Virus record (IMG/VR): IMGVR_UViG_3300035698_029839
Coordinates: 1-64,000 of that record
DNA: 64,000 bases
Source of the DNA: a virus
Reading direction: 5' to 3' (one strand)
Shown here: positions 1 to 64,000 of the stretch, in pieces
Numbering within the stretch: the stretch's first letter is position 1
How the letters are laid out: every line of letters starts with the position of its first letter
Position numbers and translations under genes: made by a program
The notes under the pieces: generated by a model
Told to the model about the DNA's origin: nothing
The model's database searches: none
What the model saw: the letters and a program-made list of their open reading frames with translations, nothing else

Positions 1-1
1 A

Positions 2-1336
2 GTTGAAGATTCTCTAGAGTATAGTAATGGGACTTATAACGGAGAGAACACGTCAACTAGAAGTGTAGATGGGATTATTAATAGAGCATTAAATTTTACT
101 GGTACTCCTGATTATATAACTACTAATGATACTTTTTTATCTACTTTTCAAGATAGTTTTAGTATAAATTTATGGGTAAAACCCGATAACGGACACCCAC
201 TTGCAAATCAATTTTTCTGCGGAACTTCAGGTGCAGGTGATGATCTTTTTATCTATTTTAAACCAACAGGAGATCTTATCGTATCTTATACAGCAATAGG
301 AAGTGTAACAGCAACTTTTGCTAATGCATTTATTGATGGACAAGAAACGTGGCATATGATTACTGTTGTTGTAGAAGCTGTAACCGCTGCTACTGCTCGT
401 GTTTTAATTTATTTTGATAGAGTTTTAGAAGCAACTGGTGTAACAGTTCTTTGTAATATGAGTGGTTATGAAAATACAGAAGAATTATATTTTGGAGCTG
501 ATAATAATGGAGGGGTTGCATCATTATTTTATGATGGAGATATAGACAATATTTCTATTCATAATAAAATTCTTTCTCAAGATGAAATAGATTTTTTATA
601 TAACAGCGGAAGCGGAACAGAAGATTTGTCAGAATATTCTAATTCTATTACTTTTGAAGATACGTTAGGTGGTTTTACTGGAAATGGTTATATGATCTCT
701 AAAGAATTTTTTGGAATTTATGATTATTTGACTATTAACTATCCTGTTAAAGCAATAACTCCAGATACATATAATTTATGGATTAGATGTATAAATATTA
801 ATGATGATAGTTTTAAAGCAGAAATACTCATAGATGGTAATATATCTAAAACTATCAGCACTTTTATAGATAATCCTTCTGATGGTTTAGAATGGTCATG
901 GATTAATACTACTATTGTTCTTCCTGATTCAAGAGAACATGTTCTGGGAATAAGAATAAAGGGAAATGGTGTAGCAATTGATAAGATATATATAGAAGCT
1001 GATAGTGATGTTCCTTATACTGAAGGCCCTGAGTATAGTGTTAGTCCATATCTAACTGCTCACATGAGAGTTTATGATTCTTTGCACGGAGAGCCAGGGT
1101 CACCCCTTTTTATTTATGATTATAAAAACAGTATAGCTGAAATTATTCAAGATGATTGGTACAATTTTGATATAAAGGTGATGGATGATACTCATGGGTA
1201 TAATCGGGCAAATGATTTTACTGAAAATTATTATTTGGTTATGTCTGTAACGGGTTCTAATACATCTAATTTTATTATTTGGGAATTGGTTGATAATGAT
1301 GAATATGAAGCACCATCATCAGCAATTAAGTTTTAA
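2..1336 (+). CDS. LamG-domain structural/adhesion protein (5' partial)
   Basis: The reading frame is open from base 2, so the gene starts outside the window; 444 codons are visible. The visible N-terminal part has concanavalin-like (LamG/Laminin_G_3) features: the strand FSINLWVKP, then TWHMITVVV and DIDNISIHNKILSQDEI, the usual end of such domains. The second half is a beta-rich region that may be a carbohydrate-binding module. It lies 11 bases upstream of a giant adhesin-like gene, so a role in the tail fibre or virion surface binding to host glycans is inferred. The exact host target cannot be read from the sequence. Confidence 0.75.
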   Translation, partial: VEDSLEYSNGTYNGENTSTRSVDGIINRALNFTGTPDYITTNDTFLSTFQDSFSINLWVKPDNGHPLANQFFCGTSGAGDDLFIYFKPTGDLIVSYTAIGSVTATFANAFIDGQETWHMITVVVEAVTAATARVLIYFDRVLEATGVTVLCNMSGYENTEELYFGADNNGGVASLFYDGDIDNISIHNKILSQDEIDFLYNSGSGTEDLSEYSNSITFEDTLGGFTGNGYMISKEFFGIYDYLTINYPVKAITPDTYNLWIRCININDDSFKAEILIDGNISKTISTFIDNPSDGLEWSWINTTIVLPDSREHVLGIRIKGNGVAIDKIYIEADSDVPYTEGPEYSVSPYLTAHMRVYDSLHGEPGSPLFIYDYKNSIAEIIQDDWYNFDIKVMDDTHGYNRANDFTENYYLVMSVTGSNTSNFIIWELVDNDEYEAPSSAIKF

Positions 1337-1347
1337 GGAAATGTTTA

Positions 1348-4300
1348 ATGTCTTTTAATTTGTTAGAATATTATAAAGCTCTTAATGGAGAATCAACAGA
1401 GAGTAGCGGGGTATGGCATATTAATTATGAAAAAAGGCATGCTTATAATATTTCTAGTGACTTTGATGCTATAGATGCACATAATAAGAAAATAAACTTA
1501 CCACCATCCGAAATAGAAACTGAATTTATAAATGTATTTTCTGACAAGTTGGGTCAAAAGTTAAAAAATACCAAAATTACTAATAACGGAGATGGAACAG
1601 AAAAAATAGATTTAGAATTAGATGATAGAATTGTAACTATTATTATGGACCAGAGCGGTAGTATGACATGGAATGATCATAATAACTTTCGTCATGATGT
1701 TGTTACTGACCTAGTTAATAAAATAGAGATAAATTATCCTGGAAATATTACATATAATCTTGTTGAATATGGTGCTGATATAATTAATGTTCTATTTTTT
1801 GGTATTATTGAATCTGATATTTTTGATCCTAATGATATTAATAGTCTTAGTAAGATGATTAAAGCAGATGATCAGGCAAATTATGATGGAATGAGGGTTG
1901 TTAAGAATGATGATCATTATCCCACATCTCCTATTGATGGAGAAGTGGTTGACGAAGGGTTTATTAGTAGAATTAAGGAGGCTGGGTTAGGTGAGGGGCA
2001 GATATATTATTATACTATTTACACTTATGATAAAAATTTTAAATTTAGTGAAGGGGTTAGAGTTAAAGTTGCTCCTCAGGAAAGAATAGTACCTAGATCT
2101 ATTTCTAATTTTAGAAGTGTTGTAGATTCTGATGATTTAACAAAAGCTATTCCTTTTATAGGAATGGGCGTTAACAGAGATGATAATACTCTTGGTATAT
2201 GGCACATGGACGAAGGGGAAGGAAAATTCTTATATGATTTTAGCGATACTAATGCTATACTAGAATATAATAAAGAAGATCTCACATGGTATGAAAGTAG
2301 ATTTGTTCCAGAGGGAACTTCTGGATTATTTTTTGATGGAGAAAATGATAAAGTAGAATATATAGATACAGATGGTATTTATGCAATTAATTTCGACACA
2401 AGTAATAAATTTACGTTTATGGGATGGATTTATCCTTATGATATTAGTAGTAAACAAGTTATTTTTGGTAGAAGTAGTTCAGGAGAATTTAATTATTCAA
2501 TAAATATAAGTAGTGCTGGTAATTTGTCTGTAGAATTTACAAGTGAAGAAATAGAGGCAGATGAGTTGGTGTTGGAGCCTTATAAATGGCAACATATTGT
2601 AGTTGTTTATAACGGTGAAAATCCTTCAGGTTCTCAATTAACTTTTTATATAAATAGGCAAAGTCAAAGTAAACATTCGGTGGAAGCAACTCAGGCTTTT
2701 TCAGAAACTCATACTATTTCTATAGGGAATTTAAAACAAACTAATTTACCATATAGAGGCAAATTAACTGAATTTAGTTTTCATAATATTGACAGAGACT
2801 CTTCTTATATTGAGGCTCAATTAGATACTATTTTTATTCTCGATAAAAATGGTAATCAAGTGGGAATAGAAACAGCAGGTCTTAAGGACGATAATGGAGA
2901 TAGACTTACTGTATTTAAATACGATGTTCCTAGAGATTATAATTATGTTGGAGGAAAAGTTATTGTTGTAAGAAATGAAAAACATATTCCTTCATGGGAA
3001 GAGAACGGAGATATAATTTATCAAGAATCAGATCCTGGTTCTGGACAATTTTTTATATCTGATCCAGATGATTTTGTATTAGGAGAAAAATATTATTATA
3101 GGTTATTCACTAAAAATATTTTAGGTAATGTTAGTTTCTTATCTGATTCACCATCTTTGGAGGTAGAAATTCCCAATGCTTCAATTGATGATTATTTTTT
3201 ATCTTTAGATTCTACTATCGATTCTCCAGAATCTCCATCTACTGGGCAATTAATTACTGCTGGTAATGGTAAGGCATATTTAAGATGGAAACAAAATGAT
3301 CCTATTGATAGCAGAATAGCAAGAGTTAAAATATTTTATTCTTCTTCTGATTTTCCTGTGGTCAGTAGCAATGGAAAGTCAAATGGTCAGTTAGTTTTTA
3401 ATGGGTTAACAACAGATTCTAAATTTGTTCACAGAAATATTCCGAATGATAGAAATGCTTATTATACAATAGTGAATGTTGATAAGTATAGCAGATCATC
3501 TAATTATGATTTTAATGGGGTTCAAACAGAAAACTTTTTACATGCTTCAACAGTGCCAGTCTTTTCTGCTAGCGAAAATACATTTCCACTGATTGAGGTC
3601 AAAAACGTTAATTATGAATTAATTGATGAAAATACTATCACTATAGGTTGGGATCAACCACAAAAAAGTGTAGAAGATATAGAAGCATATTTTGATCAAA
3701 CAGTGTACATATATGGTGCTATTTCAGATGAATTTGGAGATGCTGTTTCGGAAGATACCCCTATAAAAATGAGTATTACTTCTGAAATTATAAGGGAAGA
3801 TCAGGCAGATAATGTTTTTGAGGCTATTGGTTCAAAGACTTTTAAAGATATAGATGCTTATAATTTTTTTGTTTCTAAAACTAATGATGGATTTTTTAAG
3901 GGCATCTTAAGAATGACATCTAATAGTACAATAATATCTCAAATTAAAGAAGCAACTTTTCAGATTCAGTTGAAAGCTCTAATTCCTAAGACTGGTGGAT
4001 ATGTTCCTCCTAATAATAATACTTCAGGAGGAGATCCCATATCTGAATACGCTAGTTTAATAGAAGAGCTAACAGATAGTCAAGAACTTGAGCTTTCTCA
4101 GAGTAATAATTTTTATGAGTATTACTCTAAAACGATTCAGGTACATTTTGTAAATCCTTGGGAAGTTGAATTAGTAAGTCGTGATAATCAAAAAGTTCCT
4201 CAAAGATGTTATTGTACAAGAACAGATAAAATAACAGGAAAGATATCTCTTTATGCAGAGACAGCATCTTTTAATGGGATTTATATGAAGGCAACAAATC

Positions 4301-7300
4301 CTTTTGTTGCTAGGGCAAAAATAAAATATAAGGGTCTTCCAGTAGAGTCTGGGAATATACAATTAGCGGTATGGGATGCTGATTTTTCAAATCTTTGTAA
4401 AAATGCTTGTTCTGAATCTCCCGATCCTCCACCACCTTATGAAGGGCCAAAATTACAAATTAGTACAACAGTTTTTCCTCCAGATACTTACTTGTCTGTT
4501 ATCCAGGGGCAAGAAGAAACTTATACTGGTAGTGGAGTGTACACGGATATATCTTATGTTGATATCCCGTTATACGCTCCAGATCTTCCTCAAGCTGTTA
4601 GATTATTTGCAAAGGGAGAAAAGGCAGGATATTCTTCTGTAAAAGATATATATATTCTTTTTCAAAGTATACTTCAAATTGATATAGATGAAGATAGTAA
4701 TAGTGATGGTTTGGTTGTTGATGGGAAAGATATTGCAGAATTTAGAGCTAATGCTTTTATTATTAATCCTGATTATCCCAATTATAATATTCCTGATTCG
4801 CTTGATGCTTCTTTAGTTACATATCCTGAAGATTTAACAGTTGTTGAATGGGAAAGCGGTCAGCGTCAGCAGCTTAAAATTGATGGAGATGTTACAGAAT
4901 TTAGCGGAATTGCACCAATTTACTCTACAGATAATGTTCCCCTAACAAATGGCGTTTGGTCTTATACCCGTAACGGAACTGCAAGGAACGCTTTTATGGG
5001 GCCTGTTTCTAAGGGAGATGAAAAAATATATGAAGATTATGTAATTAAAGCCTCAATTGTATATCAAGGTTTGTCATCATTCGCCAAAACTACTTTCACT
5101 GTAGGCCCTTATAACCCTCAGAAATTTGATAGAACATCGGCTAGATTTCTAATGGAAGTAGATGGAGGATGGAGGGGGGAGCTTCCTAATCAATTGTATG
5201 GAGGTGGAGGTTGGGGGCCAGCTGAAGATTGGTCTTTGTGGACTGATGGTATTAATTATAAAAAAATAAAAATAAGTAGGAATCCAAGAATAGCTATAGA
5301 TGGATCAGGAGTAAACGAATTTTCTTACTCTGATTGTTTTAGGAATTGTGCTACATTAGATGATAATGAAATATTAGAATTGAGTTCTGGGCAGGTGGTG
5401 GAAGTTTCATTAGGTTCAGATGGTCTTAATACCCCAGCCTTAGCTGCTGGAGATTTTGCTCCTCTTGCATCAAAAGAAATAGAGATTTTACATGGAGAAA
5501 TAAACGAAATAGAAGATTCTTATACTGGATTGCATTATTTAGAATTAGGGGAAGGAGGATTTATAGATAAGGGAACTGCTTTTATTGAACTTAATTCAGA
5601 AGACGTGTCTGATGTTACTTATTTTTACATAAGAGTTAATAAAAATATTCCAGGCGCAGGACCAGTTTCTGAAGAGGGTTGTGATTGGCCAGAACCTGTA
5701 ACTATTAATGATTGTCTTTGTCTTGGTGATTCGGATGGGATAACAGAGTGCGATATACCTGCATGGAAACCAACAACATATGTCTCTGGTAAAACTACAG
5801 TATTTTTAAATAATAATCCATTAGTTTTATCTGGCGGTGGAACTATGTTTAATGGAATTCCTCCTTGTCCTATATGTCTAAACGAACCTTTGTATATGGA
5901 GGCTGTGTGGAGAAAAGTTACGAATTATTATTATAGCGAAGAATTTGGAGACCCTTCAAATGATTTCCTTTATCCTATTGAGATATTTACGGATAAAAAT
6001 AATTTTTTGGATGATGATGGAGAAACACTTATTAAACACACTTCTGATGTAGATATAAGAGTTAAAGTTTTTTGGAGGGGGCAAAATATTCCTGATGGAA
6101 CTCCTGTATATGTTTCGGTAGGAGACAATACTGCTTCTTCATTATTTGTTGCTAGTAGGAATGTTTATTATACCCAAACAGATGATGTGGTTAATTATAG
6201 TTATGTGGATGTTCGTATTAATGCTCGTAGATATATAGGAACAACAACAACAGAACAAATAGAAATATTTTCCATTTATGACGAAAATAAAAAAACAGTA
6301 AGACATATTGGAAATAATTTTTCTCTTACTTTAGATAAAAAAGATAAAGAGGTAGAAGGAATACCAGACCTTCCAACAGATCCAAGTCTTGGTATTATTT
6401 TTGAACCACCTCCTATTACGCCATATTCTGCAACAGTGCATAGGTACCATATTCTAACGGATAGCTGGAGTCAAGTATCTAATATGGCAGAAGGTCGTGG
6501 AAATGGATTTTCAGGATCGGTAGGTAATTATATTTATTATATGGGGGGGTTATTAGGTAACAGTCTTAATGTATCTGATAGGAATGAGAGATATGATGTT
6601 ATAAATGATGAGTGGAGTGATGTTGAGGCATTGCCTACCTCTCGTTTCGGGGGCATGTCGGTTACTATCGGAGATGATATATATTTAATAGGAGGTATTT
6701 TTCCTGATGTTAAAAATGGTGGAGAGCTTTCCGTTACGACTCTAGTGGAAGTTTACCATGCGGATGTTGATATGTGGGAGGAGTTAGAGCATATGCCAAT
6801 TGTTAATAATCTTACTGCTTTTGAAGAAGAATTAGGGGTAGCATTTGGAACGATAACTCATACTATTATAGATGGCCAAAATTATATTTATGTTATGAGT
6901 GGGTTTAAGAAGGCAACTATTACTACGAGTCAGTTTAATATACAGGAATATAATCAAAGAATTTTAAGATATCATGTGGAGGGTGATGTGTGGGAGTATT
7001 CTGATGTTTTAAGGAGTAATGAATTGAGCACGTATGAGAGACTTTCTCCTTTATCTATCGTGTTTGATAATAAGATAGTAGTATTTAATGGTGCAATTAT
7101 GGTTAATGATAATTTTATCTATCCATCAGAAGATTTTTATATTAATACTAAAGGTTCTTTTGTAACTCCATCATCTGGAGAGTGGGTAACTATGGGGAGT
7201 GGTTTCATGGGAGATTTTCCAGAGCCTAAATTCCAATCAGCTATGGCTGAATATAATTTAAATCCTTCTGCTGATCATGCAGATTATTATATTTTTGGAG

Positions 7301-7545
7301 GATTTAATGATAACTCTCCGAGTTTAAATATTTTAGAAAAAATTGCTGCTAAGGATGGGGTTTTTAATTATTCGTCTAGTTATACTAATATAGATCCTTC
7401 AATAGATTTAATAGCTATGTCTACTGGCAAACATGGTGCTAGTGCTGAATTTTCTGATGCTAGTGGATCTCCATATATTTATTTAATGGGTGGTTATACG
7501 ATTAATAAGGATGATGATTATGTTGATATTTCATTTGGGATTTAA
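1348..7545 (+). CDS. Giant multidomain adhesin (vWA-like, Fn3-like, LamG, Kelch)
   Basis: This 2065-residue protein is mosaic. Near residues 90-155 is a von Willebrand A-like segment with a MIDAS-type D-x-S-x-S (MDQSGSMTW). An Fn3-like module follows (GQIYYYTIYTYD, about 215). A LamG domain spans about 283-495 (LGIWHMDEGEG, FTFMGWIYPYD, WQHIVVVYNGE). More Ig/Fn3-like modules lie between about 500 and 1650, and Kelch-like repeats run from about 1690 to the end (YIYYMGG, DIYLIGG, YYIFGG and YIYLMGG, each after a W or R signature). A GGAAATG stretch precedes the ATG. No signal peptide is visible. A tail-fibre or baseplate adhesin is inferred from domain content and neighbours. The vWA and Kelch combination is unusual for a phage protein. 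Confidence 0.75.
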   Translation: MSFNLLEYYKALNGESTESSGVWHINYEKRHAYNISSDFDAIDAHNKKINLPPSEIETEFINVFSDKLGQKLKNTKITNNGDGTEKIDLELDDRIVTIIMDQSGSMTWNDHNNFRHDVVTDLVNKIEINYPGNITYNLVEYGADIINVLFFGIIESDIFDPNDINSLSKMIKADDQANYDGMRVVKNDDHYPTSPIDGEVVDEGFISRIKEAGLGEGQIYYYTIYTYDKNFKFSEGVRVKVAPQERIVPRSISNFRSVVDSDDLTKAIPFIGMGVNRDDNTLGIWHMDEGEGKFLYDFSDTNAILEYNKEDLTWYESRFVPEGTSGLFFDGENDKVEYIDTDGIYAINFDTSNKFTFMGWIYPYDISSKQVIFGRSSSGEFNYSINISSAGNLSVEFTSEEIEADELVLEPYKWQHIVVVYNGENPSGSQLTFYINRQSQSKHSVEATQAFSETHTISIGNLKQTNLPYRGKLTEFSFHNIDRDSSYIEAQLDTIFILDKNGNQVGIETAGLKDDNGDRLTVFKYDVPRDYNYVGGKVIVVRNEKHIPSWEENGDIIYQESDPGSGQFFISDPDDFVLGEKYYYRLFTKNILGNVSFLSDSPSLEVEIPNASIDDYFLSLDSTIDSPESPSTGQLITAGNGKAYLRWKQNDPIDSRIARVKIFYSSSDFPVVSSNGKSNGQLVFNGLTTDSKFVHRNIPNDRNAYYTIVNVDKYSRSSNYDFNGVQTENFLHASTVPVFSASENTFPLIEVKNVNYELIDENTITIGWDQPQKSVEDIEAYFDQTVYIYGAISDEFGDAVSEDTPIKMSITSEIIREDQADNVFEAIGSKTFKDIDAYNFFVSKTNDGFFKGILRMTSNSTIISQIKEATFQIQLKALIPKTGGYVPPNNNTSGGDPISEYASLIEELTDSQELELSQSNNFYEYYSKTIQVHFVNPWEVELVSRDNQKVPQRCYCTRTDKITGKISLYAETASFNGIYMKATNPFVARAKIKYKGLPVESGNIQLAVWDADFSNLCKNACSESPDPPPPYEGPKLQISTTVFPPDTYLSVIQGQEETYTGSGVYTDISYVDIPLYAPDLPQAVRLFAKGEKAGYSSVKDIYILFQSILQIDIDEDSNSDGLVVDGKDIAEFRANAFIINPDYPNYNIPDSLDASLVTYPEDLTVVEWESGQRQQLKIDGDVTEFSGIAPIYSTDNVPLTNGVWSYTRNGTARNAFMGPVSKGDEKIYEDYVIKASIVYQGLSSFAKTTFTVGPYNPQKFDRTSARFLMEVDGGWRGELPNQLYGGGGWGPAEDWSLWTDGINYKKIKISRNPRIAIDGSGVNEFSYSDCFRNCATLDDNEILELSSGQVVEVSLGSDGLNTPALAAGDFAPLASKEIEILHGEINEIEDSYTGLHYLELGEGGFIDKGTAFIELNSEDVSDVTYFYIRVNKNIPGAGPVSEEGCDWPEPVTINDCLCLGDSDGITECDIPAWKPTTYVSGKTTVFLNNNPLVLSGGGTMFNGIPPCPICLNEPLYMEAVWRKVTNYYYSEEFGDPSNDFLYPIEIFTDKNNFLDDDGETLIKHTSDVDIRVKVFWRGQNIPDGTPVYVSVGDNTASSLFVASRNVYYTQTDDVVNYSYVDVRINARRYIGTTTTEQIEIFSIYDENKKTVRHIGNNFSLTLDKKDKEVEGIPDLPTDPSLGIIFEPPPITPYSATVHRYHILTDSWSQVSNMAEGRGNGFSGSVGNYIYYMGGLLGNSLNVSDRNERYDVINDEWSDVEALPTSRFGGMSVTIGDDIYLIGGIFPDVKNGGELSVTTLVEVYHADVDMWEELEHMPIVNNLTAFEEELGVAFGTITHTIIDGQNYIYVMSGFKKATITTSQFNIQEYNQRILRYHVEGDVWEYSDVLRSNELSTYERLSPLSIVFDNKIVVFNGAIMVNDNFIYPSEDFYINTKGSFVTPSSGEWVTMGSGFMGDFPEPKFQSAMAEYNLNPSADHADYYIFGGFNDNSPSLNILEKIAAKDGVFNYSSSYTNIDPSIDLIAMSTGKHGASAEFSDASGSPYIYLMGGYTINKDDDYVDISFGI

Positions 7546-7549
7546 ATAA

Positions 7550-10500
7550 ATGGAAACAGTTAATGAATATAAAATGATTATAGAAAAATTAGATGGTAAA
7601 CAATCTATTTCTATACCTGTTGAATTCAGAAAAGACGGAGAGTACATTACAGATTCATTAGATGTTATTGTAAAGGGATTTTTAAAATTTGAAGATAAAA
7701 CAGAATCTTCTGTTAAAAATTTAAATAAATTAGAAAATAAAACAGTTGTTTATCCTGTAGTTTTTTCAAGCGGTACTGTCCGTATTAATAATAGTAAGTG
7801 TGTTATTGTTCTCTTGCCAAGATCGGAAGATTTATTTGAGGAAACGGAGACTATTAAAGATAGATTAGAAGAAAGTATTTCTGACAGTAGTATTATATCG
7901 GAAGAAAATATAAGGTTAGATGAGGAAATTATTAATCCAATAGTTATTAAGATAGAAGCTGGGGAAACAAGAAAACCATATAAAATATCTTTGCAGATAA
8001 CTGTTACTTCCGTCAATGATAATGACTTCTACGCTCAGACAGTTGATAGAGGTACAAATCCTGAAGTTGAGGAATTTTCTGGAGCGAAGTCGTTATTTCA
8101 AAAAGAAACAGCTAGAGTTCCAAGTAATTTAATTATCGATGGGGAGACAGACTTGGAATGGATACCATCGGTTAAATTAATTTTGGGTAATAACGATAGT
8201 TCTCAAGCTTCTGTTTTGAATGAAATAAATACTTTAAAAAATTCTACTCCTCTTGGAACATCAACTATGTTTGATGCCGTTGTTGCTTCTGCTAGAATTC
8301 TATCCGATAATGATGTAAATAATAGTCAAAAAACTATATATTTATTTACTGATAATGAGGCTAATATATCAGTAGCTTCTATACAGAATGCTATTGATGA
8401 AACTAATGATATTGATGGGAGTAAGGAGGTTCCTATATTAATAGGGAATATGGCTGTTTCGGATGACGCAACCCTATCTGTAAAAGCTAATAGGTCAGAT
8501 ACTAAAACTATTAATCAATTATCTTTTGAAACTGGAGGTCAAAGCGTAACTGTGTCAGATGTAAGTTATTTGGATGATATTGTTGGGATATTTTATAGAG
8601 GAGCAGTAGGTTCTATGGGATATGGGACTTACGAATTTATAGAAGATTTTGGAGAAGAAGTTTTAATAAATAGAATTTCTGCTAATTTTGAAATACCATC
8701 TTCTGATTCTAATGCTACATGGTCCATAGAAACAAGTTTAGATGGATATAATTATACAGCAATAGATGTTGTTTATAATAACACAGATAATATTACTTTT
8801 GATAATCTTTTAGTAAGATATATTAGATTTAAAATAATTATGGTTACGGGAATTAGTTCGGTTCCTATAGATGAATATGGTACAACTCCAGATACTCCTT
8901 CTTTAGAATCTATAGAGATAATATTTAATGCTAATAAAGTAGCTTATTTATATTTAAATAAGGAAGAAGTTGATGTTCCTCCATATCAGATAACGTTGGG
9001 GGTAGATGCTAATGAAATTAATGACGATCAGATTAAAGTCGGAGTAGCTAAATCTGATGCTGTTAGTTGGACCGATTATTCAACAGAATCACAACCTGTT
9101 GTTGATCAAAATGGTAAGGTTGTTATTCCAATAAGATTTTCACAAGATGTAGCGAAATTTAAACATGAACCATTAACGAAAATAGATAATTTTGCTACAA
9201 AAACAAAATATGGAAGATGGGATCAAAATGCAAGAGTAATTATATATGATAAAAATAATGCTATAATGTCAACAGATTATTATGAAGTGCACCCTAGAGA
9301 TGGAAGGGTAGTTTTTAATACAGCATTACCTTCTGATTATCAAGATGGTGATTTTAAAATAGGTATTCTTAATATCGGAGAATATAAAGTCGGTTTAAAA
9401 TTAACTAATAAAACAGAAACAGATACACTTGATATTTATGGTATAGGGTACGAATACACAACAGGAAAAGATTTATTACCACCTATTTCTAAAGCTGTTC
9501 CAGAAGTTCAACTAGCTGTTATTTCTAATGAGGCTCCAAGTAGGTTTAGCCTTATTGAGCTTACTTATGTTTATTCTGATGCTAATTTTGATCCCGAAGA
9601 TATGGCAAATAGAGTTATTACATGGTATATAAATGGAAAGCCAATAGCGGTATTAAATAATAAAACACAATGGAATAATATTAATGATCCTAATGATCCA
9701 TTATATTCTACTACGGCATTAATGTATCCTACCACTGCACAACTAGATGGTTTATCTGTATCTGATTGGATCAAGCAACAAACAGTTTCCTTACTAAAAG
9801 CTGGAGATGTAGTCTATGTTGAAATTCAAGTTAGCGATGGAGATCTATTAAGTGATAAGACATTATCTGCTCCTGTTATAATTGTAGAGTCAGTTCCTAT
9901 TTTGACTGGTCTAACTATTAAAGGAAGAGATGAAGGTGGTAATATCATTTCTAGAATTAGTGCATCTACTGATGCTGTTATAGATCCACCTCTTGAAGAA
10001 TCTTTCTTTAGCGATAGCGGAGGTGATAATCAATCAGAAATAATATGGTATGTTAATGATGAAGTATTTAAACGAGGTATTTATGGAGATACTCTTCCCG
10101 AAAATTTATCTCCGATAACAGAGATAAGAGTTAATGACATATCTTCAGGAATTTCGATTGATTATGGTTTGAGAATTAGTAATTCTATTTATGTCCAGGT
10201 GGTTCCTCAAACAGGTAGCACTACAGGAGATTTGATTACAAGTCCTTCTATAATTGTTCAAAATTCCATACCTAAAGTTGTTGCTCTTGAATTTACTACT
10301 AACGTGTTTGTTCCAACAGTTGATATTGAATTGTCTTGGGTTTTTGATGATTTTGAAATTATAGCTTTAAGAGATGTAGATGAAACTTTTCAAGAGGACA
10401 AATCTAATGTCAAATGGTATCGAAAAAATCCAGGAGATAATAATTTTACATTAGTATATAGTTTTAATGATATAGATAATAATTTACAAGAACTTTTCTT

Positions 10501-10678
10501 TGTCGAGGAATATAGAGGATATATTTCTACCAATTTAGCAGGGTTATATAGCGTTGTTAGTAAGGATATATTATTTGCTGGGCAAGAATGGTATTGTACA
10601 ATAACTCCATATGATACAATTGATCAAGGTGATAGTAAATCGAGTTCTACTATCACAATTACATCTGCTACAAATTAA
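7550..10678 (+). CDS. Large structural protein with vWA-like and discoidin-like parts
   Basis: The 1042-residue product starts 4 bases after the adhesin gene and is probably co-transcribed. Around residues 225-330 it resembles the second half of a vWA domain (GTSTMFDAVVASARIL, then TIYLFTDNEA). A segment near 385-430 (WSIETSLDGYNY, LLVRYIRFKI) looks like an F5/8 type C (discoidin) fold. The C-terminal half repeats Ig-like strands with the pattern WYING or WYVND (for example ITWYINGKPIAVL). No transmembrane segment is visible. A virion or tail appendage role is inferred from the neighbours. Its stop overlaps the end of a convergent minus-strand gene by four bases. Confidence 0.65.
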   Translation: METVNEYKMIIEKLDGKQSISIPVEFRKDGEYITDSLDVIVKGFLKFEDKTESSVKNLNKLENKTVVYPVVFSSGTVRINNSKCVIVLLPRSEDLFEETETIKDRLEESISDSSIISEENIRLDEEIINPIVIKIEAGETRKPYKISLQITVTSVNDNDFYAQTVDRGTNPEVEEFSGAKSLFQKETARVPSNLIIDGETDLEWIPSVKLILGNNDSSQASVLNEINTLKNSTPLGTSTMFDAVVASARILSDNDVNNSQKTIYLFTDNEANISVASIQNAIDETNDIDGSKEVPILIGNMAVSDDATLSVKANRSDTKTINQLSFETGGQSVTVSDVSYLDDIVGIFYRGAVGSMGYGTYEFIEDFGEEVLINRISANFEIPSSDSNATWSIETSLDGYNYTAIDVVYNNTDNITFDNLLVRYIRFKIIMVTGISSVPIDEYGTTPDTPSLESIEIIFNANKVAYLYLNKEEVDVPPYQITLGVDANEINDDQIKVGVAKSDAVSWTDYSTESQPVVDQNGKVVIPIRFSQDVAKFKHEPLTKIDNFATKTKYGRWDQNARVIIYDKNNAIMSTDYYEVHPRDGRVVFNTALPSDYQDGDFKIGILNIGEYKVGLKLTNKTETDTLDIYGIGYEYTTGKDLLPPISKAVPEVQLAVISNEAPSRFSLIELTYVYSDANFDPEDMANRVITWYINGKPIAVLNNKTQWNNINDPNDPLYSTTALMYPTTAQLDGLSVSDWIKQQTVSLLKAGDVVYVEIQVSDGDLLSDKTLSAPVIIVESVPILTGLTIKGRDEGGNIISRISASTDAVIDPPLEESFFSDSGGDNQSEIIWYVNDEVFKRGIYGDTLPENLSPITEIRVNDISSGISIDYGLRISNSIYVQVVPQTGSTTGDLITSPSIIVQNSIPKVVALEFTTNVFVPTVDIELSWVFDDFEIIALRDVDETFQEDKSNVKWYRKNPGDNNFTLVYSFNDIDNNLQELFFVEEYRGYISTNLAGLYSVVSKDILFAGQEWYCTITPYDTIDQGDSKSSSTITITSATN

Positions 10679-10827
10679 GAATCATTTTCTTTAATTTTTT
10701 TAGCTACTAATTCACGTAATCCTTCACTTATTGTTTTAAAATTTTTGTCACAAATTTTATTAAATTTGTCAAACATAGATTGTCTCATTGCGAAATTAAC
10801 TAATTTATCTGTTTTTTCTTTTTCCAT
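10675..10827 (-). CDS. Small ribbon-helix-helix-like protein (50 aa)
   Basis: Reading the minus strand from the ATG at 10827 gives 50 residues. The body (LVNFAMRQSMFDKFNKIC followed by FKTISEGLRELV) has the beta-strand plus two-helix layout of MetJ/Arc-type ribbon-helix-helix repressors. It resembles the gene at 63351, where KTISDVIRNYM matches KTISEGLRELV. AAGGA lies 7 bases upstream of the start on the minus strand, and a TTTTAA-N17-TATAAT promoter sits at 10895-10867. It is the only intact minus-strand gene I see apart from tnpB, so a transcriptional regulator acting on the divergent promoters is a reasonable inference. Confidence 0.7.
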   Translation of the reverse strand: MEKEKTDKLVNFAMRQSMFDKFNKICDKNFKTISEGLRELVAKKIKENDS

Positions 10828-10866
10828 TTTATTTTCCTTATAAATGCTTATTTAATATTATCGGGT

Positions 10867-10895
10867 ATTATAAGAATTTTCTTTATATTTTAAAA
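10867..10895 (-). promoter_or_regulatory. Minus-strand promoter, TTTTAA-N17-TATAAT
   Basis: On the minus strand the -35 hexamer TTTTAA (10895-10890) is separated by exactly 17 bases from TATAAT (10872-10867), about 40 bases before the start of the small ribbon-helix-helix gene. It is back to back with a plus-strand promoter of the same class at 10909. Confidence 0.65.
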
Positions 10896-10908
10896 ATAAA
10901 AGAAGGAT

Positions 10909-10937
10909 TTTTAATATAATATGAGAAAGTATATTAT
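10909..10937 (+). promoter_or_regulatory. Plus-strand promoter, TTTTAA-N17-TATTAT
   Basis: TTTTAA at 10909-10914 and TATTAT at 10932-10937 with a 17-base spacer, 33 bases upstream of the ATG at 10971. It shares its -35 and spacing with 15566, 55542 and the divergent minus-strand promoter. The gap 10828-10970 otherwise holds only AT-rich DNA between these two promoters. Confidence 0.6.
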
Positions 10938-10970
10938 AGTTAAGTATATTTTCTTATAAGGAGTATTAAA

Positions 10971-11150
10971 ATGTTAAAAGAAAATGATAAATTATTAGCA
11001 GGGTTATCTCAATTATTTTTAAGTTACAGAGATCCAGATGAGGCTTATTGTAGAATTTTAAAAGAAGTTAAAAATTTGTATAATAAAGCGATTTTTATCG
11101 ATGTAAATAAGATACAAGAATTATCATATGGAGAGAAAGGGAATAAATAA
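10971..11150 (+). CDS. Small hypothetical protein (59 aa)
   Basis: ATG at 10971 follows a perfect AAGGAG at 10958-10963 and reads 59 codons to TAA at 11148-11150. The product is largely helical (LAGLSQLFLSYRDPDEAYCRIL). I do not recognise a family. It is the first gene after the promoter at 10909 and runs directly into the endonuclease gene that starts at 11152, so the two are probably co-transcribed. Confidence 0.65.
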   Translation: MLKENDKLLAGLSQLFLSYRDPDEAYCRILKEVKNLYNKAIFIDVNKIQELSYGEKGNK

Positions 11151-11151
11151 T

Positions 11152-12342
11152 ATGAAAAGATATAAAAAGCCTATTTCTCAAACTCATAAAGAATTAATGA
11201 AAGAATGGGACTATGAGAATAATGATGAGTTAGGATTAGACCCTTGTAAAATAACTAGAGGGAGTCATAAGAAAGCGTTGTGGAGATGTAAAAGGGGACA
11301 TTTTTGGGAAGCCGAGATAGTTAATAGGGTTAATGGTAGAGGGTGCCCCTATTGTTCTAATAAAAAGGTTTGTAAAGAGAACTGTTTAAAAACCAAATTT
11401 CCTGAAATAGTTGAAGAATGGGATTACGAAAAGAATAAACAAATTACTCCTAAAAATATAATTTCTCAAAGTAGTAAAAAAGTATGGTGGAAGTGTAAAA
11501 AGGGACATTCTTGGGAATCTGAGATTGCTGGTAGGGTTAATGGTAGAGGGTGTCCATATTGTTCTAATAATAGAGTTTGTAAAGAAAACTGTTTAAAAAC
11601 TAAATTTCCTAAGATATCTAAAGAATGGGATTTTATTAGAAATGGAGAACTAACTCCAGAAACTGTAACTTATGGAAGTAGTAAGAAGGTATGGTGGATA
11701 TGCTCGAAAAATAAAGATCATAAATGGAAAATTTCAATAGCTCACAGAGCGAATGGAAGAAATTGTCCGTATTGTTCTGGCAAAAAGGTATCTAATGATA
11801 ATTGTTTGCAAACTAAATTTCCTAAGATATCTAAAGAATGGAATTTTTTTAAGAATGGAATTCTAACTCCTAAAAACTTGACGACAGGAAATGATAAGAA
11901 AGTTTGGTGGAAATGTTTAAGAGGTCATGAGTGGCAAGCAGCTATATATAGCAGGACTGCTGGTAATGGTTGTCCTTATTGCTCGCTTGAGGGGAGATCT
12001 GGTAAAAATCATTATTATTACAACCATAATTTAACAGATGAAGAAAGAATAAATAAAAGAAATAATAAAAAAACTCCAGTATGGCGAAAAGAGGTCTATG
12101 AAAGAGATAAATATGCGTGCCAAATTTGTGAAGATAATAGAGGAGGGAATCTTAATGCTCATCATCTTGAAGGATATAATCATAATAAAGAATTAAGATT
12201 TGAAAAAAATAATGGCATAACTCTTTGTAAGAAATGCCATAATGATTTTCATAATATTTATGGAAGAGGAAATAATACTACAAAGCAATTTAATGAGTAT
12301 AAAAAGAGTTGTGAATTGAATTGTGTTGAAGTTATTTATTAA
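11152..12342 (+). CDS. Free-standing HNH homing endonuclease with zinc-ribbon repeats
   Basis: The 396-residue protein has four repeats of a treble-clef/zinc-ribbon unit (DUF4379 type), each with a W-x-C-x2-GH-x-W core and a following G-C-P-Y-C pair, probably DNA-binding. A C-terminal HNH nuclease follows: CQIC, LNAHHLEGYNHNKELRF, then GITLCKKCHNDFHNIYG. I chose the ATG at 11152 (MKRYKKP) rather than 11128 because the latter overlaps the previous gene and 11152 is preceded by AAAGGGA. It sits between two small genes as an independent mobile gene. The target site is not visible here. Confidence 0.85.
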   Translation: MKRYKKPISQTHKELMKEWDYENNDELGLDPCKITRGSHKKALWRCKRGHFWEAEIVNRVNGRGCPYCSNKKVCKENCLKTKFPEIVEEWDYEKNKQITPKNIISQSSKKVWWKCKKGHSWESEIAGRVNGRGCPYCSNNRVCKENCLKTKFPKISKEWDFIRNGELTPETVTYGSSKKVWWICSKNKDHKWKISIAHRANGRNCPYCSGKKVSNDNCLQTKFPKISKEWNFFKNGILTPKNLTTGNDKKVWWKCLRGHEWQAAIYSRTAGNGCPYCSLEGRSGKNHYYYNHNLTDEERINKRNNKKTPVWRKEVYERDKYACQICEDNRGGNLNAHHLEGYNHNKELRFEKNNGITLCKKCHNDFHNIYGRGNNTTKQFNEYKKSCELNCVEVIY

Positions 12343-12392
12343 ATGTCGATATATTATTATGAATAATAAGTTAGTTTAATAGAAAGATAATT

Positions 12393-12692
12393 ATGAACGA
12401 ATTTAAACATGTAATAGAAATTAGTGCAAATAGTAGTGGGGGGTGTTGTAATCTATGTTCAAAACAAATTAGTCTTGGGGATGGTTTTGACATTGATATA
12501 GGAAAGATAATTAATCATTATATTCAAAAGCATAATTATAAATTATTAAACATTATATCATTTACTTTTGATAGTGTTAATGATTGTGGATTCGCTCATG
12601 GAGTTAAAGCTTATGTTGGCAGCGAGAACCCAGGCCCAAAAGAGATTCTTCCAGAAGACATATCTATTACTTTTATCGATGATAATGACTAA
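12393..12692 (+). CDS. Hypothetical protein (99 aa)
   Basis: This 99-residue protein has a Cys cluster near its N-terminus (GGCCNLCSKQI) that could hold a metal, and an acidic C-terminus (ITFIDDND). An AGAAAG stretch precedes the ATG. I recognise no family. It lies between the HNH endonuclease and the first glycosyltransferase. Confidence 0.6.
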   Translation: MNEFKHVIEISANSSGGCCNLCSKQISLGDGFDIDIGKIINHYIQKHNYKLLNIISFTFDSVNDCGFAHGVKAYVGSENPGPKEILPEDISITFIDDND

Positions 12693-12720
12693 TTAAGAAT
12701 CGTTGTGAAGATATATAATT

Positions 12721-13434
12721 ATGGCATATATTATAGATATAATATTATTAACTCATAATAATATAGATAATACAAAACAATGTATAAGTAATCTTTATAG
12801 TTTTACTAATGATTTTGGTTTGATTGTTTTAGATAATAATTCTACAGATGGTACGGTTGATTATTTAAAAAAAATATCAGATCAAAACGACAATGTAACT
12901 TTATCTTTTTCTGATTCTAATTTGGGTATTATAAATGGCAGGAATAGTGCATACACACTATCGAAAGAGACTGATTATGTTTGTTTCATAGATAATGATC
13001 AATTTGTTAGTGATGGATGGTTAGATAGCTATTTGTCTTTTGTAAACAATGATTTTGATATAGTCGGAGCAGAAGGTTGGAAAATGAAAAGAAATTTTTA
13101 TCCATACAAAAAAGTAGGGATTAACGAAACATATAATTATGTTGGTTGTGGAGGTATGGTTTTAAAAAGAGGAGTAATAGAAGATATAGGGCTATTTGAT
13201 AGTAATTTTAATCCGATGTATTTTGAGGACCCAGATTTTTGTTGGAGAGCATATTTAAGCGGATATAAATTGTGTTGGAATACAGATAAAAAAATACATC
13301 ATAAGTTACATAAGTTACTAGGAGAGGGTAAGGAAAAATTGAAGTTTTTCCGCAAAAGTTTAAATGTTTTTCAGAATAAGTGGGGATGGATGAAAAAAGG
13401 AATACCTACATTTTTAAATAATATTGAGAAGTGA
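12721..13434 (+). CDS. Family 2 glycosyltransferase
   Basis: The 237-residue product begins with the GT-A nucleotide-binding strand IIDIILLTHNNIDNTKQCI, followed by the GT2 signature IVLDNNSTDGT. The metal-binding D-x-D equivalent is FIDNDQ near residue 100, and MYFEDPDFCWRAYLSGYKL is the typical acceptor-side ED-D motif of the rhamnosyl/WsaF-like subgroup. It would transfer an activated sugar in the cytoplasm. Two further glycosyltransferases follow within 3 kb, so they probably work on one product, such as a virion glycan, a modified base or the host surface. Confidence 0.85.
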   Translation: MAYIIDIILLTHNNIDNTKQCISNLYSFTNDFGLIVLDNNSTDGTVDYLKKISDQNDNVTLSFSDSNLGIINGRNSAYTLSKETDYVCFIDNDQFVSDGWLDSYLSFVNNDFDIVGAEGWKMKRNFYPYKKVGINETYNYVGCGGMVLKRGVIEDIGLFDSNFNPMYFEDPDFCWRAYLSGYKLCWNTDKKIHHKLHKLLGEGKEKLKFFRKSLNVFQNKWGWMKKGIPTFLNNIEK

Positions 13435-13452
13435 TTGTCTATCTTTTATAAA
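13424..13452 (+). promoter_or_regulatory. AGTGA-class promoter (TTGAGA-N17-TATAAA)
   Basis: TTGAGA 13424-13429, AGTGATTGT at the start of a 17-base spacer, TATAAA 13447-13452. Only 8 bases separate the -10 from the ATG at 13461 and there is no ribosome binding site in between, so the predicted transcript is leaderless. Confidence 0.7.
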
Positions 13453-13460
13453 AGTATAAT

Positions 13461-14579
13461 ATGAAATTAGTTATTCTTTGTAATTTTGGTCCTTATTCTT
13501 CAGTAGGGGGTTCAGAGGCAGTTATCTCGGCTATTGCAGAAAGGCTAATATGTCCGCCATATAATTATGAAATTGATATATATGCTCATAATTATAAGAA
13601 AGATTCTATACATAAAGGTATAAATTTATTTCCATGTCCTAAGGGTGATAATATAGTCCCCATAATAGCTCAAAACGAGCACATAATGGTTTATAGCGAC
13701 TCTCAATGGAACTTTGACTCATTATTAGGGTCTATTGGTAAAACTGCCCAGAAAGCCTCTATTTGCCTTGTAGGGGCATATCATCTTCAATCTCATCCAC
13801 AATCTCTACAATTACTAAAAGAAAATATAAGTAGATTTAATCTTATCACCCATTCCCAAATAACTTGTGATTATAAGTTCTGTATTGACAATGATTTACC
13901 TGTTAAGGTGGTTCCAAATGGAGTAAATTTGTCCGAATTTGAGAAAAGTGAAATAGATTTTAGACAAAAGTACAATATTAAAGAAAAATATATGATTTTG
14001 AATGTGGGAAATTTTTTTTATGGAAAGGGTTTTGAGCTTATTCCCAAAATAGCTCAAAAATTATCAGAGGATTTAGACGATTTTGTTATTGTTCAATGTT
14101 CTAATACTATCAGATATCCTTACGATAAAATATTTTTTGAAAGAACAAAAAAACAAAGTAAGGGATTAAATGTAAGATTTTTAAGGGATCTTCCTAGAGT
14201 AGATATCGTAGCGGCATTCAAAGAATCTGATATGTTCTTATTCCCTAGTAAAAAGGAGATTGCTCCTATTGTTATTCTTGAATGTAGGGCCGCTAAATTA
14301 CCTTATATCTCAATGAAGGTAGGAAATATGATGGAGAATCCAGGTGGAGTTCCAGTCAATTATCAGAAAGTAGATAATAAGGGGTATGTATTAATTGAAG
14401 ATAGTATTATCAGACATTTTTCAGCGGGTATCTTTAATAGTTTAATACCTATGAAAATAAATGGCAAGAAGAATACAAGGGCATTTAAAAATATCCTTAT
14501 TTCTGATGGACAAGAAGATATAGAGTCTATTGATTGGGATCAGATTGTCCCTTTATATGATGAGGTATTTAAAGGGTGA
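13461..14579 (+). CDS. Family 4-like glycosyltransferase
   Basis: The 372-residue protein has the N-terminal GT-B signature (ILCNFGPYSSVGGSEAVISAI), the linker VVPNGVNLSEF and the C-terminal donor domain start YMILNVGNFFYGKGFELIPKIA. The E-x7-E-like region is KEIAPIVILECRAAKLPYIS near residue 275. It is a retaining GT-B enzyme by family knowledge; donor and acceptor are unknown. It follows a family 2 enzyme, and the next gene starts inside its stop codon (GTGA). Confidence 0.85.
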   Translation: MKLVILCNFGPYSSVGGSEAVISAIAERLICPPYNYEIDIYAHNYKKDSIHKGINLFPCPKGDNIVPIIAQNEHIMVYSDSQWNFDSLLGSIGKTAQKASICLVGAYHLQSHPQSLQLLKENISRFNLITHSQITCDYKFCIDNDLPVKVVPNGVNLSEFEKSEIDFRQKYNIKEKYMILNVGNFFYGKGFELIPKIAQKLSEDLDDFVIVQCSNTIRYPYDKIFFERTKKQSKGLNVRFLRDLPRVDIVAAFKESDMFLFPSKKEIAPIVILECRAAKLPYISMKVGNMMENPGGVPVNYQKVDNKGYVLIEDSIIRHFSAGIFNSLIPMKINGKKNTRAFKNILISDGQEDIESIDWDQIVPLYDEVFKG

Positions 14580-14845
14580 GATATAAAGTAGGAGATAAAG
14601 TTAAAATAAAGACTTGGGGTGAAACGAAAAAACTTGTTAATTTTAATTCTTTTATGGAAAAAGAAGTTGAGGAATTGAAAACTAATAGAATATTAACTAT
14701 TAAAGTAGTAAATGAAGGTTGTTATTATGCTATGAAAGAATCACGGTGGTTTTGGAATGATGATATGATTAAATGTTTAGCAAAAGACTTTAAAAAAGAA
14801 ATATACGAACCTATTAATGATAGATTTGAGATATTAGATTTATGA
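14576..14845 (+). CDS. Small SH3/KOW-like protein with C-terminal ILDL tag (89 aa)
   Basis: GTG start overlapping the previous stop. The N-terminus RYKVGDKVKIKTW is an SH3/KOW-like beta-barrel start, and SRWFWNDDMI is a conserved later strand. It is a paralogue of 33322-33642, which has KYKVGDIVKIKTW and ATWVWTDEMI. Both end PI-x-DRFEILDL, the recurring C-terminal tag of this phage. Function unknown. It lies between glycosyltransferase genes. Confidence 0.75.
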   Translation: MRYKVGDKVKIKTWGETKKLVNFNSFMEKEVEELKTNRILTIKVVNEGCYYAMKESRWFWNDDMIKCLAKDFKKEIYEPINDRFEILDL

Positions 14846-15561
14846 GTAATCCATTAGTTAGTGTAATAATGACGGTTTATAACTGTGAAAAGTTTATAGA
14901 GCAATCTTTAGATTCTGTTCTTAATCAAACTTTTAAAGATTTTGAGATTATCATATATAATGATGCTTCTACAGATAGAACGATGGATATGGTGATAGAT
15001 ATTATGAAAGATAATAAAAGTAATGTTCTTATTTCTGGTGGTAAAAATGTAGGTTGTGGAGAGGGAAGGAATAGAGCAATTGGGGAGGCAAGAGGAAAGT
15101 ATCTTGTAATTCAAGATGCTGATGATATAAGTTTGCAATGTCGATTGGAAAAAGAAGTTAATTTTTTAGAAAATAATGATGATATATTTTGTATTGGTGG
15201 ATGGGCCAATAAAACTGATCAAGATGGACATTTCATAGAGTTGATGAGCTATCCTCGTTCTACTCATGAAGAAATTTATAATGATATAATGGTTAAGAAG
15301 AATAACCCTATTATTGATCCATCATGTATGTATAGGAGAGATTTATTTAATAAACTTGGTGGTTATGATGGACGTTGGAGATTAGTCCCTGATTTTAATT
15401 TATGGGTAAGAGCAGCTCAAGAAGGTTTTAAATTTTCAAATTTCCAGGAGGTGTTGGTTTATTATAGGCAACACCCTAATAGTGTGACAAATAAGAGCGA
15501 GATGGCTGTTGTTAGAGAACATTTTAAAATGTGTAAAGAACTTCTTAAATTAAGAAAATAA
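14842..15561 (+). CDS. Family 2 glycosyltransferase
   Basis: A canonical GT2 enzyme of 239 residues: VSVIMTVYNCEKFIEQSLDSV at the N-terminus, then IIIYNDASTDRT, GCGEGRNRAI, and the metal-binding VIQDADDIS. WRLVPDFNLWVRAAQEG supplies the catalytic acidic residue region. The ATG overlaps the stop of the tagged gene before it (ATGA), so translation is coupled. Third glycosyltransferase in the cluster; sugar and acceptor unknown. Confidence 0.88.
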   Translation: MSNPLVSVIMTVYNCEKFIEQSLDSVLNQTFKDFEIIIYNDASTDRTMDMVIDIMKDNKSNVLISGGKNVGCGEGRNRAIGEARGKYLVIQDADDISLQCRLEKEVNFLENNDDIFCIGGWANKTDQDGHFIELMSYPRSTHEEIYNDIMVKKNNPIIDPSCMYRRDLFNKLGGYDGRWRLVPDFNLWVRAAQEGFKFSNFQEVLVYYRQHPNSVTNKSEMAVVREHFKMCKELLKLRK

Positions 15562-15565
15562 AGGT

Positions 15566-15594
15566 TTTTAAACAAGATCTTTGAATAATATAAA
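15566..15594 (+). promoter_or_regulatory. Promoter, TTTTAA-N17-TATAAA
   Basis: TTTTAA 15566-15571 and TATAAA 15589-15594, 17-base spacer, preceded by GG. It shares the string GGTTTTTAAAC with the promoter at 55542. It drives the gene at 15623. Confidence 0.6.
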
Positions 15595-15622
15595 ATGAAA
15601 TACTTTGATATGGAGATGTGTT

Positions 15623-16093
15623 ATGCAAGAGATACCCGAATGGATTATCAAAGTCGTAGAGATAGAAAAATTACAATGTAGAAATTGTAAGTCGCAGTTT
15701 AATTCTGATAATTTGATGTCTATTAGTATTCAAGAGAGTAGTAAGCCTCCTCATAAAGATTATTTATGTATAGGCTTATATTGTAAAAGTTGTAATGAAT
15801 TAATGATTTTTGAGTTAAAAGAGATGACTTTGATCGATTTCGCATTTGATATATTGGAACAGGAAAAAACCGATAAGATAAAGAAAAAATCTGTTAAGGA
15901 AGCTCCATCTTCATTGAATAAATCTAAAGACAAGAAATCGACAAGACGAGCAAAAAATAGAAGTAAAATTACCAGTCAGGAAGTAGAAGAAGTAAAAGAT
16001 TTTTTAAAAGCAAAAAATCTTCTTCATGAAGACTTCTTAATAGCTCTGGGAATGTTACCAGATGAGATTAAAAAATATAATTATAAGAAATAG
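15623..16093 (+). CDS. Hypothetical zinc-ribbon protein (156 aa)
   Basis: I start at the ATG at 15623 because GGAG at 15612-15615 lies at a good distance; an upstream TTG at 15605 is less likely. The N-terminal half has two Cys pairs (LQCRNCKSQF and YCKSCNELMIF), which fit one zinc ribbon. The middle is Lys/Ser-rich and probably disordered, and the C-terminus is helical (VEEVKDFLKAKNLLHEDF). Function unknown. Confidence 0.65.
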   Translation: MQEIPEWIIKVVEIEKLQCRNCKSQFNSDNLMSISIQESSKPPHKDYLCIGLYCKSCNELMIFELKEMTLIDFAFDILEQEKTDKIKKKSVKEAPSSLNKSKDKKSTRRAKNRSKITSQEVEEVKDFLKAKNLLHEDFLIALGMLPDEIKKYNYKK

Positions 16094-16102
16094 AGAGTTA
16101 AT

Positions 16103-17167
16103 ATGAGTAAAATAAGCGATTTTAGAATAGCAGAATCTATTATTAGAAAAATTTGCGATAAGCATAATGTTAATTTTGTAGATATCCAAGTTTCTTTTGA
16201 TGATAATATATCTGGAACTCTTGTTGTGGGGGAAACAAAAAATATAGCTCATACAATGTTTAAGATTGTTGCGGAATATATAAATAATTCGTTAGATATT
16301 GTAGATGTTCAATTTATGCCCAATGAGGAAGATAGGAATAATTTTTTAATTGTTTTAGCTTCTAATTTAAGAACTCTCATGTATGGGGATGATGTTGATG
16401 ATAATTTTGTAGATGAAGCTCACGTTATGAGACTGTATCAATTTCCAAAAGTGTGGATATTGTTGAAAGATATTATTTGTCCTATATATAATAAAGACCT
16501 TATTAATTTTAAAATAATCTGTGACGGTAATCCTGAAATTGATATTGCTAAATATTATAAGAAAGAAGAATTTCCATCAGATGATATTTCAGAAGAATCG
16601 TTTATTTTTGTAAATATAATTAATAATAGAGCGCTTCAAAGTGCTTTTATTTTTATAGAGGCATTAAGGGCTCATGATTTATCTCCTATAGAAGTAATTA
16701 AAAAAATATATGAAACAGATATATATGATAAATATAGAGGGTTACTTGAGATATCCATGGCTGAAGAGGAAATCTCTGATTTTGAATGTGCTGTTATGTC
16801 TAATTTAGGAATTAATTTTTATGCTATGATTTCTAAAAAAACTGCTTGTCTTAATCCTAAATTTGTTAAAAAAGCCCAAAATTCAGTTCCAGGGCTACCT
16901 AATCAATTTTGGCAAATAGGATTGCTGGAAAAGATGTTGGAACCTGCTAGAGGAGATGACTGGACTGTTTATAAAAATTTAGAGCCTTATGTTAAGGAAT
17001 TTTGGGATAAAGTGGAATCGGTAAGACAAAAAAGAATTATAAATGGTCATGATAACGGTGTTCCTTTTAATGTTTTGCTTCGTATAAAACAAAGGCAAAC
17101 CGTGGGTTATGAGACAGATCCTACACAAACTATTCAATCTCTGTTGTCATCGGATAGGGTTTGGTAA
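16103..17167 (+). CDS. Hypothetical protein (354 aa)
   Basis: A soluble 354-residue protein with mixed helix and strand character and no transmembrane segment. It starts 9 bases after the previous gene. I cannot place it in a family; YQFPKVWILLKDIICP and GLPNQFWQIGLLEKMLEPARG look like conserved cores. It precedes the helicase region, so a role in DNA metabolism is possible but not shown. Confidence 0.6.
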   Translation: MSKISDFRIAESIIRKICDKHNVNFVDIQVSFDDNISGTLVVGETKNIAHTMFKIVAEYINNSLDIVDVQFMPNEEDRNNFLIVLASNLRTLMYGDDVDDNFVDEAHVMRLYQFPKVWILLKDIICPIYNKDLINFKIICDGNPEIDIAKYYKKEEFPSDDISEESFIFVNIINNRALQSAFIFIEALRAHDLSPIEVIKKIYETDIYDKYRGLLEISMAEEEISDFECAVMSNLGINFYAMISKKTACLNPKFVKKAQNSVPGLPNQFWQIGLLEKMLEPARGDDWTVYKNLEPYVKEFWDKVESVRQKRIINGHDNGVPFNVLLRIKQRQTVGYETDPTQTIQSLLSSDRVW

Positions 17168-17173
17168 ATGTCC

Positions 17174-17202
17174 TTGAAAAGTGAAAATGATACAATTATC
17201 AT
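17174..17202 (+). promoter_or_regulatory. AGTGA-class promoter (TTGAAA-N17-TATCAT)
   Basis: TTGAAA 17174-17179, AGTGAAAAT at the start of the spacer, TATCAT 17197-17202, then TGTAG. It serves the genes from 17236 on. A 23-codon reading frame over this stretch is most likely accidental. Confidence 0.6.
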
Positions 17203-17235
17203 TGTAGATAATTTATTAATTGATGAGGTAGAAAA

Positions 17236-17556
17236 ATGAATAACGATGAATATGTTTCTTTTTTGAAAGGAGTATTAGTAAAAATAGAGAATGCTCTTAA
17301 TTTAATGGGCAATTTTCCGCCTAAGCACATACTTGCTTATCATAAGATGTTAGGTGTACAGCAGAAAATTGTGGGATTAGACAATTTGCATAGGAATCAA
17401 TTGTTCCCACAAATAATACATATTAGGGGAATAATTAATCATTTAATAAATGGTCATTATAAAAAAGCTCATGAAATAATATTGAAACTAAAAGGACATC
17501 TAATAAACATTTGTTTGGAAATAGAAAATGAAAAAAATAGAGACAAAAAAACATAA
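17236..17556 (+). CDS. Hypothetical helical protein (106 aa)
   Basis: 106 residues, predicted all-helical and basic, with VLVKIENALNLMGNFPPKHILAY at the start and KAHEIILKLKGHLINICLEI at the end. GAGG precedes the ATG. No family recognised. It overlaps the next small gene by 29 bases. Confidence 0.6.
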   Translation: MNNDEYVSFLKGVLVKIENALNLMGNFPPKHILAYHKMLGVQQKIVGLDNLHRNQLFPQIIHIRGIINHLINGHYKKAHEIILKLKGHLINICLEIENEKNRDKKT

Positions 17557-17698
17557 AAGGTTACAAGCCGACTTAATTGAACACCCTCCAGTCGATGAGG
17601 AAGATGATGATAATCTTATAAAAGATAAGAAAAAGAAAAAAATTTATCAATTAAATCAATTCGTCGATGATATTGATATAAATGAAGTTGTTGAATAG
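17528..17698 (+). CDS. Small charged hypothetical protein (56 aa)
   Basis: A 56-codon frame from the ATG at 17528 to TAG at 17696-17698. It has a basic N-terminus, an acidic EEDDD stretch, a KDKKKKK run, and an acidic C-terminal end (DDIDINEVVE). It overlaps the preceding gene and ends just before the AGGAG used by the SF2 helicase. It may be a small regulator or partner of the helicase; function unknown. Confidence 0.5.
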   Translation: MKKIETKKHKRLQADLIEHPPVDEEDDDNLIKDKKKKKIYQLNQFVDDIDINEVVE

Positions 17699-17709
17699 GA
17701 GTAAGGGGC

Positions 17710-19254
17710 TTGAAAAGTAATATATTGATTCTACGTGTTGATCATAATTCAACATATGTAGAAGGTCGAATGAGCAGCGAAATATACGATAAGTTTAAAA
17801 GAGAATTAGGTTATCTTCCAGAAAATGCATTCTGGATGATAAAAAATAATTCAGAAAAAGCTAAACAACATGAGAAGTGGAAAAAAGAATGGGACGGTAA
17901 TATTTCTGCCGTTTGCTGGAATAAGCAATTCTGTCATTGTCATATAAAGAAAAGTGGTTTGCATTTTCGAACAGGTCTTCTATCCAAAGCTGTAGATTTT
18001 TTTAGAGCAAATGATATTTTGTTTAGAAGAATAGATATTAGAAGCAAAACAGAAAAAACAGATAAATATTCTATGTCTTCAGAATTTGAATCTAGGGATT
18101 ATCAACAAGAGATTATTGATAGGGTTATTGGGGATAAACATAGTTCGGGCATAGATAGAGGTATTATTAAGGCAGCAACAGGATCTGGCAAAACTAGTAT
18201 AGCTAGTGGGATTATATCTCGTATGGGAGTTTCTCCTACTATTTTTTATGTCCCAAGTATTGATCTTTTAAGACAAGCAAAAGATGAGTTGGAAAGATTT
18301 ATAAGACAAGATAATCTTGGGATTAAAGTAGGAATGATAGGTGGTGGTCATAAAGATATTAAAGATATTAATGTAATGACTATTCAAACTGCTGTTAGGG
18401 CTTTAGGCGGAGTTTGGGTTAAATTTGATGATGAAGATAATTTAAAAGATGATACTGATATTGATGATATAAAAGAAGATGTTAAAAGTTTAATTAAAGA
18501 TTCTAGGTTAATGATTTGTGATGAAGTGCAGCATTGGGCAGCGGAAACATGTCAAATAATATCAGATGCATCTACTTCTTGTCAATATAAATTTGGAATG
18601 TCAGCTACTCCCTATCGTGACCAGGGAGATGATATTTTAATTGAGGGTTGTTTTGGTAAAACTATTGCAGATATCAGCGCTTCTATTTTAATTAAGAAAA
18701 AACACCTTATTAAACCTACGATTTATTTCATCAAAATTAATAATATGAGAGGATTAAGAAAATCTTCATATGCTAATATCTATAAGCAAGCAATTATAGA
18801 AAATTCTCATAGGAATAATAAAATAGTAGAATTGGCTGAACGTTTTATTAAGAGTGGTAGAAAGATTCTTATTTTAGTGAAGCAAATAAAACATGGGAAG
18901 ATGCTAGAGAATCTTATTCCTGAAAGTATTTTCATGTATGGGGAAACAGGTAAAAAAAAGAGAAAAGCCCATCTTGATAAAATGAGAAAAGGAGAACCTC
19001 AAATTACAATAGCAAGCGTGATTTTTGATGAGGGCATTGATGTTCGTCCATTGGATACTTTAATTTTAGCTGGTGGAGGGAAGTCTCCTACAAGGGCTTT
19101 GCAAAGAATAGGAAGAATATTGAGGCCCTATGAGGGGAAAAAAGGTGCTATTGCTGTTGATTTTATGGATAACTGTAAATATATGCAATCTCATAGTAAA
19201 AAAAGATTAAGTATATATAGGACAGAAGAAGAATTTGAAATTATAGGGGAATAG
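17710..19254 (+). CDS. SF2 DNA helicase (UvsW/XPB-like)
   Basis: 514 residues. Motif Q/I: SRDYQQEIIDRV, then the Walker A AATGSGKTS near 160. Ia: FYVPSIDLLRQAKDEL. DExH-type box: MICDEVQHWAA. Motif III: GMSATPYRDQGDD. Motifs V and VI: ITIASVIFDEGIDVRPLDTLIL and RALQRIGRILRPYEGK. In T4 the UvsW helicase drives branch migration and the switch to recombination-dependent replication; a similar role is inferred. TTG start at 17710, 8 bases after AGGAG. The N-terminal 130 residues are a UvsW-like accessory region. Confidence 0.85.
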   Translation: MKSNILILRVDHNSTYVEGRMSSEIYDKFKRELGYLPENAFWMIKNNSEKAKQHEKWKKEWDGNISAVCWNKQFCHCHIKKSGLHFRTGLLSKAVDFFRANDILFRRIDIRSKTEKTDKYSMSSEFESRDYQQEIIDRVIGDKHSSGIDRGIIKAATGSGKTSIASGIISRMGVSPTIFYVPSIDLLRQAKDELERFIRQDNLGIKVGMIGGGHKDIKDINVMTIQTAVRALGGVWVKFDDEDNLKDDTDIDDIKEDVKSLIKDSRLMICDEVQHWAAETCQIISDASTSCQYKFGMSATPYRDQGDDILIEGCFGKTIADISASILIKKKHLIKPTIYFIKINNMRGLRKSSYANIYKQAIIENSHRNNKIVELAERFIKSGRKILILVKQIKHGKMLENLIPESIFMYGETGKKKRKAHLDKMRKGEPQITIASVIFDEGIDVRPLDTLILAGGGKSPTRALQRIGRILRPYEGKKGAIAVDFMDNCKYMQSHSKKRLSIYRTEEEFEIIGE

Positions 19255-19264
19255 GAAATTGGCA

Positions 19265-20212
19265 ATGATTCAAAAAGATGCTAAAGATATTATCAGAGAG
19301 ATAAAAGCAGATATAGATGGTGTAGATCCTAAGGATATACAGTTTAAAGACTTACGTAAAACGAATAGTAAAAATAAGAAAGTAGAAAAAACTAATGAAA
19401 GTGAAAGTAAAAGTGGTATAATAGATAACAGTGAAGGGTTTTCTCTTACCGATGAGGCTGTAAGGTATTGTGATTACAGAGAAATAGCAAAGAGAGGACG
19501 AGCAAAAGAAAAGAATAGTTTGGAAGAGTGGGGTGCTTTTGACTTTTTTAGATTTGTTCATAAATTGTATATTAATAGATATCAGACTGATTGGGATTTG
19601 AACATGGGAGGAAGCAGTCTTGAAATTAATAGAATTAAAGATTTGTTTATCGATGTATTTGGTTATTGTTGTAACTTGATGATACATGATTATATAGTTT
19701 ATTTTTTTGATCATCATATTGATTATTTTATGCATAAAAATGGTTTTTATTTTAGCCAAATGAGGCAGGACTGGATAATTATTAATTTTAAAGAGTCTTA
19801 TAATTTTAGAGAGAGATTTACCAGCTATATGACTCAGAAAAAGCAGAAAAATAAAAAATATAAATTAACTAAGGATGAAATACAAAAATCATATGATATG
19901 GGGGACTCAACCTTGGTTGGGAACTATGGAGTAGTTATTGCTTTGAATTGGTTGCTCAGAATAAAAAAGATTAATAAAAAAGAAGCTACGAAAGCTGTTG
20001 TTGATGCTTGTAGGGATATGTATAAGAAGCATCTGATAGATATTGTACAAAGTGCCACAGAAATATATTCTCCATATCCTGAAAATCTTGCTTTTAAGAG
20101 TCCTCAACTTATTTTTGATAAAATAGACAAAACTATTCAGTTAAATGTAGAGTTTAGGGAAAATAATAAAATGATGTTTTTGCAAAAAGGAGAAAATAAG
20201 AAAGGTGATTAA
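19265..20212 (+). CDS. Hypothetical protein (315 aa)
   Basis: I chose the ATG at 19265 because AGGA lies 7 bases upstream; a TTG at 19259 is too close to it. The N-terminal 75 residues are charged and probably disordered; the rest is helical with aromatic-rich stretches (WGAFDFFRFVHKLYINRYQ). No family recognised. It overlaps the IF-3 gene (TAATG), so the two are translationally coupled. Confidence 0.6.
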   Translation: MIQKDAKDIIREIKADIDGVDPKDIQFKDLRKTNSKNKKVEKTNESESKSGIIDNSEGFSLTDEAVRYCDYREIAKRGRAKEKNSLEEWGAFDFFRFVHKLYINRYQTDWDLNMGGSSLEINRIKDLFIDVFGYCCNLMIHDYIVYFFDHHIDYFMHKNGFYFSQMRQDWIIINFKESYNFRERFTSYMTQKKQKNKKYKLTKDEIQKSYDMGDSTLVGNYGVVIALNWLLRIKKINKKEATKAVVDACRDMYKKHLIDIVQSATEIYSPYPENLAFKSPQLIFDKIDKTIQLNVEFRENNKMMFLQKGENKKGD

Positions 20213-20721
20213 TGGAAAAAAATTATAATATTAATGGTCAAATCAAAGCGGAAATAGTGAATTTGGTTTTTTCTGATGGTGAGATTAAAGAGGCTATTAA
20301 ATTATCTGAGGCGTTAAAGATTGGAGAAGATGAAGGTTTAGATATCGTGGAGGTATCGGAGAAAAGTAAAAATGGTTTTCCAGTTTGTAAGATGATAGAT
20401 TACGGAAAAATGATGTACCATCAGAGTAAGAAAAGAAAAAATAAAAAACAGATACAACATACTAAAGAAATTAAATATAGTTTAAAAATTGCTCCTCATG
20501 ATCTTGAGGTTAAACACAAGCAGATATTGAAGTTTTTAGCAAAAAAATATATAGTAAAATATATTTTAGAGCTTAGTGGCAGAGAAAAAAATATGGTAAC
20601 TGAAGCTGTTGAAAAAATTAATAATAACCTTGAAGAGTTTAAAGATTTGTCAACATGGAAACCTCCTCAGGTCTCTTCAGGTAAAAGAATATTAATATCC
20701 ACAACTATTGTTCCATTATAG
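20212..20721 (+). CDS. infC: Translation initiation factor IF-3
   Basis: The 169-residue protein matches bacterial IF-3 along its full length (about 180 in hosts). The N-domain has INGQIKAEIVNLVFSDG, SEALKIGEDEGLDIVEVSE and the family signature PVCKMIDYGKMMYHQSKK. The C-domain has TKEIKYSLKIAPHDLEVKHK and VKYILELSGREKNMV, ending in a degenerate form of the usual PPKxEGRxMxMxLxP strand (WKPPQVSSGKRILIST). IF-3 acts on the 30S subunit in start-codon and initiator-tRNA selection. Host infC genes usually start with AUU for autocontrol; this copy starts with ATG and GGTG, so it would escape that control. Confidence 0.92.
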   Translation: MEKNYNINGQIKAEIVNLVFSDGEIKEAIKLSEALKIGEDEGLDIVEVSEKSKNGFPVCKMIDYGKMMYHQSKKRKNKKQIQHTKEIKYSLKIAPHDLEVKHKQILKFLAKKYIVKYILELSGREKNMVTEAVEKINNNLEEFKDLSTWKPPQVSSGKRILISTTIVPL

Positions 20722-20723
20722 TA

Positions 20724-20752
20724 TTGAAAAGTGAAAAATAAATTGTTAATTT
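20724..20752 (+). promoter_or_regulatory. AGTGA-class promoter (TTGAAA-N17-TAATTT)
   Basis: TTGAAA 20724-20729, AGTGAAAAA spacer start, TAATTT 20747-20752, then AGAAG. The AAA ATPase ATG at 20782 follows with AAAGGA. Confidence 0.65.
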
Positions 20753-20781
20753 AGAAGAAATATTTTAAAAGGATCAAAAAG

Positions 20782-22440
20782 ATGAAATCAGTTAGTAAAA
20801 AAGTGAGTGAAGCAACATTGGCAGAAATGTGTACCGATAAGTTTAAGGATGATTTTTTCAATATGTTACGTTGTCGTTATCCTTTATTCTACATTACACA
20901 TAATGAAGAAAAAAGATTAACACAATTTTTAACTCATTTTTGTACAGTAAAAGGGTACGAGTGTTTTCTTTGGGACAGTTATAATGGTTTGGTAAGTTTG
21001 GCTAGTGGAGAAGAAGTAGCTGGTACTACCGAAGAGTTGAAGAATAATCCATTAGCTATTCTTGATCATATTATTAGCGAGGGAAGAGCTTTTGAAAAAC
21101 AGAAATCAAGTGTTCAAGAAAAAAAGGAAAAGGGTGTCAACGGAATTATATATGTCCTTTTAGATTATTTTAATTTTATTACCCCGAACCCAGATATTGA
21201 GAGGCGATTTGTAGCAATATCTAATTTGAATTGTATTGTTAGCACTATTTGTACTGGTCCTTATTACCAAGCTACGGATGTGGTTCAGAACATTCTTCCT
21301 ATGATAGAATTTCCTTATGCCAATAAAAAAGAAATTCGTCATGCTTTATATGACGTAGTTAAAGGTGCTGAGAGAAAGATTCCCGACATAGCAAAGAAAA
21401 CTAAGGTAATGGAAGAAGAACTTATTAATGCTGTCACTGGCTTAACATTAATGGAGGCACAAACTGCTTTTTCAAAATCTCTTGTCTCTTTTCATGATTG
21501 GAACATACCTCTTATTCTCGAAGAGAAAAAACAAATTATAAGTAAGGGTGGTCTATTAGAGTATTTTGATAAGCCTGTTTCTATGGAAGATATTGGTGGG
21601 TTAAAGAATTTAACGAAATGGATAAAAGATAGAAAGACATGTTTCTCACAAGAAGCTGAAGATTATGGGTTAAATAAGCCAAGAGGTTTACTTACTATTG
21701 GTATGCCTGGTTGTGGAAAATCGTTGGTTTGCAAGGCTATTAGTAGCGTTTGGAAGATGCCTCTGTTAAGACTTGATTTCGGAAAACTTTTTGGTAGTCT
21801 TGTCGGAGATTCCGAAAAGAATGCCAGAGAAGCAATTAGGCAAGCCGAGGCTATAGCTCCAGCAATTTTATGGATTGACGAAATTGAAAAAGCAATATCG
21901 GGTAATAGTTCAAGTAGTCAGACGGACGGTGGAACTACTAGTCGTGTGCTGAGCACTTTTCTTACATGGATGCAGGAAAAAACTTCTCCTGTTTTTGTTG
22001 TTGCAACAGCTAATGATCATCAGGCTATTCCTCCTGAGTTTTTAAGGGCAGGTCGTTTTGATGAGATATTTTTCGTGGATTTGCCAAATATAGATGAAAG
22101 AGAAGAAATATGTAATGTGCTTCTTAGACTTAGAAATATCGACTCAAAAAAGATGAACACAATACTAATGGCCGAAAAAAGCGAAGGATACAGTGGCGCT
22201 GAAATTGAAAAGGGTATTGATAATGCCATGTTGGTTGGTTTTAAAGATGGTGCTAGACAAATTGATACTGATGATATTGTATTTGCTCTTGGTCAATTTA
22301 AATCTCTTTTCGATATGAGAAAAGCAGATTTTGAAGAACTTATAGAATGGGCTGAAAATAAATGCAGAATGGCCAATGCGGAATCTAAGAATATTGTCAA
22401 TTTAGGACAGCATAGTTCAGCTAAGGATTTAGATTTATAG
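20782..22440 (+). CDS. Ycf46/SpoVK-like AAA ATPase
   Basis: 552 residues. The N-terminal region (LRCRYPLFYITHNEEKRLTQFL) is typical of Ycf46-type proteins. The AAA module has Walker A GMPGCGKSL near 312, Walker B AILWIDEIEKAI, sensor 1 FVVATANDH, and the arginine-finger region EFLRAGRFDEIFFVDLP. It would be a hexameric remodelling ATPase; the target is unknown. It ends AKDLDL, a weak echo of the ILDL tag seen on other proteins. A transposon-like element begins right after its stop. Confidence 0.85.
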   Translation: MKSVSKKVSEATLAEMCTDKFKDDFFNMLRCRYPLFYITHNEEKRLTQFLTHFCTVKGYECFLWDSYNGLVSLASGEEVAGTTEELKNNPLAILDHIISEGRAFEKQKSSVQEKKEKGVNGIIYVLLDYFNFITPNPDIERRFVAISNLNCIVSTICTGPYYQATDVVQNILPMIEFPYANKKEIRHALYDVVKGAERKIPDIAKKTKVMEEELINAVTGLTLMEAQTAFSKSLVSFHDWNIPLILEEKKQIISKGGLLEYFDKPVSMEDIGGLKNLTKWIKDRKTCFSQEAEDYGLNKPRGLLTIGMPGCGKSLVCKAISSVWKMPLLRLDFGKLFGSLVGDSEKNAREAIRQAEAIAPAILWIDEIEKAISGNSSSSQTDGGTTSRVLSTFLTWMQEKTSPVFVVATANDHQAIPPEFLRAGRFDEIFFVDLPNIDEREEICNVLLRLRNIDSKKMNTILMAEKSEGYSGAEIEKGIDNAMLVGFKDGARQIDTDDIVFALGQFKSLFDMRKADFEELIEWAENKCRMANAESKNIVNLGQHSSAKDLDL

Positions 22441-22451
22441 AATGTCAATTA

Positions 22452-22498
22452 CCTCCACCATAAAGGTGGAGGCTTGTAACTATCGTCAGGATGACGAT
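22452..22498. repeat. Left-end hairpins of the tnpB element
   Basis: Two adjacent inverted repeats, 8-base stem with 5-base loop and 6-base stem with 5-base loop. They sit at the 3' side of tnpB, where the guide (reRNA/omega RNA) of TnpB proteins is normally made. Confidence 0.75.
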
Positions 22499-23608
22499 GC
22501 TACAATGGGCTGATTGACCACAACCCTACTTAGGTAAGATATACTATCTAAGTAATTTTGTTTTATGTTAAATGCAGCATTTAGGTCAGCATTTAGTTGA
22601 TAAGAACATTTAGAACACTTAAATTGAGATTGATTTTTACGATTAGAACGAGAAATATGATTACATTTACTACATTTTTGAGAAGTATAACGAGCAGAAA
22701 CGTGTTCTATTTGAATACCTTTTTCTTCTGCTTTGTACTTCAAGAATTGTTCAAATTGGTAAAAATTCCATTTGTGAAGTTCTCTTCTCTGTTTTTTTCT
22801 CAATCTAACGTTCTGACGGATACCTGTCAATTCTTCAAGAATAATAGTGCTTCCTGGATTTGCAGACTTTACGATTTGTTTAGCAGTGCAATGATTTACA
22901 TCTCTACGATAACTGTTAACCTTTTTAGAAAGTTTTTTAAGGTGTCTTTTTGCAGATTTAGTTCCTTTACTTTGCAACTTGCTTTTAATTCTTTCGTACT
23001 TATCTGTTATTCTTTTAATTTCAGAACCACTAAAAAATTGTTTTTCAGATGTTACTGCTATTTTTTTAATACCACGATCTACTCCTACATAAGTATCTGT
23101 TTTAGGAATATCTGTTTTTTCAGTAGAAACTACAATATTAAGAAAAACTGTATGATTTCTAATCATAAGTTCAACAGAACATTTGTTCCAAGTAACATAT
23201 TGTTTAAAATAGTCTGGGACTTGAATAAAATATTTCTTCCTGCCATTGATAGTAAGAAGAGAAATCTTTTCTTTGTCGAACCAGATAGTAATAGTTTTTA
23301 TCGTACCTGATAGAACACTGTTTAGAAACTGGTTGAGTAGCTTTTTTCTTCTTGATTATTTTAGATCTAACAGATTTAAGGGTTTCAGTTGCTTTCGTTC
23401 TAGCAGAGATAGCAAGTTGAGAAGGAAGATTAAATTGTTCTCTAACAGTTTTATAGGTCTTGTGGTGTAGAGATATAGCATTATAATCACTATCTTGCCA
23501 ACCTTGTTGGCATATAAGATTATATGCTTTTGTATATGCTTGAATAGTTGGTAGTATTTCTGTTTCAGGTATATCTAATTTAAGTTTAATTGTACGAGTT
23601 AACTTCAT
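22486..23608 (-). pseudogene. tnpB: tnpB (RuvC-type RNA-guided nuclease), frameshifted
   Basis: Two minus-strand frames together make one TnpB. The N-terminal part (23608 to about 23300) starts MKLTRTIKLKLDI and includes LPSQLAISARTKATETLKS. The C-terminal part (to 22486) carries the RuvC core: YVGVDRGIKKIAV (Asp), STIILEELTGIR (Glu), the zinc finger CSKCNH/CSKCS, and LNADLNAAFNI (last Asp). The frames join if one A is removed from the A5 run at about 23298-23302, giving the continuous TIWFDKEKISLLTI. All catalytic residues remain. It is either a recent pseudogene, a sequencing error in a homopolymer, or a slippage site. Confidence 0.88.
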
Positions 23609-23695
23609 ATATGTATATTATTGGGTTATATGAGAAAATCCTTTAATTATTTTAAAAAATGTTAATTTTAGAAAAAATAAGTTTTGAGATACTTC

Positions 23696-23760
23696 GTCAG
23701 CCTTCGGCTGACTTAATGTCTCATTCCTCCCCTCCCACAAGGGAAGGGGTTTCCTGAGAC
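23696..23760. repeat. Right-end hairpins of the tnpB element
   Basis: GTCAGCC-TTC-GGCTGAC at 23696-23712 followed by a 43-base imperfect hairpin (23718-23760) with 6-base closing arms GTCTCA/TGAGAC. This is the 5' (left-end) side relative to tnpB. It reaches within 8 bases of the next gene's ATG. Confidence 0.75.
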
Positions 23761-23767
23761 AAAGAAT

Positions 23768-24625
23768 ATGAAGAATATAGAAAAACTTAAAAGACAATAT
23801 ATTGGCAATCTGGCTAAGAAAAATGGGAAGAAGATAGATGATTTAACTGATAGGGAATTACGAACACTTTCTCCTCCTGCGGAATTTTGGGCTTATAAAA
23901 ATCTTGTGATTCCAGATGGTTTCGGTGCATACTCTATCTTTGATTTTAATGGTTATGCCATAAATAAAAAAGATAATAGTATAGCTAATACTCTTTCTTC
24001 AGGAGTATCTCTCATAGCTAAGGATAAGATATGTAGATATTGTTGGGGTCTAACATGGGAAGAAATTTCTCGACAACAAGAGAAAGATAAAAATTCTATG
24101 AGACAATATTTTAGAGATCACCAAATAATGATGAAAAGGTATGAGAATGGTGATAATATTGTTATTTTTGGGCAGTCACAAAGGCCTATAGGTAGAACAA
24201 TGTTGGCTTCTATTGTTATGAAGGAAGCTTTGAGATTAAGAGTGTCTGATAAGATTAAAGATCATAGTTACGACTGGGTTGATTTCTCTAAATTATTTGT
24301 GCTTATTGAAAAAGGTACTAGAAAAGATAATAGAGAAGAAGAAGAGACAATGGAATTAACGAATTATAGTACTTGTGATTGGCTTGTAGTCGATAATATT
24401 CAAAAGAAAGCAAGATCTGATAAACAAACAACTTTAATAAGTGATCTTATAGATCCTTTTTTCTTAAACAGATATGAGAGAAAACAGCCTACCATTTTAG
24501 TATTTAAGTTTGATATAAGAGATAAGCATTTTGATATGGAAAAAACTTTTGGGATTGGAATTGGTAGAATACTCGAAAGTAGAAGGACTTTTAAAATACC
24601 TTTAAGTGAGAATTTATTAAGTTAA
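23768..24625 (+). CDS. DnaC-like helicase loader ATPase
   Basis: 285 residues directly before DnaB. A Cys pair (ICRYCWGLTW) precedes the ATPase part. The Walker A region is degenerate: IVIFGQSQRPIGRTMLAS near 135, where the usual G-x-G-K-T is replaced by P-I-G-R-T. Walker B is CDWLVVDNIQKK, and PFFLNRYERKQPTILVFKFD fits the DnaC/IstB sensor region. Loading DnaB on DNA is inferred from position and shape. The ATG has no good ribosome binding site (GAGACAAAGAAT upstream) because the IS element ends just before it. Confidence 0.7.
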   Translation: MKNIEKLKRQYIGNLAKKNGKKIDDLTDRELRTLSPPAEFWAYKNLVIPDGFGAYSIFDFNGYAINKKDNSIANTLSSGVSLIAKDKICRYCWGLTWEEISRQQEKDKNSMRQYFRDHQIMMKRYENGDNIVIFGQSQRPIGRTMLASIVMKEALRLRVSDKIKDHSYDWVDFSKLFVLIEKGTRKDNREEEETMELTNYSTCDWLVVDNIQKKARSDKQTTLISDLIDPFFLNRYERKQPTILVFKFDIRDKHFDMEKTFGIGIGRILESRRTFKIPLSENLLS

Positions 24626-24626
24626 T

Positions 24627-26240
24627 ATGAACGAAATACTTAGCATACAAGAAGAAAGAGAATTAATATATTTATTGCTTCATCATAAGGACGCAATAGA
24701 TCGTTTTCATAATAGTAGTTTGTCATCAAAATTCTTTAGCGAAGAAAATACGCCTGTTGTTTTAGCTATTTTGGAGACACATGATAAGCATGATGTTTTG
24801 CTGACTAGGAAATCTTTTAAAGAACGATTAAAATTTAATACGGTTCCTAAAGAAAGGATTTCTCAAGAATTGGCGTTTAGTTCTTGTTATTCTGCGTCTG
24901 CTAAGATGGCAGATTTGCCAATGTTGATGCAAAAAATTATTGATAATAATGTTCAGAGTTCTATTATTGTTGCTTTAGAAAAATATAGCAAAAATAATAA
25001 GAAAATTGGCAATATCTCTGCGATCAAAGATTTGGTTAATGATTGCGAGGGCATATTAAAAGGATCGAGAGCATCAGAAGGAAAATCTTATTATGATGAT
25101 ATTAGAGAATTATCTAAAACGAGAGTTCAATATATCGAAGATGTTCGTAGTGGTAAGATTAAAGAAGATCCTCTTATTTTAAGTGGCATAAGAGAAATTG
25201 ATCATACTATGGTTACAGGTTTTGCTAAGGGAACTTTAACTTTGATATGTGCTGATGTCGGCGGTTTTAAAAGTTCAATGATGCTTAATATGGGTTTGAA
25301 TGTATGGAGAAGTGGATTTAATGTCCTATTCGTCCCTCTTGAAATGCATAGGGATCAGATGTGGACAAGAGCTTGTGCGAGAGAAGCTAGGATACGTGCT
25401 GAATTGCTTACAAGAAATATTAAAGATATTACTGATGAGCAAATGCAAAAGATAAGACATATGAATGACGAGTGGAATAAAAATCCTGCTTTATTTTATA
25501 TAATGGAAGAACCTGGAAGTACCAGTGTTTTAAATATACAGAGACAGATAGAAAGAAATATAGAACTTATTAAACCTAAACTTGTAGTTATTGATTATGT
25601 TGCTAATTTAGAAGCTCACAAAAATAGATACGGCAGAAATGATCTCGAGATTGGGGACATGTTGAAAACTATGAGGCAAATGGGTAAAAATTTAGATTTT
25701 GCTGTATTATCAGCGGCCCAATTAGGAAGAGAGGCATTAAAAAGAGTTAGAAGTGCAAGTGCTGACAGAGATAAAACTTCTATCAATTCGGAGGATATTA
25801 GAGGGTCTCACGAATATGCAGCCGATGCTGATAATATTTTTGCACAATTGAAACATATACAACAGCCATCAGAGTTGTTAGATATATTTTGTGTTAAATC
25901 TAGAAATGGTCCAACAGTTTTTGAAAATGATAAAGTTAGAGCTACTCTTAATGTCCATCCTGCATATGGTTTGATTTGTAGCCCCATATATGATCAAGAA
26001 GCATCAGGAGATCCAGAGCAAGTTGAAGAAAATGAAAATGTTGTAGCAGATATTACAGATTTGATGGACAAAATGGAAGATGAAGAAGCTATAGGTGCAA
26101 AGGTTTTCGAAGAATCTAATGATATGTATGATGATTATGGTAGTGAGCATGATGAGGGGTATAATGTTGATGATAACAGCGATATAGAAAAAGCTATAGA
26201 TGATAATGAATTAAGCGATAATTGGCAGGACGATTATTAA
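24627..26240 (+). CDS. dnaB: Replicative DNA helicase (DnaB-like)
   Basis: 537 residues. An N-terminal helical domain (EERELIYLLLHHKDAIDRF) is followed by the RecA-like motor: SGIREIDHTMVTGFAKGTL, Walker A CADVGGFKSS, LFVPLEMHRDQMW, Walker B LVVIDYVANLEA, and the switch AVLSAAQLGREALKR. DIRGSHEYAADADNIFAQL is the family motif H4. A long acidic tail ends NWQDDY, similar to the tails of the SSB and other replication proteins nearby. It unwinds DNA at the fork and would work with the loader before it and the split primase after it. Confidence 0.9.
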   Translation: MNEILSIQEERELIYLLLHHKDAIDRFHNSSLSSKFFSEENTPVVLAILETHDKHDVLLTRKSFKERLKFNTVPKERISQELAFSSCYSASAKMADLPMLMQKIIDNNVQSSIIVALEKYSKNNKKIGNISAIKDLVNDCEGILKGSRASEGKSYYDDIRELSKTRVQYIEDVRSGKIKEDPLILSGIREIDHTMVTGFAKGTLTLICADVGGFKSSMMLNMGLNVWRSGFNVLFVPLEMHRDQMWTRACAREARIRAELLTRNIKDITDEQMQKIRHMNDEWNKNPALFYIMEEPGSTSVLNIQRQIERNIELIKPKLVVIDYVANLEAHKNRYGRNDLEIGDMLKTMRQMGKNLDFAVLSAAQLGREALKRVRSASADRDKTSINSEDIRGSHEYAADADNIFAQLKHIQQPSELLDIFCVKSRNGPTVFENDKVRATLNVHPAYGLICSPIYDQEASGDPEQVEENENVVADITDLMDKMEDEEAIGAKVFEESNDMYDDYGSEHDEGYNVDDNSDIEKAIDDNELSDNWQDDY

Positions 26241-26863
26241 TGAATTATTATATTAATAGGATATTGCAAGAAAAGAGTATTACTTCTTATTTGGAAAGTA
26301 GGGGAATATTTCCTCAGAAGAGGACAGGAGATAAAGATATTTATCATTGTCCTATTCATCAAGGTGATAACGATCCATCTTTTGTTGTTTATCCTGTCGG
26401 AACTAAAGGAAGAGATTATCAGACATATTATTGCTTTGGCTGTCATTCTGGAATAACTTTGATTAATTTAAAAAGTGCTTTAGAAAACATATCTATTAAA
26501 GAGGTTGTTAAATATTTTATTAAAGATATAAAGATAGATACTAGAGATGTGGTTCTGTCGATAATAGAAGATGCTAAAAAACAAAAATTGGGAATTGAAG
26601 AGAATAAGGGGATAGAATTTTTATTACTAATGATTAACTCTTCGTGCCGTAGACATATTATGGAGGATTGCGAAGCGAACGAAGAAGAAATAGATTTTTT
26701 TGAGAATTTTTTTAAAAAAATAGATGATATTGCAAGAGCCAGGAATCTTGAATTATTACAACAAGTTTCTTTTATTCTGGACGAAGGGAAAGATAAAAGG
26801 TCTAAGGATTATAAGAAAAAGAAAGAAGAAATGGAAATATCTTCTTTAACTTGGAAAATTTAA
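26240..26863 (+). CDS. dnaG: Primase zinc-binding (CHC2) subunit, half of DnaG
   Basis: The ATG at 26240 overlaps the dnaB stop (TAATG) and follows GGCAGGA. Residues 37-68 form the DnaG zinc finger: CPIH, then QTYYCFGCHSG, with NDPSFVVYP between, followed by helices (INLKSALENISIKEVVKYF). The 207-residue protein has no RNA polymerase or TOPRIM domain. Those are encoded separately at 41420-42127, 14.5 kb away. The zinc domain recognises template trinucleotides in known primases; the two parts presumably assemble in trans. Confidence 0.85.
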   Translation: MNYYINRILQEKSITSYLESRGIFPQKRTGDKDIYHCPIHQGDNDPSFVVYPVGTKGRDYQTYYCFGCHSGITLINLKSALENISIKEVVKYFIKDIKIDTRDVVLSIIEDAKKQKLGIEENKGIEFLLLMINSSCRRHIMEDCEANEEEIDFFENFFKKIDDIARARNLELLQQVSFILDEGKDKRSKDYKKKKEEMEISSLTWKI

Positions 26864-26877
26864 TAGAGAATAAATTT

Positions 26878-27285
26878 ATGATTAATTTTACAGATATAAC
26901 TATTAATGAAGCGGATGGGGTTTTTGCAGATGTAGAGGAAATAATGTTGGCAGAAGTTCCTTCTGTTAAAAATTGGGTTATAAGAAGTTATGTTACAATT
27001 ATTAGTGATAGCGGAGAAGGGACAATGGAGATACAATGTCATGGAGATGGTAATGTTTACATAATAGATTACGACCCGTCAATAGGAGATTTATTTTATA
27101 ATCCTGATATACAAGAGATTTCTATATGGGCTCAGGAAAAAGGGTGGAAAATACCTCAACCTCATCCTGATTTAATTAAATCGAATAAAGAGTTTTGGAA
27201 ATATTTTTATGATACTCTTGTGATAGACTCTGAATATCTCGATAAGTTATATGGGGGTAGACCACAAATAGATGGGAGTAAATAG
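26878..27285 (+). CDS. Hypothetical protein (135 aa)
   Basis: I use the ATG at 26878, which leaves a short gap after the primase gene; a TTG at 26851 would overlap it. The protein looks like a small alpha/beta fold (WVIRSYVTIISDSGEGTMEI, NVYIIDYDPSIGD). No family recognised. GTG of the next gene follows its stop directly. Confidence 0.55.
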   Translation: MINFTDITINEADGVFADVEEIMLAEVPSVKNWVIRSYVTIISDSGEGTMEIQCHGDGNVYIIDYDPSIGDLFYNPDIQEISIWAQEKGWKIPQPHPDLIKSNKEFWKYFYDTLVIDSEYLDKLYGGRPQIDGSK

Positions 27286-27515
27286 TGAATGCAGAAAAAG
27301 CTATAAAAGAAGGATATAAATGTTTTTGTTTACAATGTAACAAGGCTTATAAAAAAACTCCAAGTTATTGGGAGGAAAAAGCCAGTTGCACTGGAGCAGA
27401 GATAGAAATGTGTAGTTGCGGTTCTGATTTGTTTATGTCTTTTGAGCAGTATGTTAAACAACACGAAAAAGAAGATGGGCCTATAGAGAATCGTCTGGAT
27501 ATTTTGGATTTATGA
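27285..27515 (+). CDS. Zinc-ribbon protein with C-terminal ILDL tag (76 aa)
   Basis: GTG start after GGGAG. Cys residues CFCLQC and MCSCGSD form a small zinc ribbon. The protein ends with GPIENRLDILDL, the phage-wide C-terminal tag preceded by an acidic linker (HEKEDG). The next gene overlaps the stop (ATGA). Function unknown. Confidence 0.7.
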   Translation: MNAEKAIKEGYKCFCLQCNKAYKKTPSYWEEKASCTGAEIEMCSCGSDLFMSFEQYVKQHEKEDGPIENRLDILDL

Positions 27516-27739
27516 AAATTATATGTAATAAATGTGAATACGTCATTGATAGAGACGTACATGTGGAAGGAAAATTAGTAGAAGAATATAAGAATGTATT
27601 TGGGACTACATGTCCTAATTGTAAAAATATTATAAGACCATCTAAGAAACCATTTTTTGATGAAGAAAAAGAAATGAAAATGGGAATTTTTAGAGAAGAA
27701 ATGAGAGAAAAACTTAGAAAAAAGATAAAAGGAGAATAA
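27512..27739 (+). CDS. Small zinc-ribbon protein (75 aa)
   Basis: ICNKCEYVI at the N-terminus and TTCPNCKNII in the middle give a CxxC/CxxC zinc ribbon; the C-terminal third is a charged helix (EEMREKLRKKIKGE). Coupled to the preceding tagged gene by an ATGA overlap. Function unknown. Confidence 0.65.
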   Translation: MKIICNKCEYVIDRDVHVEGKLVEEYKNVFGTTCPNCKNIIRPSKKPFFDEEKEMKMGIFREEMREKLRKKIKGE

Positions 27740-27741
27740 TA

Positions 27742-28314
27742 ATGCCTATAGAAGAAAAACCTCAGTTATTAGAATTTAATTGTACTCTGGAAAGTATGCC
27801 AGACCTTATGTGGAATATTAAATATGATCCTAATAACACAATAGCTCTTCATATCTCAGGGAATGGACAGGAATTTCATTGTCCTGTTGATTTATTTGGA
27901 GATGTGACTGCCTTTCTTCAAAGTAAAAATATTTTAAAATCCCAAGTTTTAGCTAGAACAGCACCCACATCAGGGATAGCTTCAGGAACTTTTGCTGATT
28001 CTTTACTTCCTCCTAAAATAGAAAATCAAGATACTCCTGCTTCTGTAGGTCCTCCTATAGATGCTTTGTCTTCTTTCGATATAACCGAAGATGAACAATC
28101 AGATAAGTCAGAAGATGTTCCTTCTAGTGGCAAGGTAGTAGTGAATGATAAAGTTATAACTTCAGAAACAAAAGTAGAAGTTATTAGTAGACCTGTCATT
28201 CGTTCAAGAGTGAATAAGGAAGATCCAATGAGTGCTGAGAAAGAGGCAGCTAATATTAGAGGGGCTGGTATTTCTAAAAAAATTATTAAGAAAAAACATC
28301 AGGTGTCAGAATAA
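27742..28314 (+). CDS. Hypothetical protein (190 aa)
   Basis: A folded N-terminal part of about 70 residues (LLEFNCTLESMPDLMWNIKY and ALHISGNGQEFHCPVDLFGDV) is followed by a long Ser/Pro/acid-rich linker and a basic C-terminal end (ISKKIIKKKHQ). GGAG precedes the ATG. No family recognised. Confidence 0.6.
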   Translation: MPIEEKPQLLEFNCTLESMPDLMWNIKYDPNNTIALHISGNGQEFHCPVDLFGDVTAFLQSKNILKSQVLARTAPTSGIASGTFADSLLPPKIENQDTPASVGPPIDALSSFDITEDEQSDKSEDVPSSGKVVVNDKVITSETKVEVISRPVIRSRVNKEDPMSAEKEAANIRGAGISKKIIKKKHQVSE

Positions 28315-28529
28315 TGGAGTACAAGTGTCAAACAGTTGATATGCAATGTATGATTGTTGGGGCAAAAGGATTTTTTACTCCTATTTGTGAAAGTTGCACA
28401 ACGTTGGATTGCACTAATCCCATTGAAAAAACTAAAGTGAGTATATTGGGAGTTGTGAAAGAAATAAAAGTTTATAATAGAGGAAATTCTCCAAGACTTG
28501 TAGTACAATGTGAAGGATATATGCCATAA
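28314..28529 (+). CDS. Small Cys-containing hypothetical protein (71 aa)
   Basis: 71 residues with several Cys (YKCQTVDMQC, ICESCTTLDC), possibly metal-binding. It overlaps both neighbours by one base (TAATG). Function unknown. Confidence 0.6.
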   Translation: MEYKCQTVDMQCMIVGAKGFFTPICESCTTLDCTNPIEKTKVSILGVVKEIKVYNRGNSPRLVVQCEGYMP

Positions 28530-29320
28530 TGTTTAGATCTATTAATTTATCAGAAGCTTATTTAAAAGATTATGCTCTTCGTAAAGATGCTAAAAAGCAG
28601 TACGGATCGACTATAAAGAATATTAAAAAAATTAAAGATATAGCTCTTAAAATCATTAAATATCCAGAGCATAAAGAAGCTTATGATTATGTTGATGATT
28701 TATTTCCAAGAGTCAAGGTGAAGGAAGTTTCTGTTTATAAGGTTGCCGCGAAGGATCTGGCAAAAATGGGATATGCTGGAGCAGAAGGTTTTTACGATAG
28801 TATTTCTAAGGCAATAGTTGTTTGCGGGGCTCGTAAACTTACCCAACCAGAAAATAAAAGATATCGCATATTAGCTAAAATTGAAAGAGATGAAGTTATT
28901 GTTCATGAGTTGTGTCATTATTGTTATTTTTTTGAAGGAAAAAGATCAATAAGTAGCGAGATGAGAGAAGAATTCGCTTATGGATGGTCAATTGGATATT
29001 TAAGGCAAAAAGGTTATACTGATGAACAAATAGTGAAATATAATTTTTTACCATATCTGGTAAGTCTTTCATATGATGAAGCTATTAAAAATATATTAGT
29101 ATGGAATAATATAAGTACTTATGAGTATAATAATCATTCTAAATATCAGAGAAAAGAATTTCAAAAAACTTTCTCTGGTAAAGTTTTTGACAGAGCTAAA
29201 GAAATAGCTATGGAAAAAGGGTTCAAATTAATTGATCTTTATTCTAAAAAGATAGAAGAAGGTACGGGTTTATCTGATGAGGAAGAGGATTTAGACCGAT
29301 TTGATTATTTGGATTTGTAA
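28529..29320 (+). CDS. Putative zinc metallopeptidase (HExxH) with C-terminal tag
   Basis: 263 residues. The motif VIVHELCHYCYFF near residue 129 is a canonical HExxH zinc site, and the downstream EMREEFAYGWSIGYL offers the third ligand or helper Glu, as in small phage or bacterial minigluzincins. The substrate is unknown. It ends DRFDYLDL, a variant of the ILDL tag with Tyr for Ile. It starts at the stop of the preceding gene. Confidence 0.7.
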   Translation: MFRSINLSEAYLKDYALRKDAKKQYGSTIKNIKKIKDIALKIIKYPEHKEAYDYVDDLFPRVKVKEVSVYKVAAKDLAKMGYAGAEGFYDSISKAIVVCGARKLTQPENKRYRILAKIERDEVIVHELCHYCYFFEGKRSISSEMREEFAYGWSIGYLRQKGYTDEQIVKYNFLPYLVSLSYDEAIKNILVWNNISTYEYNNHSKYQRKEFQKTFSGKVFDRAKEIAMEKGFKLIDLYSKKIEEGTGLSDEEEDLDRFDYLDL

Positions 29321-29373
29321 TAAGAAATAGACGATAAGAAAGAAGAATTAAATCGTCTGGGCATACTGTATTT

Positions 29374-29883
29374 ATGAGTTATGAAAAAAAAATAAATGAT
29401 TATGTAATTAAATTTAAAGATGAACAAAGTTATTTAGAAGCAAAATTAGAAAATTTAAAATTACACCCAGATATACCTTTTCTTGGTTTTATCCAAAATG
29501 AGATGTATAACAGGGAGAAGTGCGAAGTTGAGAGCATAGAAGAAGTTAATGATGGTACTCAATATATTTCTTCTGTTCAAATATTATCGGGAGGTTCTAT
29601 ATCTGAAAACGGGGATTTTGGCGATATTATCGTCGGCAGCGAGAATCTAACCCTTTCTGGTAGTTTAGATTACACCATCAATAATGGGAATAGTCTTTAT
29701 ATAAGTACTGCTGGGGATAATGGTGCTAACTCTAATTATAATTCTTTTATAGGTTGGTCAGCAACTGATTCTCACAATGGTAATAGTAATGTTCTTATTG
29801 GCGGGTACCCTAGTGATCAATCAGAAGAGTTAAAAGAGCCAGAAGATCCAATAGAGAATAGGTTCGATATTTTAGATTTATAA
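29374..29883 (+). CDS. Hypothetical protein with Gly/Ser/Asn-rich beta region and ILDL tag (169 aa)
   Basis: A helical, charged N-terminus is followed by a repetitive Gly/Ser/Asn-rich stretch (SGGSISENGDFGDIIVGSEN, LTLSGSLDYTINNGNSLYIS) that looks like a beta-solenoid or trimeric-fibre piece. The end is EDPIENRFDILDL. Whether it is structural or regulatory is unclear. A 7-base inverted repeat AGACGAT/ATCGTCT lies just upstream (about 29329-29358). Confidence 0.65.
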   Translation: MSYEKKINDYVIKFKDEQSYLEAKLENLKLHPDIPFLGFIQNEMYNREKCEVESIEEVNDGTQYISSVQILSGGSISENGDFGDIIVGSENLTLSGSLDYTINNGNSLYISTAGDNGANSNYNSFIGWSATDSHNGNSNVLIGGYPSDQSEELKEPEDPIENRFDILDL

Positions 29884-29898
29884 GGTGGTATTGCAAAT

Positions 29899-30186
29899 AT
29901 GATAGGTTTTTTTTGGTACAAACATCCTAAAACAGGGGAAATGATTTCAGATCAGAGAATGAGTGGTTATGAGGAGAAACCACTCATAATCAAAGGGGTA
30001 AAATGCGAATTAGTTCGTGATTATATACCTCCTCGTATTAAACATAAAAAACTAGGGCTCTGTATTATTAATAAAAATAGAGAAGTTTTTGAAGCTGATC
30101 CAGACTATGTAAAAAAATGCAGACCAAAATATGTAAAATTCCAAGATGGCCATAAAGAGAGATACGATCCCACAAAACACTGTTAA
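29899..30186 (+). CDS. Hypothetical protein (95 aa)
   Basis: 95 residues, basic, beginning MIGFFWYKHPKTGEMISDQ and ending RYDPTKHC. AAGGTGG precedes the ATG. No family recognised. It is followed by an AGTGA-class promoter. Confidence 0.55.
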   Translation: MIGFFWYKHPKTGEMISDQRMSGYEEKPLIIKGVKCELVRDYIPPRIKHKKLGLCIINKNREVFEADPDYVKKCRPKYVKFQDGHKERYDPTKHC

Positions 30187-30190
30187 TGTC

Positions 30191-30219
30191 TTGAAAAGTG
30201 AAAGCCGAAAAGACATAAT
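30191..30219 (+). promoter_or_regulatory. AGTGA-class promoter (TTGAAA-N17-CATAAT)
   Basis: TTGAAA 30191-30196, AGTGAAAGC spacer start, CATAAT 30214-30219. The ATG at 30226 begins 7 bases after the -10, at the expected transcript start, with no ribosome binding site between. A leaderless transcript is predicted. Confidence 0.7.
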
Positions 30220-30225
30220 AAGTAT

Positions 30226-30585
30226 ATGAGATTCATACGAAAAGAATTTATAGTCACAACTATATTTAACAAAGAATTAACTGAGAAAGATGAAGTTCTA
30301 ATTGTTTTTAATAATCTGCTAAATGAGAGAATAGAATTCTCTATGATTATGAAAAAATACATGCCTCATCAACAAGATTATTTTAGCATAAGTTTTGAGA
30401 GGGTGAGAGTAAAAAAGATATATGAAAATGATACTGTTGATTTATTAGCTTTCAAAAAAGGAGTTAAAACAAGTATGAAAGCTGTGCCCTTTGATGATGT
30501 TATAGAAATAAATGCGACTACTAAAAAACATAAAATTTTAGATATAAATTCGGACATTGATAGATTCGATATTTTAGATTTGTAA
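30226..30585 (+). CDS. Hypothetical protein with ILDL tag (119 aa)
   Basis: 119 residues of mostly beta character (FIVTTIFNKELTEKDEVLIV, FSISFERVRVKKIYENDTV) ending SDIDRFDILDL. First gene behind the promoter at 30191, probably translated from a leaderless message. Function unknown. Confidence 0.7.
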   Translation: MRFIRKEFIVTTIFNKELTEKDEVLIVFNNLLNERIEFSMIMKKYMPHQQDYFSISFERVRVKKIYENDTVDLLAFKKGVKTSMKAVPFDDVIEINATTKKHKILDINSDIDRFDILDL

Positions 30586-30594
30586 GGAAAGATT

Positions 30595-30981
30595 ATGGAA
30601 CATAAAATGGGATTAAAAATTATAATGGTTAAAAGTGTTGAAGGGACAGAAGATTTTATAAAGGCAGAATCTAGTATTACAGGTCTCTCTGTTGAACAAG
30701 CTATATTAAATTGTTATTCAAAAGGGACAGTTATTACTATTGTTGCATTTAGTTTGAAAAATGCTATTGAAAGAGTGTTGTATCGATTAAACGCTTTATC
30801 AAAAGAAAAAAGAGAATTTTTTCTTTCGCAAATAGCGTGGGCATTAGTAGAGGTAGTAGATATGACGTGTAAGAAGGCTACTCCTATTCCAATAGGTGCT
30901 CCTGTAAAAGATTCAATAAGAGAAGATAAATTATATCGTATAGCAACATATTTAGAGAAAAATGAAAAAGAAAAAGTTTAG
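30595..30981 (+). CDS. Hypothetical protein (128 aa)
   Basis: 128 residues with a compact alpha/beta core (LKIIMVKSVEGTEDFIKAES, helices AIERVLYRLNALSKEKREFF). AAGGAAAG precedes the ATG. No family recognised. Overlaps the next gene by 20 bases. Confidence 0.55.
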   Translation: MEHKMGLKIIMVKSVEGTEDFIKAESSITGLSVEQAILNCYSKGTVITIVAFSLKNAIERVLYRLNALSKEKREFFLSQIAWALVEVVDMTCKKATPIPIGAPVKDSIREDKLYRIATYLEKNEKEKV

Positions 30982-31120
30982 ATGTGATTTTTGTGGTAGG
31001 TTTATATCAATTAAAGATTTAGATGAAGGAAAAGCGTATATAAAAATGGTTACTCCTGATTCTCATTTCACAAAAGAAGAATACGAAACTAGTTGTAAAG
31101 AATGTAATAAGAAGGACTAA
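30962..31120 (+). CDS. Small zinc-ribbon protein (52 aa)
   Basis: Reads 52 codons from the ATG at 30962 to TAA at 31118-31120, two bases before dnaE. FRCDFCGRFI and SCKECNKKD are two Cys pairs separated by about 35 residues. It overlaps the previous gene and is close enough to dnaE to be its co-transcribed partner. Function unknown. Confidence 0.6.
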   Translation: MKKKKFRCDFCGRFISIKDLDEGKAYIKMVTPDSHFTKEEYETSCKECNKKD

Positions 31121-31122
31121 TT

Positions 31123-32532
31123 ATGATTTTTGATAATAAAGATTATGTTCCGCTGCATTGTCATTCCGAATTTAGTCAATTTGATGGTTTGGCAAATATA
31201 AATGATCTAGCAATGCAAGCTAGGAAAATGGGTTTCCCAGCATGTGCTCTCACTGACCATGGTAATATTATGGGTTGGATTAAATGGCTTCAAGCATGTA
31301 GAGCCACAAAAGATAAGAAAGGTAAAGATATTCCTTATGCTCCTATTAAACCTATTCTAGGGTGTGAATTTTATTTATCTCGAAAGATGGATATAGGACA
31401 AAATCAAGAAAAAAGAGATACCGAAGTCATAAAAAAGAATCAACCTGATGGACGCAGGGGAAATAGACATTTAAATCTTTATGCTATGAATTTTGAAGGT
31501 TATAAGAATATATGCAATATGTCTCAAAGGTCTTATACGGAGGGATTTTATTACGATCCTAGAATTGATATCGATATGTTATCAAAGCATTCCAAGGGTG
31601 TTATGTGTGGTTCTGCATGTCTTTCTAGTGTTATTAATGCTAATCTAATGTATGGACGTTACAACCAAGCTAGAGAGACTTGTGGTATTTTAAACGAGAT
31701 CTTTGATGGTAATTTCTTTTTAGAGATGATGTACCATGGGATTAGTGAAGAAAAAGAAATTATTCCTTTAATTTTAAAATTGTCAACAGAATTAAATATT
31801 CCTGTTGTTTGTACCAATGATAGTCATTATATCCATAAGGACCAAGGAGCATCTCAAGAAGTTTTATTATGTATGTCTCAACAAAGATGTTTGAAAGATC
31901 CTAAAAGATTAAAATTCGGTCATATGGAATTTTATTTTAAGAGCGCGGAAGAAATGGCAGTTATGTTTGGACATGTTCCTCATGCTTTAACTAATTCTGT
32001 TGTTCTTGCTGAAAGAATAGATACTAAAGATATAGAGAAAAATCTTTTTGGAGGTATGAGACTACCTAAGTTTGATATACCTAAAAAATATAAAAATCCA
32101 TATGATTATATGTCTATTTTAGCATGGGAAGGAATGGAGAGAATTGGATGGGACAAAAGTAAAGAACATGTAGATACTTTAAAAATGGAATTAGAAGATG
32201 TGAAAGTTGCATATGAAAATAATAATTATGATTTCTCTACATATTTTTTAATAGTTAGAGATTATATATTAGAAGCTAAAAAGATGGGAACTTTTGTTGG
32301 TTGCGGCCGTGGTTCTGGGTATGCTAGTGTATTATTAAGATGTCTTGAAATTACTTATGGGGTAGATCCATTAAAGTACGGTCTTCTATGGGAAAGATTT
32401 TTGGGATTTGACTCCAAAAGGTTTATTAAAGAATCAGATTTCGGATTTGAAGAAGACTTGGTGCAACAAGCAGCAGATAGAGATTTGGAAGGAGATTTAG
32501 AGGAAGATTTAGGAGGCATTGATAGATATTGA
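31123..32532 (+). CDS. dnaE: DNA polymerase III alpha (DnaE), fragment 1: PHP and start of palm
   Basis: 469 residues. The PHP domain is complete (VPLHCHSEFSQFDGLANI, ALTDHGNIMGW, VVCTNDSHYIH). The palm begins normally with FVGCGRGSGYASVLLR and VDPLKYGLLWERFLGFDS, then stops before the catalytic P-D-I-D-x-D-F motif. That motif is in the separate ORF at 33679. The last 35 residues replace the expected sequence with a strongly acidic tail (EEDLVQQAADRDLEGDLEED). No intein motif is visible at this break. Four small genes lie between the two fragments. Confidence 0.9.
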   Translation: MIFDNKDYVPLHCHSEFSQFDGLANINDLAMQARKMGFPACALTDHGNIMGWIKWLQACRATKDKKGKDIPYAPIKPILGCEFYLSRKMDIGQNQEKRDTEVIKKNQPDGRRGNRHLNLYAMNFEGYKNICNMSQRSYTEGFYYDPRIDIDMLSKHSKGVMCGSACLSSVINANLMYGRYNQARETCGILNEIFDGNFFLEMMYHGISEEKEIIPLILKLSTELNIPVVCTNDSHYIHKDQGASQEVLLCMSQQRCLKDPKRLKFGHMEFYFKSAEEMAVMFGHVPHALTNSVVLAERIDTKDIEKNLFGGMRLPKFDIPKKYKNPYDYMSILAWEGMERIGWDKSKEHVDTLKMELEDVKVAYENNNYDFSTYFLIVRDYILEAKKMGTFVGCGRGSGYASVLLRCLEITYGVDPLKYGLLWERFLGFDSKRFIKESDFGFEEDLVQQAADRDLEGDLEEDLGGIDRY

Positions 32533-32756
32533 TAGATACAGATATTAATTGGAATGAACTAACAGAGCAAGAGAGAGAGAAAATACTTCAAAAAATATTA
32601 TCAACAGAAGAAGGTCTAACTGCAATGGCTATGAGTATGGCTCCCTCGCAGAAGGGATATAAGGAAGCACAAGAAATATATATTAAAAAATATGGAAGAA
32701 TAAAAAAAGAAATACTTGTTCCTATAAATGATAGATTTGAAATATTGGATTTATGA
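32529..32756 (+). CDS. Small protein with ILDL tag inside the dnaE break (75 aa)
   Basis: TTG start overlapping the stop of dnaE fragment 1, with AGGAGG upstream. Helical (ELTEQEREKILQKILSTEEG), acidic to basic, ending VPINDRFEILDL. First of four consecutive tagged genes. Function unknown. Confidence 0.65.
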   Translation: MIDTDINWNELTEQEREKILQKILSTEEGLTAMAMSMAPSQKGYKEAQEIYIKKYGRIKKEILVPINDRFEILDL

Positions 32757-32771
32757 AGGAAGAACTTACAA

Positions 32772-33065
32772 ATGGCTTTATCTGATTGGTCTGAAGAAAA
32801 CAAAGAAATAATTAAAAATGCTTTAAAAACGACAGAAGGAAGAGAAGGATTTAAAGAAGCTTTTTATGATACTGTAAATATTTCACTAGAAGATTATTTA
32901 ACGCAAACTTCTGAATCTTTAGGAACAGATGATTTAGAAAAGCATGTGCATAAAATAGTAGAAGATGTATCAGACATATTAGAAATAATTTATGAAAAAG
33001 ATGAAATAAAAGAAACAAAAATAGATAATCCTATAACTACCAGATTGGATATATTAGATTTATGA
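32772..33065 (+). CDS. Small protein with ILDL tag inside the dnaE break (97 aa)
   Basis: Acidic, helical, 97 residues (LSDWSEENKEIIKNALKTTE, LEKHVHKIVEDVSDILEIIY), ending NPITTRLDILDL. GAAGGAAG upstream. Its N-terminal repeat-like helix resembles the previous gene (TTEGREGFKEA against STEEGLTAMA), so they may be distant paralogues. Function unknown. Confidence 0.65.
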   Translation: MALSDWSEENKEIIKNALKTTEGREGFKEAFYDTVNISLEDYLTQTSESLGTDDLEKHVHKIVEDVSDILEIIYEKDEIKETKIDNPITTRLDILDL

Positions 33066-33319
33066 TTAAGGAAGAATTTAAACATGTTAAACTTTTTCCA
33101 ATGCAGGAAAATTTAATTGAAGAGATGGCAAAGGTTCAACCAATTGCAGACGAGTTAGAAGCACTAGGATATATCTATGCTCCGTACATTCCTTTGCAAA
33201 TATCTCTTACTCCTACTCTTAATATTTCTGATTTAATTACTCCCAAAAAATATACTATTAGGAAATATACAGATATTTATTCAGATATTGATAATAGATT
33301 TGAAATATTGGACTTATAA
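33062..33319 (+). CDS. Small protein with ILDL tag inside the dnaE break (85 aa)
   Basis: 85 residues starting in an ATGA overlap with the previous gene. It contains a hydrophobic, Pro-rich middle (GYIYAPYIPLQISLTPTLNI) and ends DIDNRFEILDL. No family recognised. Confidence 0.6.
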   Translation: MIKEEFKHVKLFPMQENLIEEMAKVQPIADELEALGYIYAPYIPLQISLTPTLNISDLITPKKYTIRKYTDIYSDIDNRFEILDL

Positions 33320-33321
33320 TT

Positions 33322-33642
33322 ATGAAATACAAAGTTGGCGACATAGTAAAAATAAAAACATGGGAAGCTATGGGGAGAGAGTTTATTTTTACGACTAGTG
33401 GGAATATATCAATACATAAGACTTCTCAGTATTCAACAGGGATGGAAGATCTTTTAAAAGAGATAGATACTAATAGGGTAGTAACAATATTAAAAGTGAT
33501 AGATAATGTTGTTCCCCCCAGAATACCTCATTACAAGATAGAAGAATTTGATGCTACATGGGTTTGGACAGATGAGATGATAGAGTGTAGTGCAGTGCCA
33601 GCAGTGCCGATACAAGACAGATTTGAGATTTTAGATTTATAG
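33322..33642 (+). CDS. SH3/KOW-like protein with ILDL tag (106 aa)
   Basis: KYKVGDIVKIKTW and ATWVWTDEMIECS make it a paralogue of 14576-14845. Both end PI-x-DRFEILDL. The fold suggests a small beta-barrel that could bind nucleic acid or protein. It is followed by a promoter for dnaE fragment 2. Confidence 0.7.
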   Translation: MKYKVGDIVKIKTWEAMGREFIFTTSGNISIHKTSQYSTGMEDLLKEIDTNRVVTILKVIDNVVPPRIPHYKIEEFDATWVWTDEMIECSAVPAVPIQDRFEILDL

Positions 33643-33643
33643 T

Positions 33644-33672
33644 TTGTAAAGTGAAAGTTATTTTAATATATT
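33644..33672 (+). promoter_or_regulatory. AGTGA-class promoter (TTGTAA-N17-TATATT)
   Basis: TTGTAA 33644-33649, AGTGAAAGT spacer start, TATATT 33667-33672. The ATG of dnaE fragment 2 at 33679 is 7 bases from the -10, with no ribosome binding site between, so a leaderless message is predicted. Confidence 0.68.
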
Positions 33673-33678
33673 TAAGTA

Positions 33679-34722
33679 ATGGCAGAAATCGAAACAAGAA
33701 AAAAAGAGATAATAGAATACGTTACTAAAAAACATTCTAAGAGCGACAAGTTATCTAAAATTATTTCAAAAGTTAAAGAAGAACTTGATGTTTTGGGATC
33801 AACTGATGGCTTAGAAGCAAAGAATAATTTAGAAGTATTTTATAATATATGGAAAAGTCATAAGGGCAAAGTAGGTCATAAGAATGATATAAATAGCTGG
33901 ACTGCTTTCTTTTTAGGCTTAACCAAAGTCAAACCTGATAAGGATTTTCTTCCTACCAGACGCGCTTTTGCAAGAGCTGGATTCCCTGATATTGATACTG
34001 ATTTTGATTATGAGAGCAGGGATAGTGTTTATACTTATATTATTGATAAATATGGTAGGGACAATGTGGGAAATATAGGAACTCATGGTTTGTTAAGATT
34101 TAAATCATGTGTCACTCGAGTTACAAAAGCCTTAGATTTAGCTAATGCTTATCATAAGGGGGACAGTCTTTTTGTTAGTGAGAATGCTGCAAAAGTGACT
34201 GAAATTTTATCACCTTTTCCCAAAAAAGGATTATTAAAAGTTACAGATGAAGATGGAGAAAGTCATCTTATAAAAACTTTTGAAGATGCATATGCGCATT
34301 GCTCTGATTTTAAGCACTATGTAGATAAGTATAAAGATAGTGGTTTTAAAAAATACATGGAACAAATTGAAGGCACTTTTGCTAATTTTGGATGTTTAGC
34401 AAAGGATACTCCTATTCTGACCGATGGAGGATGGAAAAGAATTGACCAGCTTTCTACCAAATTTTCTATAGCTTATATTAATAAGGATGGGGAAATTTCT
34501 TATACTGATAGATATAAAGCATTTAAAACAGGTAGAAAAAAAGTATATAGATTAAAACTTAAGGACGGTAGATTTATAGATGTGACTGATGAGCATCTTA
34601 TTTTTACAGATAAAGGATGTGTTAAATTTGAAGAAATTAGAAAAAATAAAGAAAATTATAAAATTTATGGAATAAAAAAGGATTCTTTGAAGAATGATAG
34701 GATTACTATACCAGCAGTGTGA
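33679..34722 (+). CDS. dnaE: DnaE fragment 2 (palm active site) fused to split-intein N half
   Basis: 347 residues. A basic, helical N-terminal extension (EIETRKKEIIEYVTKKHSK) precedes the palm core with the catalytic PDIDTDF (103-109) and YIIDKYGRDNVGNIGTHG. The DnaE part ends at GTFANFG, residue 238, in the loop before the conserved HAAGVV. From Cys239 the sequence is intein: CLAKDTPILTDGGWKRIDQL, then LKDGRFIDVTDEHLIF (block B, T-x-x-H-like). The remaining polymerase and the intein C half are in the ORF at 35838, so trans-splicing is needed to build the active site. Confidence 0.9.
   Translation: MAEIETRKKEIIEYVTKKHSKSDKLSKIISKVKEELDVLGSTDGLEAKNNLEVFYNIWKSHKGKVGHKNDINSWTAFFLGLTKVKPDKDFLPTRRAFARAGFPDIDTDFDYESRDSVYTYIIDKYGRDNVGNIGTHGLLRFKSCVTRVTKALDLANAYHKGDSLFVSENAAKVTEILSPFPKKGLLKVTDEDGESHLIKTFEDAYAHCSDFKHYVDKYKDSGFKKYMEQIEGTFANFGCLAKDTPILTDGGWKRIDQLSTKFSIAYINKDGEISYTDRYKAFKTGRKKVYRLKLKDGRFIDVTDEHLIFTDKGCVKFEEIRKNKENYKIYGIKKDSLKNDRITIPAV
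34393..34719 (+). other. Split intein, N-terminal half (109 aa)
   Basis: Begins with the nucleophile Cys (FG|CLAKDTPI) and contains blocks A and B (DVTDEHLIF). It stops at TGA 34720-34722 without a C-terminal block. Its partner is at 35838-35978. Confidence 0.9.
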
Positions 34723-34743
34723 TTTCTTACAGGAGGTATAGTA

Positions 34744-35604
34744 ATGAATAAATGTAAAATTTGCGGTAAAGAATTTAATAAAAGAATTTCTTTAGAGAGA
34801 CATATAACTAGTTCTTATGGTAAAGAAAAGAAAAAAAAGCATTGTCCTATTTTAGTTTATAAGTGGAAGTATGAGAAAAATAATAGATTTTCTAAAAAAA
34901 GTTTGATTAAGATGTATATAAAAGATAAAAAATCTACGCCTATGATGAAAGAAGAGTTGCAAATTAATAAAAAAACTCTTTTAGATACTATGCATTTTTA
35001 TAAAATTAAAATGAGAAGTATATCGGAAGCTTCTAAAAACCAGATTGAAAGGGATGGCTTGTGGAATAAAGGGCTTACTAAGAGGGACCATCCATCTATT
35101 ATGTCTTATGCTAAGCAAAGAAAAGGGAGAAATAATCCTTATTATACTGCTCCTAATTTTGAAAAAAGAAAGAAAAGAAATTTGGAGATATTAAAAAAAA
35201 CTTGGAAAAGTTTTAATGGAAAAAGGAATCCTAAATCCACAGAAAGAAGAATGGCTAAGATTTTAGACCAAAATAATATATATTATATTAGAAATTTTTC
35301 ATTAAATTATTATGAAAATGGGAAAACCAAATGGAGATTATTTGATTTTTTTATTGAGGGAAAATTATTAGTAGAAATGAATGGTAATTATTTTCATGCT
35401 AATCCTAAAATATATAAAGCAGATGATGAAATAGTTATAGCTAAAAGCAAGAGAAAAGCGAAAGATATATGGGAATATGATGTTAAAAAAATGAAGCTGG
35501 GCAAAGATAGTGGCTATAAAACATTAGTTTTGTGGGAAGCGGATTTTGTAGAGATGACAGATAAAGAAGCAATAAAAGAAATTAGGAGTTTAATAGATGA
35601 TTAG
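34744..35604 (+). CDS. Vsr-like (EDxHD family) homing endonuclease between split-intein halves
   Basis: 286 residues with a perfect AGGAGGT upstream. The N-terminus has a C2H2-like finger (CKICGKEFNKRISLERHI), and the middle has NUMOD-like helices. The C-terminal nuclease matches the Vsr-fold I-Bth0305I family: Glu in PKSTERRMAKIL, Asp in WRLFDFFIEG, VEMNGNYFHANP with the His, and IWEYDVKKMKLGKDSGYKTLVLWE. Known fractured-gene loci carry exactly this type of nuclease between split-intein genes. It would spread the interrupted dnaE to intact alleles. Confidence 0.85.
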   Translation: MNKCKICGKEFNKRISLERHITSSYGKEKKKKHCPILVYKWKYEKNNRFSKKSLIKMYIKDKKSTPMMKEELQINKKTLLDTMHFYKIKMRSISEASKNQIERDGLWNKGLTKRDHPSIMSYAKQRKGRNNPYYTAPNFEKRKKRNLEILKKTWKSFNGKRNPKSTERRMAKILDQNNIYYIRNFSLNYYENGKTKWRLFDFFIEGKLLVEMNGNYFHANPKIYKADDEIVIAKSKRKAKDIWEYDVKKMKLGKDSGYKTLVLWEADFVEMTDKEAIKEIRSLIDD

Positions 35605-35845
35605 CGAAGAAAATGAATTGCCTGAAAAATTTAAAGAAGTAATGCATCGTGCTTTTAAAGATTGTGACGAATTTTATAATGAAATTAGGGATATTCCTAT
35701 TAGTAAAGTAAAAGATTTAACAAATATAATAAAACTTTTTAAATCAAATATCTCAAATGAAAATGAGCAGAGTTATATTATAGACGGAAAAAGGGTTTTC
35801 AACCTGGCCGATATTAAAGAGGTTCAAAAAAAATATAATGAGTAA
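35597..35845 (+). CDS. Small hypothetical protein between intein halves (82 aa)
   Basis: 82 residues, acidic and helical (LPEKFKEVMHRAFKDCDEF), overlapping the endonuclease stop and the next start by 8 bases each. No family recognised. Its tight packing suggests it belongs to the mobile cassette. Confidence 0.55.
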   Translation: MISEENELPEKFKEVMHRAFKDCDEFYNEIRDIPISKVKDLTNIIKLFKSNISNENEQSYIIDGKRVFNLADIKEVQKKYNE

Positions 35846-35978
35846 TTTAAATTTGTTTAATATAGAATCAATTGAAGAATTAGATTTTGAAGATGTTTAT
35901 GATATTTCAATAGATGAAGATTGTGTTTTTTTTCAAAACGAGCATAATTATATAGCAAATAATATAGTTGTTCATAAT
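35838..35978 (+). other. Split intein, C-terminal half (47 aa)
   Basis: Contains block F (EDVYDISIDEDCVFFQNEHNY) and block G ending VVHN with the usual His-Asn, followed by Ser as the +1 extein residue. ATG at 35838 overlaps the previous gene. Confidence 0.9.
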
Positions 35979-37685
35979 TCTCATGCTGCGGGTGTGGTCG
36001 TATCGGATGTCCCTCTTGATCAAATAGCTCCATTAAGAAATGCTAGGAAGGGAATGCTGGCTACTCAATTTCCTAGTGAAGATTTAGAACTTCTCGGTCT
36101 TATCAAATTTGATGTTCTGGCTATAGCCACTTTATCAGTTATTAAAAAAGCAGTAGAAATGATAAAAGAATATTGGGGGATAGAGATAGATGTAGAAAAT
36201 CTTCCTATGAATGATGAATCTACATTTGAAATTTATCGCAAGGGGAATTTGGGAGGAGTTTTTCAATGCGAAAAACATGGTATGCAAAAAACTATGAGAG
36301 ATATAGGGGTAGATCGTTTCGAAGATGTTATAGCTGGACTAGCACTACATCGTCCAGGCCCTATGGATAGTATTCCTGAGTATTGTGCCAGGAAACACAG
36401 GGAAAAAGATGTTGATTATTTTCATCCCTCAATTGAGCCATATGTAAAGCCTTATTTAGAAAGTACTTACGGTGTCCTTTGCTTCCAAGAACAGGTTATG
36501 CAAATTTGTAATAGTCTTGCTGGTTTCACAATTACTGATGGATATATTATGATAAAAGCGATTGGTAAGAAAAAAGAGCACTTGATGAAAAGATTCGAAG
36601 AACAATTTATTTCTGGTTGTGTAGAAAAAAAAGTTCCCCAACATGTTGCTCAGCAGTATTGGACTAAGTTTATTACTCCATTCTCATCTTATGGGTTTAA
36701 TTTGTGTCTTGATGGAAGCATGAGTGTTAAAAATAAAAAAGATGGAGAAATTTATGAAATTGAAGAATTAGAAAAAGAATTTAAAAAAGGAAATAAATTA
36801 GAAATTGTATTGGATAGTTATAAGGGAGGGCTTATTGTGGAAGATATAGTTGTTGATATATTTTGCACAGGTAAAAAAGATATTTATGAAATAGAATTGG
36901 ACAATGGGTCTATTTTAAAATGCACTTTGGATCATAAGTTTATATGTGATGATGGCAACGAGCATACAGTAAAAAAGATTATGGAAGAAGATTTAAATAT
37001 TTTATATTTTCAAGAAAATATGAAAAAGTGCAAAATAAAATCAGTTAAATATCTAGAGAAAAAAAAAGCATTTAATTTAACCATGAAATCAGGACAGCAT
37101 AATTATGCTCTTTATGATATGAATAACAAATGTAGTGTTATAAGTCGTAATTCTCATAGTGCATGCTATGGTTATAACTCTTATACAACAGCATATTTAA
37201 AAGCTAATTATCCTGATGAATTTATATGTTCTTTATTAGATGTGACGATAAGTGGTTCTCAAGGAGAGAGATATGATAAGGTTGCTGCATTTGAGAGAGA
37301 ATTTAAAAAGAAGATGAATATTAAATTTCTTTCCAGAGATATAAATAAATCAAAAGTATTGTTTACTATTGAGAAAAGAAAAGATCTTTCAGAAGGCGTG
37401 AAAAAAACAGAAATACGCCCTAGTCTTTTATGTAAGGGGCTTTTGAAAAAATCAGCTATGAATATAGAAGAAAATCAACCATATGATGATATGAGAGATT
37501 TTGTTAGAAAAACTAATTCGTCATTAATTGATATAAGGGTAGTGGAGGCTTTGACTACAGGTGGATATTTCGGGAAAAAGTATATGGAAGATCCATCTGT
37601 TATTGTGAAAGATTTTGTGATGATTAGAGAAGATATGAAAAAAACTGCTAAAAAAGGAGTAGAAACTGTCGATTTATTTGCATAA
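35838..37685 (+). CDS. dnaE: Split-intein C half fused to DnaE fragment 3, with a second intein
   Basis: 615 residues. Residues 1-47 are the intein C half, ending NYIANNIVVHN before Ser48. The DnaE body resumes at SHAAGVVVSDVPLDQIAPL and includes the third catalytic Asp (LGLIKFDVLAI) and the fingers (GVFQCEKHGMQKTMRDI, LALHRPGPMDSIPEY). A second intein fills residues 290-438 inside the conserved YGFN-SHSACYGY motif. The C-terminus is short compared with host DnaE and ends VETVDLFA, which resembles the canonical QLDLF-type clamp-binding motif. The polymerase is active only after trans- and cis-splicing. Confidence 0.9.
   Translation: MSNLNLFNIESIEELDFEDVYDISIDEDCVFFQNEHNYIANNIVVHNSHAAGVVVSDVPLDQIAPLRNARKGMLATQFPSEDLELLGLIKFDVLAIATLSVIKKAVEMIKEYWGIEIDVENLPMNDESTFEIYRKGNLGGVFQCEKHGMQKTMRDIGVDRFEDVIAGLALHRPGPMDSIPEYCARKHREKDVDYFHPSIEPYVKPYLESTYGVLCFQEQVMQICNSLAGFTITDGYIMIKAIGKKKEHLMKRFEEQFISGCVEKKVPQHVAQQYWTKFITPFSSYGFNLCLDGSMSVKNKKDGEIYEIEELEKEFKKGNKLEIVLDSYKGGLIVEDIVVDIFCTGKKDIYEIELDNGSILKCTLDHKFICDDGNEHTVKKIMEEDLNILYFQENMKKCKIKSVKYLEKKKAFNLTMKSGQHNYALYDMNNKCSVISRNSHSACYGYNSYTTAYLKANYPDEFICSLLDVTISGSQGERYDKVAAFEREFKKKMNIKFLSRDINKSKVLFTIEKRKDLSEGVKKTEIRPSLLCKGLLKKSAMNIEENQPYDDMRDFVRKTNSSLIDIRVVEALTTGGYFGKKYMEDPSVIVKDFVMIREDMKKTAKKGVETVDLFA
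36705..37151 (+). other. Mini-intein in DnaE (149 aa)
   Basis: Cys1 at 36705 (GFNL|CLDGSMSVKNKK), block B around SILKCTLDHKFICDDG, block F AFNLTMKSGQHNYALYD, and the end VISRN before SHSACYG. No endonuclease domain. The penultimate residue is Arg instead of the usual His. It sits three residues downstream of the site used by the cyanobacterial DnaE split intein. Confidence 0.85.
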
Positions 37686-37689
37686 AAGT

Positions 37690-37718
37690 TTGAAAAGTGA
37701 TTGTTATTACATTAAAAA
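37690..37718 (+). promoter_or_regulatory. AGTGA-class promoter (TTGAAA-N17-TAAAAA)
   Basis: TTGAAA 37690-37695, AGTGATTGT spacer start, weak -10 TAAAAA 37713-37718 followed by GTAG. The ATG at 37729 follows within 10 bases and lacks a ribosome binding site. Confidence 0.65.
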
Positions 37719-37728
37719 GTAGTTGTAT

Positions 37729-37935
37729 ATGAACATAATAAAATGTCCTGAATGTGGAAGTGAAGATTTGTTTGTATATGACATCGATGGGTGTATTAAA
37801 GAGGGTAGAATTATCGAAGAAACGGAGTGCTTGAAATGCAATCACATTTTTACCGTAAAAGCAGAATTATCTAAAATAGAAATAGAGATAGAAAAGGAGA
37901 TAAAAAAATGCCAGAAGAACATAAAACTACTTTAA
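37729..37935 (+). CDS. Small zinc-ribbon protein (68 aa)
   Basis: IIKCPECGSEDLF and ETECLKCNHIF form a CxxC/CxxC zinc ribbon; the C-terminal part is a charged helix. I use the ATG at 37729; a TTG two codons upstream is in frame. No ribosome binding site, so a leaderless start is likely. It overlaps the next gene by 28 bases. Confidence 0.65.
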   Translation: MNIIKCPECGSEDLFVYDIDGCIKEGRIIEETECLKCNHIFTVKAELSKIEIEIEKEIKKCQKNIKLL

Positions 37936-38222
37936 GATTAGAGATAGATAAAACTATCCAGCCAAAACAATATGAGCCGATTAAGATTCAATTATCTATT
38001 GAAGAAAGTCTTTTTTGGAAAGACGAAAAAGACAGAGAAGAGAAAATAAAATTTTGTTCAGAAAAAATTACAAAAGATTTTATTAAAGCCTTTGATCATG
38101 TTGTTGCAGAAATAGGAGAAAAGGATAGATGTATTGCAATAGTAAATGGTTCTGGAAAAGTTACTGATAAAAAAGAACAAGTTGTTTCTTCTTCTCCTGA
38201 AGAAGAATGGGACTTTAGTTAA
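37908..38222 (+). CDS. Hypothetical protein with acidic Trp tail (104 aa)
   Basis: 104 residues with a beta-strand-rich start (KTTLRLEIDKTIQPKQYEPI), a central part and an acidic tail ending EEEWDFS. Tails of this kind also end DnaB and the SSB. GGAG precedes the ATG. It probably belongs to the replication cluster that follows; function unknown. Confidence 0.6.
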   Translation: MPEEHKTTLRLEIDKTIQPKQYEPIKIQLSIEESLFWKDEKDREEKIKFCSEKITKDFIKAFDHVVAEIGEKDRCIAIVNGSGKVTDKKEQVVSSSPEEEWDFS

Positions 38223-38236
38223 AATAGGTGTGAATT

Positions 38237-39457
38237 ATGACAAATGAGAATAGTTTACAAGAATTTGAAGATATGTTCAATCTATCTTCTAAAGATGAGG
38301 AAAATGGTCAAGCAGAAGAATATGGACATAGCATGAATTCTAAAGAACCATTTGAAAAGTTAGTAGAAGATGTAAGAGAGGATATAAAACAAGTTGAAGA
38401 TAAGGGTAGTTCTTTAGAAGTTGAAGATAAGGGTAGTTCTTTAGAAGTTGAAGACAAGGGTATTTCTTTAGAGGTTGAAGATCCTCATGATATTGTTAAG
38501 GATGTTGCGTCAAGAAGTAGTGAAGATGACCAAGATATTGTAAGCCCTGTTGAGGGTGTAGCTAATGTTGAAGAAGAAGATTTTGATTCTCTGCCCGACC
38601 AAGAGATAAAAACAGAAGAGATAAGAGAAATAGTAAAAGACATCAACGATTTTCATAGTGATATAAAAGTTGAAGAAGAAAAAGAGCAAGAAGAAAAAAA
38701 GAAAGAAGAGACAGAGAAAAAAGAGACGGAGAAAAAAGAGACGGAGGATGGGGAAACATCTCCTCTTGATAAGATTACCGTAGAAAGTTTCTCCATACTT
38801 GATGGTGACAAGATTAGATGGTCTTTAAAAAGTCCTTCTACTATGTACGATCCTTTTTATAGGCAAAAGAAAATAGTATTAGATAGTTGTCTTGCTGGGG
38901 GGCAGGTAGAATGCTCTTCGTGGAATGAAGAATTAAGAGATGCTCAAGTTAATGTAATTACTGAAGTTTTTGATCAACAAGTAATTATCAAACAAATGGA
39001 AGAAGTACAGCAGTTTAGAAATAGGGTTAAGTATATTGGTGTTAGAGTTAATAACCAATATTTCTTGTTCGATAGGTTTACACCCTTGTTGAGGGGATAT
39101 CTGGCAAGAATTCAATATTTAAAACCTGTTCTTAAGCAAGATGGTCTTATTTTAGAGCATATGGGCGATGTTGAAATGTATTTTGAAAGGTTGAGGGGTT
39201 TGCATAAATCTGTTGCTGATACAGAAAAGAATTTAGCAGCGGCTTATGAAATGCTTAGTAGAAAAGTAACTATTTGTATGGAACTTCCCCCTGTTGAAAG
39301 ATATAACAAACCAGAAGCTACACCATATCATTCTAAATTTTCAACTTCCAAAGAAATTACACCTTCGGAACTGGACGATTTTGATAATCTTCCTGACCAT
39401 GCTGAGGCAGGCCCATTAGAGAAAAAGAGTGGGGCAATTAGTTGGAACGAAATTTAA
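38237..39457 (+). CDS. Hypothetical acidic protein upstream of SSB (406 aa)
   Basis: Residues 1-185 are a low-complexity, acidic, disordered region with three VEDKG-[SI]-SLE repeats and KKETEKKET runs. The folded part (about 190-370) has EEVQQFRNRVKYIGVRVNNQ and a long helix (GLHKSVADTEKNLAAAYEML). It ends SGAISWNEI, again a tryptophan-acid tail. The position before SSB and RecA suggests a recombination or replication accessory, but I recognise no family. Confidence 0.6.
   Translation: MTNENSLQEFEDMFNLSSKDEENGQAEEYGHSMNSKEPFEKLVEDVREDIKQVEDKGSSLEVEDKGSSLEVEDKGISLEVEDPHDIVKDVASRSSEDDQDIVSPVEGVANVEEEDFDSLPDQEIKTEEIREIVKDINDFHSDIKVEEEKEQEEKKKEETEKKETEKKETEDGETSPLDKITVESFSILDGDKIRWSLKSPSTMYDPFYRQKKIVLDSCLAGGQVECSSWNEELRDAQVNVITEVFDQQVIIKQMEEVQQFRNRVKYIGVRVNNQYFLFDRFTPLLRGYLARIQYLKPVLKQDGLILEHMGDVEMYFERLRGLHKSVADTEKNLAAAYEMLSRKVTICMELPPVERYNKPEATPYHSKFSTSKEITPSELDDFDNLPDHAEAGPLEKKSGAISWNEI
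38393..38473 (+). repeat. Three 27-base tandem repeats
   Basis: Three direct copies of a 27-base unit encoding VEDKGSSLE, VEDKGSSLE and VEDKGISLE inside the disordered acidic region. The first two differ little, pointing to recent slippage. Confidence 0.85.
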
Positions 39458-39471
39458 TTTTAAAAAATAAA

Positions 39472-39490
39472 AATCACTTCAAAAGTGATT
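39472..39490. repeat. Hairpin overlapping the SSB promoter -35
   Basis: AATCACTT-CAA-AAGTGATT, an 8-base perfect inverted repeat with a 3-base loop. The right arm contains the AGTGATT element of the promoter, so it could be an operator for a dimeric regulator. Confidence 0.75.
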
Positions 39491-39506
39491 GTAAAAAGAT
39501 TATAAA
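39478..39506 (+). promoter_or_regulatory. AGTGA-class promoter for SSB/RecA (TTCAAA-N17-TATAAA)
   Basis: TTCAAA 39478-39483, AGTGATTGT spacer start, TATAAA 39501-39506, leader of about 35 bases with AGGAG before the ATG at 39547. The -35 lies in an inverted repeat. Confidence 0.75.
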
Positions 39507-39546
39507 GTATAAAGTAATTTAAATTTTTAGATAGGAGTAAAAAATT

Positions 39547-40245
39547 ATGGCAGAATATGTTCAGTGGGGTTCAGTCCCAAAAAGTGGTAATGGTGGAGAA
39601 AGAGGAGAATTTCTTAAGTTAAAGACAGGTAACACCTATCGTATCCGTCCTGTTTTTGATCCTCTGAAGTTCTATAAGTATTTTCACAAAAATGATAAAA
39701 GGTTGAGAACAGCTATCTGTGCAAAACCAGATATTTGTCCTGTTAGAGATAGGCATCCAGAGCTTAAAAAGCCTTCTATGCGTTACGCGGCTTATGTTAT
39801 TGATCGAGAAGATGGTAAGGTTAAAATTCTTGAAGCACCTCAGTCTGTATTCCGTCCAATCGGAAGTAGTTTTGAAGCTACAGGTAAAAATCCTGGAAGT
39901 GGTGCTGATGGTAGCGATTGGCAGATCAAGGTAACGGGTACAGGGTTGAATACTACTTATGATGTAGCATTTGCAGGTAATACTCCTCTTACTCAAGAAG
40001 AAAGAGCTTCTATAAAAGAGGCATTAGACGGAGATATGAAGAGACTTGAGAAAATTTACAAAAACGATACTTCAGAAGAGATCGAAGAAAAGCTGTTTGG
40101 AGATCCTGATAAGGCATCTAGCACTTCATCTAATGATGTTAGTTTTGGTAATTCACCTATTGAGCCTGTTGCCGCTGTTGAGCCTGTTGCCGCTGTTGAG
40201 AAACCAACAGAAAGTTCTGATAGCGATTGGGAAAATAACTTTTAA
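39547..40245 (+). CDS. Single-stranded DNA-binding protein (gp32-like)
   Basis: 232 residues. The core fits phage gp32-type OB folds: EFLKLKTGNTYRIRPVFDPL, a Cys/His group around TAICAKPDICPVRDRHPEL that may bind zinc, and QIKVTGTGLNTTYDVAFAG. An acidic Val/Ala-rich linker with two EPVAAV repeats leads to the tip SDSDWENNF, like the acidic aromatic tails by which SSBs recruit partners. It would coat single-stranded DNA at the fork. It lies 14 bases before recA. Confidence 0.8.
   Translation: MAEYVQWGSVPKSGNGGERGEFLKLKTGNTYRIRPVFDPLKFYKYFHKNDKRLRTAICAKPDICPVRDRHPELKKPSMRYAAYVIDREDGKVKILEAPQSVFRPIGSSFEATGKNPGSGADGSDWQIKVTGTGLNTTYDVAFAGNTPLTQEERASIKEALDGDMKRLEKIYKNDTSEEIEEKLFGDPDKASSTSSNDVSFGNSPIEPVAAVEPVAAVEKPTESSDSDWENNF
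40162..40197 (+). repeat. Two 18-base tandem repeats in the SSB linker
   Basis: Two exact copies of an 18-base unit encoding EPVAAV, in the flexible linker before the acidic tail. Confidence 0.85.
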
Positions 40246-40259
40246 GAGGGGGTGTTATT

Positions 40260-41420
40260 ATGGCAAAAGGTAAAAGTAACAAAGGGAATAGTGATGATAT
40301 ATTTAAGGGACTAGGTGGTTTTTGCCGTTTGGGGGCCAGGGAATCAAGCCCTGGCAACATCCCCACTGGTCACTTTAATTTAGATTTTATTATTCAGTAC
40401 GGAATGCATCCATCAAAAGTTGACTTAAATAAGGTCGAAGGATATGATCCTGCAAAAACTATAGGAATACCATTAGGGAAATTGGTTGAAATTTTTGGTG
40501 AAGAGGGTAGTGGTAAATCTTCTTTAGCTTATCGTGTTGCAGGATATGCTCAAAAATTAGGACATGAAGTTGTTTGGATTGATGTGGAGCACTCGTTTCA
40601 AGAAAATTTAGCTTATATAAACGGCTGCGACATTGACCAGCTTCATCTTGCTAATATGGTTAATGCAGAAAATCCAGAAGAGGATATTTATGCAGAGGAT
40701 GTAATTGATGCTATGATAGAACTTATGAAACAGGGTGCTGGAGTTATAATTTTAGATTCTGTTGCTAATTTGATTCCTAAGGCACTTTTTGAAGCTTCTA
40801 CAGAAAAAGAATTTATGGGACTGCTTTCAAGATTGTTGAGTAAATCTTTAGGTAAGTTAGTTTCTTATGCTGAGAAATATGGAACGTTGCTTATTTTTAT
40901 TAACCAGTTGAGAGAAAAAATAGGACAAACTTGGGGAGACCCAAGGACAAGTCCAGGAGGTCATTCATTACATCACAATGCATCTCTTCGTCTTAGGATG
41001 GATAAAAGGAATAGCAAGGATGCTGATATTTATGTCCCTGATCCTGAGACAGGTGAAGATATGTTAATAGGTAGGCACTCTAAAGTTTCTCTTGTTAAAA
41101 ATAGATTTGCTAAACCTTATAGAGAGTCTTTGGATGTACCTATTTATTATGAGGCATATTTTCCCGAAATAGATGAAGTAGTTTTTGATACTGGAAGACA
41201 AATAAAACTTATTTCAGTTAGAAAAGGAATTTTTAATTGGGACGGGTTAAAGATCGAAGGCAGAAAAGATTTTATTAAGCATATTAAAAAAGAAAATCTT
41301 ACAGATAAGCTGATTGATGCTATAAAATTAAAGGCATTAGAGAATGATATTATTCTTCCTCCAGAAATTATTTTGTATGGGATGGAAGAAGACAGTGCAG
41401 GTTCTCCTGCGGTGAAATAA
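40260..41420 (+). CDS. recA: RecA/UvsX-type recombinase
   Basis: 386 residues with GGTG upstream. Walker A is EIFGEEGSGKSS, Walker B is GVIILDSVANLIPKA, and loop L2 and its flanks are INQLREKIGQTWGDPRTSPG followed by GGHSLHHNASLRLRM. The N-terminal region carries TGHFNLDFII, the RecA stretch before the core. It catalyses strand exchange on SSB-coated DNA. It sits between SSB and the primase TOPRIM gene, whose ATG overlaps its stop. Confidence 0.92.
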   Translation: MAKGKSNKGNSDDIFKGLGGFCRLGARESSPGNIPTGHFNLDFIIQYGMHPSKVDLNKVEGYDPAKTIGIPLGKLVEIFGEEGSGKSSLAYRVAGYAQKLGHEVVWIDVEHSFQENLAYINGCDIDQLHLANMVNAENPEEDIYAEDVIDAMIELMKQGAGVIILDSVANLIPKALFEASTEKEFMGLLSRLLSKSLGKLVSYAEKYGTLLIFINQLREKIGQTWGDPRTSPGGHSLHHNASLRLRMDKRNSKDADIYVPDPETGEDMLIGRHSKVSLVKNRFAKPYRESLDVPIYYEAYFPEIDEVVFDTGRQIKLISVRKGIFNWDGLKIEGRKDFIKHIKKENLTDKLIDAIKLKALENDIILPPEIILYGMEEDSAGSPAVK

Positions 41421-42127
41421 TGAATAAATGGGTAAATGGTTTCCCCGAAACTGAAAGATACAAAATTGTTGAAGCAGCTAAGATAACTCTTTCAAAACCA
41501 GAAGGAAAAATTGCTCTTGATTATTTGCTCAATGAGCGAAAATTTTCTCCTGAAATCATTGATAAATTCGATATGGGTTATTGCCCTCTGGACGTAGATC
41601 ATGAAGTAAGAGGCAGAATTATTACTCCTATCTATAGTAGTTATGGAGAGTTAATAGCCATATCAACTCGTCATTTAGATAAGAATCATTCACAAAGATT
41701 TTTACATGAATCTTTTGATAAGGGTTCTTATCTTTATGGCTTGTATTATGCAAAAGAGAATATCCAGAGAATTAATAAAGTTATTATCGTAGAGGGGGAG
41801 TGTGATGTGGCATGTTCTCATACTTTCGGATTTAATATGACTGTTGGGCTGTGTGGTAGCGCTTTCACTCTTTTTCAAATAGCTTTGTTATCTAAATATT
41901 GTACAGATTATTATCTTTTATTTGATGGGGACGAAGCTGGAAGAAAATCTATAGCAAGAGCGATGAAAGATTATGAGAAATATAATTTAGTTTCTTATGG
42001 GTTAAGATTTATTCCTGTTTATCTTCCTAAAGATTGTGATCCTGATGAATTCATAATTGATGGAGGTAAGAAGAATATGAGAAACAAATTAATAACGTCT
42101 AAAGAAGATTGTGGATTTAATATTTAA
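41420..42127 (+). CDS. dnaG: Primase catalytic (TOPRIM) subunit, second half of DnaG
   Basis: 235 residues. It begins with the DnaG RNA-polymerase N-terminal region (ALDYLLNERKFSPEIIDKFD, then GRIITPIYSSYGELIAISTR) and contains the TOPRIM motifs: IIVEGECDVAC (catalytic Glu) and YYLLFDGDEAGRKSI (D-x-D). There is no CHC2 zinc finger and no C-terminal helicase-binding domain. The zinc finger is the separate gene at 26240. ATG overlaps the recA stop (TAATG). Confidence 0.88.
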   Translation: MNKWVNGFPETERYKIVEAAKITLSKPEGKIALDYLLNERKFSPEIIDKFDMGYCPLDVDHEVRGRIITPIYSSYGELIAISTRHLDKNHSQRFLHESFDKGSYLYGLYYAKENIQRINKVIIVEGECDVACSHTFGFNMTVGLCGSAFTLFQIALLSKYCTDYYLLFDGDEAGRKSIARAMKDYEKYNLVSYGLRFIPVYLPKDCDPDEFIIDGGKKNMRNKLITSKEDCGFNI

Positions 42128-42138
42128 AGGTAAATAAT

Positions 42139-43146
42139 ATGGCAGATAAAACATATACTCCTCAAGAAGTAACATCAGTAATGAATCTAATTGATACTTA
42201 TATTAGATGGAATACAGTTACTAATAGATCAGAAAGAAAATATGATAATTATCATCCTTCTGAATTTGGTAAATGTCTTAGGATGCAACAGTATAAGCAT
42301 TATGCGTGGAAAGGTTTAATTGATGTAAAATATCCAGATCCTGATAGTCAAAAACATAGACTATTTCACAAAGGTCATAATATGCATGATCGTTGGTCTA
42401 AATATTTTGATGATATAGGAGATGTTTTACTTGGGAGATGGAAGTGTAAAAATGCTCTTTGTTATATGTTTGATAATAATGGCCAAATTAAGAAAAATTA
42501 TTCTTTAGAAAAAATATATAAAGATAAGAAAACGAGAATTGCTGAAGGTAAAAATGGTCCAATTTTCCGTCCTAAAAAATGTGTTTGTGGTTGTACCGAT
42601 TTCCAATATTTAGAAACACAAGTATTAGAACCAGAGTTACATATAAAAGGTAATGCTGATATAGTTCTTAATTGCGAGCTTCTTGAAGAAGAAAGATTTA
42701 AAGGCGTTAGAATTTCTTATAATCAGAAATTTTTACCTCTTAAAAATAGTAAAGTTGTTATTGATATGAAAACATGTGGTTCTAATGCGTGGAAAAATCA
42801 AATCATGTCTAAAGGGCCACATAAGGACTATCTTATTCAACTTACAATTTATGCTCATATATTAGGTTGCGATTATGGGATTGTGGCTTATGAGAATAAA
42901 GATAATTCCAAAATGGCATGGTTCCAAGTTCCAAGGAATGATATTTGGTGGGAAATTATTCAAAGTCAAGCTAGAGCAATGATTGAAATGTCAAAAGAGA
43001 GAAAGCTCCCTCCTCCAAAATATGCTTCAAAGAGTAATTATTCTTGCAAATACTGTGATTTCAAAGAACTTTGTTATAAATCGAAGATATGGGATAGTCC
43101 TACGTTAGAAAGTAAAAGAAGAGAATTTTATAAATCATTATTATAA
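42139..43146 (+). CDS. Cas4/RecB-like PD-(D/E)XK exonuclease with iron-sulphur Cys
   Basis: 335 residues. Nuclease motifs: HIKGNADIVLNCE (first Asp), KVVIDMKTCG (D-x-K), and YLIQLTIYAHILG (Q-x3-Y). The Cys set fits a Cas4/AddB-type 4Fe-4S cluster: FGKCLRMQQ at the N-terminus and YSCKYCDFKELCYK at the C-terminus. A second pair (KCVCGCTDFQ) may bind zinc. Likely 5'-3' end resection for RecA-dependent recombination, encoded just downstream of recA and primase. Confidence 0.82.
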   Translation: MADKTYTPQEVTSVMNLIDTYIRWNTVTNRSERKYDNYHPSEFGKCLRMQQYKHYAWKGLIDVKYPDPDSQKHRLFHKGHNMHDRWSKYFDDIGDVLLGRWKCKNALCYMFDNNGQIKKNYSLEKIYKDKKTRIAEGKNGPIFRPKKCVCGCTDFQYLETQVLEPELHIKGNADIVLNCELLEEERFKGVRISYNQKFLPLKNSKVVIDMKTCGSNAWKNQIMSKGPHKDYLIQLTIYAHILGCDYGIVAYENKDNSKMAWFQVPRNDIWWEIIQSQARAMIEMSKERKLPPPKYASKSNYSCKYCDFKELCYKSKIWDSPTLESKRREFYKSLL

Positions 43147-43148
43147 AG

Positions 43149-43177
43149 TTTTTTAGGTGAAAATACGATTATATAGT
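43149..43177 (+). promoter_or_regulatory. AGTGA-class promoter (TTTTTT-N17-TATAGT)
   Basis: TTTTTT 43149-43154, AGGTGAAAA spacer start, TATAGT 43172-43177 then AGTAG. AAGGAG and the SpoVS ATG follow 33 bases on. Confidence 0.6.
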
Positions 43178-43215
43178 AGTAGTTAAATTTTTATTTTTAT
43201 AAGGAGAATGTTGTC

Positions 43216-43545
43216 ATGATAGAAGGCGCTAATGAAAAGAGCAATACAGTTGATGAGACTTTACTTTTAGTGAGTGGAAGTAAGGGAAGTAAGGATAAAG
43301 ACAAAGATTATGTTAAAAAACTTTCCAATGCTATTTCGCAAGTATATTCGAAACACTCAACAGCTAAGTTGAGATGTGTTGGTGCTGCCTCCCTTAATAA
43401 TGCTATTAAATCTTTTATTATAGCTAGGGGAGAAGCAAAGAAGAATGGAGATAATTTATTGATAAGTCCTAGTTTTACAACTGTCAGTTTTCAAGGTGAA
43501 GAGAAGACTGGTATTGTGCTAGATGTTGTATCTAATAAAGAATAA
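43216..43545 (+). CDS. spoVS: SpoVS family protein
   Basis: 109 residues. The core matches stage V sporulation protein S: LRCVGAASLNNAIKSFIIAR, NLLISPSFTTVSFQGEEKT, GIVLDVV. The N-terminal strand LLLVSG is also typical. SpoVS has an Alba-like fold and is thought to bind nucleic acid; in Bacillus it affects sporulation and septation. In a phage it may modulate host chromatin or development. It has its own promoter and AAGGAG. Confidence 0.88.
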   Translation: MIEGANEKSNTVDETLLLVSGSKGSKDKDKDYVKKLSNAISQVYSKHSTAKLRCVGAASLNNAIKSFIIARGEAKKNGDNLLISPSFTTVSFQGEEKTGIVLDVVSNKE

Positions 43546-43586
43546 TCTTTATTTTAAGTAGAAAAATTTATTTATGAGGTGTTAAA

Positions 43587-44261
43587 ATGTCAGAATACGA
43601 GAATGTTTTTAGACGTAAAGAATTACACGACATGTATACATCAGGAGAGACAAAACCTCTCGATGATTTATACTTGTTAGAAGATGTGGCTTTAACTATT
43701 AAGGAGCTTGATAAGAAAAAAGATTTCTATAAGGATTATAAAAAGAAAAAATCTCAAGATATTAGTGATGCTATTCAGGTCATTGATAATAAGATAAAAT
43801 TTTATAAATATATTATGGTGTCAACTCTTGATAGTAATAATGAGAAAAGCGTTAAATTTCCAGGATCTTGTACCGTTTCTTCAAGGAATCAAAAATCTAA
43901 ATGGGTAGTTAATGATGAAGAAGAATTTATAGCCATATTACAAGAGGCTAAAAAAGCAGGAGAAGAAGTGGACGATGTTCTTGAAGAAGTTATTCAGTAC
44001 AATGTAAGAAAAAGAGAAGCTAGTAAGTTATTGGAAATATGGGAACAAAGTGGGAAATTAGCGGGTTTTCTCAAGAAAGCTAAAAAGGGTTCTGATGATG
44101 TGGTTGTTAAAGAACCATCGAAAAAAACAGTTTCTATTAAGTTTTTAGATATTGAAGAAGGCGAGGACGATAGCTCAGAAGTTGTTCCCGTTCCTATTAA
44201 GAATAACAAGGACAATGCAGTTGTTTCTTCTAGTCCTGATGATTATGATAGTCTAGAATAG
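43587..44261 (+). CDS. Hypothetical coiled-coil protein (Gam/Gp157-like layout)
   Basis: 224 residues: a long helical segment (LTIKELDKKKDFYKDYKKKK, IQVIDNKIKFYKYIMVSTL) followed by strands (SVKFPGSCTVSSRNQKSKW) and an acidic tail. This order resembles phage Gam/Gp157-type proteins that protect DNA ends, but the match is only by layout. GAGG precedes the ATG. Located in the recombination cluster. Confidence 0.55.
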   Translation: MSEYENVFRRKELHDMYTSGETKPLDDLYLLEDVALTIKELDKKKDFYKDYKKKKSQDISDAIQVIDNKIKFYKYIMVSTLDSNNEKSVKFPGSCTVSSRNQKSKWVVNDEEEFIAILQEAKKAGEEVDDVLEEVIQYNVRKREASKLLEIWEQSGKLAGFLKKAKKGSDDVVVKEPSKKTVSIKFLDIEEGEDDSSEVVPVPIKNNKDNAVVSSSPDDYDSLE

Positions 44262-44263
44262 AT

Positions 44264-46153
44264 ATGAAAGATTTTGAATTTTATAAAACAATTCGTTTTT
44301 CAAGTAATAAAGAAAAGATAGTAAAAGCATTTTCTAAATTACATAATCTATATCATACTATTCCTGATACAAAAGGGTGTTTGGATAACATCAACATAAA
44401 AGGAGCAGGCTGCAAAGCTTGGTGTTGTCGTATCCAAACACCCCAGTTTTTATATTCGGAATTTCTTTTAATTTGGAATTTTGTATCTAAAAATTGGGAT
44501 GATAATGACGTTTGTGATTTATTTGAAAAATGTATGTTAAATGCTGTTAATCCCGTCCCTTCCAAGGGGTGCGTATTTTTTGATGAAGATCTTTGTATGT
44601 GCAGAGTTCATAAAATAAGACCATATAATTGTTTTTTGCCAGAAACATGGGTTTATACAAAAAATGGTCCAAGAAAAATAAAAAGCATACTTACGGGAGA
44701 TGAAGTTTACGGAAAAGATGGAAAACTTTACAAAGTTAAAACAACAGCATCTTCATATCATAATGGGTTAGTATATAATGTGAAATATCAGGGAAATAAA
44801 ATAGATTCGTGGTGCACTGGAGATCATAAATGGTACGTAGATAGCAGAAAGGACAAAAGAAAGAAAGTTAATTTATTATGGGAAAGGGCAGAAAACCTCG
44901 TTAGTAAAAAATGTAAAAATTATGGGAATTATTTATCTATTCCTTATATCTACGAAGATAATGATAATTTAAATGAAATAATAGTAAATGATTTTATAAA
45001 AGCAAAAGAAGAGGGAGGGCGTTTAAAACCATTTACTGGAGGAGAAAACGGGGATGGAGATTTTACAAAATCATTGCCATTTAAAATAAAAATAGATGAA
45101 GAGTTTTTATTTATGATAGGGATATACTTGGCAGAAGGGAGCAGCTCAATTATGTCCGCTTCTTTTTCTATGAACATAAATGAAAAACATCATTTGTTAA
45201 GGATCGAAAAATATATAAATAGTTTAGGTATTTTGTGCTCTTGGCCAAAAATAAATCATAGTAAAAAGCTTATTGTTTTAAGAGTTGGATCTTGTTTATT
45301 TGCTCGTTTAATGACGGAAATAGGAGGAAAACTAGCTAATAAAAAAAAGATTAATAAAAAACTTTTTGGAAAATTTTCTTTTTTACAATTGAAAAAAATA
45401 TATGAAGCATGGAATATGGGGGATGGGAAAAAGAAAATGCCTGAAGGAGAGGCTTCTACTGTTACTGTATCTGAACTTCTGGCATTGCAAATGAATTTTA
45501 TATTAATAGCTAATAATATATTTTCAAGAATTTATAAATATAAAAGAAAAGACAGAGGATTTTGTAGTTATGATGTGCATGTTTTTCCATCTTGCAACGG
45601 ACAAAAAGTAAAAAAAGGACAAGGAACAAAGATAATACAAGCAAATGATAAATTTATAATACCATTGGATGATGTAAAAACTAAATATTATAAAGGACCA
45701 GTAATTGATATTCAAGTTGAAAATGCGGAAAGTTTTATTACTTCTTCAGGTATAGTTCATAATTGTCGAATTTATGGCATAACTCCTGCTGAAGAATTCG
45801 AACCAAGATATTTGCGTTTAAAAGAAGAATATAAAACTATTTTAGGGGCGGTTATTAAGCCACAATGTTCTTTAGTATCTACTATTGATGATATAGGATT
45901 AACAGTAGAAGATACTGATAAGTGGTGGGCCAAACTTGTTAAAATTGAGCAATCTATTGGTATCCCTAAAGATATGGTTACAGATGCTATAGGAGGAAGT
46001 TATAGAACTCCTCATGATCATATTCTGCTTTATAATATGCCAGAAAATGTTCTTAATGCTTTGTCTGGGATAAAAAAATATACAGATGAATTTGAAAAGA
46101 AAAAAAGAATTAGGGAATTAATACAGGTGATTAAAAATGTCTTCAAAAGTTAG
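44264..46153 (+). CDS. YkgJ-type metal-cluster protein interrupted by a LAGLIDADG intein
   Basis: 629 residues, of which 123-500 are intein. The extein is a YkgJ/Fe-S-cluster-binding family protein: KGAGCKAWCCRIQTPQF, CVFFDEDLCMCRVHKIRPYN and, after the intein, CRIYGITPAEEFEP. The host residue after the intein is itself one of the conserved Cys, so the cluster forms only after splicing. The biochemical role of YkgJ proteins is poorly known. It overlaps the next gene by 17 bases. Confidence 0.82.
   Translation: MKDFEFYKTIRFSSNKEKIVKAFSKLHNLYHTIPDTKGCLDNINIKGAGCKAWCCRIQTPQFLYSEFLLIWNFVSKNWDDNDVCDLFEKCMLNAVNPVPSKGCVFFDEDLCMCRVHKIRPYNCFLPETWVYTKNGPRKIKSILTGDEVYGKDGKLYKVKTTASSYHNGLVYNVKYQGNKIDSWCTGDHKWYVDSRKDKRKKVNLLWERAENLVSKKCKNYGNYLSIPYIYEDNDNLNEIIVNDFIKAKEEGGRLKPFTGGENGDGDFTKSLPFKIKIDEEFLFMIGIYLAEGSSSIMSASFSMNINEKHHLLRIEKYINSLGILCSWPKINHSKKLIVLRVGSCLFARLMTEIGGKLANKKKINKKLFGKFSFLQLKKIYEAWNMGDGKKKMPEGEASTVTVSELLALQMNFILIANNIFSRIYKYKRKDRGFCSYDVHVFPSCNGQKVKKGQGTKIIQANDKFIIPLDDVKTKYYKGPVIDIQVENAESFITSSGIVHNCRIYGITPAEEFEPRYLRLKEEYKTILGAVIKPQCSLVSTIDDIGLTVEDTDKWWAKLVKIEQSIGIPKDMVTDAIGGSYRTPHDHILLYNMPENVLNALSGIKKYTDEFEKKKRIRELIQVIKNVFKS
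44630..45763 (+). other. Full-length intein with LAGLIDADG endonuclease (378 aa)
   Basis: Starts CFLPETWVYTKNGPRKIKSI (block A) and ends ESFITSSGIVHN before Cys. The endonuclease blocks are FLFMIGIYLAEGSSS and KKIYEAWNMGDGKKK, with acidic residues in both. Block F is YYKGPVIDIQVENAESF. The site is the conserved R-P-x-x-C of the YkgJ family. Confidence 0.88.
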
Positions 46154-46502
46154 AGCTAGAATATTAAGTATGACATATGATAAAGAAAACAATCTTTTTC
46201 AATTGTCATTACGTGATCTGGACAGAAATAAGCATATTAATATAGCTATTAAGGGAACAGATTGGGGTGTTGTACCAAATTTTCCAGATGAAGTTATAGA
46301 TCAATTTTGTAAAGAAATGACGGGTAAGGAAAAAAATCTTAATATAGAAACAGAAAAATCTTCCTTGAGGGATGCTAAGAAAGATGATAAGGGGATTGTA
46401 TCTCAGGAAGAAATTAACCGAGTCAATGATAATTTAGAGAAATACCCTATAGATGAAGTTATGAATATTTTACATACAGATTTAGAAAAAGATGAAAATT
46501 AG
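46137..46502 (+). CDS. Hypothetical protein (121 aa)
   Basis: 121 residues. It begins with strands VRARILSMTYDKENNLFQLS and has an acidic C-terminal half. Overlaps both neighbours. No family recognised. Confidence 0.55.
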   Translation: MSSKVRARILSMTYDKENNLFQLSLRDLDRNKHINIAIKGTDWGVVPNFPDEVIDQFCKEMTGKEKNLNIETEKSSLRDAKKDDKGIVSQEEINRVNDNLEKYPIDEVMNILHTDLEKDEN

Positions 46503-46761
46503 ATTTTTCGGTAGCTCCGAATGCCTAGATTGTTTAGAGATTTTTGTTATATTAGAAAAATTTCAGGTTGATTATAATTATATAGATGGCCACGATATAG
46601 ATAATGATGAAGCTTATAATATGTGTGAAGAACAAGATGTAGATGAACTTCCTCACTTACAATTCTTAGATAATGAAAATAATATTATCATAGAGCATGT
46701 CGGGCCAATGATAGAAGAAGAATTTATGATATATCTTAAAGATTATTTTCCTAATTATTGA
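46492..46761 (+). CDS. Glutaredoxin/thioredoxin-like protein (89 aa)
   Basis: A small thioredoxin fold: strand IRFFGSSECLDCLEIF with a CxxC active site at residues 11-14, and the cis-Pro loop ELPHLQFLDN. 89 residues is normal for glutaredoxins. It could reduce phage or host ribonucleotide reductase or keep Cys-rich phage proteins reduced. ATG lies inside the previous gene. Confidence 0.75.
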   Translation: MKIRFFGSSECLDCLEIFVILEKFQVDYNYIDGHDIDNDEAYNMCEEQDVDELPHLQFLDNENNIIIEHVGPMIEEEFMIYLKDYFPNY

Positions 46762-46786
46762 AAAGTGATTGTATTCGTATTAGTAT
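46758..46786 (+). promoter_or_regulatory. AGTGA-class promoter (TTGAAA-N17-TAGTAT)
   Basis: TTGAAA 46758-46763, AGTGATTGT spacer start, TAGTAT 46781-46786 then AGTAG. A short leader with GAGGAAAG leads to the helicase ATG at 46821. Confidence 0.7.
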
Positions 46787-46820
46787 AGTAGAATAATTTT
46801 AATTTGAGGAAAGACGTTGT

Positions 46821-49805
46821 ATGGCTTTAGTTTTAAATAGATATCAAAAAGAAGCAGTATTTCATAAAGATGGTCCTTGTTTGGTCACTTCTTGTCCAGG
46901 TTCTGGCAAAACTTTTACTCTTGTAGAAAGAATTGTTTGTTTAATAAAACATGGTGGAGTAAAACCTAAAAATATTTTGTGCCTAACATTTACGAACAAG
47001 GCGGCAAACGAAATGAAAGAGAGGGTTTGTAAAAGGCTCAATATAGATAAATTAGATTTTTTTGTAGGTACTTTTCATTCTCTTTGTGCAAAAATGCTTA
47101 GGAAAATAGGTCCTTCTCAAGGGTTAAAAGTTAATTTTAGTATTATAGATGACAGAGATCAAATTGATTTAATTATGCAAATAGCAAGGAAGCTTGAAAT
47201 AAAAATAGAAAAAGGCGATGCTTTTAAAATAGCTAATCGTCTTAATTTCTATAGGGATCAAATGGAAGATTTTGGATGGGTAGAGGATAATTTAAATTCG
47301 GAACCGTTCATCGATATAGCAAAAGAATATTTAAAACATTGTGATAAGAACGGTCTTTTAGATTTTAGTGCTCTTATATATAAAAATATTAAAACGATAG
47401 AGTCTGATGATGATTTGAAAAGAAAAATTCAAAATACTTTTAAATACATTATGGTTGACGAGACACAAGATACAAATAAATCTCAATTTTATTTAGTTAA
47501 TCTCTTGGGAGGAAGATGGAAAAATATAATGTTGATAGGAGATATTGATCAGTGTGTTATAGAAGGAGAAAGAGTTTTAACTAATGATGGATGGAAAAAA
47601 ATAGAAGATATAAAGAAAAAAGAGGAAGTTATATCTGCCTCTGGTGGTGGTAAGGTTTCTTCGGATAAAGTTCTTAATAAGTATAAGAAAAAAGTTTCTA
47701 ATCGTCCTATTGTTAGATTAAAGACTAAATCTGGATTTCATATGACTATGACAAAAGAGCATATGATTTTTGCAGACTATGTTAAATCATCTTCTAAAAA
47801 GATAATAGTATATTTAATGTATGATAGAGAATTTGGTTATCGTGTAGGAGTTACTAATACAAAACGCAAACATGGGAAAAATGGAGAAGGACTTGGAGCT
47901 AGGTTACAGCAGGAAAGAGCGGAATATTTATGGATTTTAAAATCTGTTGATAGTATTGATGATGCAAAATACTGGGAGCATTATTTTTCTGTTAAATATG
48001 GTATTCCTACATGGTGTTTCTATAGCAATAAAAAACAAAGAAATTTAGATTATTCAGATGAAAGTATTAAAAAACTTTTTTCTTCTATCAACACGGTTAA
48101 TAATGCAAAGAAATTAATGGAGGATTTATGGTTGTTTGAAGAACGACCACATTATGTCCCAAAATGCATGTGTAAAAATAAGCGTAGGAATTTTACTATC
48201 AATATGTGTGCTGATTCTCGTTCAGGTACTTTGCATAGATATATGATATCTGGTTCTGATGAAAAAGATGGGGAAATGCTTAAAGAGGCAGGGCTGAATG
48301 TGAGAAGTAACGGAAAGGGAAGAAGGGGATGGAGAGTAGATTCTGCTTTGAAATCTATAAATAAAATTTATAATATTTTAAAACTAACTAAAGAGACATT
48401 AGGATATGTTAACATTATAGAAAAAGCTCGTTTTTGTGAAGAAACTCTTTCTTTAATACCTGCTTCTCATTTGAAAGAAGGTATGGCAGTTTATGTTGGT
48501 GATGAAAATGGTGTTTCTATCGATTATGTTGAGTCTATAGAATTTGATTATTATGATGGTAACGTTTATGATATTGATGTTGATAATTATCATAATTTTA
48601 TAACCAATGGGATTGTAAGCCATAACTCGATCTACGGTTGGAGAGGAGCAAGATATCAGAATATCCAGGATTTTATAAATAATTATTCTGATTGCAAAGT
48701 TATTTCTCTTTCTAAAAATTACAGATCTACACCCCAAATTGTTGAGGTGGCAAGGAAATTAATTAAATTAAATACAAGTCATATGGGTACTGCTTTTGAG
48801 ACTGATAATAAAGATGGGGATAAAGTTAAATGTTATTCTTTTAGAGATCAATACGCAGAAGCCAATTGGGTTGGAAATACAGCTAAGAAAATTATGGGAG
48901 AAGGGGGTTGGGACCCTTCTGATATAGCTGTTCTTTATAGAGCTAATAAAATGTCAGAACCTATTGAACAGGCATTGGTTAATAATGCTATACCTTATGA
49001 AGTTATAGGAGCATGGAATTTTTATGATCGTAAAGAGGTAAGAGATTGTCTTGCTATGTTAAAGTTATTAGCTAATCCTAGGGACGGAATTGCTTTTGGT
49101 AGAATTTGTTCTTTTGTAGATGGTATGGGATCTATTACTATAGGCAAAATAGAGAATATAGCTCAAGATAAGAATATAAGTATTCCTCAAGCCTGTAAAA
49201 TAATGGGAGATAAAGCAAATAGTATCAATATTTCTAAGGGTTGTGAAAAACTTCATAGTATTTATAGTAGTAAATGGGATCATACAAATCCTGCTGGTTG
49301 TTTGTCTAAATTGATTAATAATTTTAATTATGAAAGACATTTATTAAAAAAGTTTAATGATACTGCTAGCGAGAGAAAAGATAATGTTTCTCAAATAGTG
49401 TCTTCTGCTGGAGAATGTAATGGAGAAACAAATGGAGTGAGTAAATATCTTCAGCAAGTTTCTCTTATTACGAATGCGGACAAAGATAATAAAGATGATA
49501 AGATGTCACTGATGAGTCTTCATGCATCCAAGGGATTAGAGTTTCCTATTGTATTTATGATAGGTGTGGAAAGTGATTTATTGCCTCATAAGAACGCTAT
49601 GTCTGAAGATCCATATGCTGGGCTTGAAGAGGAGAGAAGATTGTGCTATGTGGGTATGACAAGAGCTAAGAAGGCTTTGCTTTTAAGTTGGTGTCAAAGA
49701 AGACGAAGATTTGGTAAGCATGGAGATGTCTCTTTTAATAAGTGTAAGCCAAGTAGGTTTTTATATGAGTCGGGAATATTAAAGAAAGGTCAATATGAAT
49801 ATTGA
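46821..49805 (+). CDS. UvrD/PcrA-type SF1 helicase with intein
   Basis: 994 residues, of which 245-602 are intein. Helicase motifs: NRYQKEAVF (Q), TSCPGSGKTFTL (I), LCLTFTNKAANEMKER (Ia), YIMVDETQDTN (II), IGDIDQ-intein-SIYGWRGARYQ (III), SLSKNYRSTPQIV (IV), MSLHASKGLEFPIVFMIGVE (V) and EERRLCYVGMTRAKKALLLS (VI). It unwinds 3'-5' in repair or replication restart. The intein breaks motif III, so the helicase is inactive before splicing. It overlaps the next gene by 11 bases. Confidence 0.92.
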   Translation: MALVLNRYQKEAVFHKDGPCLVTSCPGSGKTFTLVERIVCLIKHGGVKPKNILCLTFTNKAANEMKERVCKRLNIDKLDFFVGTFHSLCAKMLRKIGPSQGLKVNFSIIDDRDQIDLIMQIARKLEIKIEKGDAFKIANRLNFYRDQMEDFGWVEDNLNSEPFIDIAKEYLKHCDKNGLLDFSALIYKNIKTIESDDDLKRKIQNTFKYIMVDETQDTNKSQFYLVNLLGGRWKNIMLIGDIDQCVIEGERVLTNDGWKKIEDIKKKEEVISASGGGKVSSDKVLNKYKKKVSNRPIVRLKTKSGFHMTMTKEHMIFADYVKSSSKKIIVYLMYDREFGYRVGVTNTKRKHGKNGEGLGARLQQERAEYLWILKSVDSIDDAKYWEHYFSVKYGIPTWCFYSNKKQRNLDYSDESIKKLFSSINTVNNAKKLMEDLWLFEERPHYVPKCMCKNKRRNFTINMCADSRSGTLHRYMISGSDEKDGEMLKEAGLNVRSNGKGRRGWRVDSALKSINKIYNILKLTKETLGYVNIIEKARFCEETLSLIPASHLKEGMAVYVGDENGVSIDYVESIEFDYYDGNVYDIDVDNYHNFITNGIVSHNSIYGWRGARYQNIQDFINNYSDCKVISLSKNYRSTPQIVEVARKLIKLNTSHMGTAFETDNKDGDKVKCYSFRDQYAEANWVGNTAKKIMGEGGWDPSDIAVLYRANKMSEPIEQALVNNAIPYEVIGAWNFYDRKEVRDCLAMLKLLANPRDGIAFGRICSFVDGMGSITIGKIENIAQDKNISIPQACKIMGDKANSINISKGCEKLHSIYSSKWDHTNPAGCLSKLINNFNYERHLLKKFNDTASERKDNVSQIVSSAGECNGETNGVSKYLQQVSLITNADKDNKDDKMSLMSLHASKGLEFPIVFMIGVESDLLPHKNAMSEDPYAGLEEERRLCYVGMTRAKKALLLSWCQRRRRFGKHGDVSFNKCKPSRFLYESGILKKGQYEY
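47553..48626 (+). other. Intein in UvrD motif III with GIY-YIG-like module (358 aa)
   Basis: Cys1 at 47553 (CVIEGERVLTNDGWKKIEDI) and the end YHNFITNGIVSHN before Ser. Block B is GFHMTMTKEHMIF. The insert includes IIVYLMYDREFGYRVGVTNT, then GLGARLQQERAEYLW, then DDAKYWEHYFSVKYGIPTW, which has the order of GIY-YIG nucleases. A later part (MCADSRSGTLHRYMISGS) may be a LAGLIDADG remnant. Confidence 0.82.
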
Positions 49806-50310
49806 GATAGAAAGAAAATTTTTAGTAGAAGATCCTACTTTTTTGATAAGTAGTCCTCATTATTGTTACATAATCTATCAATACTATATTGATGAAGGTA
49901 CTAGAATAAGAATAAAAGATTATGGAAATAAATATAAAGAAGCTTTTATTACCATGAAATCAAAAAAGGAAAAATTTGATAGGTATGAACAAGAATTTGA
50001 GATAAATGTTGATGTTGCAGAGCATTATTGTGAGCATTTAAAAGATAAAAATATAGGACTTGGTTTTATTAAAAAAACAAGACATGTTTTATATGATATA
50101 GACAGTGTTAAAGAGTGTAAGAAGTGGGAAATAGATGTTTTTCATGGGGATAATGAAGGTTTGATTTTAGCAGAGATAGAGCTTCCATGGGAAGATGCAG
50201 GATTTGATAAGTTGAAGGGTTGGGGAGAAGAAGTAACTAATGATAAGAGATATTATAATGCTTATTTAGCAGAACATCCTTATAAGGAATGGAAAGATGA
50301 TAGGGGATAA
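49795..50310 (+). CDS. CYTH-domain protein (triphosphate-binding)
   Basis: 171 residues. Begins NIEIERKFLVED, the E-x-E-x-K signature of CYTH proteins, followed by QYYIDEGTRIRIKDYG, TMKSKKEKFDRYEQEFEI and KWEIDVFHGDNEGLILAEIEL. CYTH enzymes hydrolyse inorganic or organic triphosphates through a metal-filled tunnel. The phage role is unknown: nucleotide or polyphosphate control, or signal-nucleotide removal. ATG is inside the helicase gene. Confidence 0.85.
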   Translation: MNIEIERKFLVEDPTFLISSPHYCYIIYQYYIDEGTRIRIKDYGNKYKEAFITMKSKKEKFDRYEQEFEINVDVAEHYCEHLKDKNIGLGFIKKTRHVLYDIDSVKECKKWEIDVFHGDNEGLILAEIELPWEDAGFDKLKGWGEEVTNDKRYYNAYLAEHPYKEWKDDRG

Positions 50311-50503
50311 ACATAAGCCTCAATCTACGTTTGGTAGATGGATAGAAGCATTTTGGGACGGAGCAAGAAGTAAAACTAAAAAGGGGAAAACAAGAATTCC
50401 TTCTTTAGTCGATGATAAGAAGTATACTAGAAGATGGAGACGTAGAAAAGAAAAAATAGATTTAAAGGACGAAATAAGTGGACAGACAAGAAATAGAAAA
50501 TAA
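50297..50503 (+). CDS. Small basic hypothetical protein (68 aa)
   Basis: 68 residues, very basic (KTKKGKTRIPSLVDDKKYTR and RWRRRKEK), with AAGGAATGG upstream. It overlaps both the CYTH gene and the acyl carrier protein gene. It could bind nucleic acid; no family recognised. Confidence 0.55.
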   Translation: MIGDKHKPQSTFGRWIEAFWDGARSKTKKGKTRIPSLVDDKKYTRRWRRRKEKIDLKDEISGQTRNRK

Positions 50504-50735
50504 AGTTATACATATAATTTCTAATCATCTATCAATAGAATTACAAAAAGAAGATTTAAATTCTAATTTTATTGTGGATTTAGGTGCGGACAGTTTGGAC
50601 TTGATTGGAGTTGTAATGTTGGTAGAAGAAGAATTTAATTTGTCTCCTATTCCTGATAAAGAAGCAGAAAATATTTTAACTACAAAATTATTAATAAATT
50701 ATATTTATACAAAATTGAATAATGAGTCTAGCTAA
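50478..50735 (+). CDS. acpP: Acyl carrier protein
   Basis: 85 residues. Helix I ENKVIHIISNHLSIE, then NSNFIVDLGADSLDLIGVVM with the Ser of the D-S-L motif that receives 4'-phosphopantetheine, then LVEEEFNLSPIPDKEAENIL. This is the canonical ACP fold and length. It has a GTG start. It would need a host phosphopantetheinyl transferase. Why a phage carries ACP is open: lipid or surface modification, or an adaptor role. Confidence 0.88.
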   Translation: MDRQEIENKVIHIISNHLSIELQKEDLNSNFIVDLGADSLDLIGVVMLVEEEFNLSPIPDKEAENILTTKLLINYIYTKLNNESS

Positions 50736-51123
50736 ATATATTCCATTAAGAGATGCCATACTGAAATATGGTGGCAAAGATATGCCAGTTATAGCCATAA
50801 AGAAGTTTTGTGTAGATATAGATAGACTAACATCTTCTTATGAGGTGTGGTTAGATGTTAATGATGCTTCTGGGATAGTAGAGGCATCTGATAATGTTGT
50901 AGTTAATGCTATTAGTTTAGTTCCTACAGATATGGACGAACCTGCATTTTTCGTTATTGATGGAATATCTGTTTCTTGTTCTATAAAACACTATGTTTAT
51001 CATTCTATTAAACATGCTTATTTAGTTAGGGTAGAGTTTCTTTTAAGTAGAGATGATGTTAAACCATATATGATCGAGGAAGATAATAAAGATCAAAATC
51101 GTTTTGATATTTTGGACTTATGA
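50722..51123 (+). CDS. Hypothetical protein with ILDL tag (133 aa)
   Basis: 133 residues, beta-rich (YEVWLDVNDASGIVEASDNV, HAYLVRVEFLLSRDDV), ending DQNRFDILDL. It overlaps the ACP gene and starts a run of four tagged or near-tagged genes. Function unknown. Confidence 0.65.
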   Translation: MSLAKYIPLRDAILKYGGKDMPVIAIKKFCVDIDRLTSSYEVWLDVNDASGIVEASDNVVVNAISLVPTDMDEPAFFVIDGISVSCSIKHYVYHSIKHAYLVRVEFLLSRDDVKPYMIEEDNKDQNRFDILDL

Positions 51124-51452
51124 GCGATAAAGTTAAACAAATTACTATTGATGACTCAGTAACAGATAAGGAGTCTATCTATAAAATATTAGCACAATGT
51201 GCACATGATGAAGGAATCTCAATTTTTAAAGTAGCAGATAGTTCTATCGATAATATCCAAAAAATGGATAAAGACTGTCGAAGATATCGACAAAGAATTA
51301 GCGAACTCGCTGGAAAAGAAAGCAAATATAGAAAAGAAGTATTAGAACTAGAGAGAAAAAAGATAAAACTTGAGAAAGGACTTAAAGAGTTAGAAAAAGA
51401 AATAAATTTTCGAGTTATGAATGATAGTCGTTCTAATTGGTTGGATTTATAA
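51120..51452 (+). CDS. Coiled-coil protein with divergent tag (110 aa)
   Basis: 110 residues; the second half is a coiled coil (YRQRISELAGKESKYRKEVL). It ends DSRSNWLDL, which keeps the final L-D-L of the tag but has N-W where others have R-F-x-I. ATGA overlap with the previous gene. Function unknown. Confidence 0.65.
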   Translation: MSDKVKQITIDDSVTDKESIYKILAQCAHDEGISIFKVADSSIDNIQKMDKDCRRYRQRISELAGKESKYRKEVLELERKKIKLEKGLKELEKEINFRVMNDSRSNWLDL

Positions 51453-51922
51453 TGGACTTATTACAAGTAATAATACCACAACCTCCAGATTTTCGTATCT
51501 TGTTGGAAGATAATGAAGAAATAAGAATTATAAGATATGAACAAATAAATATGAATTTTTGTGATAGGGTAGTATACAAAGATGGTAAAAAGAAAACAGT
51601 TCAATCTCCACTTATTACTTATTTAGTCGAATTAGATAATCAATCAAAAGAGCAATTAAAGAAATTATTTTCAGATTCTTTTGAATCTAATGATAGCACG
51701 ATACAAACAAGATCTGCTAGAATCAAAGTGGGTAGAGATGGATATGTATATAATGTAGAAGTATCAGCTAGACCAGATATGAATGATTTTGTTTATTCTT
51801 CCAAAATATTTCAAGAAAGAGTTAAAATATGTTTAAGGCTAGAAGAGACGAGTATATCTTTATTTGATAGAGCGAATGAGGCTTATGAAAAATATGAACG
51901 TTTTGAGATTTTGGATTTATAA
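51452..51922 (+). CDS. Hypothetical protein with ILDL tag (156 aa)
   Basis: I start at ATG 51452, which overlaps the previous stop (TAATG). Beta-strand-rich (FRILLEDNEEIRIIRYEQIN, ARIKVGRDGYVYNVEVSARP) and ends EKYERFEILDL. No family recognised. Confidence 0.65.
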   Translation: MDLLQVIIPQPPDFRILLEDNEEIRIIRYEQINMNFCDRVVYKDGKKKTVQSPLITYLVELDNQSKEQLKKLFSDSFESNDSTIQTRSARIKVGRDGYVYNVEVSARPDMNDFVYSSKIFQERVKICLRLEETSISLFDRANEAYEKYERFEILDL

Positions 51923-52374
51923 TGGCTGTGATTGGTCCTATGATGTTTGGTGGTAAGTTTTCTATTTATAGCAATGGCGCTGAGGTTCTAAAAAATTTAG
52001 AAATAGTGGGATGGCGGGTTGAAGATAGAATTTCATCATACGATCATCCTCTATATACTTTTACAGCATCGTGCGGTCATGATAGCGTTCATTATTTTAA
52101 CGTATTGGTTAGGGAAGGGGTTGTTCGTTCTGATGGGGTTTCAATAATAAATTATGAAGGATTAGAGTATCCAGTGTATATAGATTCTTATGAGATGATT
52201 CAACACAATGCTGAGGTTACAAGCATGTCTGGTCATCATGGTTATATTCCAGGTAGTATGGAAGTTATTATTTGTGGCCATATTGATAGTAGAGATATAG
52301 GTGAGGTCGATACTATTATAGAAAAGAAAAAAGAAGTAGCGATAAAAGATCGCTTTGAGATTTTAGATTTATAA
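51922..52374 (+). CDS. Hypothetical protein with ILDL tag (150 aa)
   Basis: 150 residues with an alpha/beta core (KFSIYSNGAEVLKNLEIVGW, HPLYTFTASCGHDSVHYFNV) and a linker ending VAIKDRFEILDL. TAATG overlap with the previous gene. Function unknown. Confidence 0.65.
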   Translation: MAVIGPMMFGGKFSIYSNGAEVLKNLEIVGWRVEDRISSYDHPLYTFTASCGHDSVHYFNVLVREGVVRSDGVSIINYEGLEYPVYIDSYEMIQHNAEVTSMSGHHGYIPGSMEVIICGHIDSRDIGEVDTIIEKKKEVAIKDRFEILDL

Positions 52375-52387
52375 AGGAAAAATTATT

Positions 52388-52636
52388 ATGATTAAAAAAA
52401 TGTTTAATAAGATGTTAGATAAGGCAAAAGAAATGCCTAAGGGATCGGCTGAGGGTGCTATAGTAGGGCTTATATTGGCGTTTATATTAGTGGTATTTCT
52501 TTTGGTTTGGTTCTTCTGTGCTTGCCACGGTTGGTTAGTTCTTGCATTCCCAACTTTTGTAGCTTTCCCAAAATGGGCTTTTGTGTTGTTAATGTTTATT
52601 CTGGCTGGTGGTAGTAGCGGTAATAAAAGTTCTTAA
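52388..52636 (+). CDS. Small membrane protein (82 aa)
   Basis: An amphipathic basic N-terminus (MIKKMFNKMLDKAKEMPKGS) is followed by two hydrophobic segments, about 25-45 (VGLILAFILVVFLLVWFFCA) and 50-73 (LVLAFPTFVAFPKWAFVLLM). AAGGAAAA upstream. Size and topology are compatible with a holin or superinfection-exclusion protein, but there is no lysis gene next to it. Function unknown. Confidence 0.7.
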   Translation: MIKKMFNKMLDKAKEMPKGSAEGAIVGLILAFILVVFLLVWFFCACHGWLVLAFPTFVAFPKWAFVLLMFILAGGSSGNKSS

Positions 52637-52644
52637 GGGGATTC

Positions 52645-52710
52645 ATGAATAATACTTATGCGGAATTGATAGATAAGCATAAAGGGGAAGTTGCTTTTAT
52701 ATTTAGGTGA
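52645..52710 (+). pseudogene. Remnant of a GT42/MptE-like gene start (21 codons)
   Basis: ATG at 52645 after AAGGGG gives NNTYAELIDKHKGEVAFIF and then stops at TGA. This is alignable with the first 20 residues of the genes at 53705 (NTYLSLQDKHVGKSCIILG) and 57172 (ELKELQDKHKDEIIFVVG). It is the stub of a third paralogue, cut off just before a promoter and an HNH endonuclease gene. Confidence 0.65.
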
Positions 52711-52727
52711 AGGATAAATCTTAATTT
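52699..52727 (+). promoter_or_regulatory. AGTGA-class promoter (ATATTT-N17-TAATTT)
   Basis: ATATTT 52699-52704, AGGTGAAGG spacer start, TAATTT 52722-52727 then TGTAG. Its start overlaps the gene stub. It drives the HNH endonuclease. Confidence 0.5.
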
Positions 52728-52777
52728 TGTAGAATTAATATAATATTAATTATTTAATGATACAAAAGGAGATTATT

Positions 52778-53698
52778 ATGTTAATAAAAATATGTGATAT
52801 ATGTAAAAAAGAATTTAAGAACAGGAATAAGAACCAGCGATTTTGTTCCAGAGCGTGTTATGGTAAAAGCAAATGTAAAAATACTACTAGAAATTGTTTA
52901 TTTTGTAAGAAGGAGTTTAATGTTGGTTATGTCGGTCATAATCAGAAATTTTGTTCTAATAAATGTTTTGGTTTATCTATAAGAACAAAAAAAATAATAA
53001 ATTGTTTGGAATGTGGTAAAGAATTTAAGCAGAAAGATTCAAAACAAAAATTTTGTTCTAAGATTTGTTCCCAGAAAAATCGTTGTAAGAATGTTTATAA
53101 AGATTGTAAATATTGTAATAAAGAATTTAAAATATTAAATAAAAATCAGAGATATTGTAGCCGCCAGTGTGCAAATTTAAGTTTACATCAAAAGGTGACT
53201 AGTAAGAAATGCGAATTTTGCAGCAAAATTTTTACTAGTAATATACATTTTAGAAAATACTGCGATGATGAATGTGCGAAAGCTGCACATAAAGAAAAAA
53301 GTAAAAAGATAATAAAAAAATGTGAAGAATGCGGTGATACATATATCACCGCACATAAAAATCAAAAATTTTGTTCTTTACAATGTGTTGGAAAAAGAAA
53401 TTCTAAATTAAAATTATTAGTGCCCACTAAGAATGGTAAGAAAAAAATAACCTATAATAAAAAAAGAAGTTATTTATCTAGGCATAATGCAGAAAAAAAG
53501 ATTAACAGAAAACTTAAAAAAGGAGAAGTTGTTCATCATGTAGATTGCGATCCTAGAAACGATGTTCCAGATAATTTATATATTTTTAAAAATAATGGAG
53601 AACATGTAATTTGTCATGGTGAAATTTATGGTTTGGTTAAGTGTTTACTAGAAGATGATATTATAAAATTTGTGGATGGTAGATATGAAAGGATTTAG
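52778..53698 (+). CDS. Free-standing HNH endonuclease with Cys-rich finger repeats
   Basis: 306 residues starting at ATG 52778, 8 bases after AAGGAG (an ATG at 52757 overlaps the Shine-Dalgarno). About seven repeats of a C-x2-C-x-K-x-F-x(5)-N-Q-K-F-C-S-x2-C finger (for example CLECGKEFKQKDSKQKFC) lead to a C-terminal HNH domain: KLKKGEVVHHVDCDPRNDVP, DNLYIF, EHVICHGEIYG. A mobile endonuclease. The sialyltransferase-like gene follows 6 bases later, and a stub of a similar gene precedes it. Confidence 0.82.
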   Translation: MLIKICDICKKEFKNRNKNQRFCSRACYGKSKCKNTTRNCLFCKKEFNVGYVGHNQKFCSNKCFGLSIRTKKIINCLECGKEFKQKDSKQKFCSKICSQKNRCKNVYKDCKYCNKEFKILNKNQRYCSRQCANLSLHQKVTSKKCEFCSKIFTSNIHFRKYCDDECAKAAHKEKSKKIIKKCEECGDTYITAHKNQKFCSLQCVGKRNSKLKLLVPTKNGKKKITYNKKRSYLSRHNAEKKINRKLKKGEVVHHVDCDPRNDVPDNLYIFKNNGEHVICHGEIYGLVKCLLEDDIIKFVDGRYERI

Positions 53699-53704
53699 GA
53701 AGCA

Positions 53705-54412
53705 ATGAATACATATTTAAGTCTTCAAGATAAGCATGTGGGAAAATCGTGCATAATTCTAGGGGCTGGGCCTTCTTTATATGATTTCTGTCTGTCTTAT
53801 CATTTTAGAGAGATATTAGATCACGTTATAGTCTCTATCAATTCAGCATTCATGCCTTTAGCAGGGTTTGATCTGAATCCAGAAAAACATTATTGGATTT
53901 CTAATGACACATTATGTCGCAGATGGAGTTACTGGAAAGATATTGAGGAATCTAAATGCACAAAGGTAGTTCGTGATAGTTGGTTAAAATATAAAGAACA
54001 AATGACTAATACTTTGTTTTTCTCTCCACGTCCTACCCCAGAAGATGTGGTTAATCCTAAAGATACTGGATTGTGTTATTGCTCCTCTGCTCCTACTGCT
54101 ATTGACTTAGCCATTCAAATGGGTTGTAAAAAAATTATTCTTTTTGGCATAGATCATAATGATAGTAGTGGTAGGCATCATTTCTGGCAGTTGTTATACG
54201 ATAGAGAGAATAGACCAACGGCTAATGCTAATATTTATGATTCTTGGCGAAAACAAAAAAAAGTTTTTGAGTTTAATAATAAGTCTTATAAAGCTCTGAA
54301 AAAATTTGCTAATATGAAAAAAGTAGAGATATATAATTGTAGTAATATGACTGAAGTTGATACTTTTGAAAGAATTTCAATAGAATATGCTTTTAAGATA
54401 ATAGGAAAATAG
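53705..54412 (+). CDS. Sialyltransferase-like (GT42/MptE-like, DUF115) protein
   Basis: 235 residues. The N-terminal motif SCIILGAGPSLYDF matches the nucleotide-binding G-x-G-P-S-L of the GT42 (CstII)/DUF115-MptE fold. IVSINSAFMPL and KHYWISND follow, then CYCSSAPTAIDLAIQMGCKK and IILFGIDHNDSSGRHHF, the second conserved block with the G-I-D motif. It may transfer a sialic or related acid from a CMP-sugar. A CMP-sialate-synthetase-like gene is 5 kb downstream. A second homologue is at 57172. Confidence 0.7.
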   Translation: MNTYLSLQDKHVGKSCIILGAGPSLYDFCLSYHFREILDHVIVSINSAFMPLAGFDLNPEKHYWISNDTLCRRWSYWKDIEESKCTKVVRDSWLKYKEQMTNTLFFSPRPTPEDVVNPKDTGLCYCSSAPTAIDLAIQMGCKKIILFGIDHNDSSGRHHFWQLLYDRENRPTANANIYDSWRKQKKVFEFNNKSYKALKKFANMKKVEIYNCSNMTEVDTFERISIEYAFKIIGK

Positions 54413-54415
54413 ATA

Positions 54416-54613
54416 ATGACTAATGCATTGATAGAAAAAATATTGATAAAAAAAGTTAGAGAATTAGAAGGAAGAATTGAGAGATTAGAAAATGGCAAAA
54501 AACCTTATGATGATCCTTATAAAAAATCTAATCCTTACGATTTATCAGAAGTGGCAGGTATAATAAAAAATCATAAAGAAGAAAAAAATGAAATTTTATC
54601 ACGGAACAACTAA
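54416..54613 (+). CDS. Small coiled-coil hypothetical protein (65 aa)
   Basis: 65 residues, coiled-coil start (EKILIKKVRELEGRIERLEN) and an acidic tail. It overlaps the next gene by 26 bases. No family recognised. Confidence 0.55.
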   Translation: MTNALIEKILIKKVRELEGRIERLENGKKPYDDPYKKSNPYDLSEVAGIIKNHKEEKNEILSRNN

Positions 54614-54947
54614 AAAAAATTGGAAGAAGATCCAAAAAGAAGGAGTTCTCTGGGGATATAGAGATGGTATTGAAGGTCCGACTCTGGATTATAGATACAC
54701 TTATCTAACTCCTGATCTTGAAGTAGCAGAAGAACAGGGTAGTAAGGAAGTTATTTTAGAGGTTGAATATGATCCCATAGGAGTAGGGAATAAGGTTAAT
54801 GGGAAAACTATAGATAATTATGCTTTTGGACCTGAACCAGGGCAAATAGTTAAGCCAGGAGATCATTGCTGGCAATTCTCTGTGTTTGTCCCTATTGATT
54901 TAAAATATGTGAAAATTTTTAAGGAGAAAAGAAGAAATGAAAAATAA
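54588..54947 (+). CDS. ADP-ribosyltransferase-like protein (119 aa)
   Basis: 119 residues. KFYHGTTKKNWKKIQKEGVL matches the first motif (Y-H-G-T, NAD-binding His) of the H-Y-E class of ADP-ribosyltransferases and Tpt1-like enzymes. YTYLTPDLEVAEEQGSKEVI gives the second (Y/T-L-T) block, and VEYDPIG the third. It is small but in range for phage or toxin ARTs. It could modify a host protein or nucleic acid. I am confident of the fold class but not of the substrate. Confidence 0.65.
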   Translation: MKFYHGTTKKNWKKIQKEGVLWGYRDGIEGPTLDYRYTYLTPDLEVAEEQGSKEVILEVEYDPIGVGNKVNGKTIDNYAFGPEPGQIVKPGDHCWQFSVFVPIDLKYVKIFKEKRRNEK

Positions 54948-55533
54948 AAAGAAAAAAAATATTTTAGAAAATGTTGAAATGTTGTCACAACCATTATTAA
55001 CAGAAGAAGGATTTGTTAATGAGGCGTGTATGAATGAATTAAATACTTTTATTTCAAAGATGCCTAAAAGTTATGATAGATTAAATAGAAATGATGAATG
55101 GACAATTAAAAAATGGACTTTTAAAAAAGATATAACAAGAGGATTGGCAAAATATGCAATTTCTCAATCTCCATATGTTTGTCCTGATAATTTAGAAGGA
55201 GTAATTAAATATTTAGATGCTTGTCTTGAGAAAGAAGTGGAATGGGAAGAATCTGGAATGGCAGAGCTTAGTTTGTGTGATATAAATAAATTATTACATA
55301 ATATATTATATGAGCAGGGATTTTCTTTTTTTGATGAATGGAATAAAGCTAAAAAGGGAAATGTAGAAGTGCAATTTTGTTCTAGATATTCAAAAGTTGA
55401 AGATCCTGATTATGAATTTATAGATTTAGATGCTCTTTTGCATAATGTTTGTCTTGATATAAGAATGGAAAGAAGGGCTTCGGATAAGTTCGATGAAGAA
55501 TTCCAAAAAGAGGAAATAAAAAATAAAAAATAA
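54937..55533 (+). CDS. Hypothetical protein (198 aa)
   Basis: 198 residues, helical and charged, with KMPKSYDRLNRNDEWTIKKW and YEFIDLDALLHNVCLDI. Lys-rich N- and C-termini. Overlaps the previous gene by 11 bases. No family recognised. Confidence 0.55.
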   Translation: MKNKKKKNILENVEMLSQPLLTEEGFVNEACMNELNTFISKMPKSYDRLNRNDEWTIKKWTFKKDITRGLAKYAISQSPYVCPDNLEGVIKYLDACLEKEVEWEESGMAELSLCDINKLLHNILYEQGFSFFDEWNKAKKGNVEVQFCSRYSKVEDPDYEFIDLDALLHNVCLDIRMERRASDKFDEEFQKEEIKNKK

Positions 55534-55541
55534 AAGAGGGT

Positions 55542-55570
55542 TTTTAAACGATTGTGTGTAATTATATAAT
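55542..55570 (+). promoter_or_regulatory. Promoter, TTTTAA-N17-TATAAT
   Basis: TTTTAA 55542-55547 and a perfect TATAAT 55565-55570 with a 17-base spacer, about 48 bases before the RHH-like gene's ATG at 55618. It shares GGTTTTTAAAC with the promoter at 15566. Confidence 0.65.
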
Positions 55571-55617
55571 TAGTTAATAATTTAATTGCCTAATTTTATA
55601 ATAATAGGAGAGAGATA

Positions 55618-55938
55618 ATGGCAAAGAGAAAGAAAAAAGAAAGCATAGCAGAGCTTAGAAAAAGAGTTTCTAATGATGAGATTATGGACACTTCTGCTGG
55701 AGAAATGGTGTTAGATATAACTGCTAAAGATCCAGATGTTCAATCTGATGGTCTTATGACTACAGAGGCAAAGCTTCATCCTTCTGATTGTATTACTTTT
55801 TATATGAGAGTAAGGAAAGATCTGTTAGATCATATAAAACAATTGGCAAGAGAAAGATCTTATAATGAGCAGAAGGACATTACACATCAGATGTTGATTA
55901 TAGATGCTTTAGAAAAAGCATATCCAATGGAGAAATAA
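55618..55938 (+). CDS. Ribbon-helix-helix-like DNA-binding protein (106 aa)
   Basis: 106 residues. A basic, disordered N-terminus precedes TFYMRVRKDLLDHIKQLARE and DITHQMLIIDALEKA, a strand-helix-helix layout like ParG/CopG. GGAGAGA lies upstream. It probably regulates its own promoter (TTTTAA class) or others of that class. Confidence 0.62.
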   Translation: MAKRKKKESIAELRKRVSNDEIMDTSAGEMVLDITAKDPDVQSDGLMTTEAKLHPSDCITFYMRVRKDLLDHIKQLARERSYNEQKDITHQMLIIDALEKAYPMEK

Positions 55939-55939
55939 A

Positions 55940-57181
55940 GTGGTGGGAAGAAAGTTAACAACAAAATTCACAACAAAAGAATTTATAGATAAGGCTATTT
56001 TGACCCATGGAGATAAGTATGATTATAGTGAAGTAGATTATAAAAATCAACTAACGAAAGTTAAAATATTTTGTAAAAAACATAAAATATATTTTCATCA
56101 AATCCCAAAAATACATTTTACTGGAAGTGGATGCAGAGAATGTGGTAAAGAAAAGGTAGGAGAAATAGTCGGGGACAGAAGTAGATTGACAAAGGAGCAA
56201 ATTATAGAAAGGGGTATAGAGGTTCACGGCAATAGATATGATTACTCTGAAGTTGAATATATAAATTACAACACTAATATTAAAATATTTTGTAAAAAAT
56301 GTAGGAAATATTTCTTACAAACTCCTCTTCATCATATTCTTGCGAAAAAACAATGTCCATTATGCTCTCCCCAAAAAAAGTTTTATTATTCATTCCCTAA
56401 AAAACAGAAATCATTAAAAATTACTGGAAGGGATACATTTATTAGAGAAGCAAAAAATATTCATGGGAATAAATATGAATATTTCGATGTTGATTTTAAA
56501 GGCATGAAAATAAAAATTAAGATATTTTGTAAAAAGCATAAAAAATATTTCTTCCAAAGTCCATATAATCATTTAAAAGGATCTGGATGTCGTCAGTGTG
56601 GGACAGAAAGAATGGTTGCAAAAAGGTCTTTTAGTAAAGAAGATTTTATAAAAAGAGCAAAATATATTCATGAAGATAGATATGATTATTCTAAAGTTAA
56701 ATATATTAATATGAAAATTAAAGTAAAAATTAAATGTTTAAAGCATGGAATATATTTTTATCAGCGTCCAAATGGGCATTTGGTGGGGCAGGGGTGTCCA
56801 TTTTGTCTTAAAAAATATGAGGGTAAAGCATATGATATAATAAAAAATATATTTAATGATTGGGATGTTCAACGTCATAAAAAGATTTGGCATTCATATA
56901 GGAATTATAATCATAAAAGATTTTGTGATTTTTGGTTGGAAAAAGATGATATTAAAATTATGGTTGAGTATGATGGAAAACAGCATTATATGCCAGTAAG
57001 ATTTAACGGTATGGCTGTTGGAAAAGCAAAAATAAGATTTAAAGAGCAACAGAAAATAGATAAATTAGATACTGATTTTTGTAAAGAAAATAATATTATT
57101 CTTCATAGAATAAAATATAATGAGGATGAGAAAAAATCAATTGTTGGACTAAGGAGTAAAGTCGATAATTTATGGAATTAA
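55940..57181 (+). CDS. Free-standing homing endonuclease (DUF723 repeats + PD-(D/E)XK)
   Basis: 413 residues, GTG start. Four DUF723-type repeats, each K-A-x-x-x-H-G-D-K-Y-D-Y-S-x-V-x-Y followed by V-K-I-x-C-x-x-H and GSGCREC-like Cys pairs. The C-terminal nuclease has KRFCDFWLEKDDIKIMVEYD (Asp, Glu), DGKQHYMPVRF, QQKIDKLDTDFCKENNIIL and HRIKY, like Vsr/REase-type homing nucleases. Its last 10 bases overlap the next gene, so it was inserted into a gene junction. Confidence 0.82.
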   Translation: MVGRKLTTKFTTKEFIDKAILTHGDKYDYSEVDYKNQLTKVKIFCKKHKIYFHQIPKIHFTGSGCRECGKEKVGEIVGDRSRLTKEQIIERGIEVHGNRYDYSEVEYINYNTNIKIFCKKCRKYFLQTPLHHILAKKQCPLCSPQKKFYYSFPKKQKSLKITGRDTFIREAKNIHGNKYEYFDVDFKGMKIKIKIFCKKHKKYFFQSPYNHLKGSGCRQCGTERMVAKRSFSKEDFIKRAKYIHEDRYDYSKVKYINMKIKVKIKCLKHGIYFYQRPNGHLVGQGCPFCLKKYEGKAYDIIKNIFNDWDVQRHKKIWHSYRNYNHKRFCDFWLEKDDIKIMVEYDGKQHYMPVRFNGMAVGKAKIRFKEQQKIDKLDTDFCKENNIILHRIKYNEDEKKSIVGLRSKVDNLWN

Positions 57182-57891
57182 AAGAATTACAAGACAAGCA
57201 TAAAGACGAGATAATTTTTGTTGTTGGTAGTGGTCCTTCGATGAAAGATATCGAGGCTGATATATTAAAAGGTTATACTGTTATAGCGGTTAATGGAGGA
57301 ATTGCTAAAGTTACATTTGCTCAATATGTGATCAGCGATGACAGAGATATCATGAGCTGGAGTTATTTTAATATAGTTAGAAAATCTAATTGTATTTGTT
57401 TATTTTATGAGGATAAATTTAAAAATCATATAGATAACTCGTTAAAAGAAAGAACTATTTTTTATAAACATAAGAGCTGGTTTTCACCTCCTTCTACTTA
57501 TAATTTGCCAGATGGACTTGTTTTAACTAAAGATGTTGAAAAACCCATAGTAGGTAGCAGGACAAGTTTTTCTAGCGGAGTCCATCTGGCATACTGTATG
57601 GGGGCAAAAGTTATTGTTTTGTTAGGTAATGATTGCAGACTAAAAAATGGTAAGAGATATTTTTTTCAATATCCTGGCGAGCAAAAACAATATCGCGTAA
57701 AAGGTAGAAAATTTACTCATCAAACTCAGAACAGGGGTTTTAATAAAGATTCTTTTGTGGAGTATTGGAATTGCTTTGCAGAAGCGAATAAAGATAATGA
57801 AATTAATATTATAGATGCTTCCGATAGTTGCTTAGATTGTTTTCCTAAGATGAGCATAAGAGAAGTATTAGATAATTACAAAGGAGAATGA
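57172..57891 (+). CDS. Sialyltransferase-like (GT42/MptE-like) protein
   Basis: 239 residues. IIFVVGSGPSMKDIEADIL is the GT42-type nucleotide-binding start, VIAVNGGIAKVTFAQYVISD follows, and SRTSFSSGVHLAYCMGAKVI and VLLGNDCRLKNGKRYFF match the CstII block S-G-x-x-L-A-x-x-x-G. FTHQTQNRGFNKDSF may hold the catalytic His. Paralogue of 53705 and of the stub at 52645. A CMP-sugar donor is inferred from the NeuA-like gene nearby. Confidence 0.7.
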   Translation: MELKELQDKHKDEIIFVVGSGPSMKDIEADILKGYTVIAVNGGIAKVTFAQYVISDDRDIMSWSYFNIVRKSNCICLFYEDKFKNHIDNSLKERTIFYKHKSWFSPPSTYNLPDGLVLTKDVEKPIVGSRTSFSSGVHLAYCMGAKVIVLLGNDCRLKNGKRYFFQYPGEQKQYRVKGRKFTHQTQNRGFNKDSFVEYWNCFAEANKDNEINIIDASDSCLDCFPKMSIREVLDNYKGE

Positions 57892-57892
57892 A

Positions 57893-58534
57893 ATGATAAC
57901 AAGATCAAAAGAAAAACCAATTGTATTTAAAGATGGTGTAAAAGTAGACATGTCGATCGCGAGTGATCAGTGGGTAGATGATGGTATTATAAAAGAAGAA
58001 ATGGAATATATATCTAAAATGACAGAAGGACTTTCTACGGGAACTATGGCCAATGATAAGGAGTATGTTGATTTAAAGAATAGGGTTGTAGCAGAAATGA
58101 TTAATGAAAAAGTTTCTTCTCTTAAAAAGAAGTTATCAGTATCTGCCAAGAAGAAAAATGATATTTATGATCATGCAAGAAAATCTCAAGAAGAGGCATT
58201 GAGAAAAACTCAAGATTATACTAGGCAAATAGCCGAAAAGCCTAATCAGGCTATTTACCTTGATGAATTAACGGGAGAATATAAAATAAATTATGGTATC
58301 ACACCAGTTTCTCTAGTTGATGGTAGTTTGTATTCGAAAAGATGGCATAGCATAAATATCGAAAATATGAAGAAATATATTTCAAGGAGAGAAGAAGATA
58401 ATGAAAAGATTCTAAAAGAAATAAAAGTTAAAATGGATGCCCAGAAGAAGGATAATAAAAAACCTCTTAAAAAACCTCTTAAAAAGACGATGAAAAAGAA
58501 AGTAGTTAAGAAAATAGTTAAGGAGAAAAAATAA
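57893..58534 (+). CDS. Hypothetical coiled-coil, Lys-rich protein (213 aa)
   Basis: 213 residues after AAAGGAG. Central coiled coil (SSLKKKLSVSAKKKNDIYDH), a region KWHSI/YKINYG-like, and a Lys-rich C-terminus with repeated K-K-P-L-K. It could bind DNA or the capsid interior. No family recognised. Confidence 0.55.
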   Translation: MITRSKEKPIVFKDGVKVDMSIASDQWVDDGIIKEEMEYISKMTEGLSTGTMANDKEYVDLKNRVVAEMINEKVSSLKKKLSVSAKKKNDIYDHARKSQEEALRKTQDYTRQIAEKPNQAIYLDELTGEYKINYGITPVSLVDGSLYSKRWHSINIENMKKYISRREEDNEKILKEIKVKMDAQKKDNKKPLKKPLKKTMKKKVVKKIVKEKK

Positions 58535-58785
58535 TGTTATTGAGTGAAATTTTTAATGAAAAATATGAATTTGAAGAAGTATCGGTTGAGGAAGAAGGAG
58601 TTGAGGAAGAAGGAATGGCATATAAAATAGTTAATAATGGAAAAATGATTATGAATAAACTTTCGTTAGGTGAGGCAATTCTTTTTGCTCAAAAATTAGG
58701 AAGGAACGTTTGTGCTGATTATAAAAGATATCATGAAGAACAATTAAATTTTGAAAAAGGGAATTTTAAAAAGAATGATAAATAA
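58534..58785 (+). CDS. Hypothetical protein (83 aa)
   Basis: 83 residues; an EEVSVEEEGVEEEG stretch early and IVNNGKMIMNKLSLGEAILF later. Coupled to neighbours by short overlaps. Function unknown. Confidence 0.55.
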   Translation: MLLSEIFNEKYEFEEVSVEEEGVEEEGMAYKIVNNGKMIMNKLSLGEAILFAQKLGRNVCADYKRYHEEQLNFEKGNFKKNDK

Positions 58786-59521
58786 TAAAAAAATATTATG
58801 TGTAGTAACTGCCAGAGCTGGGTCAAAGGGAATAAAAAATAAAAATTATAGAGATTTATTTGGAAAACCTTTGTTTATGTGGTCTATGCTGGCAGCTCTT
58901 AATTCTAAATATATTGATACTATTGTTCTTTCTTCTAATTGTGAAGAGTGTGAAAAAATACATATTAATTGGGTTAAAGATTTAGAGGTTGAGCAGCAAG
59001 ATAGGATTTATTTTATAGATCGTCCTGACAAATATGCTACAGATACGTCTAAAAATGAAGAGGCTCTTATACATAGCTTAAGCGGTCTCGACACTCTCTA
59101 TGGCTTAAAGCATAATATCGTCATAAACCTCCAACCTACCAGCCCATGTCGATTAGGAGGGATTCTGGACGGTTGTATAGAGAAATATGGAGAAGGATAT
59201 GATAGTTTATTAACTGCTACAAAAGATACCCCTTTTATATGGCAGAAAATAGATGGGAAGTGGGAATATACAGTAGATAAAAATGATTGTTGTGATAGGA
59301 AGATGAGACAAGAATTTGAAGAACATGAATTTCTGTATCATGATTGTGGGTCGGTATATATGACAGATTCTAAAATTTTACTTGACAAAGAATGTAGAAT
59401 AGGTTATAATCCTTGTATCTTTGAGATTGAGGGCGTGAATAGTGTACAAATAGATAAAGAAGATGATTTTTTACTTATTGAAAAAATGATAGAAGCACAA
59501 GGTTTAAAGAGTTTAATATAA
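58775..59521 (+). CDS. neuA: CMP-sialate synthetase-like cytidylyltransferase (NeuA/PseF family)
   Basis: 248 residues from the ATG at 58775 (AAAGGGA upstream). ILCVVTARAGSKGIKNKNYR is the CMP-NeuAc/KDO synthetase signature. It continues LFGKPLFMWSMLAA, IVLSSNCEE, IDRPDKYATDTSKNEEALIH, INLQPTSPCRLGGIL and HDCGSVYMTDSK, and ends with VNSVQIDKEDDFLLIEKMI. It activates a nonulosonic acid as CMP-sugar. With two GT42-like proteins nearby it suggests a sialylation pathway. A stretch around 59080-59170 is richer in G and C than its surroundings. Confidence 0.85.
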   Translation: MINNKKILCVVTARAGSKGIKNKNYRDLFGKPLFMWSMLAALNSKYIDTIVLSSNCEECEKIHINWVKDLEVEQQDRIYFIDRPDKYATDTSKNEEALIHSLSGLDTLYGLKHNIVINLQPTSPCRLGGILDGCIEKYGEGYDSLLTATKDTPFIWQKIDGKWEYTVDKNDCCDRKMRQEFEEHEFLYHDCGSVYMTDSKILLDKECRIGYNPCIFEIEGVNSVQIDKEDDFLLIEKMIEAQGLKSLI

Positions 59522-59769
59522 TGGATAAAACAAAAGAAGAAAAATTTAGAGAAAAAATAGAAAAAATATATGAAGATATTAAAAAGAAATGTGAAAGATC
59601 TGGGAAAATTTGTAGGGATGAGGCTGAAAAAATAGCAGATGCTTTGCATTCGGAAGGTGAAGAAAATATCAAGCAAAGAAATAAGAATTATATTCAGTAT
59701 AGATATTGGGGATCAAGACAGCAAATTCTGGCAGAAATAAAAGAAGAAATAGAAAGAGCATTGGAATGA
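59521..59769 (+). CDS. Small hypothetical protein (82 aa)
   Basis: 82 residues, strongly charged and helical (KTKEEKFREKIEKIYEDIKK), with the middle part CERSGKICRDEAEKIADAL. Overlaps both neighbours. Function unknown. Confidence 0.6.
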   Translation: MDKTKEEKFREKIEKIYEDIKKKCERSGKICRDEAEKIADALHSEGEENIKQRNKNYIQYRYWGSRQQILAEIKEEIERALE

Positions 59770-60014
59770 AACTATATTATATTATAAATAAAATAACGAG
59801 ATGGCATAAATGTAGAACAGGAGGAATGTTAAATCGTTTGCAACATTTTGTTTATAATAAAAGAATAAAAAAATGTCCTAAATGCGCAAAGGAATATAAT
59901 AAGATAACACTCTTAATGGTATGTCCTTTATGCGGATATGTTTCTTGTAATTCTAGGACATGCATGGTACAAATTGGCAACGGAAGTAGAATATGTCCTA
60001 ATTGCTATATGTAG
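59766..60014 (+). CDS. Zinc-ribbon protein (82 aa)
   Basis: I start at ATG 59766, in an ATGA overlap with the previous stop. KKCPKCAKEY, MVCPLCGYVSC and ICPNCYM give three Cys pairs, like double zinc ribbons. Function unknown. Confidence 0.65.
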   Translation: MKLYYIINKITRWHKCRTGGMLNRLQHFVYNKRIKKCPKCAKEYNKITLLMVCPLCGYVSCNSRTCMVQIGNGSRICPNCYM

Positions 60015-60031
60015 GTGAGGAGTTTGATATA

Positions 60032-60379
60032 ATGGATTTATTTAAAAGTAGTGTGAATAATGAATTAATTAATTTGGATGATTTAGATACCTATCCTGAG
60101 GAATGGAAAAATCTGAACATCCATGAATTATTTTCAAAGTGTATGAATGAGGCAGGAGTTTCTATATTTTATATGGACTTTTTACATAAAGATGTTGATT
60201 GGGGTTCTCAAAGAAAACGAGTAGAAGTTTTATGTGCAGAGTTATCTACCATATGGAATTATGTTCGAAAGTTTGATACAGATAGAAAAGGTAGTATATC
60301 ATTTAATGAAGATGAATATCGTTTATCTCTTATGAAATGGTTGTTTCGTTTTCAGGACGAAACAGAAAATCAGTGTTAG
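60032..60379 (+). CDS. Hypothetical protein (115 aa)
   Basis: ATG at 60032, 9 bases after AGGTGAGGAG; a TTG at 60002 is in frame but overlaps the previous gene. Helical, aromatic (FYMDFLHKDVDWGSQRKRVE). No family recognised. Confidence 0.6.
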   Translation: MDLFKSSVNNELINLDDLDTYPEEWKNLNIHELFSKCMNEAGVSIFYMDFLHKDVDWGSQRKRVEVLCAELSTIWNYVRKFDTDRKGSISFNEDEYRLSLMKWLFRFQDETENQC

Positions 60380-60396
60380 ATATTTAATATAGGAAT

Positions 60397-60618
60397 ATGA
60401 TGGACAAAATAAAATTTACATGTTTTAATTGTAACGCAAAATTAGAAATAGATGGAGAATATGGAGGAAGAAGAGGTAGGTGTCCTAAGTGTAAGGCTAA
60501 AAATACAATTCCTTCTTCTGAAGATACTTTAGATGATAGTATAATAATTTTGCTTAACGACATGGAAAAGCACGAAGAAGAAAATGAAAAAGATAATTTA
60601 ATACTTAAGGATATGTAA
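60397..60618 (+). CDS. Zinc-ribbon protein (73 aa)
   Basis: FTCFNCNAKLEIDGEYGGRR and GRCPKCKAKNTIP form a classic zinc ribbon of the kind seen at the N-terminus of many bacterial regulators, followed by an acidic helix. Coupled to the next gene (TAATG). Function unknown. Confidence 0.65.
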   Translation: MMDKIKFTCFNCNAKLEIDGEYGGRRGRCPKCKAKNTIPSSEDTLDDSIIILLNDMEKHEEENEKDNLILKDM

Positions 60619-61400
60619 TGAAATTAACATTTTTAGGTGTGTCTAGTGCTTTGAGTGATGGATTTAATTCTAATATGTTGTTAGATATTGAAGATAAAAC
60701 ATTACTTATTGATTGTGGTATGGATATTAAACATTCTTTAAAAGCCGCCAATAGAAAAGTAGAAGAAATAGATGCTGTTTATATATCTCATTTACATGGG
60801 GACCATATGGCAGGTTTAGAGTGGTTGGCTTTTTATAATTATTTTATAACTAAAAAGAAAATAGATTTATATGTTTGTAAGGAAATTGTTGATGAATTAT
60901 GGAGCATGCTGGCTCCATCTTTATCAAGGCAGAAGGATTCACCATTTTTATCTTTGGAAGATTATTTTTGTGTTTTTAAAATAGACAAATTTAAATCTTT
61001 TATTTTTGGAGATGAAAATTTTTATGTTAATGAGCTAGAACATGTTAGGAATGTAGAGTTTGGGAGCCACAATAGTTATGGAATAGTGTGTTATAGAGAG
61101 CATAATAGAGAGCATAGAAAATGGCAGGAAAATATATTTTATATTTCAACAGATACAGTTGAAAGTAATAGTTTTGATGCTGAATATATTTTTCATGATT
61201 GCGATGTTATGAATTTAAATGGAGTTCATGCTAATTATGATGATTTGAAAAATCATAATAAAGATAGAATAAGAAAAAATATGTGGCTTTATCATTATAC
61301 TGATCTTTCTAAATATGATGGCAAATATGGAGTAATGCCAGATGCTGTTGCAGATGGTTTTGCGGGGTTTGTTAAAGAGGGGCAGATATTTGAGATATGA
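60618..61400 (+). CDS. Metallo-beta-lactamase-fold hydrolase (RNase Z/Apyc1-like)
   Basis: 260 residues. LTFLGVSSALSDGFNSNMLL starts the fold, LLIDCGMDIKHSL follows, and AVYISHLHGDHMAGLEWLA is the H-x-H-x-D-H zinc site. Further metal ligands are YISTDTVES, IFHDCDV and, near the end, YHYTD. Length and layout match single-domain RNase Z-like phosphodiesterases, including phage anti-Pycsar enzymes (Apyc1) that destroy cyclic nucleotide signals. The assignment to that activity is inference. The next gene overlaps its stop. Confidence 0.8.
   Translation: MKLTFLGVSSALSDGFNSNMLLDIEDKTLLIDCGMDIKHSLKAANRKVEEIDAVYISHLHGDHMAGLEWLAFYNYFITKKKIDLYVCKEIVDELWSMLAPSLSRQKDSPFLSLEDYFCVFKIDKFKSFIFGDENFYVNELEHVRNVEFGSHNSYGIVCYREHNREHRKWQENIFYISTDTVESNSFDAEYIFHDCDVMNLNGVHANYDDLKNHNKDRIRKNMWLYHYTDLSKYDGKYGVMPDAVADGFAGFVKEGQIFEI
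61371..61400 (+). repeat. 30-base direct repeat, copy 1
   Basis: Covers the last codons of the metallo-beta-lactamase gene. It matches 62149-62178 at 27 of 30 positions and flanks the YkgJ-like gene. Confidence 0.85.
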
Positions 61401-62149
61401 AAAATAGAAAAAAGATAATTGGAAGTAGAAATAGGAAAAAAAGAAGAGATAAAATTAAAAGAGATATAGTTGAAAAAAATATATTTTTAAAAATTAAAGA
61501 ATACAGACAGTTTAAAAGATTAAAAGAAGAAATTTTAAAAGATAAAGAGTGCTCAAAGTGTGGGTTGTGTTGTAAAAGTTATAGAATAAGACTTACACAG
61601 GAAGATTTAGATAATGAACCTCAATTAATAGAAAATAGTATTTTATTAACAGAAGACATCATAAAAAAATATAAACTAAGTTGTAAGAAAAAGCACATAA
61701 GAGTTATAAAGACTGTTAGTGAGGAAAATAAGAGATGTATTTTTTATGATGAAAATATAGGATGTAAAATACATTTAACAAAACCCGCTGAATGTGTAGA
61801 ATATGTCCCATCTTTGTCTCACTGCAAAAGCACTGAACTAAAAGATTGTTTTAACTTAGCTTCTTATTATAATATGCAGCAGAAAATTTTTATAAAAAGT
61901 GTAAAAAATTGCAGCGCAGAAGAAAAAATAGAGAGGACAAGGAAACTTTTAGAAGCTCTTATTATACCTTTTATAGCAAAGTTTTATAAAAAAGGGGATA
62001 ATATTCAAGCGGAACCAGAGAATGAAAAATTGATACCTTCTTTTATAAAAAGGTGTTTAGATCTAGATGATAGTTATAAGTTTATAAAAGATTTACCCAT
62101 GGTAAAGAGTCATAATGATAAAATTAATACAGATGGTTTTGAGGATTAG
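61397..62149 (+). CDS. YkgJ-type metal-cluster protein (250 aa)
   Basis: 250 residues. After a very basic N-terminus, CSKCGLCCKSYRIRLTQEDL and RCIFYDENIGCKIHLTKPAE-C form the YkgJ/FliB-like Cys set. It is a distant relative of the intein-bearing protein at 44264. It lies exactly between two near-identical 30-base repeats, so it was probably inserted between the genes now at 60618 and 62175. Confidence 0.8.
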   Translation: MKNRKKIIGSRNRKKRRDKIKRDIVEKNIFLKIKEYRQFKRLKEEILKDKECSKCGLCCKSYRIRLTQEDLDNEPQLIENSILLTEDIIKKYKLSCKKKHIRVIKTVSEENKRCIFYDENIGCKIHLTKPAECVEYVPSLSHCKSTELKDCFNLASYYNMQQKIFIKSVKNCSAEEKIERTRKLLEALIIPFIAKFYKKGDNIQAEPENEKLIPSFIKRCLDLDDSYKFIKDLPMVKSHNDKINTDGFED

Positions 62150-62178
62150 TTAAAGGGGGGCAGATATTTAAAATATGA
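62149..62178 (+). repeat. 30-base direct repeat, copy 2
   Basis: Matches 61371-61400 at 27 of 30 positions. It now provides the G-rich ribosome binding site and ATG of the gene at 62175. Confidence 0.85.
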
Positions 62179-62723
62179 GTAAAAAAGGGCCAGTAATAAA
62201 AAATACTAATAAGAGTCACAATCGTCATGGGAGTAATTGTAACGATAATAGTAGAGTTATAGTTGGCAAATCCCCTGGTGATCATATTCCTTATAGTTGG
62301 TCTGTTCAAAAGTCTGTAGAGCATTATATAACTAAATATGAGTTGAAATGTTCTCTTTTACAGTTTCCTAGTAGAGCACCGTGGCAGAAGCTTCTTTCTG
62401 ATAACAAAGTATCTAATGAGTTTTTAGATGTTTTTGCTAATAGGGTAATTTGGAGTGCGGTTTGTAGGTATCAAAAATTATCTGAAAAGATTATGGACAA
62501 ACATGCTAATCTATTAGATTGGCCAATAGTTTCTTCTTGCCAGAAAATGTCTAAAAGATTTATTTTTAGGCATAAAAAAGAATTAGATATGGATATTGTT
62601 AGTAATAGATTTTTGATTACTCAAGAGGATTTAGACCAGTGTGAGAAAGAAGAAAAAGAAAGAGTCGCATTTATGGAAGGCGGCGAGGAGATAGAAGATC
62701 GTTTTGATATTTTGGATATGTAG
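62175..62723 (+). CDS. Hypothetical protein with ILDM-type tag (182 aa)
   Basis: 182 residues with a helical body (NEFLDVFANRVIWSAVCRYQ, LSEKIMDKHANLLDWPIVSS) that looks like degenerate leucine- or ankyrin-like repeats of phage proteins. Ends EIEDRFDILDM, the tag with a final Met. Its start is within a 30-base repeat shared with the upstream hydrolase gene. Function unknown. Confidence 0.65.
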   Translation: MSKKGPVIKNTNKSHNRHGSNCNDNSRVIVGKSPGDHIPYSWSVQKSVEHYITKYELKCSLLQFPSRAPWQKLLSDNKVSNEFLDVFANRVIWSAVCRYQKLSEKIMDKHANLLDWPIVSSCQKMSKRFIFRHKKELDMDIVSNRFLITQEDLDQCEKEEKERVAFMEGGEEIEDRFDILDM

Positions 62724-62740
62724 AAAGGTAAGAAAACAAT

Positions 62741-62968
62741 ATGAAAGAAGAAATGGTTAAATGCCCTATATGTCAAAGAAAAACTAATTCGTCTTTTGTG
62801 TGTAATGATTGTTTGAAAGTTACTGAATCTTTTCATAAATGGATGGAATCTCTTAAAAAAGATAGAAAAAAGATGACAGATCAGGGAAGGATGGTTGCTT
62901 TAAAGTCAATACTTACGAGAGTTGGAGAGGTAGGACAAAAAACATTGAGAGAATGGGGCACAAAGTAA
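62741..62968 (+). CDS. Zinc-ribbon protein (75 aa)
   Basis: VKCPICQRK and VCNDCLK make a CxxC/CxxC ribbon, followed by a basic helix (RKKMTDQGRMVALKSILTRV). AAAGGTAAG upstream. Function unknown. Confidence 0.6.
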   Translation: MKEEMVKCPICQRKTNSSFVCNDCLKVTESFHKWMESLKKDRKKMTDQGRMVALKSILTRVGEVGQKTLREWGTK

Positions 62969-63009
62969 TATTTATAGATAGATAAAATGGTTAAGGAGGG
63001 TTTGGAATA

Positions 63010-63282
63010 ATGGCAGGAACTGGTCATTTTCAGTCTAATATAGGAGATGATGGAGTAAAAAGATGGAAGTATATTGGTCCTCCTATTGAGATAGTAGAGA
63101 TTCCGTTTGTGGGGGGAGTATTTAATGAGCATACTTATCGAGTAGGGAGATGTTTTTTAACTGATGATTATATTCTAAGATTAGATTTTTCTAATGATGG
63201 ATATATATACATATATGGATATGATAAAATTATGGACGCTATGATATATATAGAGAAAGAAAGGATAAACAATGAAGACTAA
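63010..63282 (+). CDS. Hypothetical protein (90 aa)
   Basis: 90 residues, beta-rich (VEIPFVGGVFNEHTYRVGRC, LRLDFSNDGYIYIYGYDKIM). AAGGAGG precedes the ATG. No family recognised. Confidence 0.6.
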   Translation: MAGTGHFQSNIGDDGVKRWKYIGPPIEIVEIPFVGGVFNEHTYRVGRCFLTDDYILRLDFSNDGYIYIYGYDKIMDAMIYIEKERINNED

Positions 63283-63316
63283 AAGTTATTATGAAACTTT
63301 AAAAGAAAATAAATAA
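63272..63316 (+). CDS. Possible micro-ORF (14 aa)
   Basis: ATG with AAAGGATAAAC upstream reads KTKSYYETLKENK to TAA. The good ribosome binding site is the only support; it may be chance. Confidence 0.25.
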   Translation: MKTKSYYETLKENK

Positions 63317-63325
63317 AGGATTTTG

Positions 63326-63340
63326 TTCTGTAATACAGAA
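63326..63340. promoter_or_regulatory. Palindromic operator candidate
   Basis: TTCTGT-AAT-ACAGAA, a perfect 6-base inverted repeat, lies between a TTTTGT box (63321) and the TATATAAT sequence touching the ATG of the ribbon-helix-helix gene. This is the expected position for autorepression. Confidence 0.65.
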
Positions 63341-63350
63341 ATAATATATA

Positions 63351-63533
63351 ATGAAAAAGAATAAAGAAAAAATGACAGAGGAAATTAGAGTTATGGTTCA
63401 ACCTTCATTATATAAGTCTTTTAAAAAAACCTGTAAGGATGATTATAAAACCATATCAGATGTAATTAGAAATTATATGGTTCAATATTCCAAACAGGAG
63501 AAAAACAATGGGAAGAGTAAAAGATATAAGTAA
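63351..63533 (+). CDS. Ribbon-helix-helix protein (60 aa)
   Basis: 60 residues. EEIRVMVQPSLYKSFKKTC and KTISDVIRNYMVQYSK give the strand and two helices of CopG/Arc-type repressors. Similar to the minus-strand protein at 10675. There is no ribosome binding site and a TATAAT-like box overlaps the ATG, so the message may be leaderless. A palindromic operator candidate lies just upstream. Confidence 0.72.
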   Translation: MKKNKEKMTEEIRVMVQPSLYKSFKKTCKDDYKTISDVIRNYMVQYSKQEKNNGKSKRYK

Positions 63534-63690
63534 TACGAGAGTTAATAAATTATATGTTACAGATAAAAAAGAAATTAGATTTAGTTCTAATAGTAAAAAT
63601 AAAAAAATAGAGTTTCTAGTCAAAGAAGCACTTATTGGTTATGCAGGTGTGATTGTGGAAAGGAATTATGGGTTAGGTCGGATGTGTTAG
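63508..63690 (+). CDS. Small hypothetical protein (60 aa)
   Basis: 60 residues with a beta start (NKLYVTDKKEIRFSSNSKNK). Overlaps the RHH gene. AGGAG precedes the ATG. Function unknown. Confidence 0.55.
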   Translation: MGRVKDISNTRVNKLYVTDKKEIRFSSNSKNKKIEFLVKEALIGYAGVIVERNYGLGRMC

Positions 63691-64000
63691 CAAAAAGAAA
63701 AAGTTGTGGTTGTGATAAACGTGCTGGAGAACTTGGAGATGGAGTAATGGGGGCTGTTTATGCTAGTTATAAAGGAAATGCCAAAAGAAGAAGTATTGAG
63801 TTTGATATATCTAAAGAATTTTTTAAAGAGATAACTAGTAAACTTTGTTATTATTGTGGCTCTCTTCCAAGTAATTATAGGTGTATAAAAAATTATTATG
63901 GAGATTTTAAATATAATGGTATTGATAGAATAGATAATAATATTGGTTATGAAAAAAGTAATTGTGTTCCGTGTTGTAAAAAATGCAATAGAGCGAAGGA
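63684..64000 (+). CDS. HNH endonuclease (3' partial)
   Basis: The frame opens at GTG 63684 (LAKRKSCGCDKRAGELGDGV) and is still open at the window end. It shows the pattern of free-standing phage HNH nucleases: AVYASYKGNAKRRSIEFDIS, then LCYYCGSLPSNY, YNGIDRIDNNIGYEKSNCVP and CCKKCNRAK. An ATG at 63747 is a possible shorter start. It is cut by the window edge. Confidence 0.75.
   Translation, partial: MLAKRKSCGCDKRAGELGDGVMGAVYASYKGNAKRRSIEFDISKEFFKEITSKLCYYCGSLPSNYRCIKNYYGDFKYNGIDRIDNNIGYEKSNCVPCCKKCNRAK

Follow-up and report, generated by a model that had tools for sequence, protein, structure and literature searches.

The capsid targeting sequence (CTS) of bacteriophage T4 is an N-terminal peptide that is removed by the prohead protease, whereas encapsulin cargo-loading peptides are C-terminal and load unrelated cargo into an HK97-fold shell, with few cargo types per system. 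Two other short C-terminal peptides, the SSB tip and the ssrA-type tags, are recognised by several partners or a single machine; the SSB tip belongs to a single protein, whereas ssrA is attached in the course of translation. According to PMC12373910, there are three internal proteins in T4 and at least ten in its relatives. PMC12373910 and PMC3012670 also describe a short terminal peptide as the only feature shared by the T-even internal proteins, and this peptide by itself suffices to locate their genes.

We analysed a window of 64,000 nucleotides, positions 1 to 64,000 of IMG/VR record IMGVR_UViG_3300035698_029839, in which 14 proteins share the C-terminus R-[FL]-[DE]-I-L-D-L, exactly or as a close variant (type A). 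All 14 genes lie on the plus strand. A KOW-like small protein of the MRYKVGDKVKIKTW family (14576..14845, KOW assigned by eye) ends NDRFEILDL and has tagged relatives in the related phages G001, G002 and G003; its paralogue, also a KOW-like small protein (33322..33642), ends DRFEILDL. A CxxC zinc-ribbon-like protein (27285..27515, assigned by eye) ends NRLDILDL and its G003 orthologue, at 67% identity, SRMDILDL. The HExxH metallopeptidase-like protein (28529..29320, motif found by eye) ends DRFDYLDL, its orthologues end DRFDILDL (81% identity) and DRFDLLDL (57%), and no relative was found at E 0.01 among 50,697 phage records. The 169-aa protein at 29374..29883 (NRFDILDL) has a tagged relative in G001, with an alignment spanning 48 aa only (40%), and the 119-aa protein at 30226..30585 (DRFDILDL) retains the tag as TRWDILDL in G001 and NRFDILDL in G003. 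Three further small proteins follow: a 75-aa protein (32529..32756, NDRFEILDL), for which no homologue was found within the G003 and G001 stretches; a 97-aa protein (32772..33065, TRLDILDL), whose G003 relative (L142:6146) ends NRFKILDL; and an 85-aa protein (33062..33319, NRFEILDL), whose relatives end RFEILDL in G001 and RFEILDI plus six residues in G003.

A block of four tagged genes is opened by a 133-aa protein (50722..51123, NRFDILDL) with a 72% identical G003 orthologue that ends TRFDILDL. The others are a 110-aa protein with the variant tag RSNWLDL (51120..51452), a 161-aa beta-rich protein (51437..51922, ERFEILDL), which keeps the tag at 59% and 38% body identity, and a 150-aa protein (51922..52374, DRFEILDL), whose relatives have 38% and 23% identical bodies and the tags RFEILDL and RFEILDF-RP. 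The last tagged protein, a repeat protein of phrog_3532 (62175..62723), ends DRFDILDM and has five tagged relatives in G003. Searches of IMG/VR and of isolates for close relatives of single tagged proteins were unproductive.

The sequence-only reading had claimed R-[FL]-[DE]-ILDL endings for the 11 proteins other than those at 28529, 51120 and 62175, and all 11 were borne out, as were the variants RFDYLDL (stop at 29320) and RFDILDM (stop at 62723). The ending at 51452, which it had called divergent (NWLDL), is a real tag variant, because the G003 orthologue ends RANWLDL. The weak echo proposed for the protein ending at 22440 is no tag: this protein is an AAA ATPase that lacks the Arg and ends SAKDLDL in G003 too.

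The strict pattern was then counted in the whole 297,710-base record, which gave 25 forward, 0 reverse and 0 reversed-pattern matches, with all 25 terminating ORFs of at least 50 aa. Huge-phage contigs of 351 kb and 548 kb held 26 and 31 strict matches. Across six records, 88 strict matches were followed by a true stop, and 85 of these terminate ORFs of at least 50 aa. The tag was exactly C-terminal in 103/871 ORFs, or in 120/871 when extensions of up to 16 residues were counted, while shuffled proteins gave 0.0 and 0.13; the regular expression was defined after tags had been seen, and the stretches of relatives were mostly picked for holding tags, the exceptions being G000 (31/472) and G003 24001-90000. 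Such a count over the genome and its relatives was a check that the earlier reading had proposed. It had also considered that the pattern might be equally frequent in unrelated genomes, but 84,980 prokaryote genomes yielded 19 single matches to a narrower pattern, mostly in very short ORFs. A scan of IMG/VR for the LDI variant returned 12 stretches, with multiple matches only in G001 and G003, and one for the RL variant returned 28, two in G001 and 26 as single matches on other contigs. A K...Y....L triple in those 26 stretches proved to be one similar gene in 20 of them and not a tag. G006 was excluded, as Ser replaces Arg in its match. The reverse, reversed-pattern and shuffle controls rule out a chance origin of the type-A tag, and the phenomenon is confirmed and larger than first noted.

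The position of the tag is not always terminal. Between 1 and 16 residues trail it in 17/120 cases, 12 of them from a single array of 14 members, and the free carboxylate is therefore probably not essential. An N-terminal echo resembling RFDLLIFEDA was found in four proteins only.

The claim that the bodies are not alike held when families were assigned by BLAST. The 14 tagged proteins of the window fall into 13 families, the proteins at 14576 and 33322 being the sole paralogue pair, and 68 families were found among the 120 type-A proteins, which rules out duplicated bodies; tagged proteins are mostly not recent paralogues. Fifteen type-A families span two or more phages. Loss of the tag in relatives, named beforehand as a finding that would count against selection on the peptide, was seen in five ORFs homologous to tagged proteins. 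Orthologues retain the tag as body identity drops to 57%, 38% and 23%.

Unexpectedly, equivalent but different tags were found in other huge phages. Type B, R-[DE]-x-K-[LI]-x-x-[LI]-(GI/L), occurs in 635- and 642-kb phages and type C, R-K-x-x-I-x-x-L, in a 636-kb phage, and the three types share the outline R-x3-[LI]-x(1-2)-[LI]. The tags of these other phages are carried by 20-60% of ORFs in the sampled stretches. The 77 type-B proteins comprise 71 families. In one protein family the ending is RFDILDL or RFEILDL where the phage is of type A, and RNNTLDNLGI or RENKLSDLGL where it is of type B; the tag type follows the phage, not the protein. Two B-tagged proteins have homologues in the type-C phage that carry no tag. 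Among 46 contigs, represented by 58 of 59 stretches with locus L193 left out, the strict type-B ending was found on at least two ORFs in 20, on one in 16 and on none in 10. The B and C patterns were absent from phage G, Atu_ph07, phiKZ, XacN1, MaAM05, SCTP-2, 201phi2-1, T4 and the Lak-A1 MAG, and RaK2 showed one type-C match and otherwise neither pattern. Of the named phages, the screen for new tags, based on enriched C-terminal gapped triples, covered stretches of phage G, Atu_ph07, T4, RB69 and L338C.

We propose that RF[DE]ILDL is a short linear docking motif, in effect an address tag, that would be appended as a flexible C-terminal tail to many unrelated small accessory proteins and read by one phage-encoded partner. 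The partner would differ between huge-phage lineages, so that each lineage would have its own tag (A, B or C). This docking layer is very likely, and the tag probably sends its proteins to one common place. The sequence-only reading had likewise suggested a signal for docking or sorting that a single phage partner would recognise; the unrelated bodies, the retention of the tag and the equivalent tags elsewhere agree with it, but the clamp, one of several partners it had offered, is disfavoured. An AlphaFold2 model of the 51437 protein (pLDDT 69.5) has its last 25 residues below 50, and this one usable model suggests that the tagged tail is flexible; the model of the 50722 protein was poor (pLDDT 38.8). 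The 51437 model matched tail-tube and neck proteins of phages moderately well, but it matched PilZ domains too (Z up to 6.7), and since such Z scores are said to occur by chance, we make no fold claim for it.

The partner may be the prohead interior, either capsid or scaffold, in which case the tagged proteins would be packaged alongside the DNA and injected with it, where they could subdue the new host. The packaging step, by which tagged proteins would be loaded into the head for injection, we hold tentatively, at somewhat less than even odds. For the whole proposal (docking tag, lineage-specific partner and prohead packaging) we estimate a probability of about 0.42. Indirectly in favour of packaging, none of the core replication proteins (Pol III, DnaB, primase, clamp, clamp loader, topoisomerase) or tail proteins examined carries a tag, and the tagged proteins are small (more than 300 aa in 2/318, vs 163/1056 untagged), and many of them are sited in small-gene arrays, one array having 14 diverging paralogues. 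Against it, 19/318 tagged proteins look membrane-spanning, which is unusual for head cargo even though this look is rarer than among untagged proteins (156/1056). Many tagged genes also lie within replication-gene blocks, two resemble DNA-binding families weakly, and tagged genes lack the hypervariability expected from the T4 example, as 11/14 of those in the window region are conserved in G003 compared with 43/61 untagged genes. A small number of searches recognised no head gene: capsid, terminase and sheath families were not found by the genome search, and one head-gene search says little, as it matched no control genome either. We found neither an isolated member of these lineages nor a virion proteome for them.

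Like the T4 CTS, the tag is one short peptide carried by diverse small accessory proteins, and if packaging were proved it would be a C-terminal, functional counterpart of the CTS. Unlike the N-terminal CTS, it lies at the C-terminus, exactly so in 103/120 and within 16 residues of the end in 17/120. The scale also differs: a type-A phage has 25-31 strict tags, and in the type-B stretches sampled the share of tagged ORFs reaches 60%, compared with three internal proteins in T4. A sequence relation between the CTS and the tag was not found. The tag resembles encapsulin cargo-loading peptides in being a C-terminal, flexible tail, though their sequence is unrelated to it. It resembles the SSB tip and ssrA-type tags in being a short C-terminal peptide, but it is written into dozens of genes and can be followed by further residues.

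Docking to a hub other than the capsid, such as a phage scaffold or filament or the surface of a compartment (a shell or the actin-like Volactin), would concentrate takeover and anti-defence proteins and is the next reading to consider, although we think it unlikely. It suits one partner with many clients, and the membrane-like clients could anchor the hub. In G003 a Volactin-family protein (PF25216, E 7e-61; L142:6539) adjoins the tagged gene at L142:6146. However, import into a replication compartment predicts a tagged polymerase, helicase, primase, clamp and topoisomerase, and none of those examined was tagged.

The tag could instead be a degron for the timed removal of early accessory proteins by a single protease or adaptor of host or phage origin. 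Bacterial C-degrons have hydrophobic ends similar to the tag, and the tag marks small accessory products while sparing core replication and tail proteins. However, the trailing residues of the 17 extended tags would spoil an exposed C-degron, and lineage-specific tags of the same outline would require different proteases; to our knowledge, C-degrons do not typically have acidic positions or an unvarying Arg. We regard a degron as improbable. Given the extended tags, a PDZ ligand or a strict C-degron is disfavoured.

A sliding-clamp-binding tail, as in T4 gp43, gp55 and gp33, was suggested by the acidic-hydrophobic end, and these tails are likewise a C-terminal peptide shared by unrelated proteins. 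Tagged proteins would then ride the phage clamp. The analogy is a resemblance only: RB69 gp43 ends SLFDMFDF, its FDMFDF aligns position by position with FEILDL, its end LFDMFDF resembles RFEILDL, and the T4 gp55 end SLDFLYE-AND resembles the extended tags. A DnaN-like clamp is present in the record (L140:16361-17674; PF00712, E 1.4e-6; phrog_947, 8.9e-9), which the genome-level family search had missed, as is a clamp-loader subunit (PF13177, E 3.4e-37), and two tagged proteins weakly match single-strand-binding (E 0.0016) and ligase (E 0.00053) families. However, the Pfam-identified Pol III of all three relatives ends in [ES]-[TS]-[VI]-D-[LIM]-F (GVETVDLFA, GVETIDIFG and IESVDMFEDLF), a different, Phe-containing tail of the clamp type, whereas D-[LIM]-F occurs in 0/120 tags and the tag has an invariant Arg; in T4 the motifs of the polymerase and its partners are interchangeable (PMC2988020). 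The lack of tags on core replication proteins also speaks against this reading, and the B and C tags resemble clamp motifs even less. Judged by these tails, a clamp-binding role of the tag is disfavoured and appears quite improbable.

The earlier claim that codon variation marks a selected peptide held for Arg, which uses six codons at roughly genome frequencies across 120 tags, but not for Leu, which is TTA or TTG in 109/111 and 98/102 cases vs 63% genome-wide, a skew to TTR that speaks against the main proposal. A nucleotide-level element with incidentally conserved translation (a recombination seed, translational-coupling site or mobile sequence) could draw on this skew, on an excess of GAG among tag codons and on the 4-base overlap with the next start in 31/120 tagged genes, but it is very improbable, a DNA repeat or coupling site being largely ruled out by the invariant Arg with its varied codons, by 106/120 distinct 21-mers and by base conservation that ends at the tag stop codon, and the termination of ORFs by 85/88 strict matches also counts against it.

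Such a tag was not found in the literature among the titles and abstracts listed, which cover neither preprints nor most subscription papers, and the main text of a huge-phage paper (PMC7162821) does not contain 'C-terminal' or 'C-terminus'; this silence is weak evidence of absence. We know of no described system that matches the tag in sequence, position and scale.

The genomes of huge phages hold small genes by the hundred to which no function has been assigned, and the tag provides a first functional handle on them: in some of the stretches sampled it assigns between a third and more than half of the ORFs to a single pathway, and a simple C-terminus screen can find it. If the degron or the hub is right, the tag would reveal an organising principle of huge-phage infection. 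If head loading is right, it would be a modular signal for cargo into very large capsids and would list the injected effectors of uncultured phages from sequence alone. A wider reading, possible but doubtful, is that lineage-specific C-terminal tags form a general cargo system of several huge-phage lineages. One reader would then gather tens to perhaps more than 100 accessory proteins per phage into an oversized capsid for injection along with the DNA, the tag alone would disclose the full injected set from sequence, and newly arriving genes would be recruited by gaining the local tag.

All 11 proteins listed in the sequence-only reading as sharing a C-terminal peptide do end in R-[F/L]-[D/E]-I-L-D-L (type A), and the two close variants, RFDYLDL (protein ending at 29320) and RFDILDM (62723), were borne out. 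The ending at 51452, called divergent, is a genuine form of the tag (RSNWLDL), since its orthologue ends RANWLDL. The weak echo claimed at 22440 proved to be an AAA ATPase whose conserved ending is another one, SAKDLDL, present in two phages. Over the whole 297,710-base record (G000), whose first 64,000 bases form the window, the strict DNA pattern R-[FL]-[DE]-x-L-D-[LIMFV]-stop gave 25 forward and 0 reverse matches, and a reversed-pattern control gave 0; the remaining 12 of the 25 lie at 161.9-166.9, 185.7 and 286.7-293 kb. The tag profile across type-A ORFs was [PE]-I-x-[SND]-R-F-[ED]-I-L-D-[LI]. A looser form of the motif occurred away from the C-terminus only five times in the ORFs of the stretches examined; four of these were RFDLLIFEDA-like segments at the N-terminus of proteins encoded close to tagged genes.

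ORFs of at least 45 aa were called mechanically in the stretches examined (n = 871). The tag was present on 120, exactly terminal in 103 and followed by 1-16 further residues in 17, against means of 0.0 (exact) and 0.13 (with extensions) from 200 shuffles per protein. The stretches from relatives were mostly picked for holding tags, so 120/871 is not a genome-wide fraction; the nearly complete G000 had 31 tagged ORFs out of 472. The strict pattern also matched 26 times in G003 and 31 times in G001, two large relatives. These were the many-match contigs (350,866 and 547,943 bases, respectively) in an IMG/VR scan with a narrower type-A pattern of 14 fixed bases, which matched 23 stretches. Short records held three (G002), two (G004) and one (G005) matches to the full pattern, with no control matches in relatives; a match in G006 was discarded as chance, having a Ser codon where Arg was expected. 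Strict matches that carried a true stop numbered 88 across the six records (G000-G005), and 85 of these closed ORFs of at least 50 aa. Run against genomes from 84,980 prokaryote species, the narrower pattern gave 19 single matches, of which two fell in the same bin. Eighteen were found on reading to end with the motif, 16 in stop-to-stop stretches of at most 40 codons and two in longer ones (135 codons, Kuenenia contig; 256 codons, Planctomycetota contig).

The tag codons had been described as varied and taken as a sign of selection on the peptide. This held for Arg, whose six codons were used about as often as in the genome at large, a point in favour of such selection, but not for Leu, where TTA/TTG made up 109/111 and 98/102 codons against 63% genome-wide (G000, G001, G003) and CTN was almost never used. 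Base conservation stopped at the stop codon in the 103 genes compared. The bodies were unrelated, as proposed: the 120 proteins formed 68 BLAST families, of which 49 had a single member; the largest were the 14-paralogue array of G001 and a KOW-like family of 13. Fifteen tagged families occurred in at least two of the phages. Orthologues kept the tag at 81% and 57% body identity (HExxH protein), 59% and 38% (protein starting at 51437), and 38% and 23% (51922; G001 form RFEILDF-RP), as did those of 30226 in G001 (71%) and G003. Homologous pairs within type-A phages were both tagged in 132 cases (KOW-like 52, G001 array 25, others 55), mixed in 27 and untagged in 252; the mixed pairs traced to five untagged ORFs, namely the G003 KOW-like paralogues L089:2506 and L090:9671 and three G001 ORFs. 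Homologues in the G003 stretches examined were found for 11/14 tagged and 43/61 untagged ORFs of the window region, so being tagged does not simply mark a gene as variable.

In the AlphaFold2 model of 51437 (pLDDT 69.5), residues 137-161 fell below 50, placing the tag on a flexible tail. The modelled body weakly resembled tail-tube and neck proteins, with PilZ domains nearly as good; the model of 50722 was unusable. The G001 array (L094:10257-19110) comprises 14 diverged paralogues of ~120-175 aa, 12 with the tag R[AS][DE][IL]LD[LI] plus a tail, and looks like an arms-race locus. Five adjacent G005 proteins (L102:6600-9223) with different bodies share an N-terminal MK[IFLA]RTGF[VI][SA]NSS[ST]; one is also C-terminally tagged.

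Querying tblastn with one tagged family led to LR756502.1, a metagenome-derived phage of 642,428 bases with no strict type-A match over its full length. Around the match (L180), 33 of 57 ORFs ended in the outline R-x3-[LI]-x(1-2)-[LI], typically as R-[DN]-x-K-[LI]-[ND]-x-[LI]-[GL]-I. Screening for residue triples enriched at C-termini, by which unknown tags were sought, yielded type B, R-[DE]-x-K-[LI]-x-x-[LI]-(GI/L), in LR756502 and LR745206 (635 kb) and type C, R-K-x-x-I-x-x-L, in LR756504 (636 kb); LR756501 (735 kb; first 50 kb), T4 and RB69 showed no comparable ending. Six proteins of LR756500 (L245, 1-50000) end in or near NAD[DE]FG, an enriched triple; they may represent another type of shared ending, or be paralogues.

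A type-B scan of IMG/VR matched 59 stretches, including records of 476, 436, 385, 344 and 281 kb; in the pieces examined of 46 tabulated contigs, 20 had at least two strict type-B ORFs and 10 had none. In three type-A phages the share of ORFs closing with the outline was 6.5, 25 and 17%; it was 29, 20, 51, 56 and 60% for five type-B records and 33% for type C. Being incomplete, and in several cases picked by matches, the type-B and type-C stretches do not give genome-wide rates. Random internal ends gave 0-1.8%, and controls 0/59 (LR756501), 0/78 (LR756500), 1/46 (phage G), 0/37 (Atu_ph07), 0/40 (T4 and RB69), 2/146 (bacterial contigs) and 1/265 (viral contigs). Against shuffles, type B stood at 77 of 311 ORFs (71 families) versus 1.44 and type C at 45 of 133 versus 0.46. 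Exact LGI endings occurred in 6/22 records, in no A or C phage and never with the pattern reversed; the type-C pattern matched 27 times in LR756504 and singly in 4/21 other records, its reversed control 1-3 times in six.

Members of the STVFLG..FETMVFGG family end RFDILDL (G003) and RFEILDL (G001) in type-A phages, and RNNTLDNLGI (LR756502) and RENKLSDLGL (IMG/VR 3300036770_008729) in type B. Of the homologous A-B pairs, the four whose A member is tagged carry a tag on the B side too; all belong to this one family, whose endings indicate that the tag goes with the phage lineage rather than the protein. The homologue in Rhizobium phage L338C ends RRHVNLDD, its R and LD aligning with the tag; the outline was found on 0/52 proteins of that region, with no strongly enriched triple, and we take the homologue as untagged, the resemblance being vestige or coincidence. 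In the type-C phage, homologues of two B-tagged proteins lack a tag.

G003 encodes a tail tube (PF18906), a tape measure protein (phrog_794), PhoH and a Volactin-family actin homologue (L142:6539-7597; PF25216, E 7e-61) that adjoins a tagged 74-aa gene, L142:6146, which stands amid these tail-region genes. The Volactin literature available to us is mostly about Haloferax. The one sheath family searched gave no match, which makes a siphovirus-type tail probable; a few searches recognised no head genes. Replication is bacterial-style, with Pol III alpha in pieces, a DnaB-like helicase, a DnaG-type zinc ribbon, a clamp loader, topoisomerase I and a DnaN-like clamp, none of them tagged. Weak family matches linked tagged L088:17748 to single-strand-binding proteins (E 0.0016) and tagged L098:3358 to ligases (E 0.00053). 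Pol III alpha is broken by intein-like segments at 33679-37685 of the window and is a single ORF in G003 (L140:2364-5978); topoisomerase I of the same phage also has an intein, with a LAGLIDADG domain. At 64001-124000 of G000 (L133, L134, L135), ~60 kb of dense glycosyltransferase-, methyltransferase-, NeuB-like and nucleotide-sugar genes, assigned by eye and with no tags seen, look like a glycan-synthesis island, unusually large for a phage.

The tag is thus a conserved peptide, differing by lineage, appended to small proteins that are otherwise unrelated; it follows that something recognises it. Neither the titles and abstracts listed, drawn from a collection short of most subscription papers and preprints, nor the huge-phage paper PMC7162821, searched by term, held anything on shared C-terminal tags. 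Docking of the proteins to a hub or compartment is a tentative alternative to the reading we favour, and a degron is rather unlikely. Less probable still is the clamp-binding tail suggested from sequence: RB69 gp43 (SLFDMFDF) and T4 gp55 (SLDFLYEAND) do end much like the tag, making the lead reasonable; the tagged phages' own Pol III tails, however, belong to another type, and clamp-interaction motifs of T4 polymerase and its partners are interchangeable (PMC2988020). Tagged proteins are small (2/318 exceed 300 aa, against 163/1056 untagged), diverse and outside the core replication and tail machinery, and we therefore favour, at a probability of about 0.4, loading into the phage head, from which they would be injected with infection. 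The free carboxylate is probably not essential, because 17 of 120 tags have residues after them, and since the tag differs by phage lineage, we infer that its putative reader would be phage-encoded.

Follow-up and report, generated by a model that had tools for sequence, protein, structure and literature searches.

In phage T4, gp43, gp55 and gp33 terminate, exactly or nearly so, in a short peptide that is both hydrophobic and acidic and is portable between unrelated proteins; those of gp43 and gp55 bind the clamp and are interchangeable, and in gp55 the peptide follows a divergent linker (as given in the portions of PMC2988020 on these proteins). For bacterial beta clamps, the binding consensus stated in the relevant portion of PMC9690074 is QL(S/D)LF, with the remark that more variation may be tolerated. 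In the PCNA system, PIP-box and APIM motifs likewise connect many unrelated clients to one hub, and APIM starts with [K/R]-[F/Y/W] (motif description in PMC6881253). With regard to split phage dnaE genes, portions of PMC3919608 and PMC7824862 are pertinent. The latter, in its part on group 2.2 jumbo phages, describes a C-family polymerase made as separate proteins thought to reassemble, in which Pol III alpha consists of the catalytic core only, is encoded by distant genes and has a family B polymerase alongside.

Here we describe a locus that can be compared with these systems. The record is that of a phage of 298 kb (G000 among the compared records), and the window refers to the stretch of DNA analysed, i.e., its first 64,000 nt. 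The dnaE gene is broken twice (see Table 1), and fragments 1-3 contain the PHP, palm and fingers domains of a C-family DNA polymerase (PF02811, PF07733, PF17657). Specifically, fragment 1 matches PF02811 (E 1.1e-40) and PF07733 (positions 3-98), and in an alignment with an intact phage DnaE its residues 7-427 correspond to residues 3-388; fragment 3 matches PF17657 (E 5.7e-50), PF07733 and PF14579, with PF14890 below the cut-off. As in group 2.2 phages the polymerase comes as separate proteins, but a split minimal Pol III alpha (no PHP; distant genes) is not what we found, given the PHP domain on fragment 1, the adjacent genes and the overlapping fragments. Break 2 is similar to the split-intein DnaE of cyanobacteria: fragments 2 and 3 each carry an intein-like half (by matches that stay under the Pfam cut-off), and between them lies an ORF that we take to be homing-endonuclease-like. 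At break 1, no intein match was found on fragment 1 or at the start of fragment 2, so this break is not that of a trans-spliced split-intein DnaE.

Table 1. Features of the dnaE region and tagged ORFs in the window.
Feature	Coordinates	Strand	Remarks
Tagged ORF	14576..14845	+	gap ORF 4 paralogue; C-end DRFEILDL
Tagged ORF	27285..27515	+	C-end NRLDILDL
HExxH protein, old motif carrier	28529..29320	+	263 aa; C-end DRFDYLDL
Tagged ORF	29374..29883	+	C-end NRFDILDL
119-aa protein, second old carrier	30226..30585	+	C-end DRFDILDL
dnaE fragment 1	31123..32532	+	469 aa; PHP domain and first palm part; acidic C-terminal peptide EEDLGGIDRY
Fragment 1 tail codons	32505..32529	+	encode [DE]D[LMP]GG[VI]DRY; AGGAGG inside
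Gap ORF 1	32529..32756	+	75 aa; C-end NDRFEILDL
Gap ORF 2	32772..33065	+	97 aa; C-end TTRLDILDL
Gap ORF 3	33062..33319	+	85 aa; C-end DNRFEILDL; homologues in G001 and G002 dnaE gaps
Gap ORF 4	33322..33642	+	106 aa; C-end QDRFEILDL; YKVGD.VKIKTW paralogue family
Intergenic stretch before fragment 2	33643..33678	+	promoter-like element TTGTAAAGTGAAAGTT..TATATT, by resemblance only
dnaE fragment 2	33679..34722	+	degenerate second palm copy, catalytic PDIDTDF palm, intein N-half
ORF in break 2	34744..35604	+	homing-endonuclease-like (presumed); no match above the family cut-off
dnaE fragment 3	35838..37685	+	intein C-half, remaining palm, fingers, second intein-like insertion, C-end ETVDLFA
Second tagged run	50722..52374	+	50722-51123, 51120-51452 (variant RSNWLDL), 51437-51922, 51922-52374
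Tagged ORF	62175..62723	+	C-end DRFDILDM

The preliminary description of this DNA had stated that four ORFs with a common C-terminal tag fill break 1 and that the first begins inside the stop codon of fragment 1. Both statements hold, the latter for a predicted start. The C-ends of all four ORFs (32529-33642) read R[FL][DE]ILDL-stop, the + strand of the gap contains no other ORF of at least 40 aa, and the predicted TTG start of gap ORF 1 shares two bases with the TGA that ends fragment 1, with an AGGAGG 12 nt 5' of it, within fragment 1 codons. Gap ORF 4 is one of the 12 tagged members of its paralogue family. Gap ORF 3, with its tag included, matches G002 (E 3.4e-8) and the G001 gap (E 0.008), and without the tag it groups with L010_13128 and L009_13216 in a single body family. 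We considered and rejected a link of gap ORF 3 to the capsid, the L010 homologue giving only E 0.066 against Gp23; Gp23 was not found in seven records, which says little as the controls also gave no signal. The promoter-like element before fragment 2 has a close counterpart in G001, likewise 5' of fragment 2. Within the window, AAAGTGAAAGTT (at most 2 mismatches) occurs 32 times vs 21.7 expected, a mild excess over chance, and a scan for promoters and terminators gave no excess over chance.

The tag is far from confined to this gap. Throughout the 298-kb record, [DE]ILDL-stop was found 28 times on the forward strand, 0 times on the reverse strand and 0 times in the control, while 11 of the 383 mechanical ORFs of the window (at least 30 aa, both strands) have a strict R.[DE]ILDL end, as against none in each of 20 Markov-shuffled copies. 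Counts of the tag pattern per record, excluding two matches ending in TGG, were 27, 33, 43 and 2, vs 0, 0 and 0 in G003-G005. In bacterial genomes a strict scan found 11 matches, and not one of them ends an ORF of at least 30 aa. Clusters in this record lie at 14.8, 27.5-33.6, 51-52, 62, 162-167, 186 and 287-295 kb. When the variant RSNWLDL is counted, 14 of the 84 + strand ORFs of the window are tagged, in runs of 1, 1, 2, 1, 4, 4 and 1, meaning that the run of four at the dnaE gap is not unique (the second lies at 50.7-52.4 kb); random labelling of the 84 ORFs produced a run of four in 3.9% of cases and two such runs in 0.01%. The dnaE gap is nonetheless a favoured site for tagged genes in the four tag-rich records, with 15 of 18 gap ORFs tagged. 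Tandem tagged genes frequently overlap at TTATGA.

We catalogued 108 tagged ORFs from four records, with the consensus P-I-x-[NSD]-R-F-[ED]-I-L-D-L, in which R-F-[ED]-I-L-D-L is placed at the C-end or at most about 10 residues from it. These ORFs fall into 59 body families, including 40 singletons (phmmer E 1e-3), and among the 25 Pfam families listed, out of 33, none matched more than one member. A lineage dialect, RFE[LIV]M[DE][LIM], is found in G008, and five of the 108 look like membrane proteins in a crude hydropathy test. The tag is real and conserved at the protein level: it has two marks of a short linear docking motif, namely the same peptide on unrelated folds and a conserved protein sequence with free synonymous sites. 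Its R is encoded by six codons, synonymous identity between tags (0.54-0.59) is about what codon usage alone yields, and the stop codon that follows may be TGA (47), TAA (45) or TAG (16). In G001, at least one copy seems to have dropped the tag via a frameshift, suggesting that the tag is dispensable on some copies; one out-of-frame tag copy in G001 lies behind a shortened paralogue. Judging by titles and the opening lines of abstracts, none of the papers listed in searches of an open-access library seemed to describe such a tag, which does not imply its absence from print.

Break 1 itself is shared by 10 records including this one and, by layout, by two more distant records. Among the 10 split records the gap contains untagged genes only in three (a ClpP-like gene in G004 and G010, a single 112-aa ORF in G005) and measures 3 nt in one (G011). 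In G009, dnaE is unbroken and both palm copies lie in one ORF. An HMM of the palm, derived from 30 intact phage polymerases, strongly matched all 12 fragment 1s tested, within positions 3-112, and 11 of 12 fragment 2s up to positions 119-120; ten of the latter matches start at 71-77 (72-120 in this record) and that of G005 at 30, fragment 2 of L100 is matched at the catalytic end only, and the single ORF of G009 contains two matches. A profile-profile comparison of 11 fragment 2 N-ends, stripped of the catalytic end, detected the second copy with a probability of 92.8 (E 3.9e-7, one comparison; 14% identity), vs 0.1 for the reversed control. When single sequences without the catalytic end were compared with the HMM, only G005 (10.3 bits), G009 (8.8) and L109 (6.3) exceeded the best of 650 shuffles (13 x 50; 4.5 bits), this record falling below it at 3.8 bits. 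These results show that a palm segment is doubled, with one copy closing fragment 1 and a degenerate one opening fragment 2; the duplicated segment spans about 33-70 residues directly before the catalytic PDIDTDF. Two AlphaFold models, one for fragment 1 (mean pLDDT 49) and one for fragment 2 of G002 (50), were too poor for use.

One reading offered in the preliminary description was that a cassette of tagged genes made break 1 by inserting into an unbroken dnaE. That the gap in this record holds tagged genes alone would suit such an origin, but the 3-nt gap of G011, the untagged genes of G004, G005 and G010 and the single ORF of G009 contradict it unless each relative lost its gap genes, and the fragments overlap by the duplicated palm segment, which insertion alone would not create. 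We thus reject the cassette as the maker of break 1 and hold insertion to be extremely improbable. Break 1 is probably older than the tagged genes filling it and not made by them. From the states of the records we infer an order of duplication, fission and later filling: an internal duplication of the palm segment would have preceded a fission between its two copies, with the gap afterwards serving as a landing site for small genes. Fragment 1, with PHP and the first palm copy, and fragment 2 would then be separate subunits that assemble, possibly aided by the conserved DDLGGVDRY tail of fragment 1. This tail is present in 7 of the 10 split records with synonymous differences between records, pointing to its conservation as protein, and its pattern (seven records, at most 2 mismatches) was found only in fragment 1 and in one G002 gap ORF.

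The preliminary description had also considered a role of the tag in recruiting proteins to the replisome, and had named relatives with the same break and untagged gap genes as refuting. Such relatives are G004, G005 and G010, and a place in the gap therefore does not by itself speak for recruitment. Hints of it come instead from the oldest carriers 5' of dnaE, from a clamp and loader of the phage's own and from T4-like C-ends. Both the HExxH protein and the 119-aa protein have orthologues in 9 records; C-ends of the former are motif-like with varying fit, also in G007, G009 and G012, in which dnaE is unbroken, and the fit of the latter is poor in G004. Judged by these C-ends, the motif predates its own spread, with forms of it on two conserved genes just 5' of dnaE, phages with intact dnaE included. 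The phage encodes its own DnaX (clamp loader), adjoined by a beta clamp gene at 140361-141674 of the record (PF00712 E 1.4e-6; phrog_947 E 8.9e-9), with a sigma-like ORF between DnaX and clamp (E 4.8e-4). Six-frame searches with PF02767, PF02916 and PF09116 had missed this clamp, later found beside DnaX, which makes their negatives uninformative. The T4 C-ends (gp43 SLDFLFG, gp55 SLDFLYEAND; NC_000866) are close to TRYDFLDLSSNDE and SKFDFLDIE. The likeness of the tag to them is limited to a common core Phi-D-[FIY]-L, the strong R and final D-L of the tag being unlike T4; moreover, three T4 proteins are named as against roughly 30-45 per record here, and the clamp here is of the bacterial beta type, unlike that of T4. 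The tag consensus does not match QL(S/D)LF, and PCNA motifs serve a hub of eukaryotes and archaea, are otherwise different in sequence and are not confined to the C-end.

Several readings of the tag can be weighed against this background. It could be this phage's counterpart of the clamp-binding C-ends of T4, with dozens of accessory proteins riding the phage's own clamp. Beyond the presence of clamp and loader, the gp43 and gp55 ends share a Phi-D-F-L core with the 119-aa protein motif of several relatives, the T4 motifs have a hydrophobic and acidic character and can replace one another (PMC2988020, same portions), APIM has a similar beginning (PMC6881253, same description), and a distant gp32-like SSB relative is tagged in G001 (best PHROG E 0.0016). 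Yet the DnaE C-ends (ETVDLFA, ESVDLFG and similar) differ from the tag, membrane-like proteins would be odd clamp clients, and a four-residue resemblance could be chance; we regard this reading as possible but doubtful. Slightly less likely still is a sorting tag that directs proteins into the virion, to the membrane, to a compartment made by the phage or to an RNA polymerase of its own. Cargo signals do look like this, a single peptide shared by small accessory proteins that are unrelated, clustered and lineage-specific, and the sigma-like ORF fits a polymerase, but such a tag is without a receptor candidate, its oldest carriers are located in the replication region, and membrane proteins make poor virion cargo.

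The C-terminal position and hydrophobic final residue could instead mark early proteins for timed degradation, and the dnaE gap of both G004 and G010 contains a ClpP-like gene. However, ClpP was not found in the tag-rich G000, G001, G002 and G008 (a six-frame search, positive in 2 of 12 records, that can miss it), although host ClpP could serve. C-terminal degrons of the ssrA type need an exact free C-end; 14 of 108 motifs bear 1-9 further residues, though these may be decayed copies and 11 of them come from one G002 paralogue family, so that tolerance of extensions has little support outside it. The residue pattern is conserved far beyond the hydrophobic end, and we consider proteolysis improbable. 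Finally, clustering of the tags, the TTATGA overlaps and a slightly higher within-cluster synonymous identity in G000 (38/1000 permutations reach that value) might suggest a recombination or regulatory element in the DNA at gene ends, translated by accident. All matches in G000 (27/27) and G001 (33/33) lie on the forward strand, and we rejected a DNA element, which is very unlikely, on synonymous freedom, identity at codon-usage level and the use of all three stops.

Our preferred reading, which we hold to be rather probable as a whole, joins a break by duplication and fission with a tag that acts as a short linear docking motif for one phage hub. The tag would bring accessory proteins to this hub, and as the motif spread to further genes, the dnaE gap and half a dozen other clusters would have been filled. 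The leading candidate for the hub would be the diverged beta clamp encoded by the phage itself, or else some other component of the replisome, an identification that we put forward only tentatively and with considerable doubt. In its fullest form, which we find plausible but somewhat less likely than not, the system would consist of one peptide, old on two replication-region proteins, that was added to roughly 30-45 mostly unrelated accessory proteins per genome and is gathered by a lineage-matched receptor (possibly the phage's own clamp), with lineage dialects, beside a palm-duplicated, split polymerase. Together, the tag and break results explain the earlier observation without a causal link between both, as two separate processes meet here.

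The tag carriers form a group of giant bacterial viruses in which dozens of unrelated small proteins have the same seven-letter C-terminal peptide. Few of the small accessory genes found in giant phages have a known function, and a one-hub tag, if true, would mean that the hunt for a single receptor assigns about 59 protein families to a common pathway at once. The split polymerase, for its part, provides a rare series of states (unbroken, duplicated in-frame, split around an empty gap, split around gaps that have been filled) which illustrates how a replicative enzyme turns into two genes.

In each of the four ORFs between dnaE fragments 1 and 2 (break 1, here the gap), R[FL][DE]ILDL directly precedes the stop codon. 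This confirms the observation behind the preliminary description, which had proposed either that a tagged cassette made the break or that the tag recruits proteins to the replisome. The tag, a C-terminal peptide of many small phage proteins, is real: across the whole virus record (G000), a DNA pattern for [DE]ILDL-stop gave 28 forward, 0 reverse and 0 control matches. With R in place and a final L, I or M, there were 27 matches in G000 and, among the related virus records, 33 in G001, 43 in G002 (after one of 44 was dropped because it ended in TGG) and 2 in G006 (33 kb). The same pattern gave none in G004 or G005 and a lone match in G003, which also ended in TGG and was dropped; G003, G004 and G005 (103, 92 and 164 kb) may be fragments. 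Among viral contigs other than G000, the strict DNA pattern was found only in G001, G002 and G006; its 11 matches in bacterial genomes included no end of an ORF of at least 30 aa.

Besides the gap, the window contains a second run of four tagged ORFs, and five consecutive tag matches lie at 292.2-293.3 kb of G000. Random labelling of the window's ORFs produces two runs of four with a probability of 0.0001, so tagged genes cluster, and the dnaE gap is one of several sites where they do. We surveyed gap contents (see table) in 10 split records, counting + strand ORFs of 40 aa or more (n = 23) and leaving out the more distant split records L100 (two untagged gap ORFs) and L109 (no + strand ORF), and found 15 tagged, 2 borderline and 6 untagged ORFs. 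The four tag-rich records have 18 gap ORFs, of which 15 were tagged, making the gap a favoured site there.

Features of the 297,710-base record G000 (the window covers its bases 1-64000) and dnaE gaps of relatives; L-numbers are DNA stretches of relatives or of the record
Feature	Position	Observation
Promoter-like element around AAAGTGA	window 17168, 20722, 30187, 33643, 37686, 39458, 46762	common to intergenic stretches (by eye)
Phage translation initiation factor	window 20212-20721	phrog_9787; presumably IF3-like
AAA+ ATPase-like ORF	window 20782-22440	phrog_8638, phrog_10401; C-end DLDL, also in G001 and G002, recalls the tag end
Primase, apparently split	window 26222-26863; 41420-42127	phrog_47 positions 18-122; 144-335
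HExxH protein	window 28529-29320	
119-aa protein	window 30226-30585	
dnaE fragment 1	window 31123-32532	
G000 gap	window 32529-33642	four ORFs, all tagged
dnaE fragment 2	window 33679-34722	
Break 2 region	window 33679-37685	endonuclease-like ORF and 82-aa ORF between intein-like halves; similar counterparts in G008 (no ORFs between) and G013
dnaE fragment 3	window 35838-37685	additional in-frame intein-like insertion
Cysteine-rich 629-aa ORF	window 44264-46153	apparently intein-interrupted (by eye); G001 homologue (L012 18432-19202) of 256 aa
DnaX	record 138166-139281	
Sigma-factor-like ORF	record 139346-140077 (L159 4847-5578)	between DnaX and clamp; phrog_1740, E 4.8e-4
Bacterial-type clamp	record 140361-141674	PF00712 above cut-off; phrog_947
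Possible delta subunit	beside DnaX/clamp	PF06144 E 0.03, below cut-off
G001 gap		7 of 8 ORFs tagged, one of these with a six-residue extension
G001 eighth gap ORF	L009 13482-13782	paralogue of gap ORF 4; tag out of frame just behind the stop, probably recently lost
G002 gap		zinc-finger ORF (PF06467; presumably a homing endonuclease by its look), ORF with fragment 1 tail, two tagged ORFs
G002 gap ORF with tail	L010 12566-12898	shares C-end ELEDDLGGVDRY with fragment 1; in G002 the two are encoded with numerous synonymous differences
G003 gap		one ORF, C-end KWTILDI, borderline
G013 gap		one ORF, C-end RFKLMVF, borderline
G008 gap		two ORFs, tagged
G004, G010 gaps	L013 9283-9930; L078 4310-4930	each a single ClpP-like protease gene; relatives with few or no tags
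G005 gap		one ORF, untagged
G011 gap		3 nt, no ORF
G002 paralogues	G002 136-153 kb (L047, L063)	13 with a variant of the motif, in most R[SA]E[IL]LDL plus a short extension

The dnaE gene of G000 lies in three pieces. The second break (break 2), which separates fragment 3 from fragment 2, is flanked on each side by intein-like sequence, whereas none was found on the two sides of break 1. On an intact phage DnaE (MT836517), fragment 1 covers residues 3-388 and the alignment of G000 fragment 2 begins at residue 318; across records the two overlap by about 33-70 residues, as backed by Pfam and solved-structure alignments. Using a palm-segment HMM built from 30 intact phage polymerases, we found that all 12 fragment 1s matched within positions 3-112, while 10 of 12 fragment 2s matched from 71-77 to the end, G005 from 30 and L100 at the catalytic end only; the unduplicated catalytic motif supplies part of the fragment 2 score. 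Without this motif, single-sequence scores were weak (G005 10.3 bits, G009 8.8, L109 6.3), and those of the others, including G000, were not above the best of 650 shuffled controls (4.5 bits). Profile-profile comparison of 11 fragment-2-type N-termini with the intact segment, catalytic motif removed, gave a probability of 92.8, at 14% identity and with E 3.9e-7 for a single comparison; a reversed-column control gave 0.1. The dnaE gene is one ORF as far as the catalytic motif in G007, G009 and G012, and the G009 ORF (1102 residues) has two palm HMM matches (316-420 and 447-551).

The simplest reading of these sequences is that break 1 derives from a duplication. Ordering the steps by the states found, an internal duplication of the palm segment would have been followed by fission of dnaE, and the gap would have been filled with genes only after fission, instead of being opened by a tagged cassette. 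A promoter-like element stands directly before fragment 2, which may thus start its own transcript; a 12-base word from this element occurs only slightly more often than chance predicts. Split Pol III alpha subunits of phages are already known, but those of group 2.2 jumbo phages form a minimal core whose genes lie far apart, and these phages also have a family B polymerase (PMC7824862).

In 7 of the 10 split records fragment 1 has a C-end resembling [D/E]D[LMP]GG[VI]DRY, which is absent in G003, G008 and G010, and likewise in L100 and L109. Its codons differ synonymously among the five records whose DNA was compared, and in seven records searched the pattern occurred only on fragment 1 and one G002 gap ORF. 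We read this tail as a putative second docking peptide, with fragment 2 perhaps its partner.

To characterise the tag itself, we catalogued 108 tagged ORFs (26 in G000, 31 in G001, 49 in G002 and 2 in G006), thinning of overlapping ORFs having lost some. The consensus is P-I-x-[NSD]-R-F-[ED]-I-L-D-L; the search demanded R and allowed D or E at position 6 of the tag, which was D in 108 of 108. The tag-stripped bodies form 59 families (phmmer E 1e-3; 40 singletons), some of which may still be distantly related. Pfam revealed no common domain in them: 33 families matched, each of the 25 listed in a single member only. Among the bodies are a DUF551 protein, an eight-repeat DUF4116 protein and a distant relative of single-strand-binding proteins. 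Codon agreement at shared residues between tags of different body families was 0.59 inside clusters, 0.55 for other tags of one record and 0.54 across records, and codon usage alone predicts about 0.53 (average of per-residue values); a slight excess is left in G000 clusters (38 of 1000 permutations). Given agreement near the codon-usage level, copying of the tag as DNA is not recent, and we rejected the tag as a DNA element. In 14 of the 108 ORFs (13 in G002, 11 in one paralogue family) 1-9 residues trail the motif, so the tag may not need a free C-terminus.

The motif predates its spread. Just upstream of dnaE sit the genes of the HExxH protein, a candidate metallopeptidase by its HExxH motif, and of the 119-aa protein, each with orthologues in nine records. 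Motif-like C-ends were found on this pair in G003 (TRYDFIEIEDEEE and TRWDLIDVGEDMDA), G010 (RFDLIDFGD and SKFDFLDIE), G007 (TRYDFLDLSSNDE) and G008 (TRWDFLDIREE). Resemblance to the motif is weaker in the G004 119-aa protein (GEFIDFT) and in the HExxH proteins of G009 (EFDFMVL), G007 (FSMIDFGEF) and G012 (FGMMDFGF). G008 has its own dialect, RFE[LIV]M[DE][LIM], with five copies among the 12 forward matches of a loose pattern (control 2), which also include two near variants; at least three of these are ORF ends.

Hubs bound through short motifs are well known (PMC6881253), and no description of the tag was found among the literature matches listed. In T4, the C-ends of gp43 polymerase, the late-promoter factor gp55 and the co-activator gp33 are short, hydrophobic, acidic, clamp-binding and swappable (PMC2988020). 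Those of gp43 (SLDFLFG) and gp55 (SLDFLYEAND; NC_000866) are alike in about four positions to the old motif forms TRYDFLDLSSNDE and SKFDFLDIE. The phage's own bacterial-type clamp or another replisome part is a candidate hub, albeit a doubtful one: the DnaE C-end differs from the tag, and five tagged ORFs look membrane-bound in a crude hydropathy test. We read the tag as a docking motif, which would serve one phage hub.

Follow-up and report, generated by a model that had tools for sequence, protein, structure and literature searches.

A probable two-chain DnaE in a large phage, with overlapping halves broken inside the palm

The dnaE locus

The window analysed here covers the first 64 kb of a phage record of 297,710 bases (IMGVR_UViG_3300035698_029839). 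Its dnaE genes (Table 1) lie in a replication cluster together with RecA, a TOPRIM primase part, a DnaB-like helicase, a CHC2 zinc-finger primase part and a UvrD helicase. Profile searches of the whole 298-kb record found one N-part and three PF07733 pieces of DnaE and no second N-part; the N-gene and the C-gene are the sole C-family polymerase (DnaE) of the record. Family-B polymerase (PF00136) had no match in the record, and neither beta clamp (PF02767) nor gp45 (PF02916) was detected in it.

The N-gene product contains a PHP domain, together with a match to positions 3-98 of Pfam DNA_pol3_alpha. The residue positions that ligate the metals in active PHP exonucleases, as in M. tuberculosis DnaE1, are kept (H12, H14, D21, H46, E82, H116, C166, D233 and H235). 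An earlier note on this DNA had described the first fragment as ending after GRGS and WERFLG in an acidic tail; this was borne out, the tail comprising 41 residues with a net charge of about -9. The terminal GG[VI]DRY and stop occurs once in 9 of 11 records, twice in the L021 record and not at all in the L028 record. Within the tail, SDFGFEE lies under PDIDIDF and is a possible remnant of the catalytic motif, although the match is weak.

The second fragment carries PDIDTDF, as the note had stated, and matches DNA_pol3_alpha at positions 68-160, showing that the two fragments overlap, which the note had missed. The third ORF begins with an intein C-end and continues with DNA_pol3_alpha positions 212-260, the fingers domain and another intein. 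DnaE is thus encoded in three ORFs here, because a split intein interrupts the C-gene, its N-half closing fragment 2 and its C-half opening the third ORF. The PHP domain, palm GS motif, PDIDxDF, third Asp and fingers domain are all present, spread over the chains, and all catalytic residues are kept: GRGS comes from the first gene, the first two aspartates from the second and the third Asp from the third. No clear ribosome-binding site was found at the C-gene start in the window.

The break at 34393/35978 carries split Hint motifs (Cys1, TxxH, and HN followed by Ser), with the endonuclease-like ORF between them. Removal of the inteins in silico gave a 657-aa C-chain that aligned without gaps to the intein-free C-chain of the relative L020, with 82% identity. 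The C-part is broken at this same second site in L028, L033 and L042 as well; since it is one ORF in most relatives, the split intein is a later addition. The C-chain of this phage would additionally need trans-splicing of the split intein and removal of the mini-intein.

Table 1 Features of the dnaE locus in the window
Feature	Position	Strand	Remarks
N-subunit gene, 469 aa	31123..32532	+	PHP domain and first palm half with GRGS motif
CGRGSG, intact triphosphate-binding GS motif of the palm, N-chain	32302..32319	+	GRGS = aa 395-398
Acidic C-terminal tail of the N-subunit, aa 429-469	32407..32529	+	ends DLGGIDRY
Gap, four small ORFs	32529..33642	+	32529-32756, 32772-33065, 33062-33319, 33322-33642; each ends RF/RL[DE]ILDL, then stop
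C-subunit gene, first part, 347 aa	33679..34722	+	degenerate half-palm copy, PDIDTDF, N-half of split intein
Degenerate second half-palm copy, aa 1-102	33679..33984	+	GRGSAAGS changed to GHKNDINS
PDIDTDF (aa 103), first two catalytic aspartates, C-chain	33985..34005	+	
N-half of split intein	34393..34719	+	from C239, CLAKDTPILTDGG..., VTDEH
Free-standing homing-endonuclease-like ORF, zinc finger	34744..35604	+	between intein halves; function assigned from position and motif
Small ORF, 82 aa	35597..35845	+	between intein halves
C-subunit gene, second part	35838..37685	+	split-intein C-half, third Asp, fingers, mini-intein, clamp-binding-like motif
C-half of split intein	35838..35978	+	to N at 35978; start of ORF 35838..37685
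Third catalytic Asp, GLIKFD	36111	+	in ORF 35838..37685
Cis mini-intein, 149 aa	36705..37151	+	at YGFNL/SHSACYG
ETVDLF, clamp-binding-like motif, C-terminus	37662..37679	+	from sequence

The overlap and the break at 32532/33679

The first 100 residues of the C-chain align with the palm, starting ahead of the GS motif, and in an hmmsearch against Taq DnaE the C-extension aligns from the GRGS region onward. A profile of the extension, cut ahead of the shared FLPxRR...PDID segment, was compared with the half-palms of fused phage DnaE, the two nearest fused relatives being excluded. The profile-profile score was 41.6 (E 4e-7), and the maximum among 100 column shuffles used as a control was 16.2. 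Every N-copy retains RGS, whereas no C-copy does; in the C-copies, GxxN[DK]INS takes the place of GRGSAAGS. Judged from these sequence comparisons, the extra N-terminal segment of the C-chain is a degenerate duplicate of the half-palm, and this worn copy probably persists from the duplication as a structural or docking element.

Hint N- and C-motifs were absent from both ends of the break at 32532/33679, and the Hint match in the first part of the C-gene (P0002, 246-323) lies at the opposite end from this break. The earlier claim that no splicing motifs occur on either side of the break is thus correct; the split-intein N-half lies at the far end of fragment 2. The note had also named a hidden intein or intron rejoining the chains as a danger to its reading. 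None was found at the break: in addition to the lack of Hint motifs, an Rfam intron search of 32380-34020 gave no match at E<=1, although the same search gave none at the phage G locus either.

The break could nevertheless be explained by a palm intron or intein, or its relic, whose halves are rejoined as RNA or protein, as may occur in Bacillus phage G. There, gp329 stops after FERFLNPTRGKLP, the homing endonuclease gp330 comes next and the remainder resumes at DIDIDF; an endonuclease-like ORF also occupies the gap of the relative L021. We nevertheless consider this explanation quite unlikely. Unlike those of phage G, the ends in the window run past the joint, overlap and are under purifying selection, and rejoining would give a chain with a doubled half-palm and additional sequence. 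Moreover, the gap, 1.1 kb long in this phage and 0 to 2.9 kb in relatives, holds cargo that is unrelated from phage to phage and resembles real genes: ClpP-like in L024 and L029, methyltransferase-like in L030, L034 and L042 and deaminase-like in L041 (names assigned by eye from sequence and not by family search). In L037 the gap is empty, and the C-gene follows directly in frame after one TAG stop. Nor would the two ends give a canonical protein if joined as the exons of a group I or II intron, since they overlap and each carries additional conserved sequence.

Conservation, predicted structure and origin of the two chains

An N-part with a separate downstream C-gene was found in 14 related phage contigs (viral_contigs; L020, L021, L022, L024, L025, L028, L029, L030, L033, L034, L036, L037, L041 and L042, with L035 being a near copy of L034). 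L020 is a 351-kb contig, and that of L021 has 548 kb. The N-parts of these relatives are 51-84% identical to that of the window, and the C-gene is uninterrupted in most of them. Between the window and L020, dN/dS was 0.074 for the N core, 0.060 for the N tail and 0.044 for the first 100 residues of the C-chain, so that both ends at the break are under purifying selection. These data also bear on an assembly error, which the note had raised against its own reading, or a decaying pseudogene. Such an explanation might be suggested by a DnaE in three ORFs in a metagenomic record, but the 14 other contigs come from many samples and have the same arrangement, dN/dS is about 0.05 and no catalytic residue is lost. 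Since the arrangement is conserved in relatives, misassembly is excluded, and we regard this explanation as a whole as extremely improbable.

The note had further proposed that oppositely charged tails hold the chains together. In most members the N tail is indeed acidic, and its terminal peptide is conserved, but the beginning of the C-chain does not carry the opposite charge: its first 40 residues include 9 Lys and 8 acidic residues (net +2), and the corresponding net charges in seven relatives range from +1 to -6. These values fall within the spread of the ORFs of the window (mean 0.3, SD 4.7). Because the acidic tail is absent or short in L022 and L041, it is not the general joiner of the chains, and charge as an assembly device is very unlikely. 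The palm made from two chains, as proposed in the note, is well supported without splicing at the break, whereas the reason given for it is not, since the charge is not conserved.

The search among relatives for fused and split forms that the note had suggested also revealed fused DnaE: L032 has the N-part, both half-palm copies and the C-part in a single 1,116-codon frame, whereas L049 and L052 are fused and have no second half-palm copy. We used the natural fusion L032 as a proxy for the two chains. Its AlphaFold2 model (pLDDT 89, pTM 0.87) aligned with Taq DnaE over residues 4-1099 (Z 39, rmsd 2.9 over 898 residues) and, along almost its entire length, with the DnaE of E. coli and M. tuberculosis. 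The region of low confidence, residues 423-540, corresponds to the link and the second copy; the low confidence says little about the position of this copy, probably because it has little alignment support. Such a lack of support was seen directly in the sister alignments for a read-through construct of L037, in which the second copy did not align with itself.

The L020 C-chain alone was modelled with pLDDT 89 and pTM 0.73. A helical domain was predicted with confidence for residues 1-91, its elements following the order of those in the half-palm; a flexible link (92-102) and the PDIDTDF strand come next. Known DnaE structures align with this model only from about residue 94, leaving the extension outside, and VIA-align did not place the extension of the C-subunit model on the palm, a missing match from which nothing firm follows. 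Since the extension lies off the palm in the C-chain-only model, the palm position is free for the N-chain. This is of importance for the alternative that the C-subunit is a complete polymerase by virtue of its own worn half-palm, the N-protein being a separate PHP nuclease or regulator. The C-chain does bear a folded half-palm copy of its own, but this copy lacks GRGS in every member and does not occupy the palm position in the model, whereas the N-chain retains RGS and the canonical palm sequence. We therefore consider this alternative unlikely.

We instead favour, with a probability of roughly 80%, the reading that DnaE of this phage is a natural two-subunit C-family replicative polymerase, the halves of which associate non-covalently and overlap as a result of duplication and fission. 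That the palm is formed from two chains without splicing at 32532/33679 is well supported by the conservation of the break in the 14 contigs, the selection on its ends, the failure to find an intron or intein and the agreement of the predicted fold of L032. Non-covalent assembly is likely, because the L032 model rebuilds a normal DnaE and the break is conserved without intron or intein. The two chains would be made by separate translation from one gene cluster and then most likely associate non-covalently. The N-subunit would contribute a PHP (proofreading-type) nuclease and a half-palm with the GRGS loop expected to bind the incoming triphosphate, and the C-subunit the metal-binding aspartates, the fingers and the clamp motif. 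The half-palm of the N-chain would fill the ordinary palm position against the PDIDTDF strand of the C-chain; the worn half-palm of the C-chain, without GRGS, forms a small helical domain in the prediction. The two-chain assembly would have polymerase activity. In such very large phages, the main DNA-copying enzyme would then be two encoded proteins, each providing part of one active site.

The same overlapping split was found in two other lineages, L066 and L085. A single origin of all splits (main clade with L066 and L085) was rejected by the AU test (p 1.6e-112 for the N tree and 2.2e-39 for the C tree), and the overlapping split arose more than once. Grouping of L032 with the split clade was not rejected (p 0.11 and 0.18 for the N and C trees), and L032 may be either an unsplit intermediate or a re-fusion. 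Most simply, the half-palm would first have been duplicated within dnaE, giving an arrangement like that of L032, and the gene would then have broken between the two copies. The L085 extension matches that of the main clade better than canonical DnaE; therefore, transfer of the half-palm segment between lineages is possible. A search for a phage record with an L085-type extension found none.

Overlapping palm fission may even be a repeatable route, in which duplication is followed by a break between the copies and the spare copy serves as a placeholder or docking domain holding the C-subunit until the N-subunit fills the palm, so that the nucleotide-binding and proofreading part could be exchanged or controlled apart from the metal site; we propose this tentatively and regard it as doubtful. 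The fused L032 with its duplicate is a plausible intermediate by which an essential enzyme could be broken through its active site with its function retained. If real, an active site shared between a chain with proofreading and a chain with metal catalysis would be a natural system for studying C-family polymerase assembly, and a two-chain DnaE would be a ready-made split polymerase.

Comparison with known systems

Bacterial and phage DnaE (3e0d, 2hnh, 5lew) share with the polymerase described here its domains and catalytic residues as well as their order. Fused relatives fall in the same tree, and the predicted fold matches over the whole length. The polymerase differs in being encoded as two subunits broken inside the palm, with a degenerate half-palm duplicate opening the second. 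Genes fractured by split inteins, with a free-standing endonuclease, were reportedly described by Dassa and colleagues in 2009. The break at 34393/35978 is of this kind and also resembles the cyanobacterial split DnaE intein, whereas the break at 32532/33679 has no intein. The dnaE of Bacillus phage G (gp329/gp330/gp331) is broken at the same palm site, but has a clean joint around a homing endonuclease gene and no overlap, and represents a different kind of event. In Microbacterium phage Erudite (genes 55/56), the split lies at a different place, ahead of GRGS.

A minimal Pol III split between the NTP-binding and metal-binding parts is known from group 2.2 jumbo phages; it has no PHP or other domains, and its distant genes occur beside a family-B polymerase (Iyer et al. 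2021, PMC7824862). We located its N-unit (phrog_11127) in Agrobacterium phage Atu_ph07, where it stops directly after the ERFL-equivalent, as does the N-subunit here. Both systems share the break between the NTP-binding and metal-binding halves; however, PHP is kept here, the genes are 1.1 kb apart, the half-palm is duplicated and PF00136 has no match. Because the minimal split Pol III lacks PHP, has distant genes and occurs with a family-B polymerase, the DnaE described here is not a member of it. A precedent for a split phage polymerase is given by gp43A and gp43B of the T4-type phages 44RR and 25, which co-purify and are active (PMC2988022). These are likewise two separately translated chains of a replicative polymerase that assemble without splicing, but they belong to family B, have an unrelated fold, and no overlapping duplicate is mentioned for them (PMC2988022). 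Our literature search, most subscription papers being outside its scope, found no report of a PHP-bearing overlapping split. Relative to the known split polymerases, what appears to be new here is that the split is not clean, the C-subunit opening with a degenerate copy of the half-palm.

C-terminal octapeptide of small ORFs

Many small ORFs, unrelated to one another, end in the octapeptide [DN]RF[DE]ILD[LI] followed by the stop codon. A pattern search by record gave 17 matches in the record of the window, 25 in that of L020 and 29 in that of L021, two related phage contigs with separate DnaE N- and C-genes, and none in ten other records; the reversed pattern, used as a control, had no matches. 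The variants RFELMDI and RFEIMDM occur in L028, another contig with split DnaE. Since the octapeptide codons differ between copies, it is a signal at the protein level.

Coordinates of the features
Feature	Sequence	Position
Ends of octapeptide-bearing ORFs	window	14845, 27515, 29320, 29883, 30585, 32756, 33065, 33319, 33642, 51123, 51922, 52374, 62723
Endonuclease-like ORF	window	34744-35604
Intein-like segment	window	44264-46153
Intein-like segment in UvrD helicase	window	46821-49805
Primase gene	window	26222-26863
Primase gene	window	41420-42127
TAG stop of N-gene	L037	7204-7206
110-aa ORF	L021	9566-9898
Phage G dnaE (gp329-gp331)	L142	5917-9889

DnaE subunits in related contigs

In L037, also with split DnaE, the C-gene follows the TAG stop of the N-gene directly and in frame; read-through at this codon would join both chains. 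The 110-aa ORF of L021 lies directly after an endonuclease-like ORF, and its C-terminal end ELEDDLGGVDRY is identical to that of the DnaE N-subunit, representing either a shared tail or a partial copy. The C-extensions (degenerate second half-palm copies starting the C-chain) of L066 and L085, lineages with an overlapping split, share the pattern NK..S..YLIG[IV]T with the main clade, which may reflect segment transfer or convergence.

Inteins, primase and known systems

The endonuclease-like ORF of the window carries a zinc finger and is flanked by split-intein halves, and such an arrangement is the typical fractured-gene layout. More intein-like segments lie at 44264-46153 and 46821-49805. 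The DnaG-type primase is also encoded by two genes, about 15 kb apart, one for the CHC2 zinc finger and the other for the TOPRIM part.

In Bacillus phage G dnaE, a homing endonuclease gene interrupts the same palm site as the split in the window, with clean ends, and the GS motif of this dnaE is the site of an intein-like end. The octapeptide resembles the C-terminal clamp-binding peptides of the T4 type in being both hydrophobic and acidic (PMC2988020).
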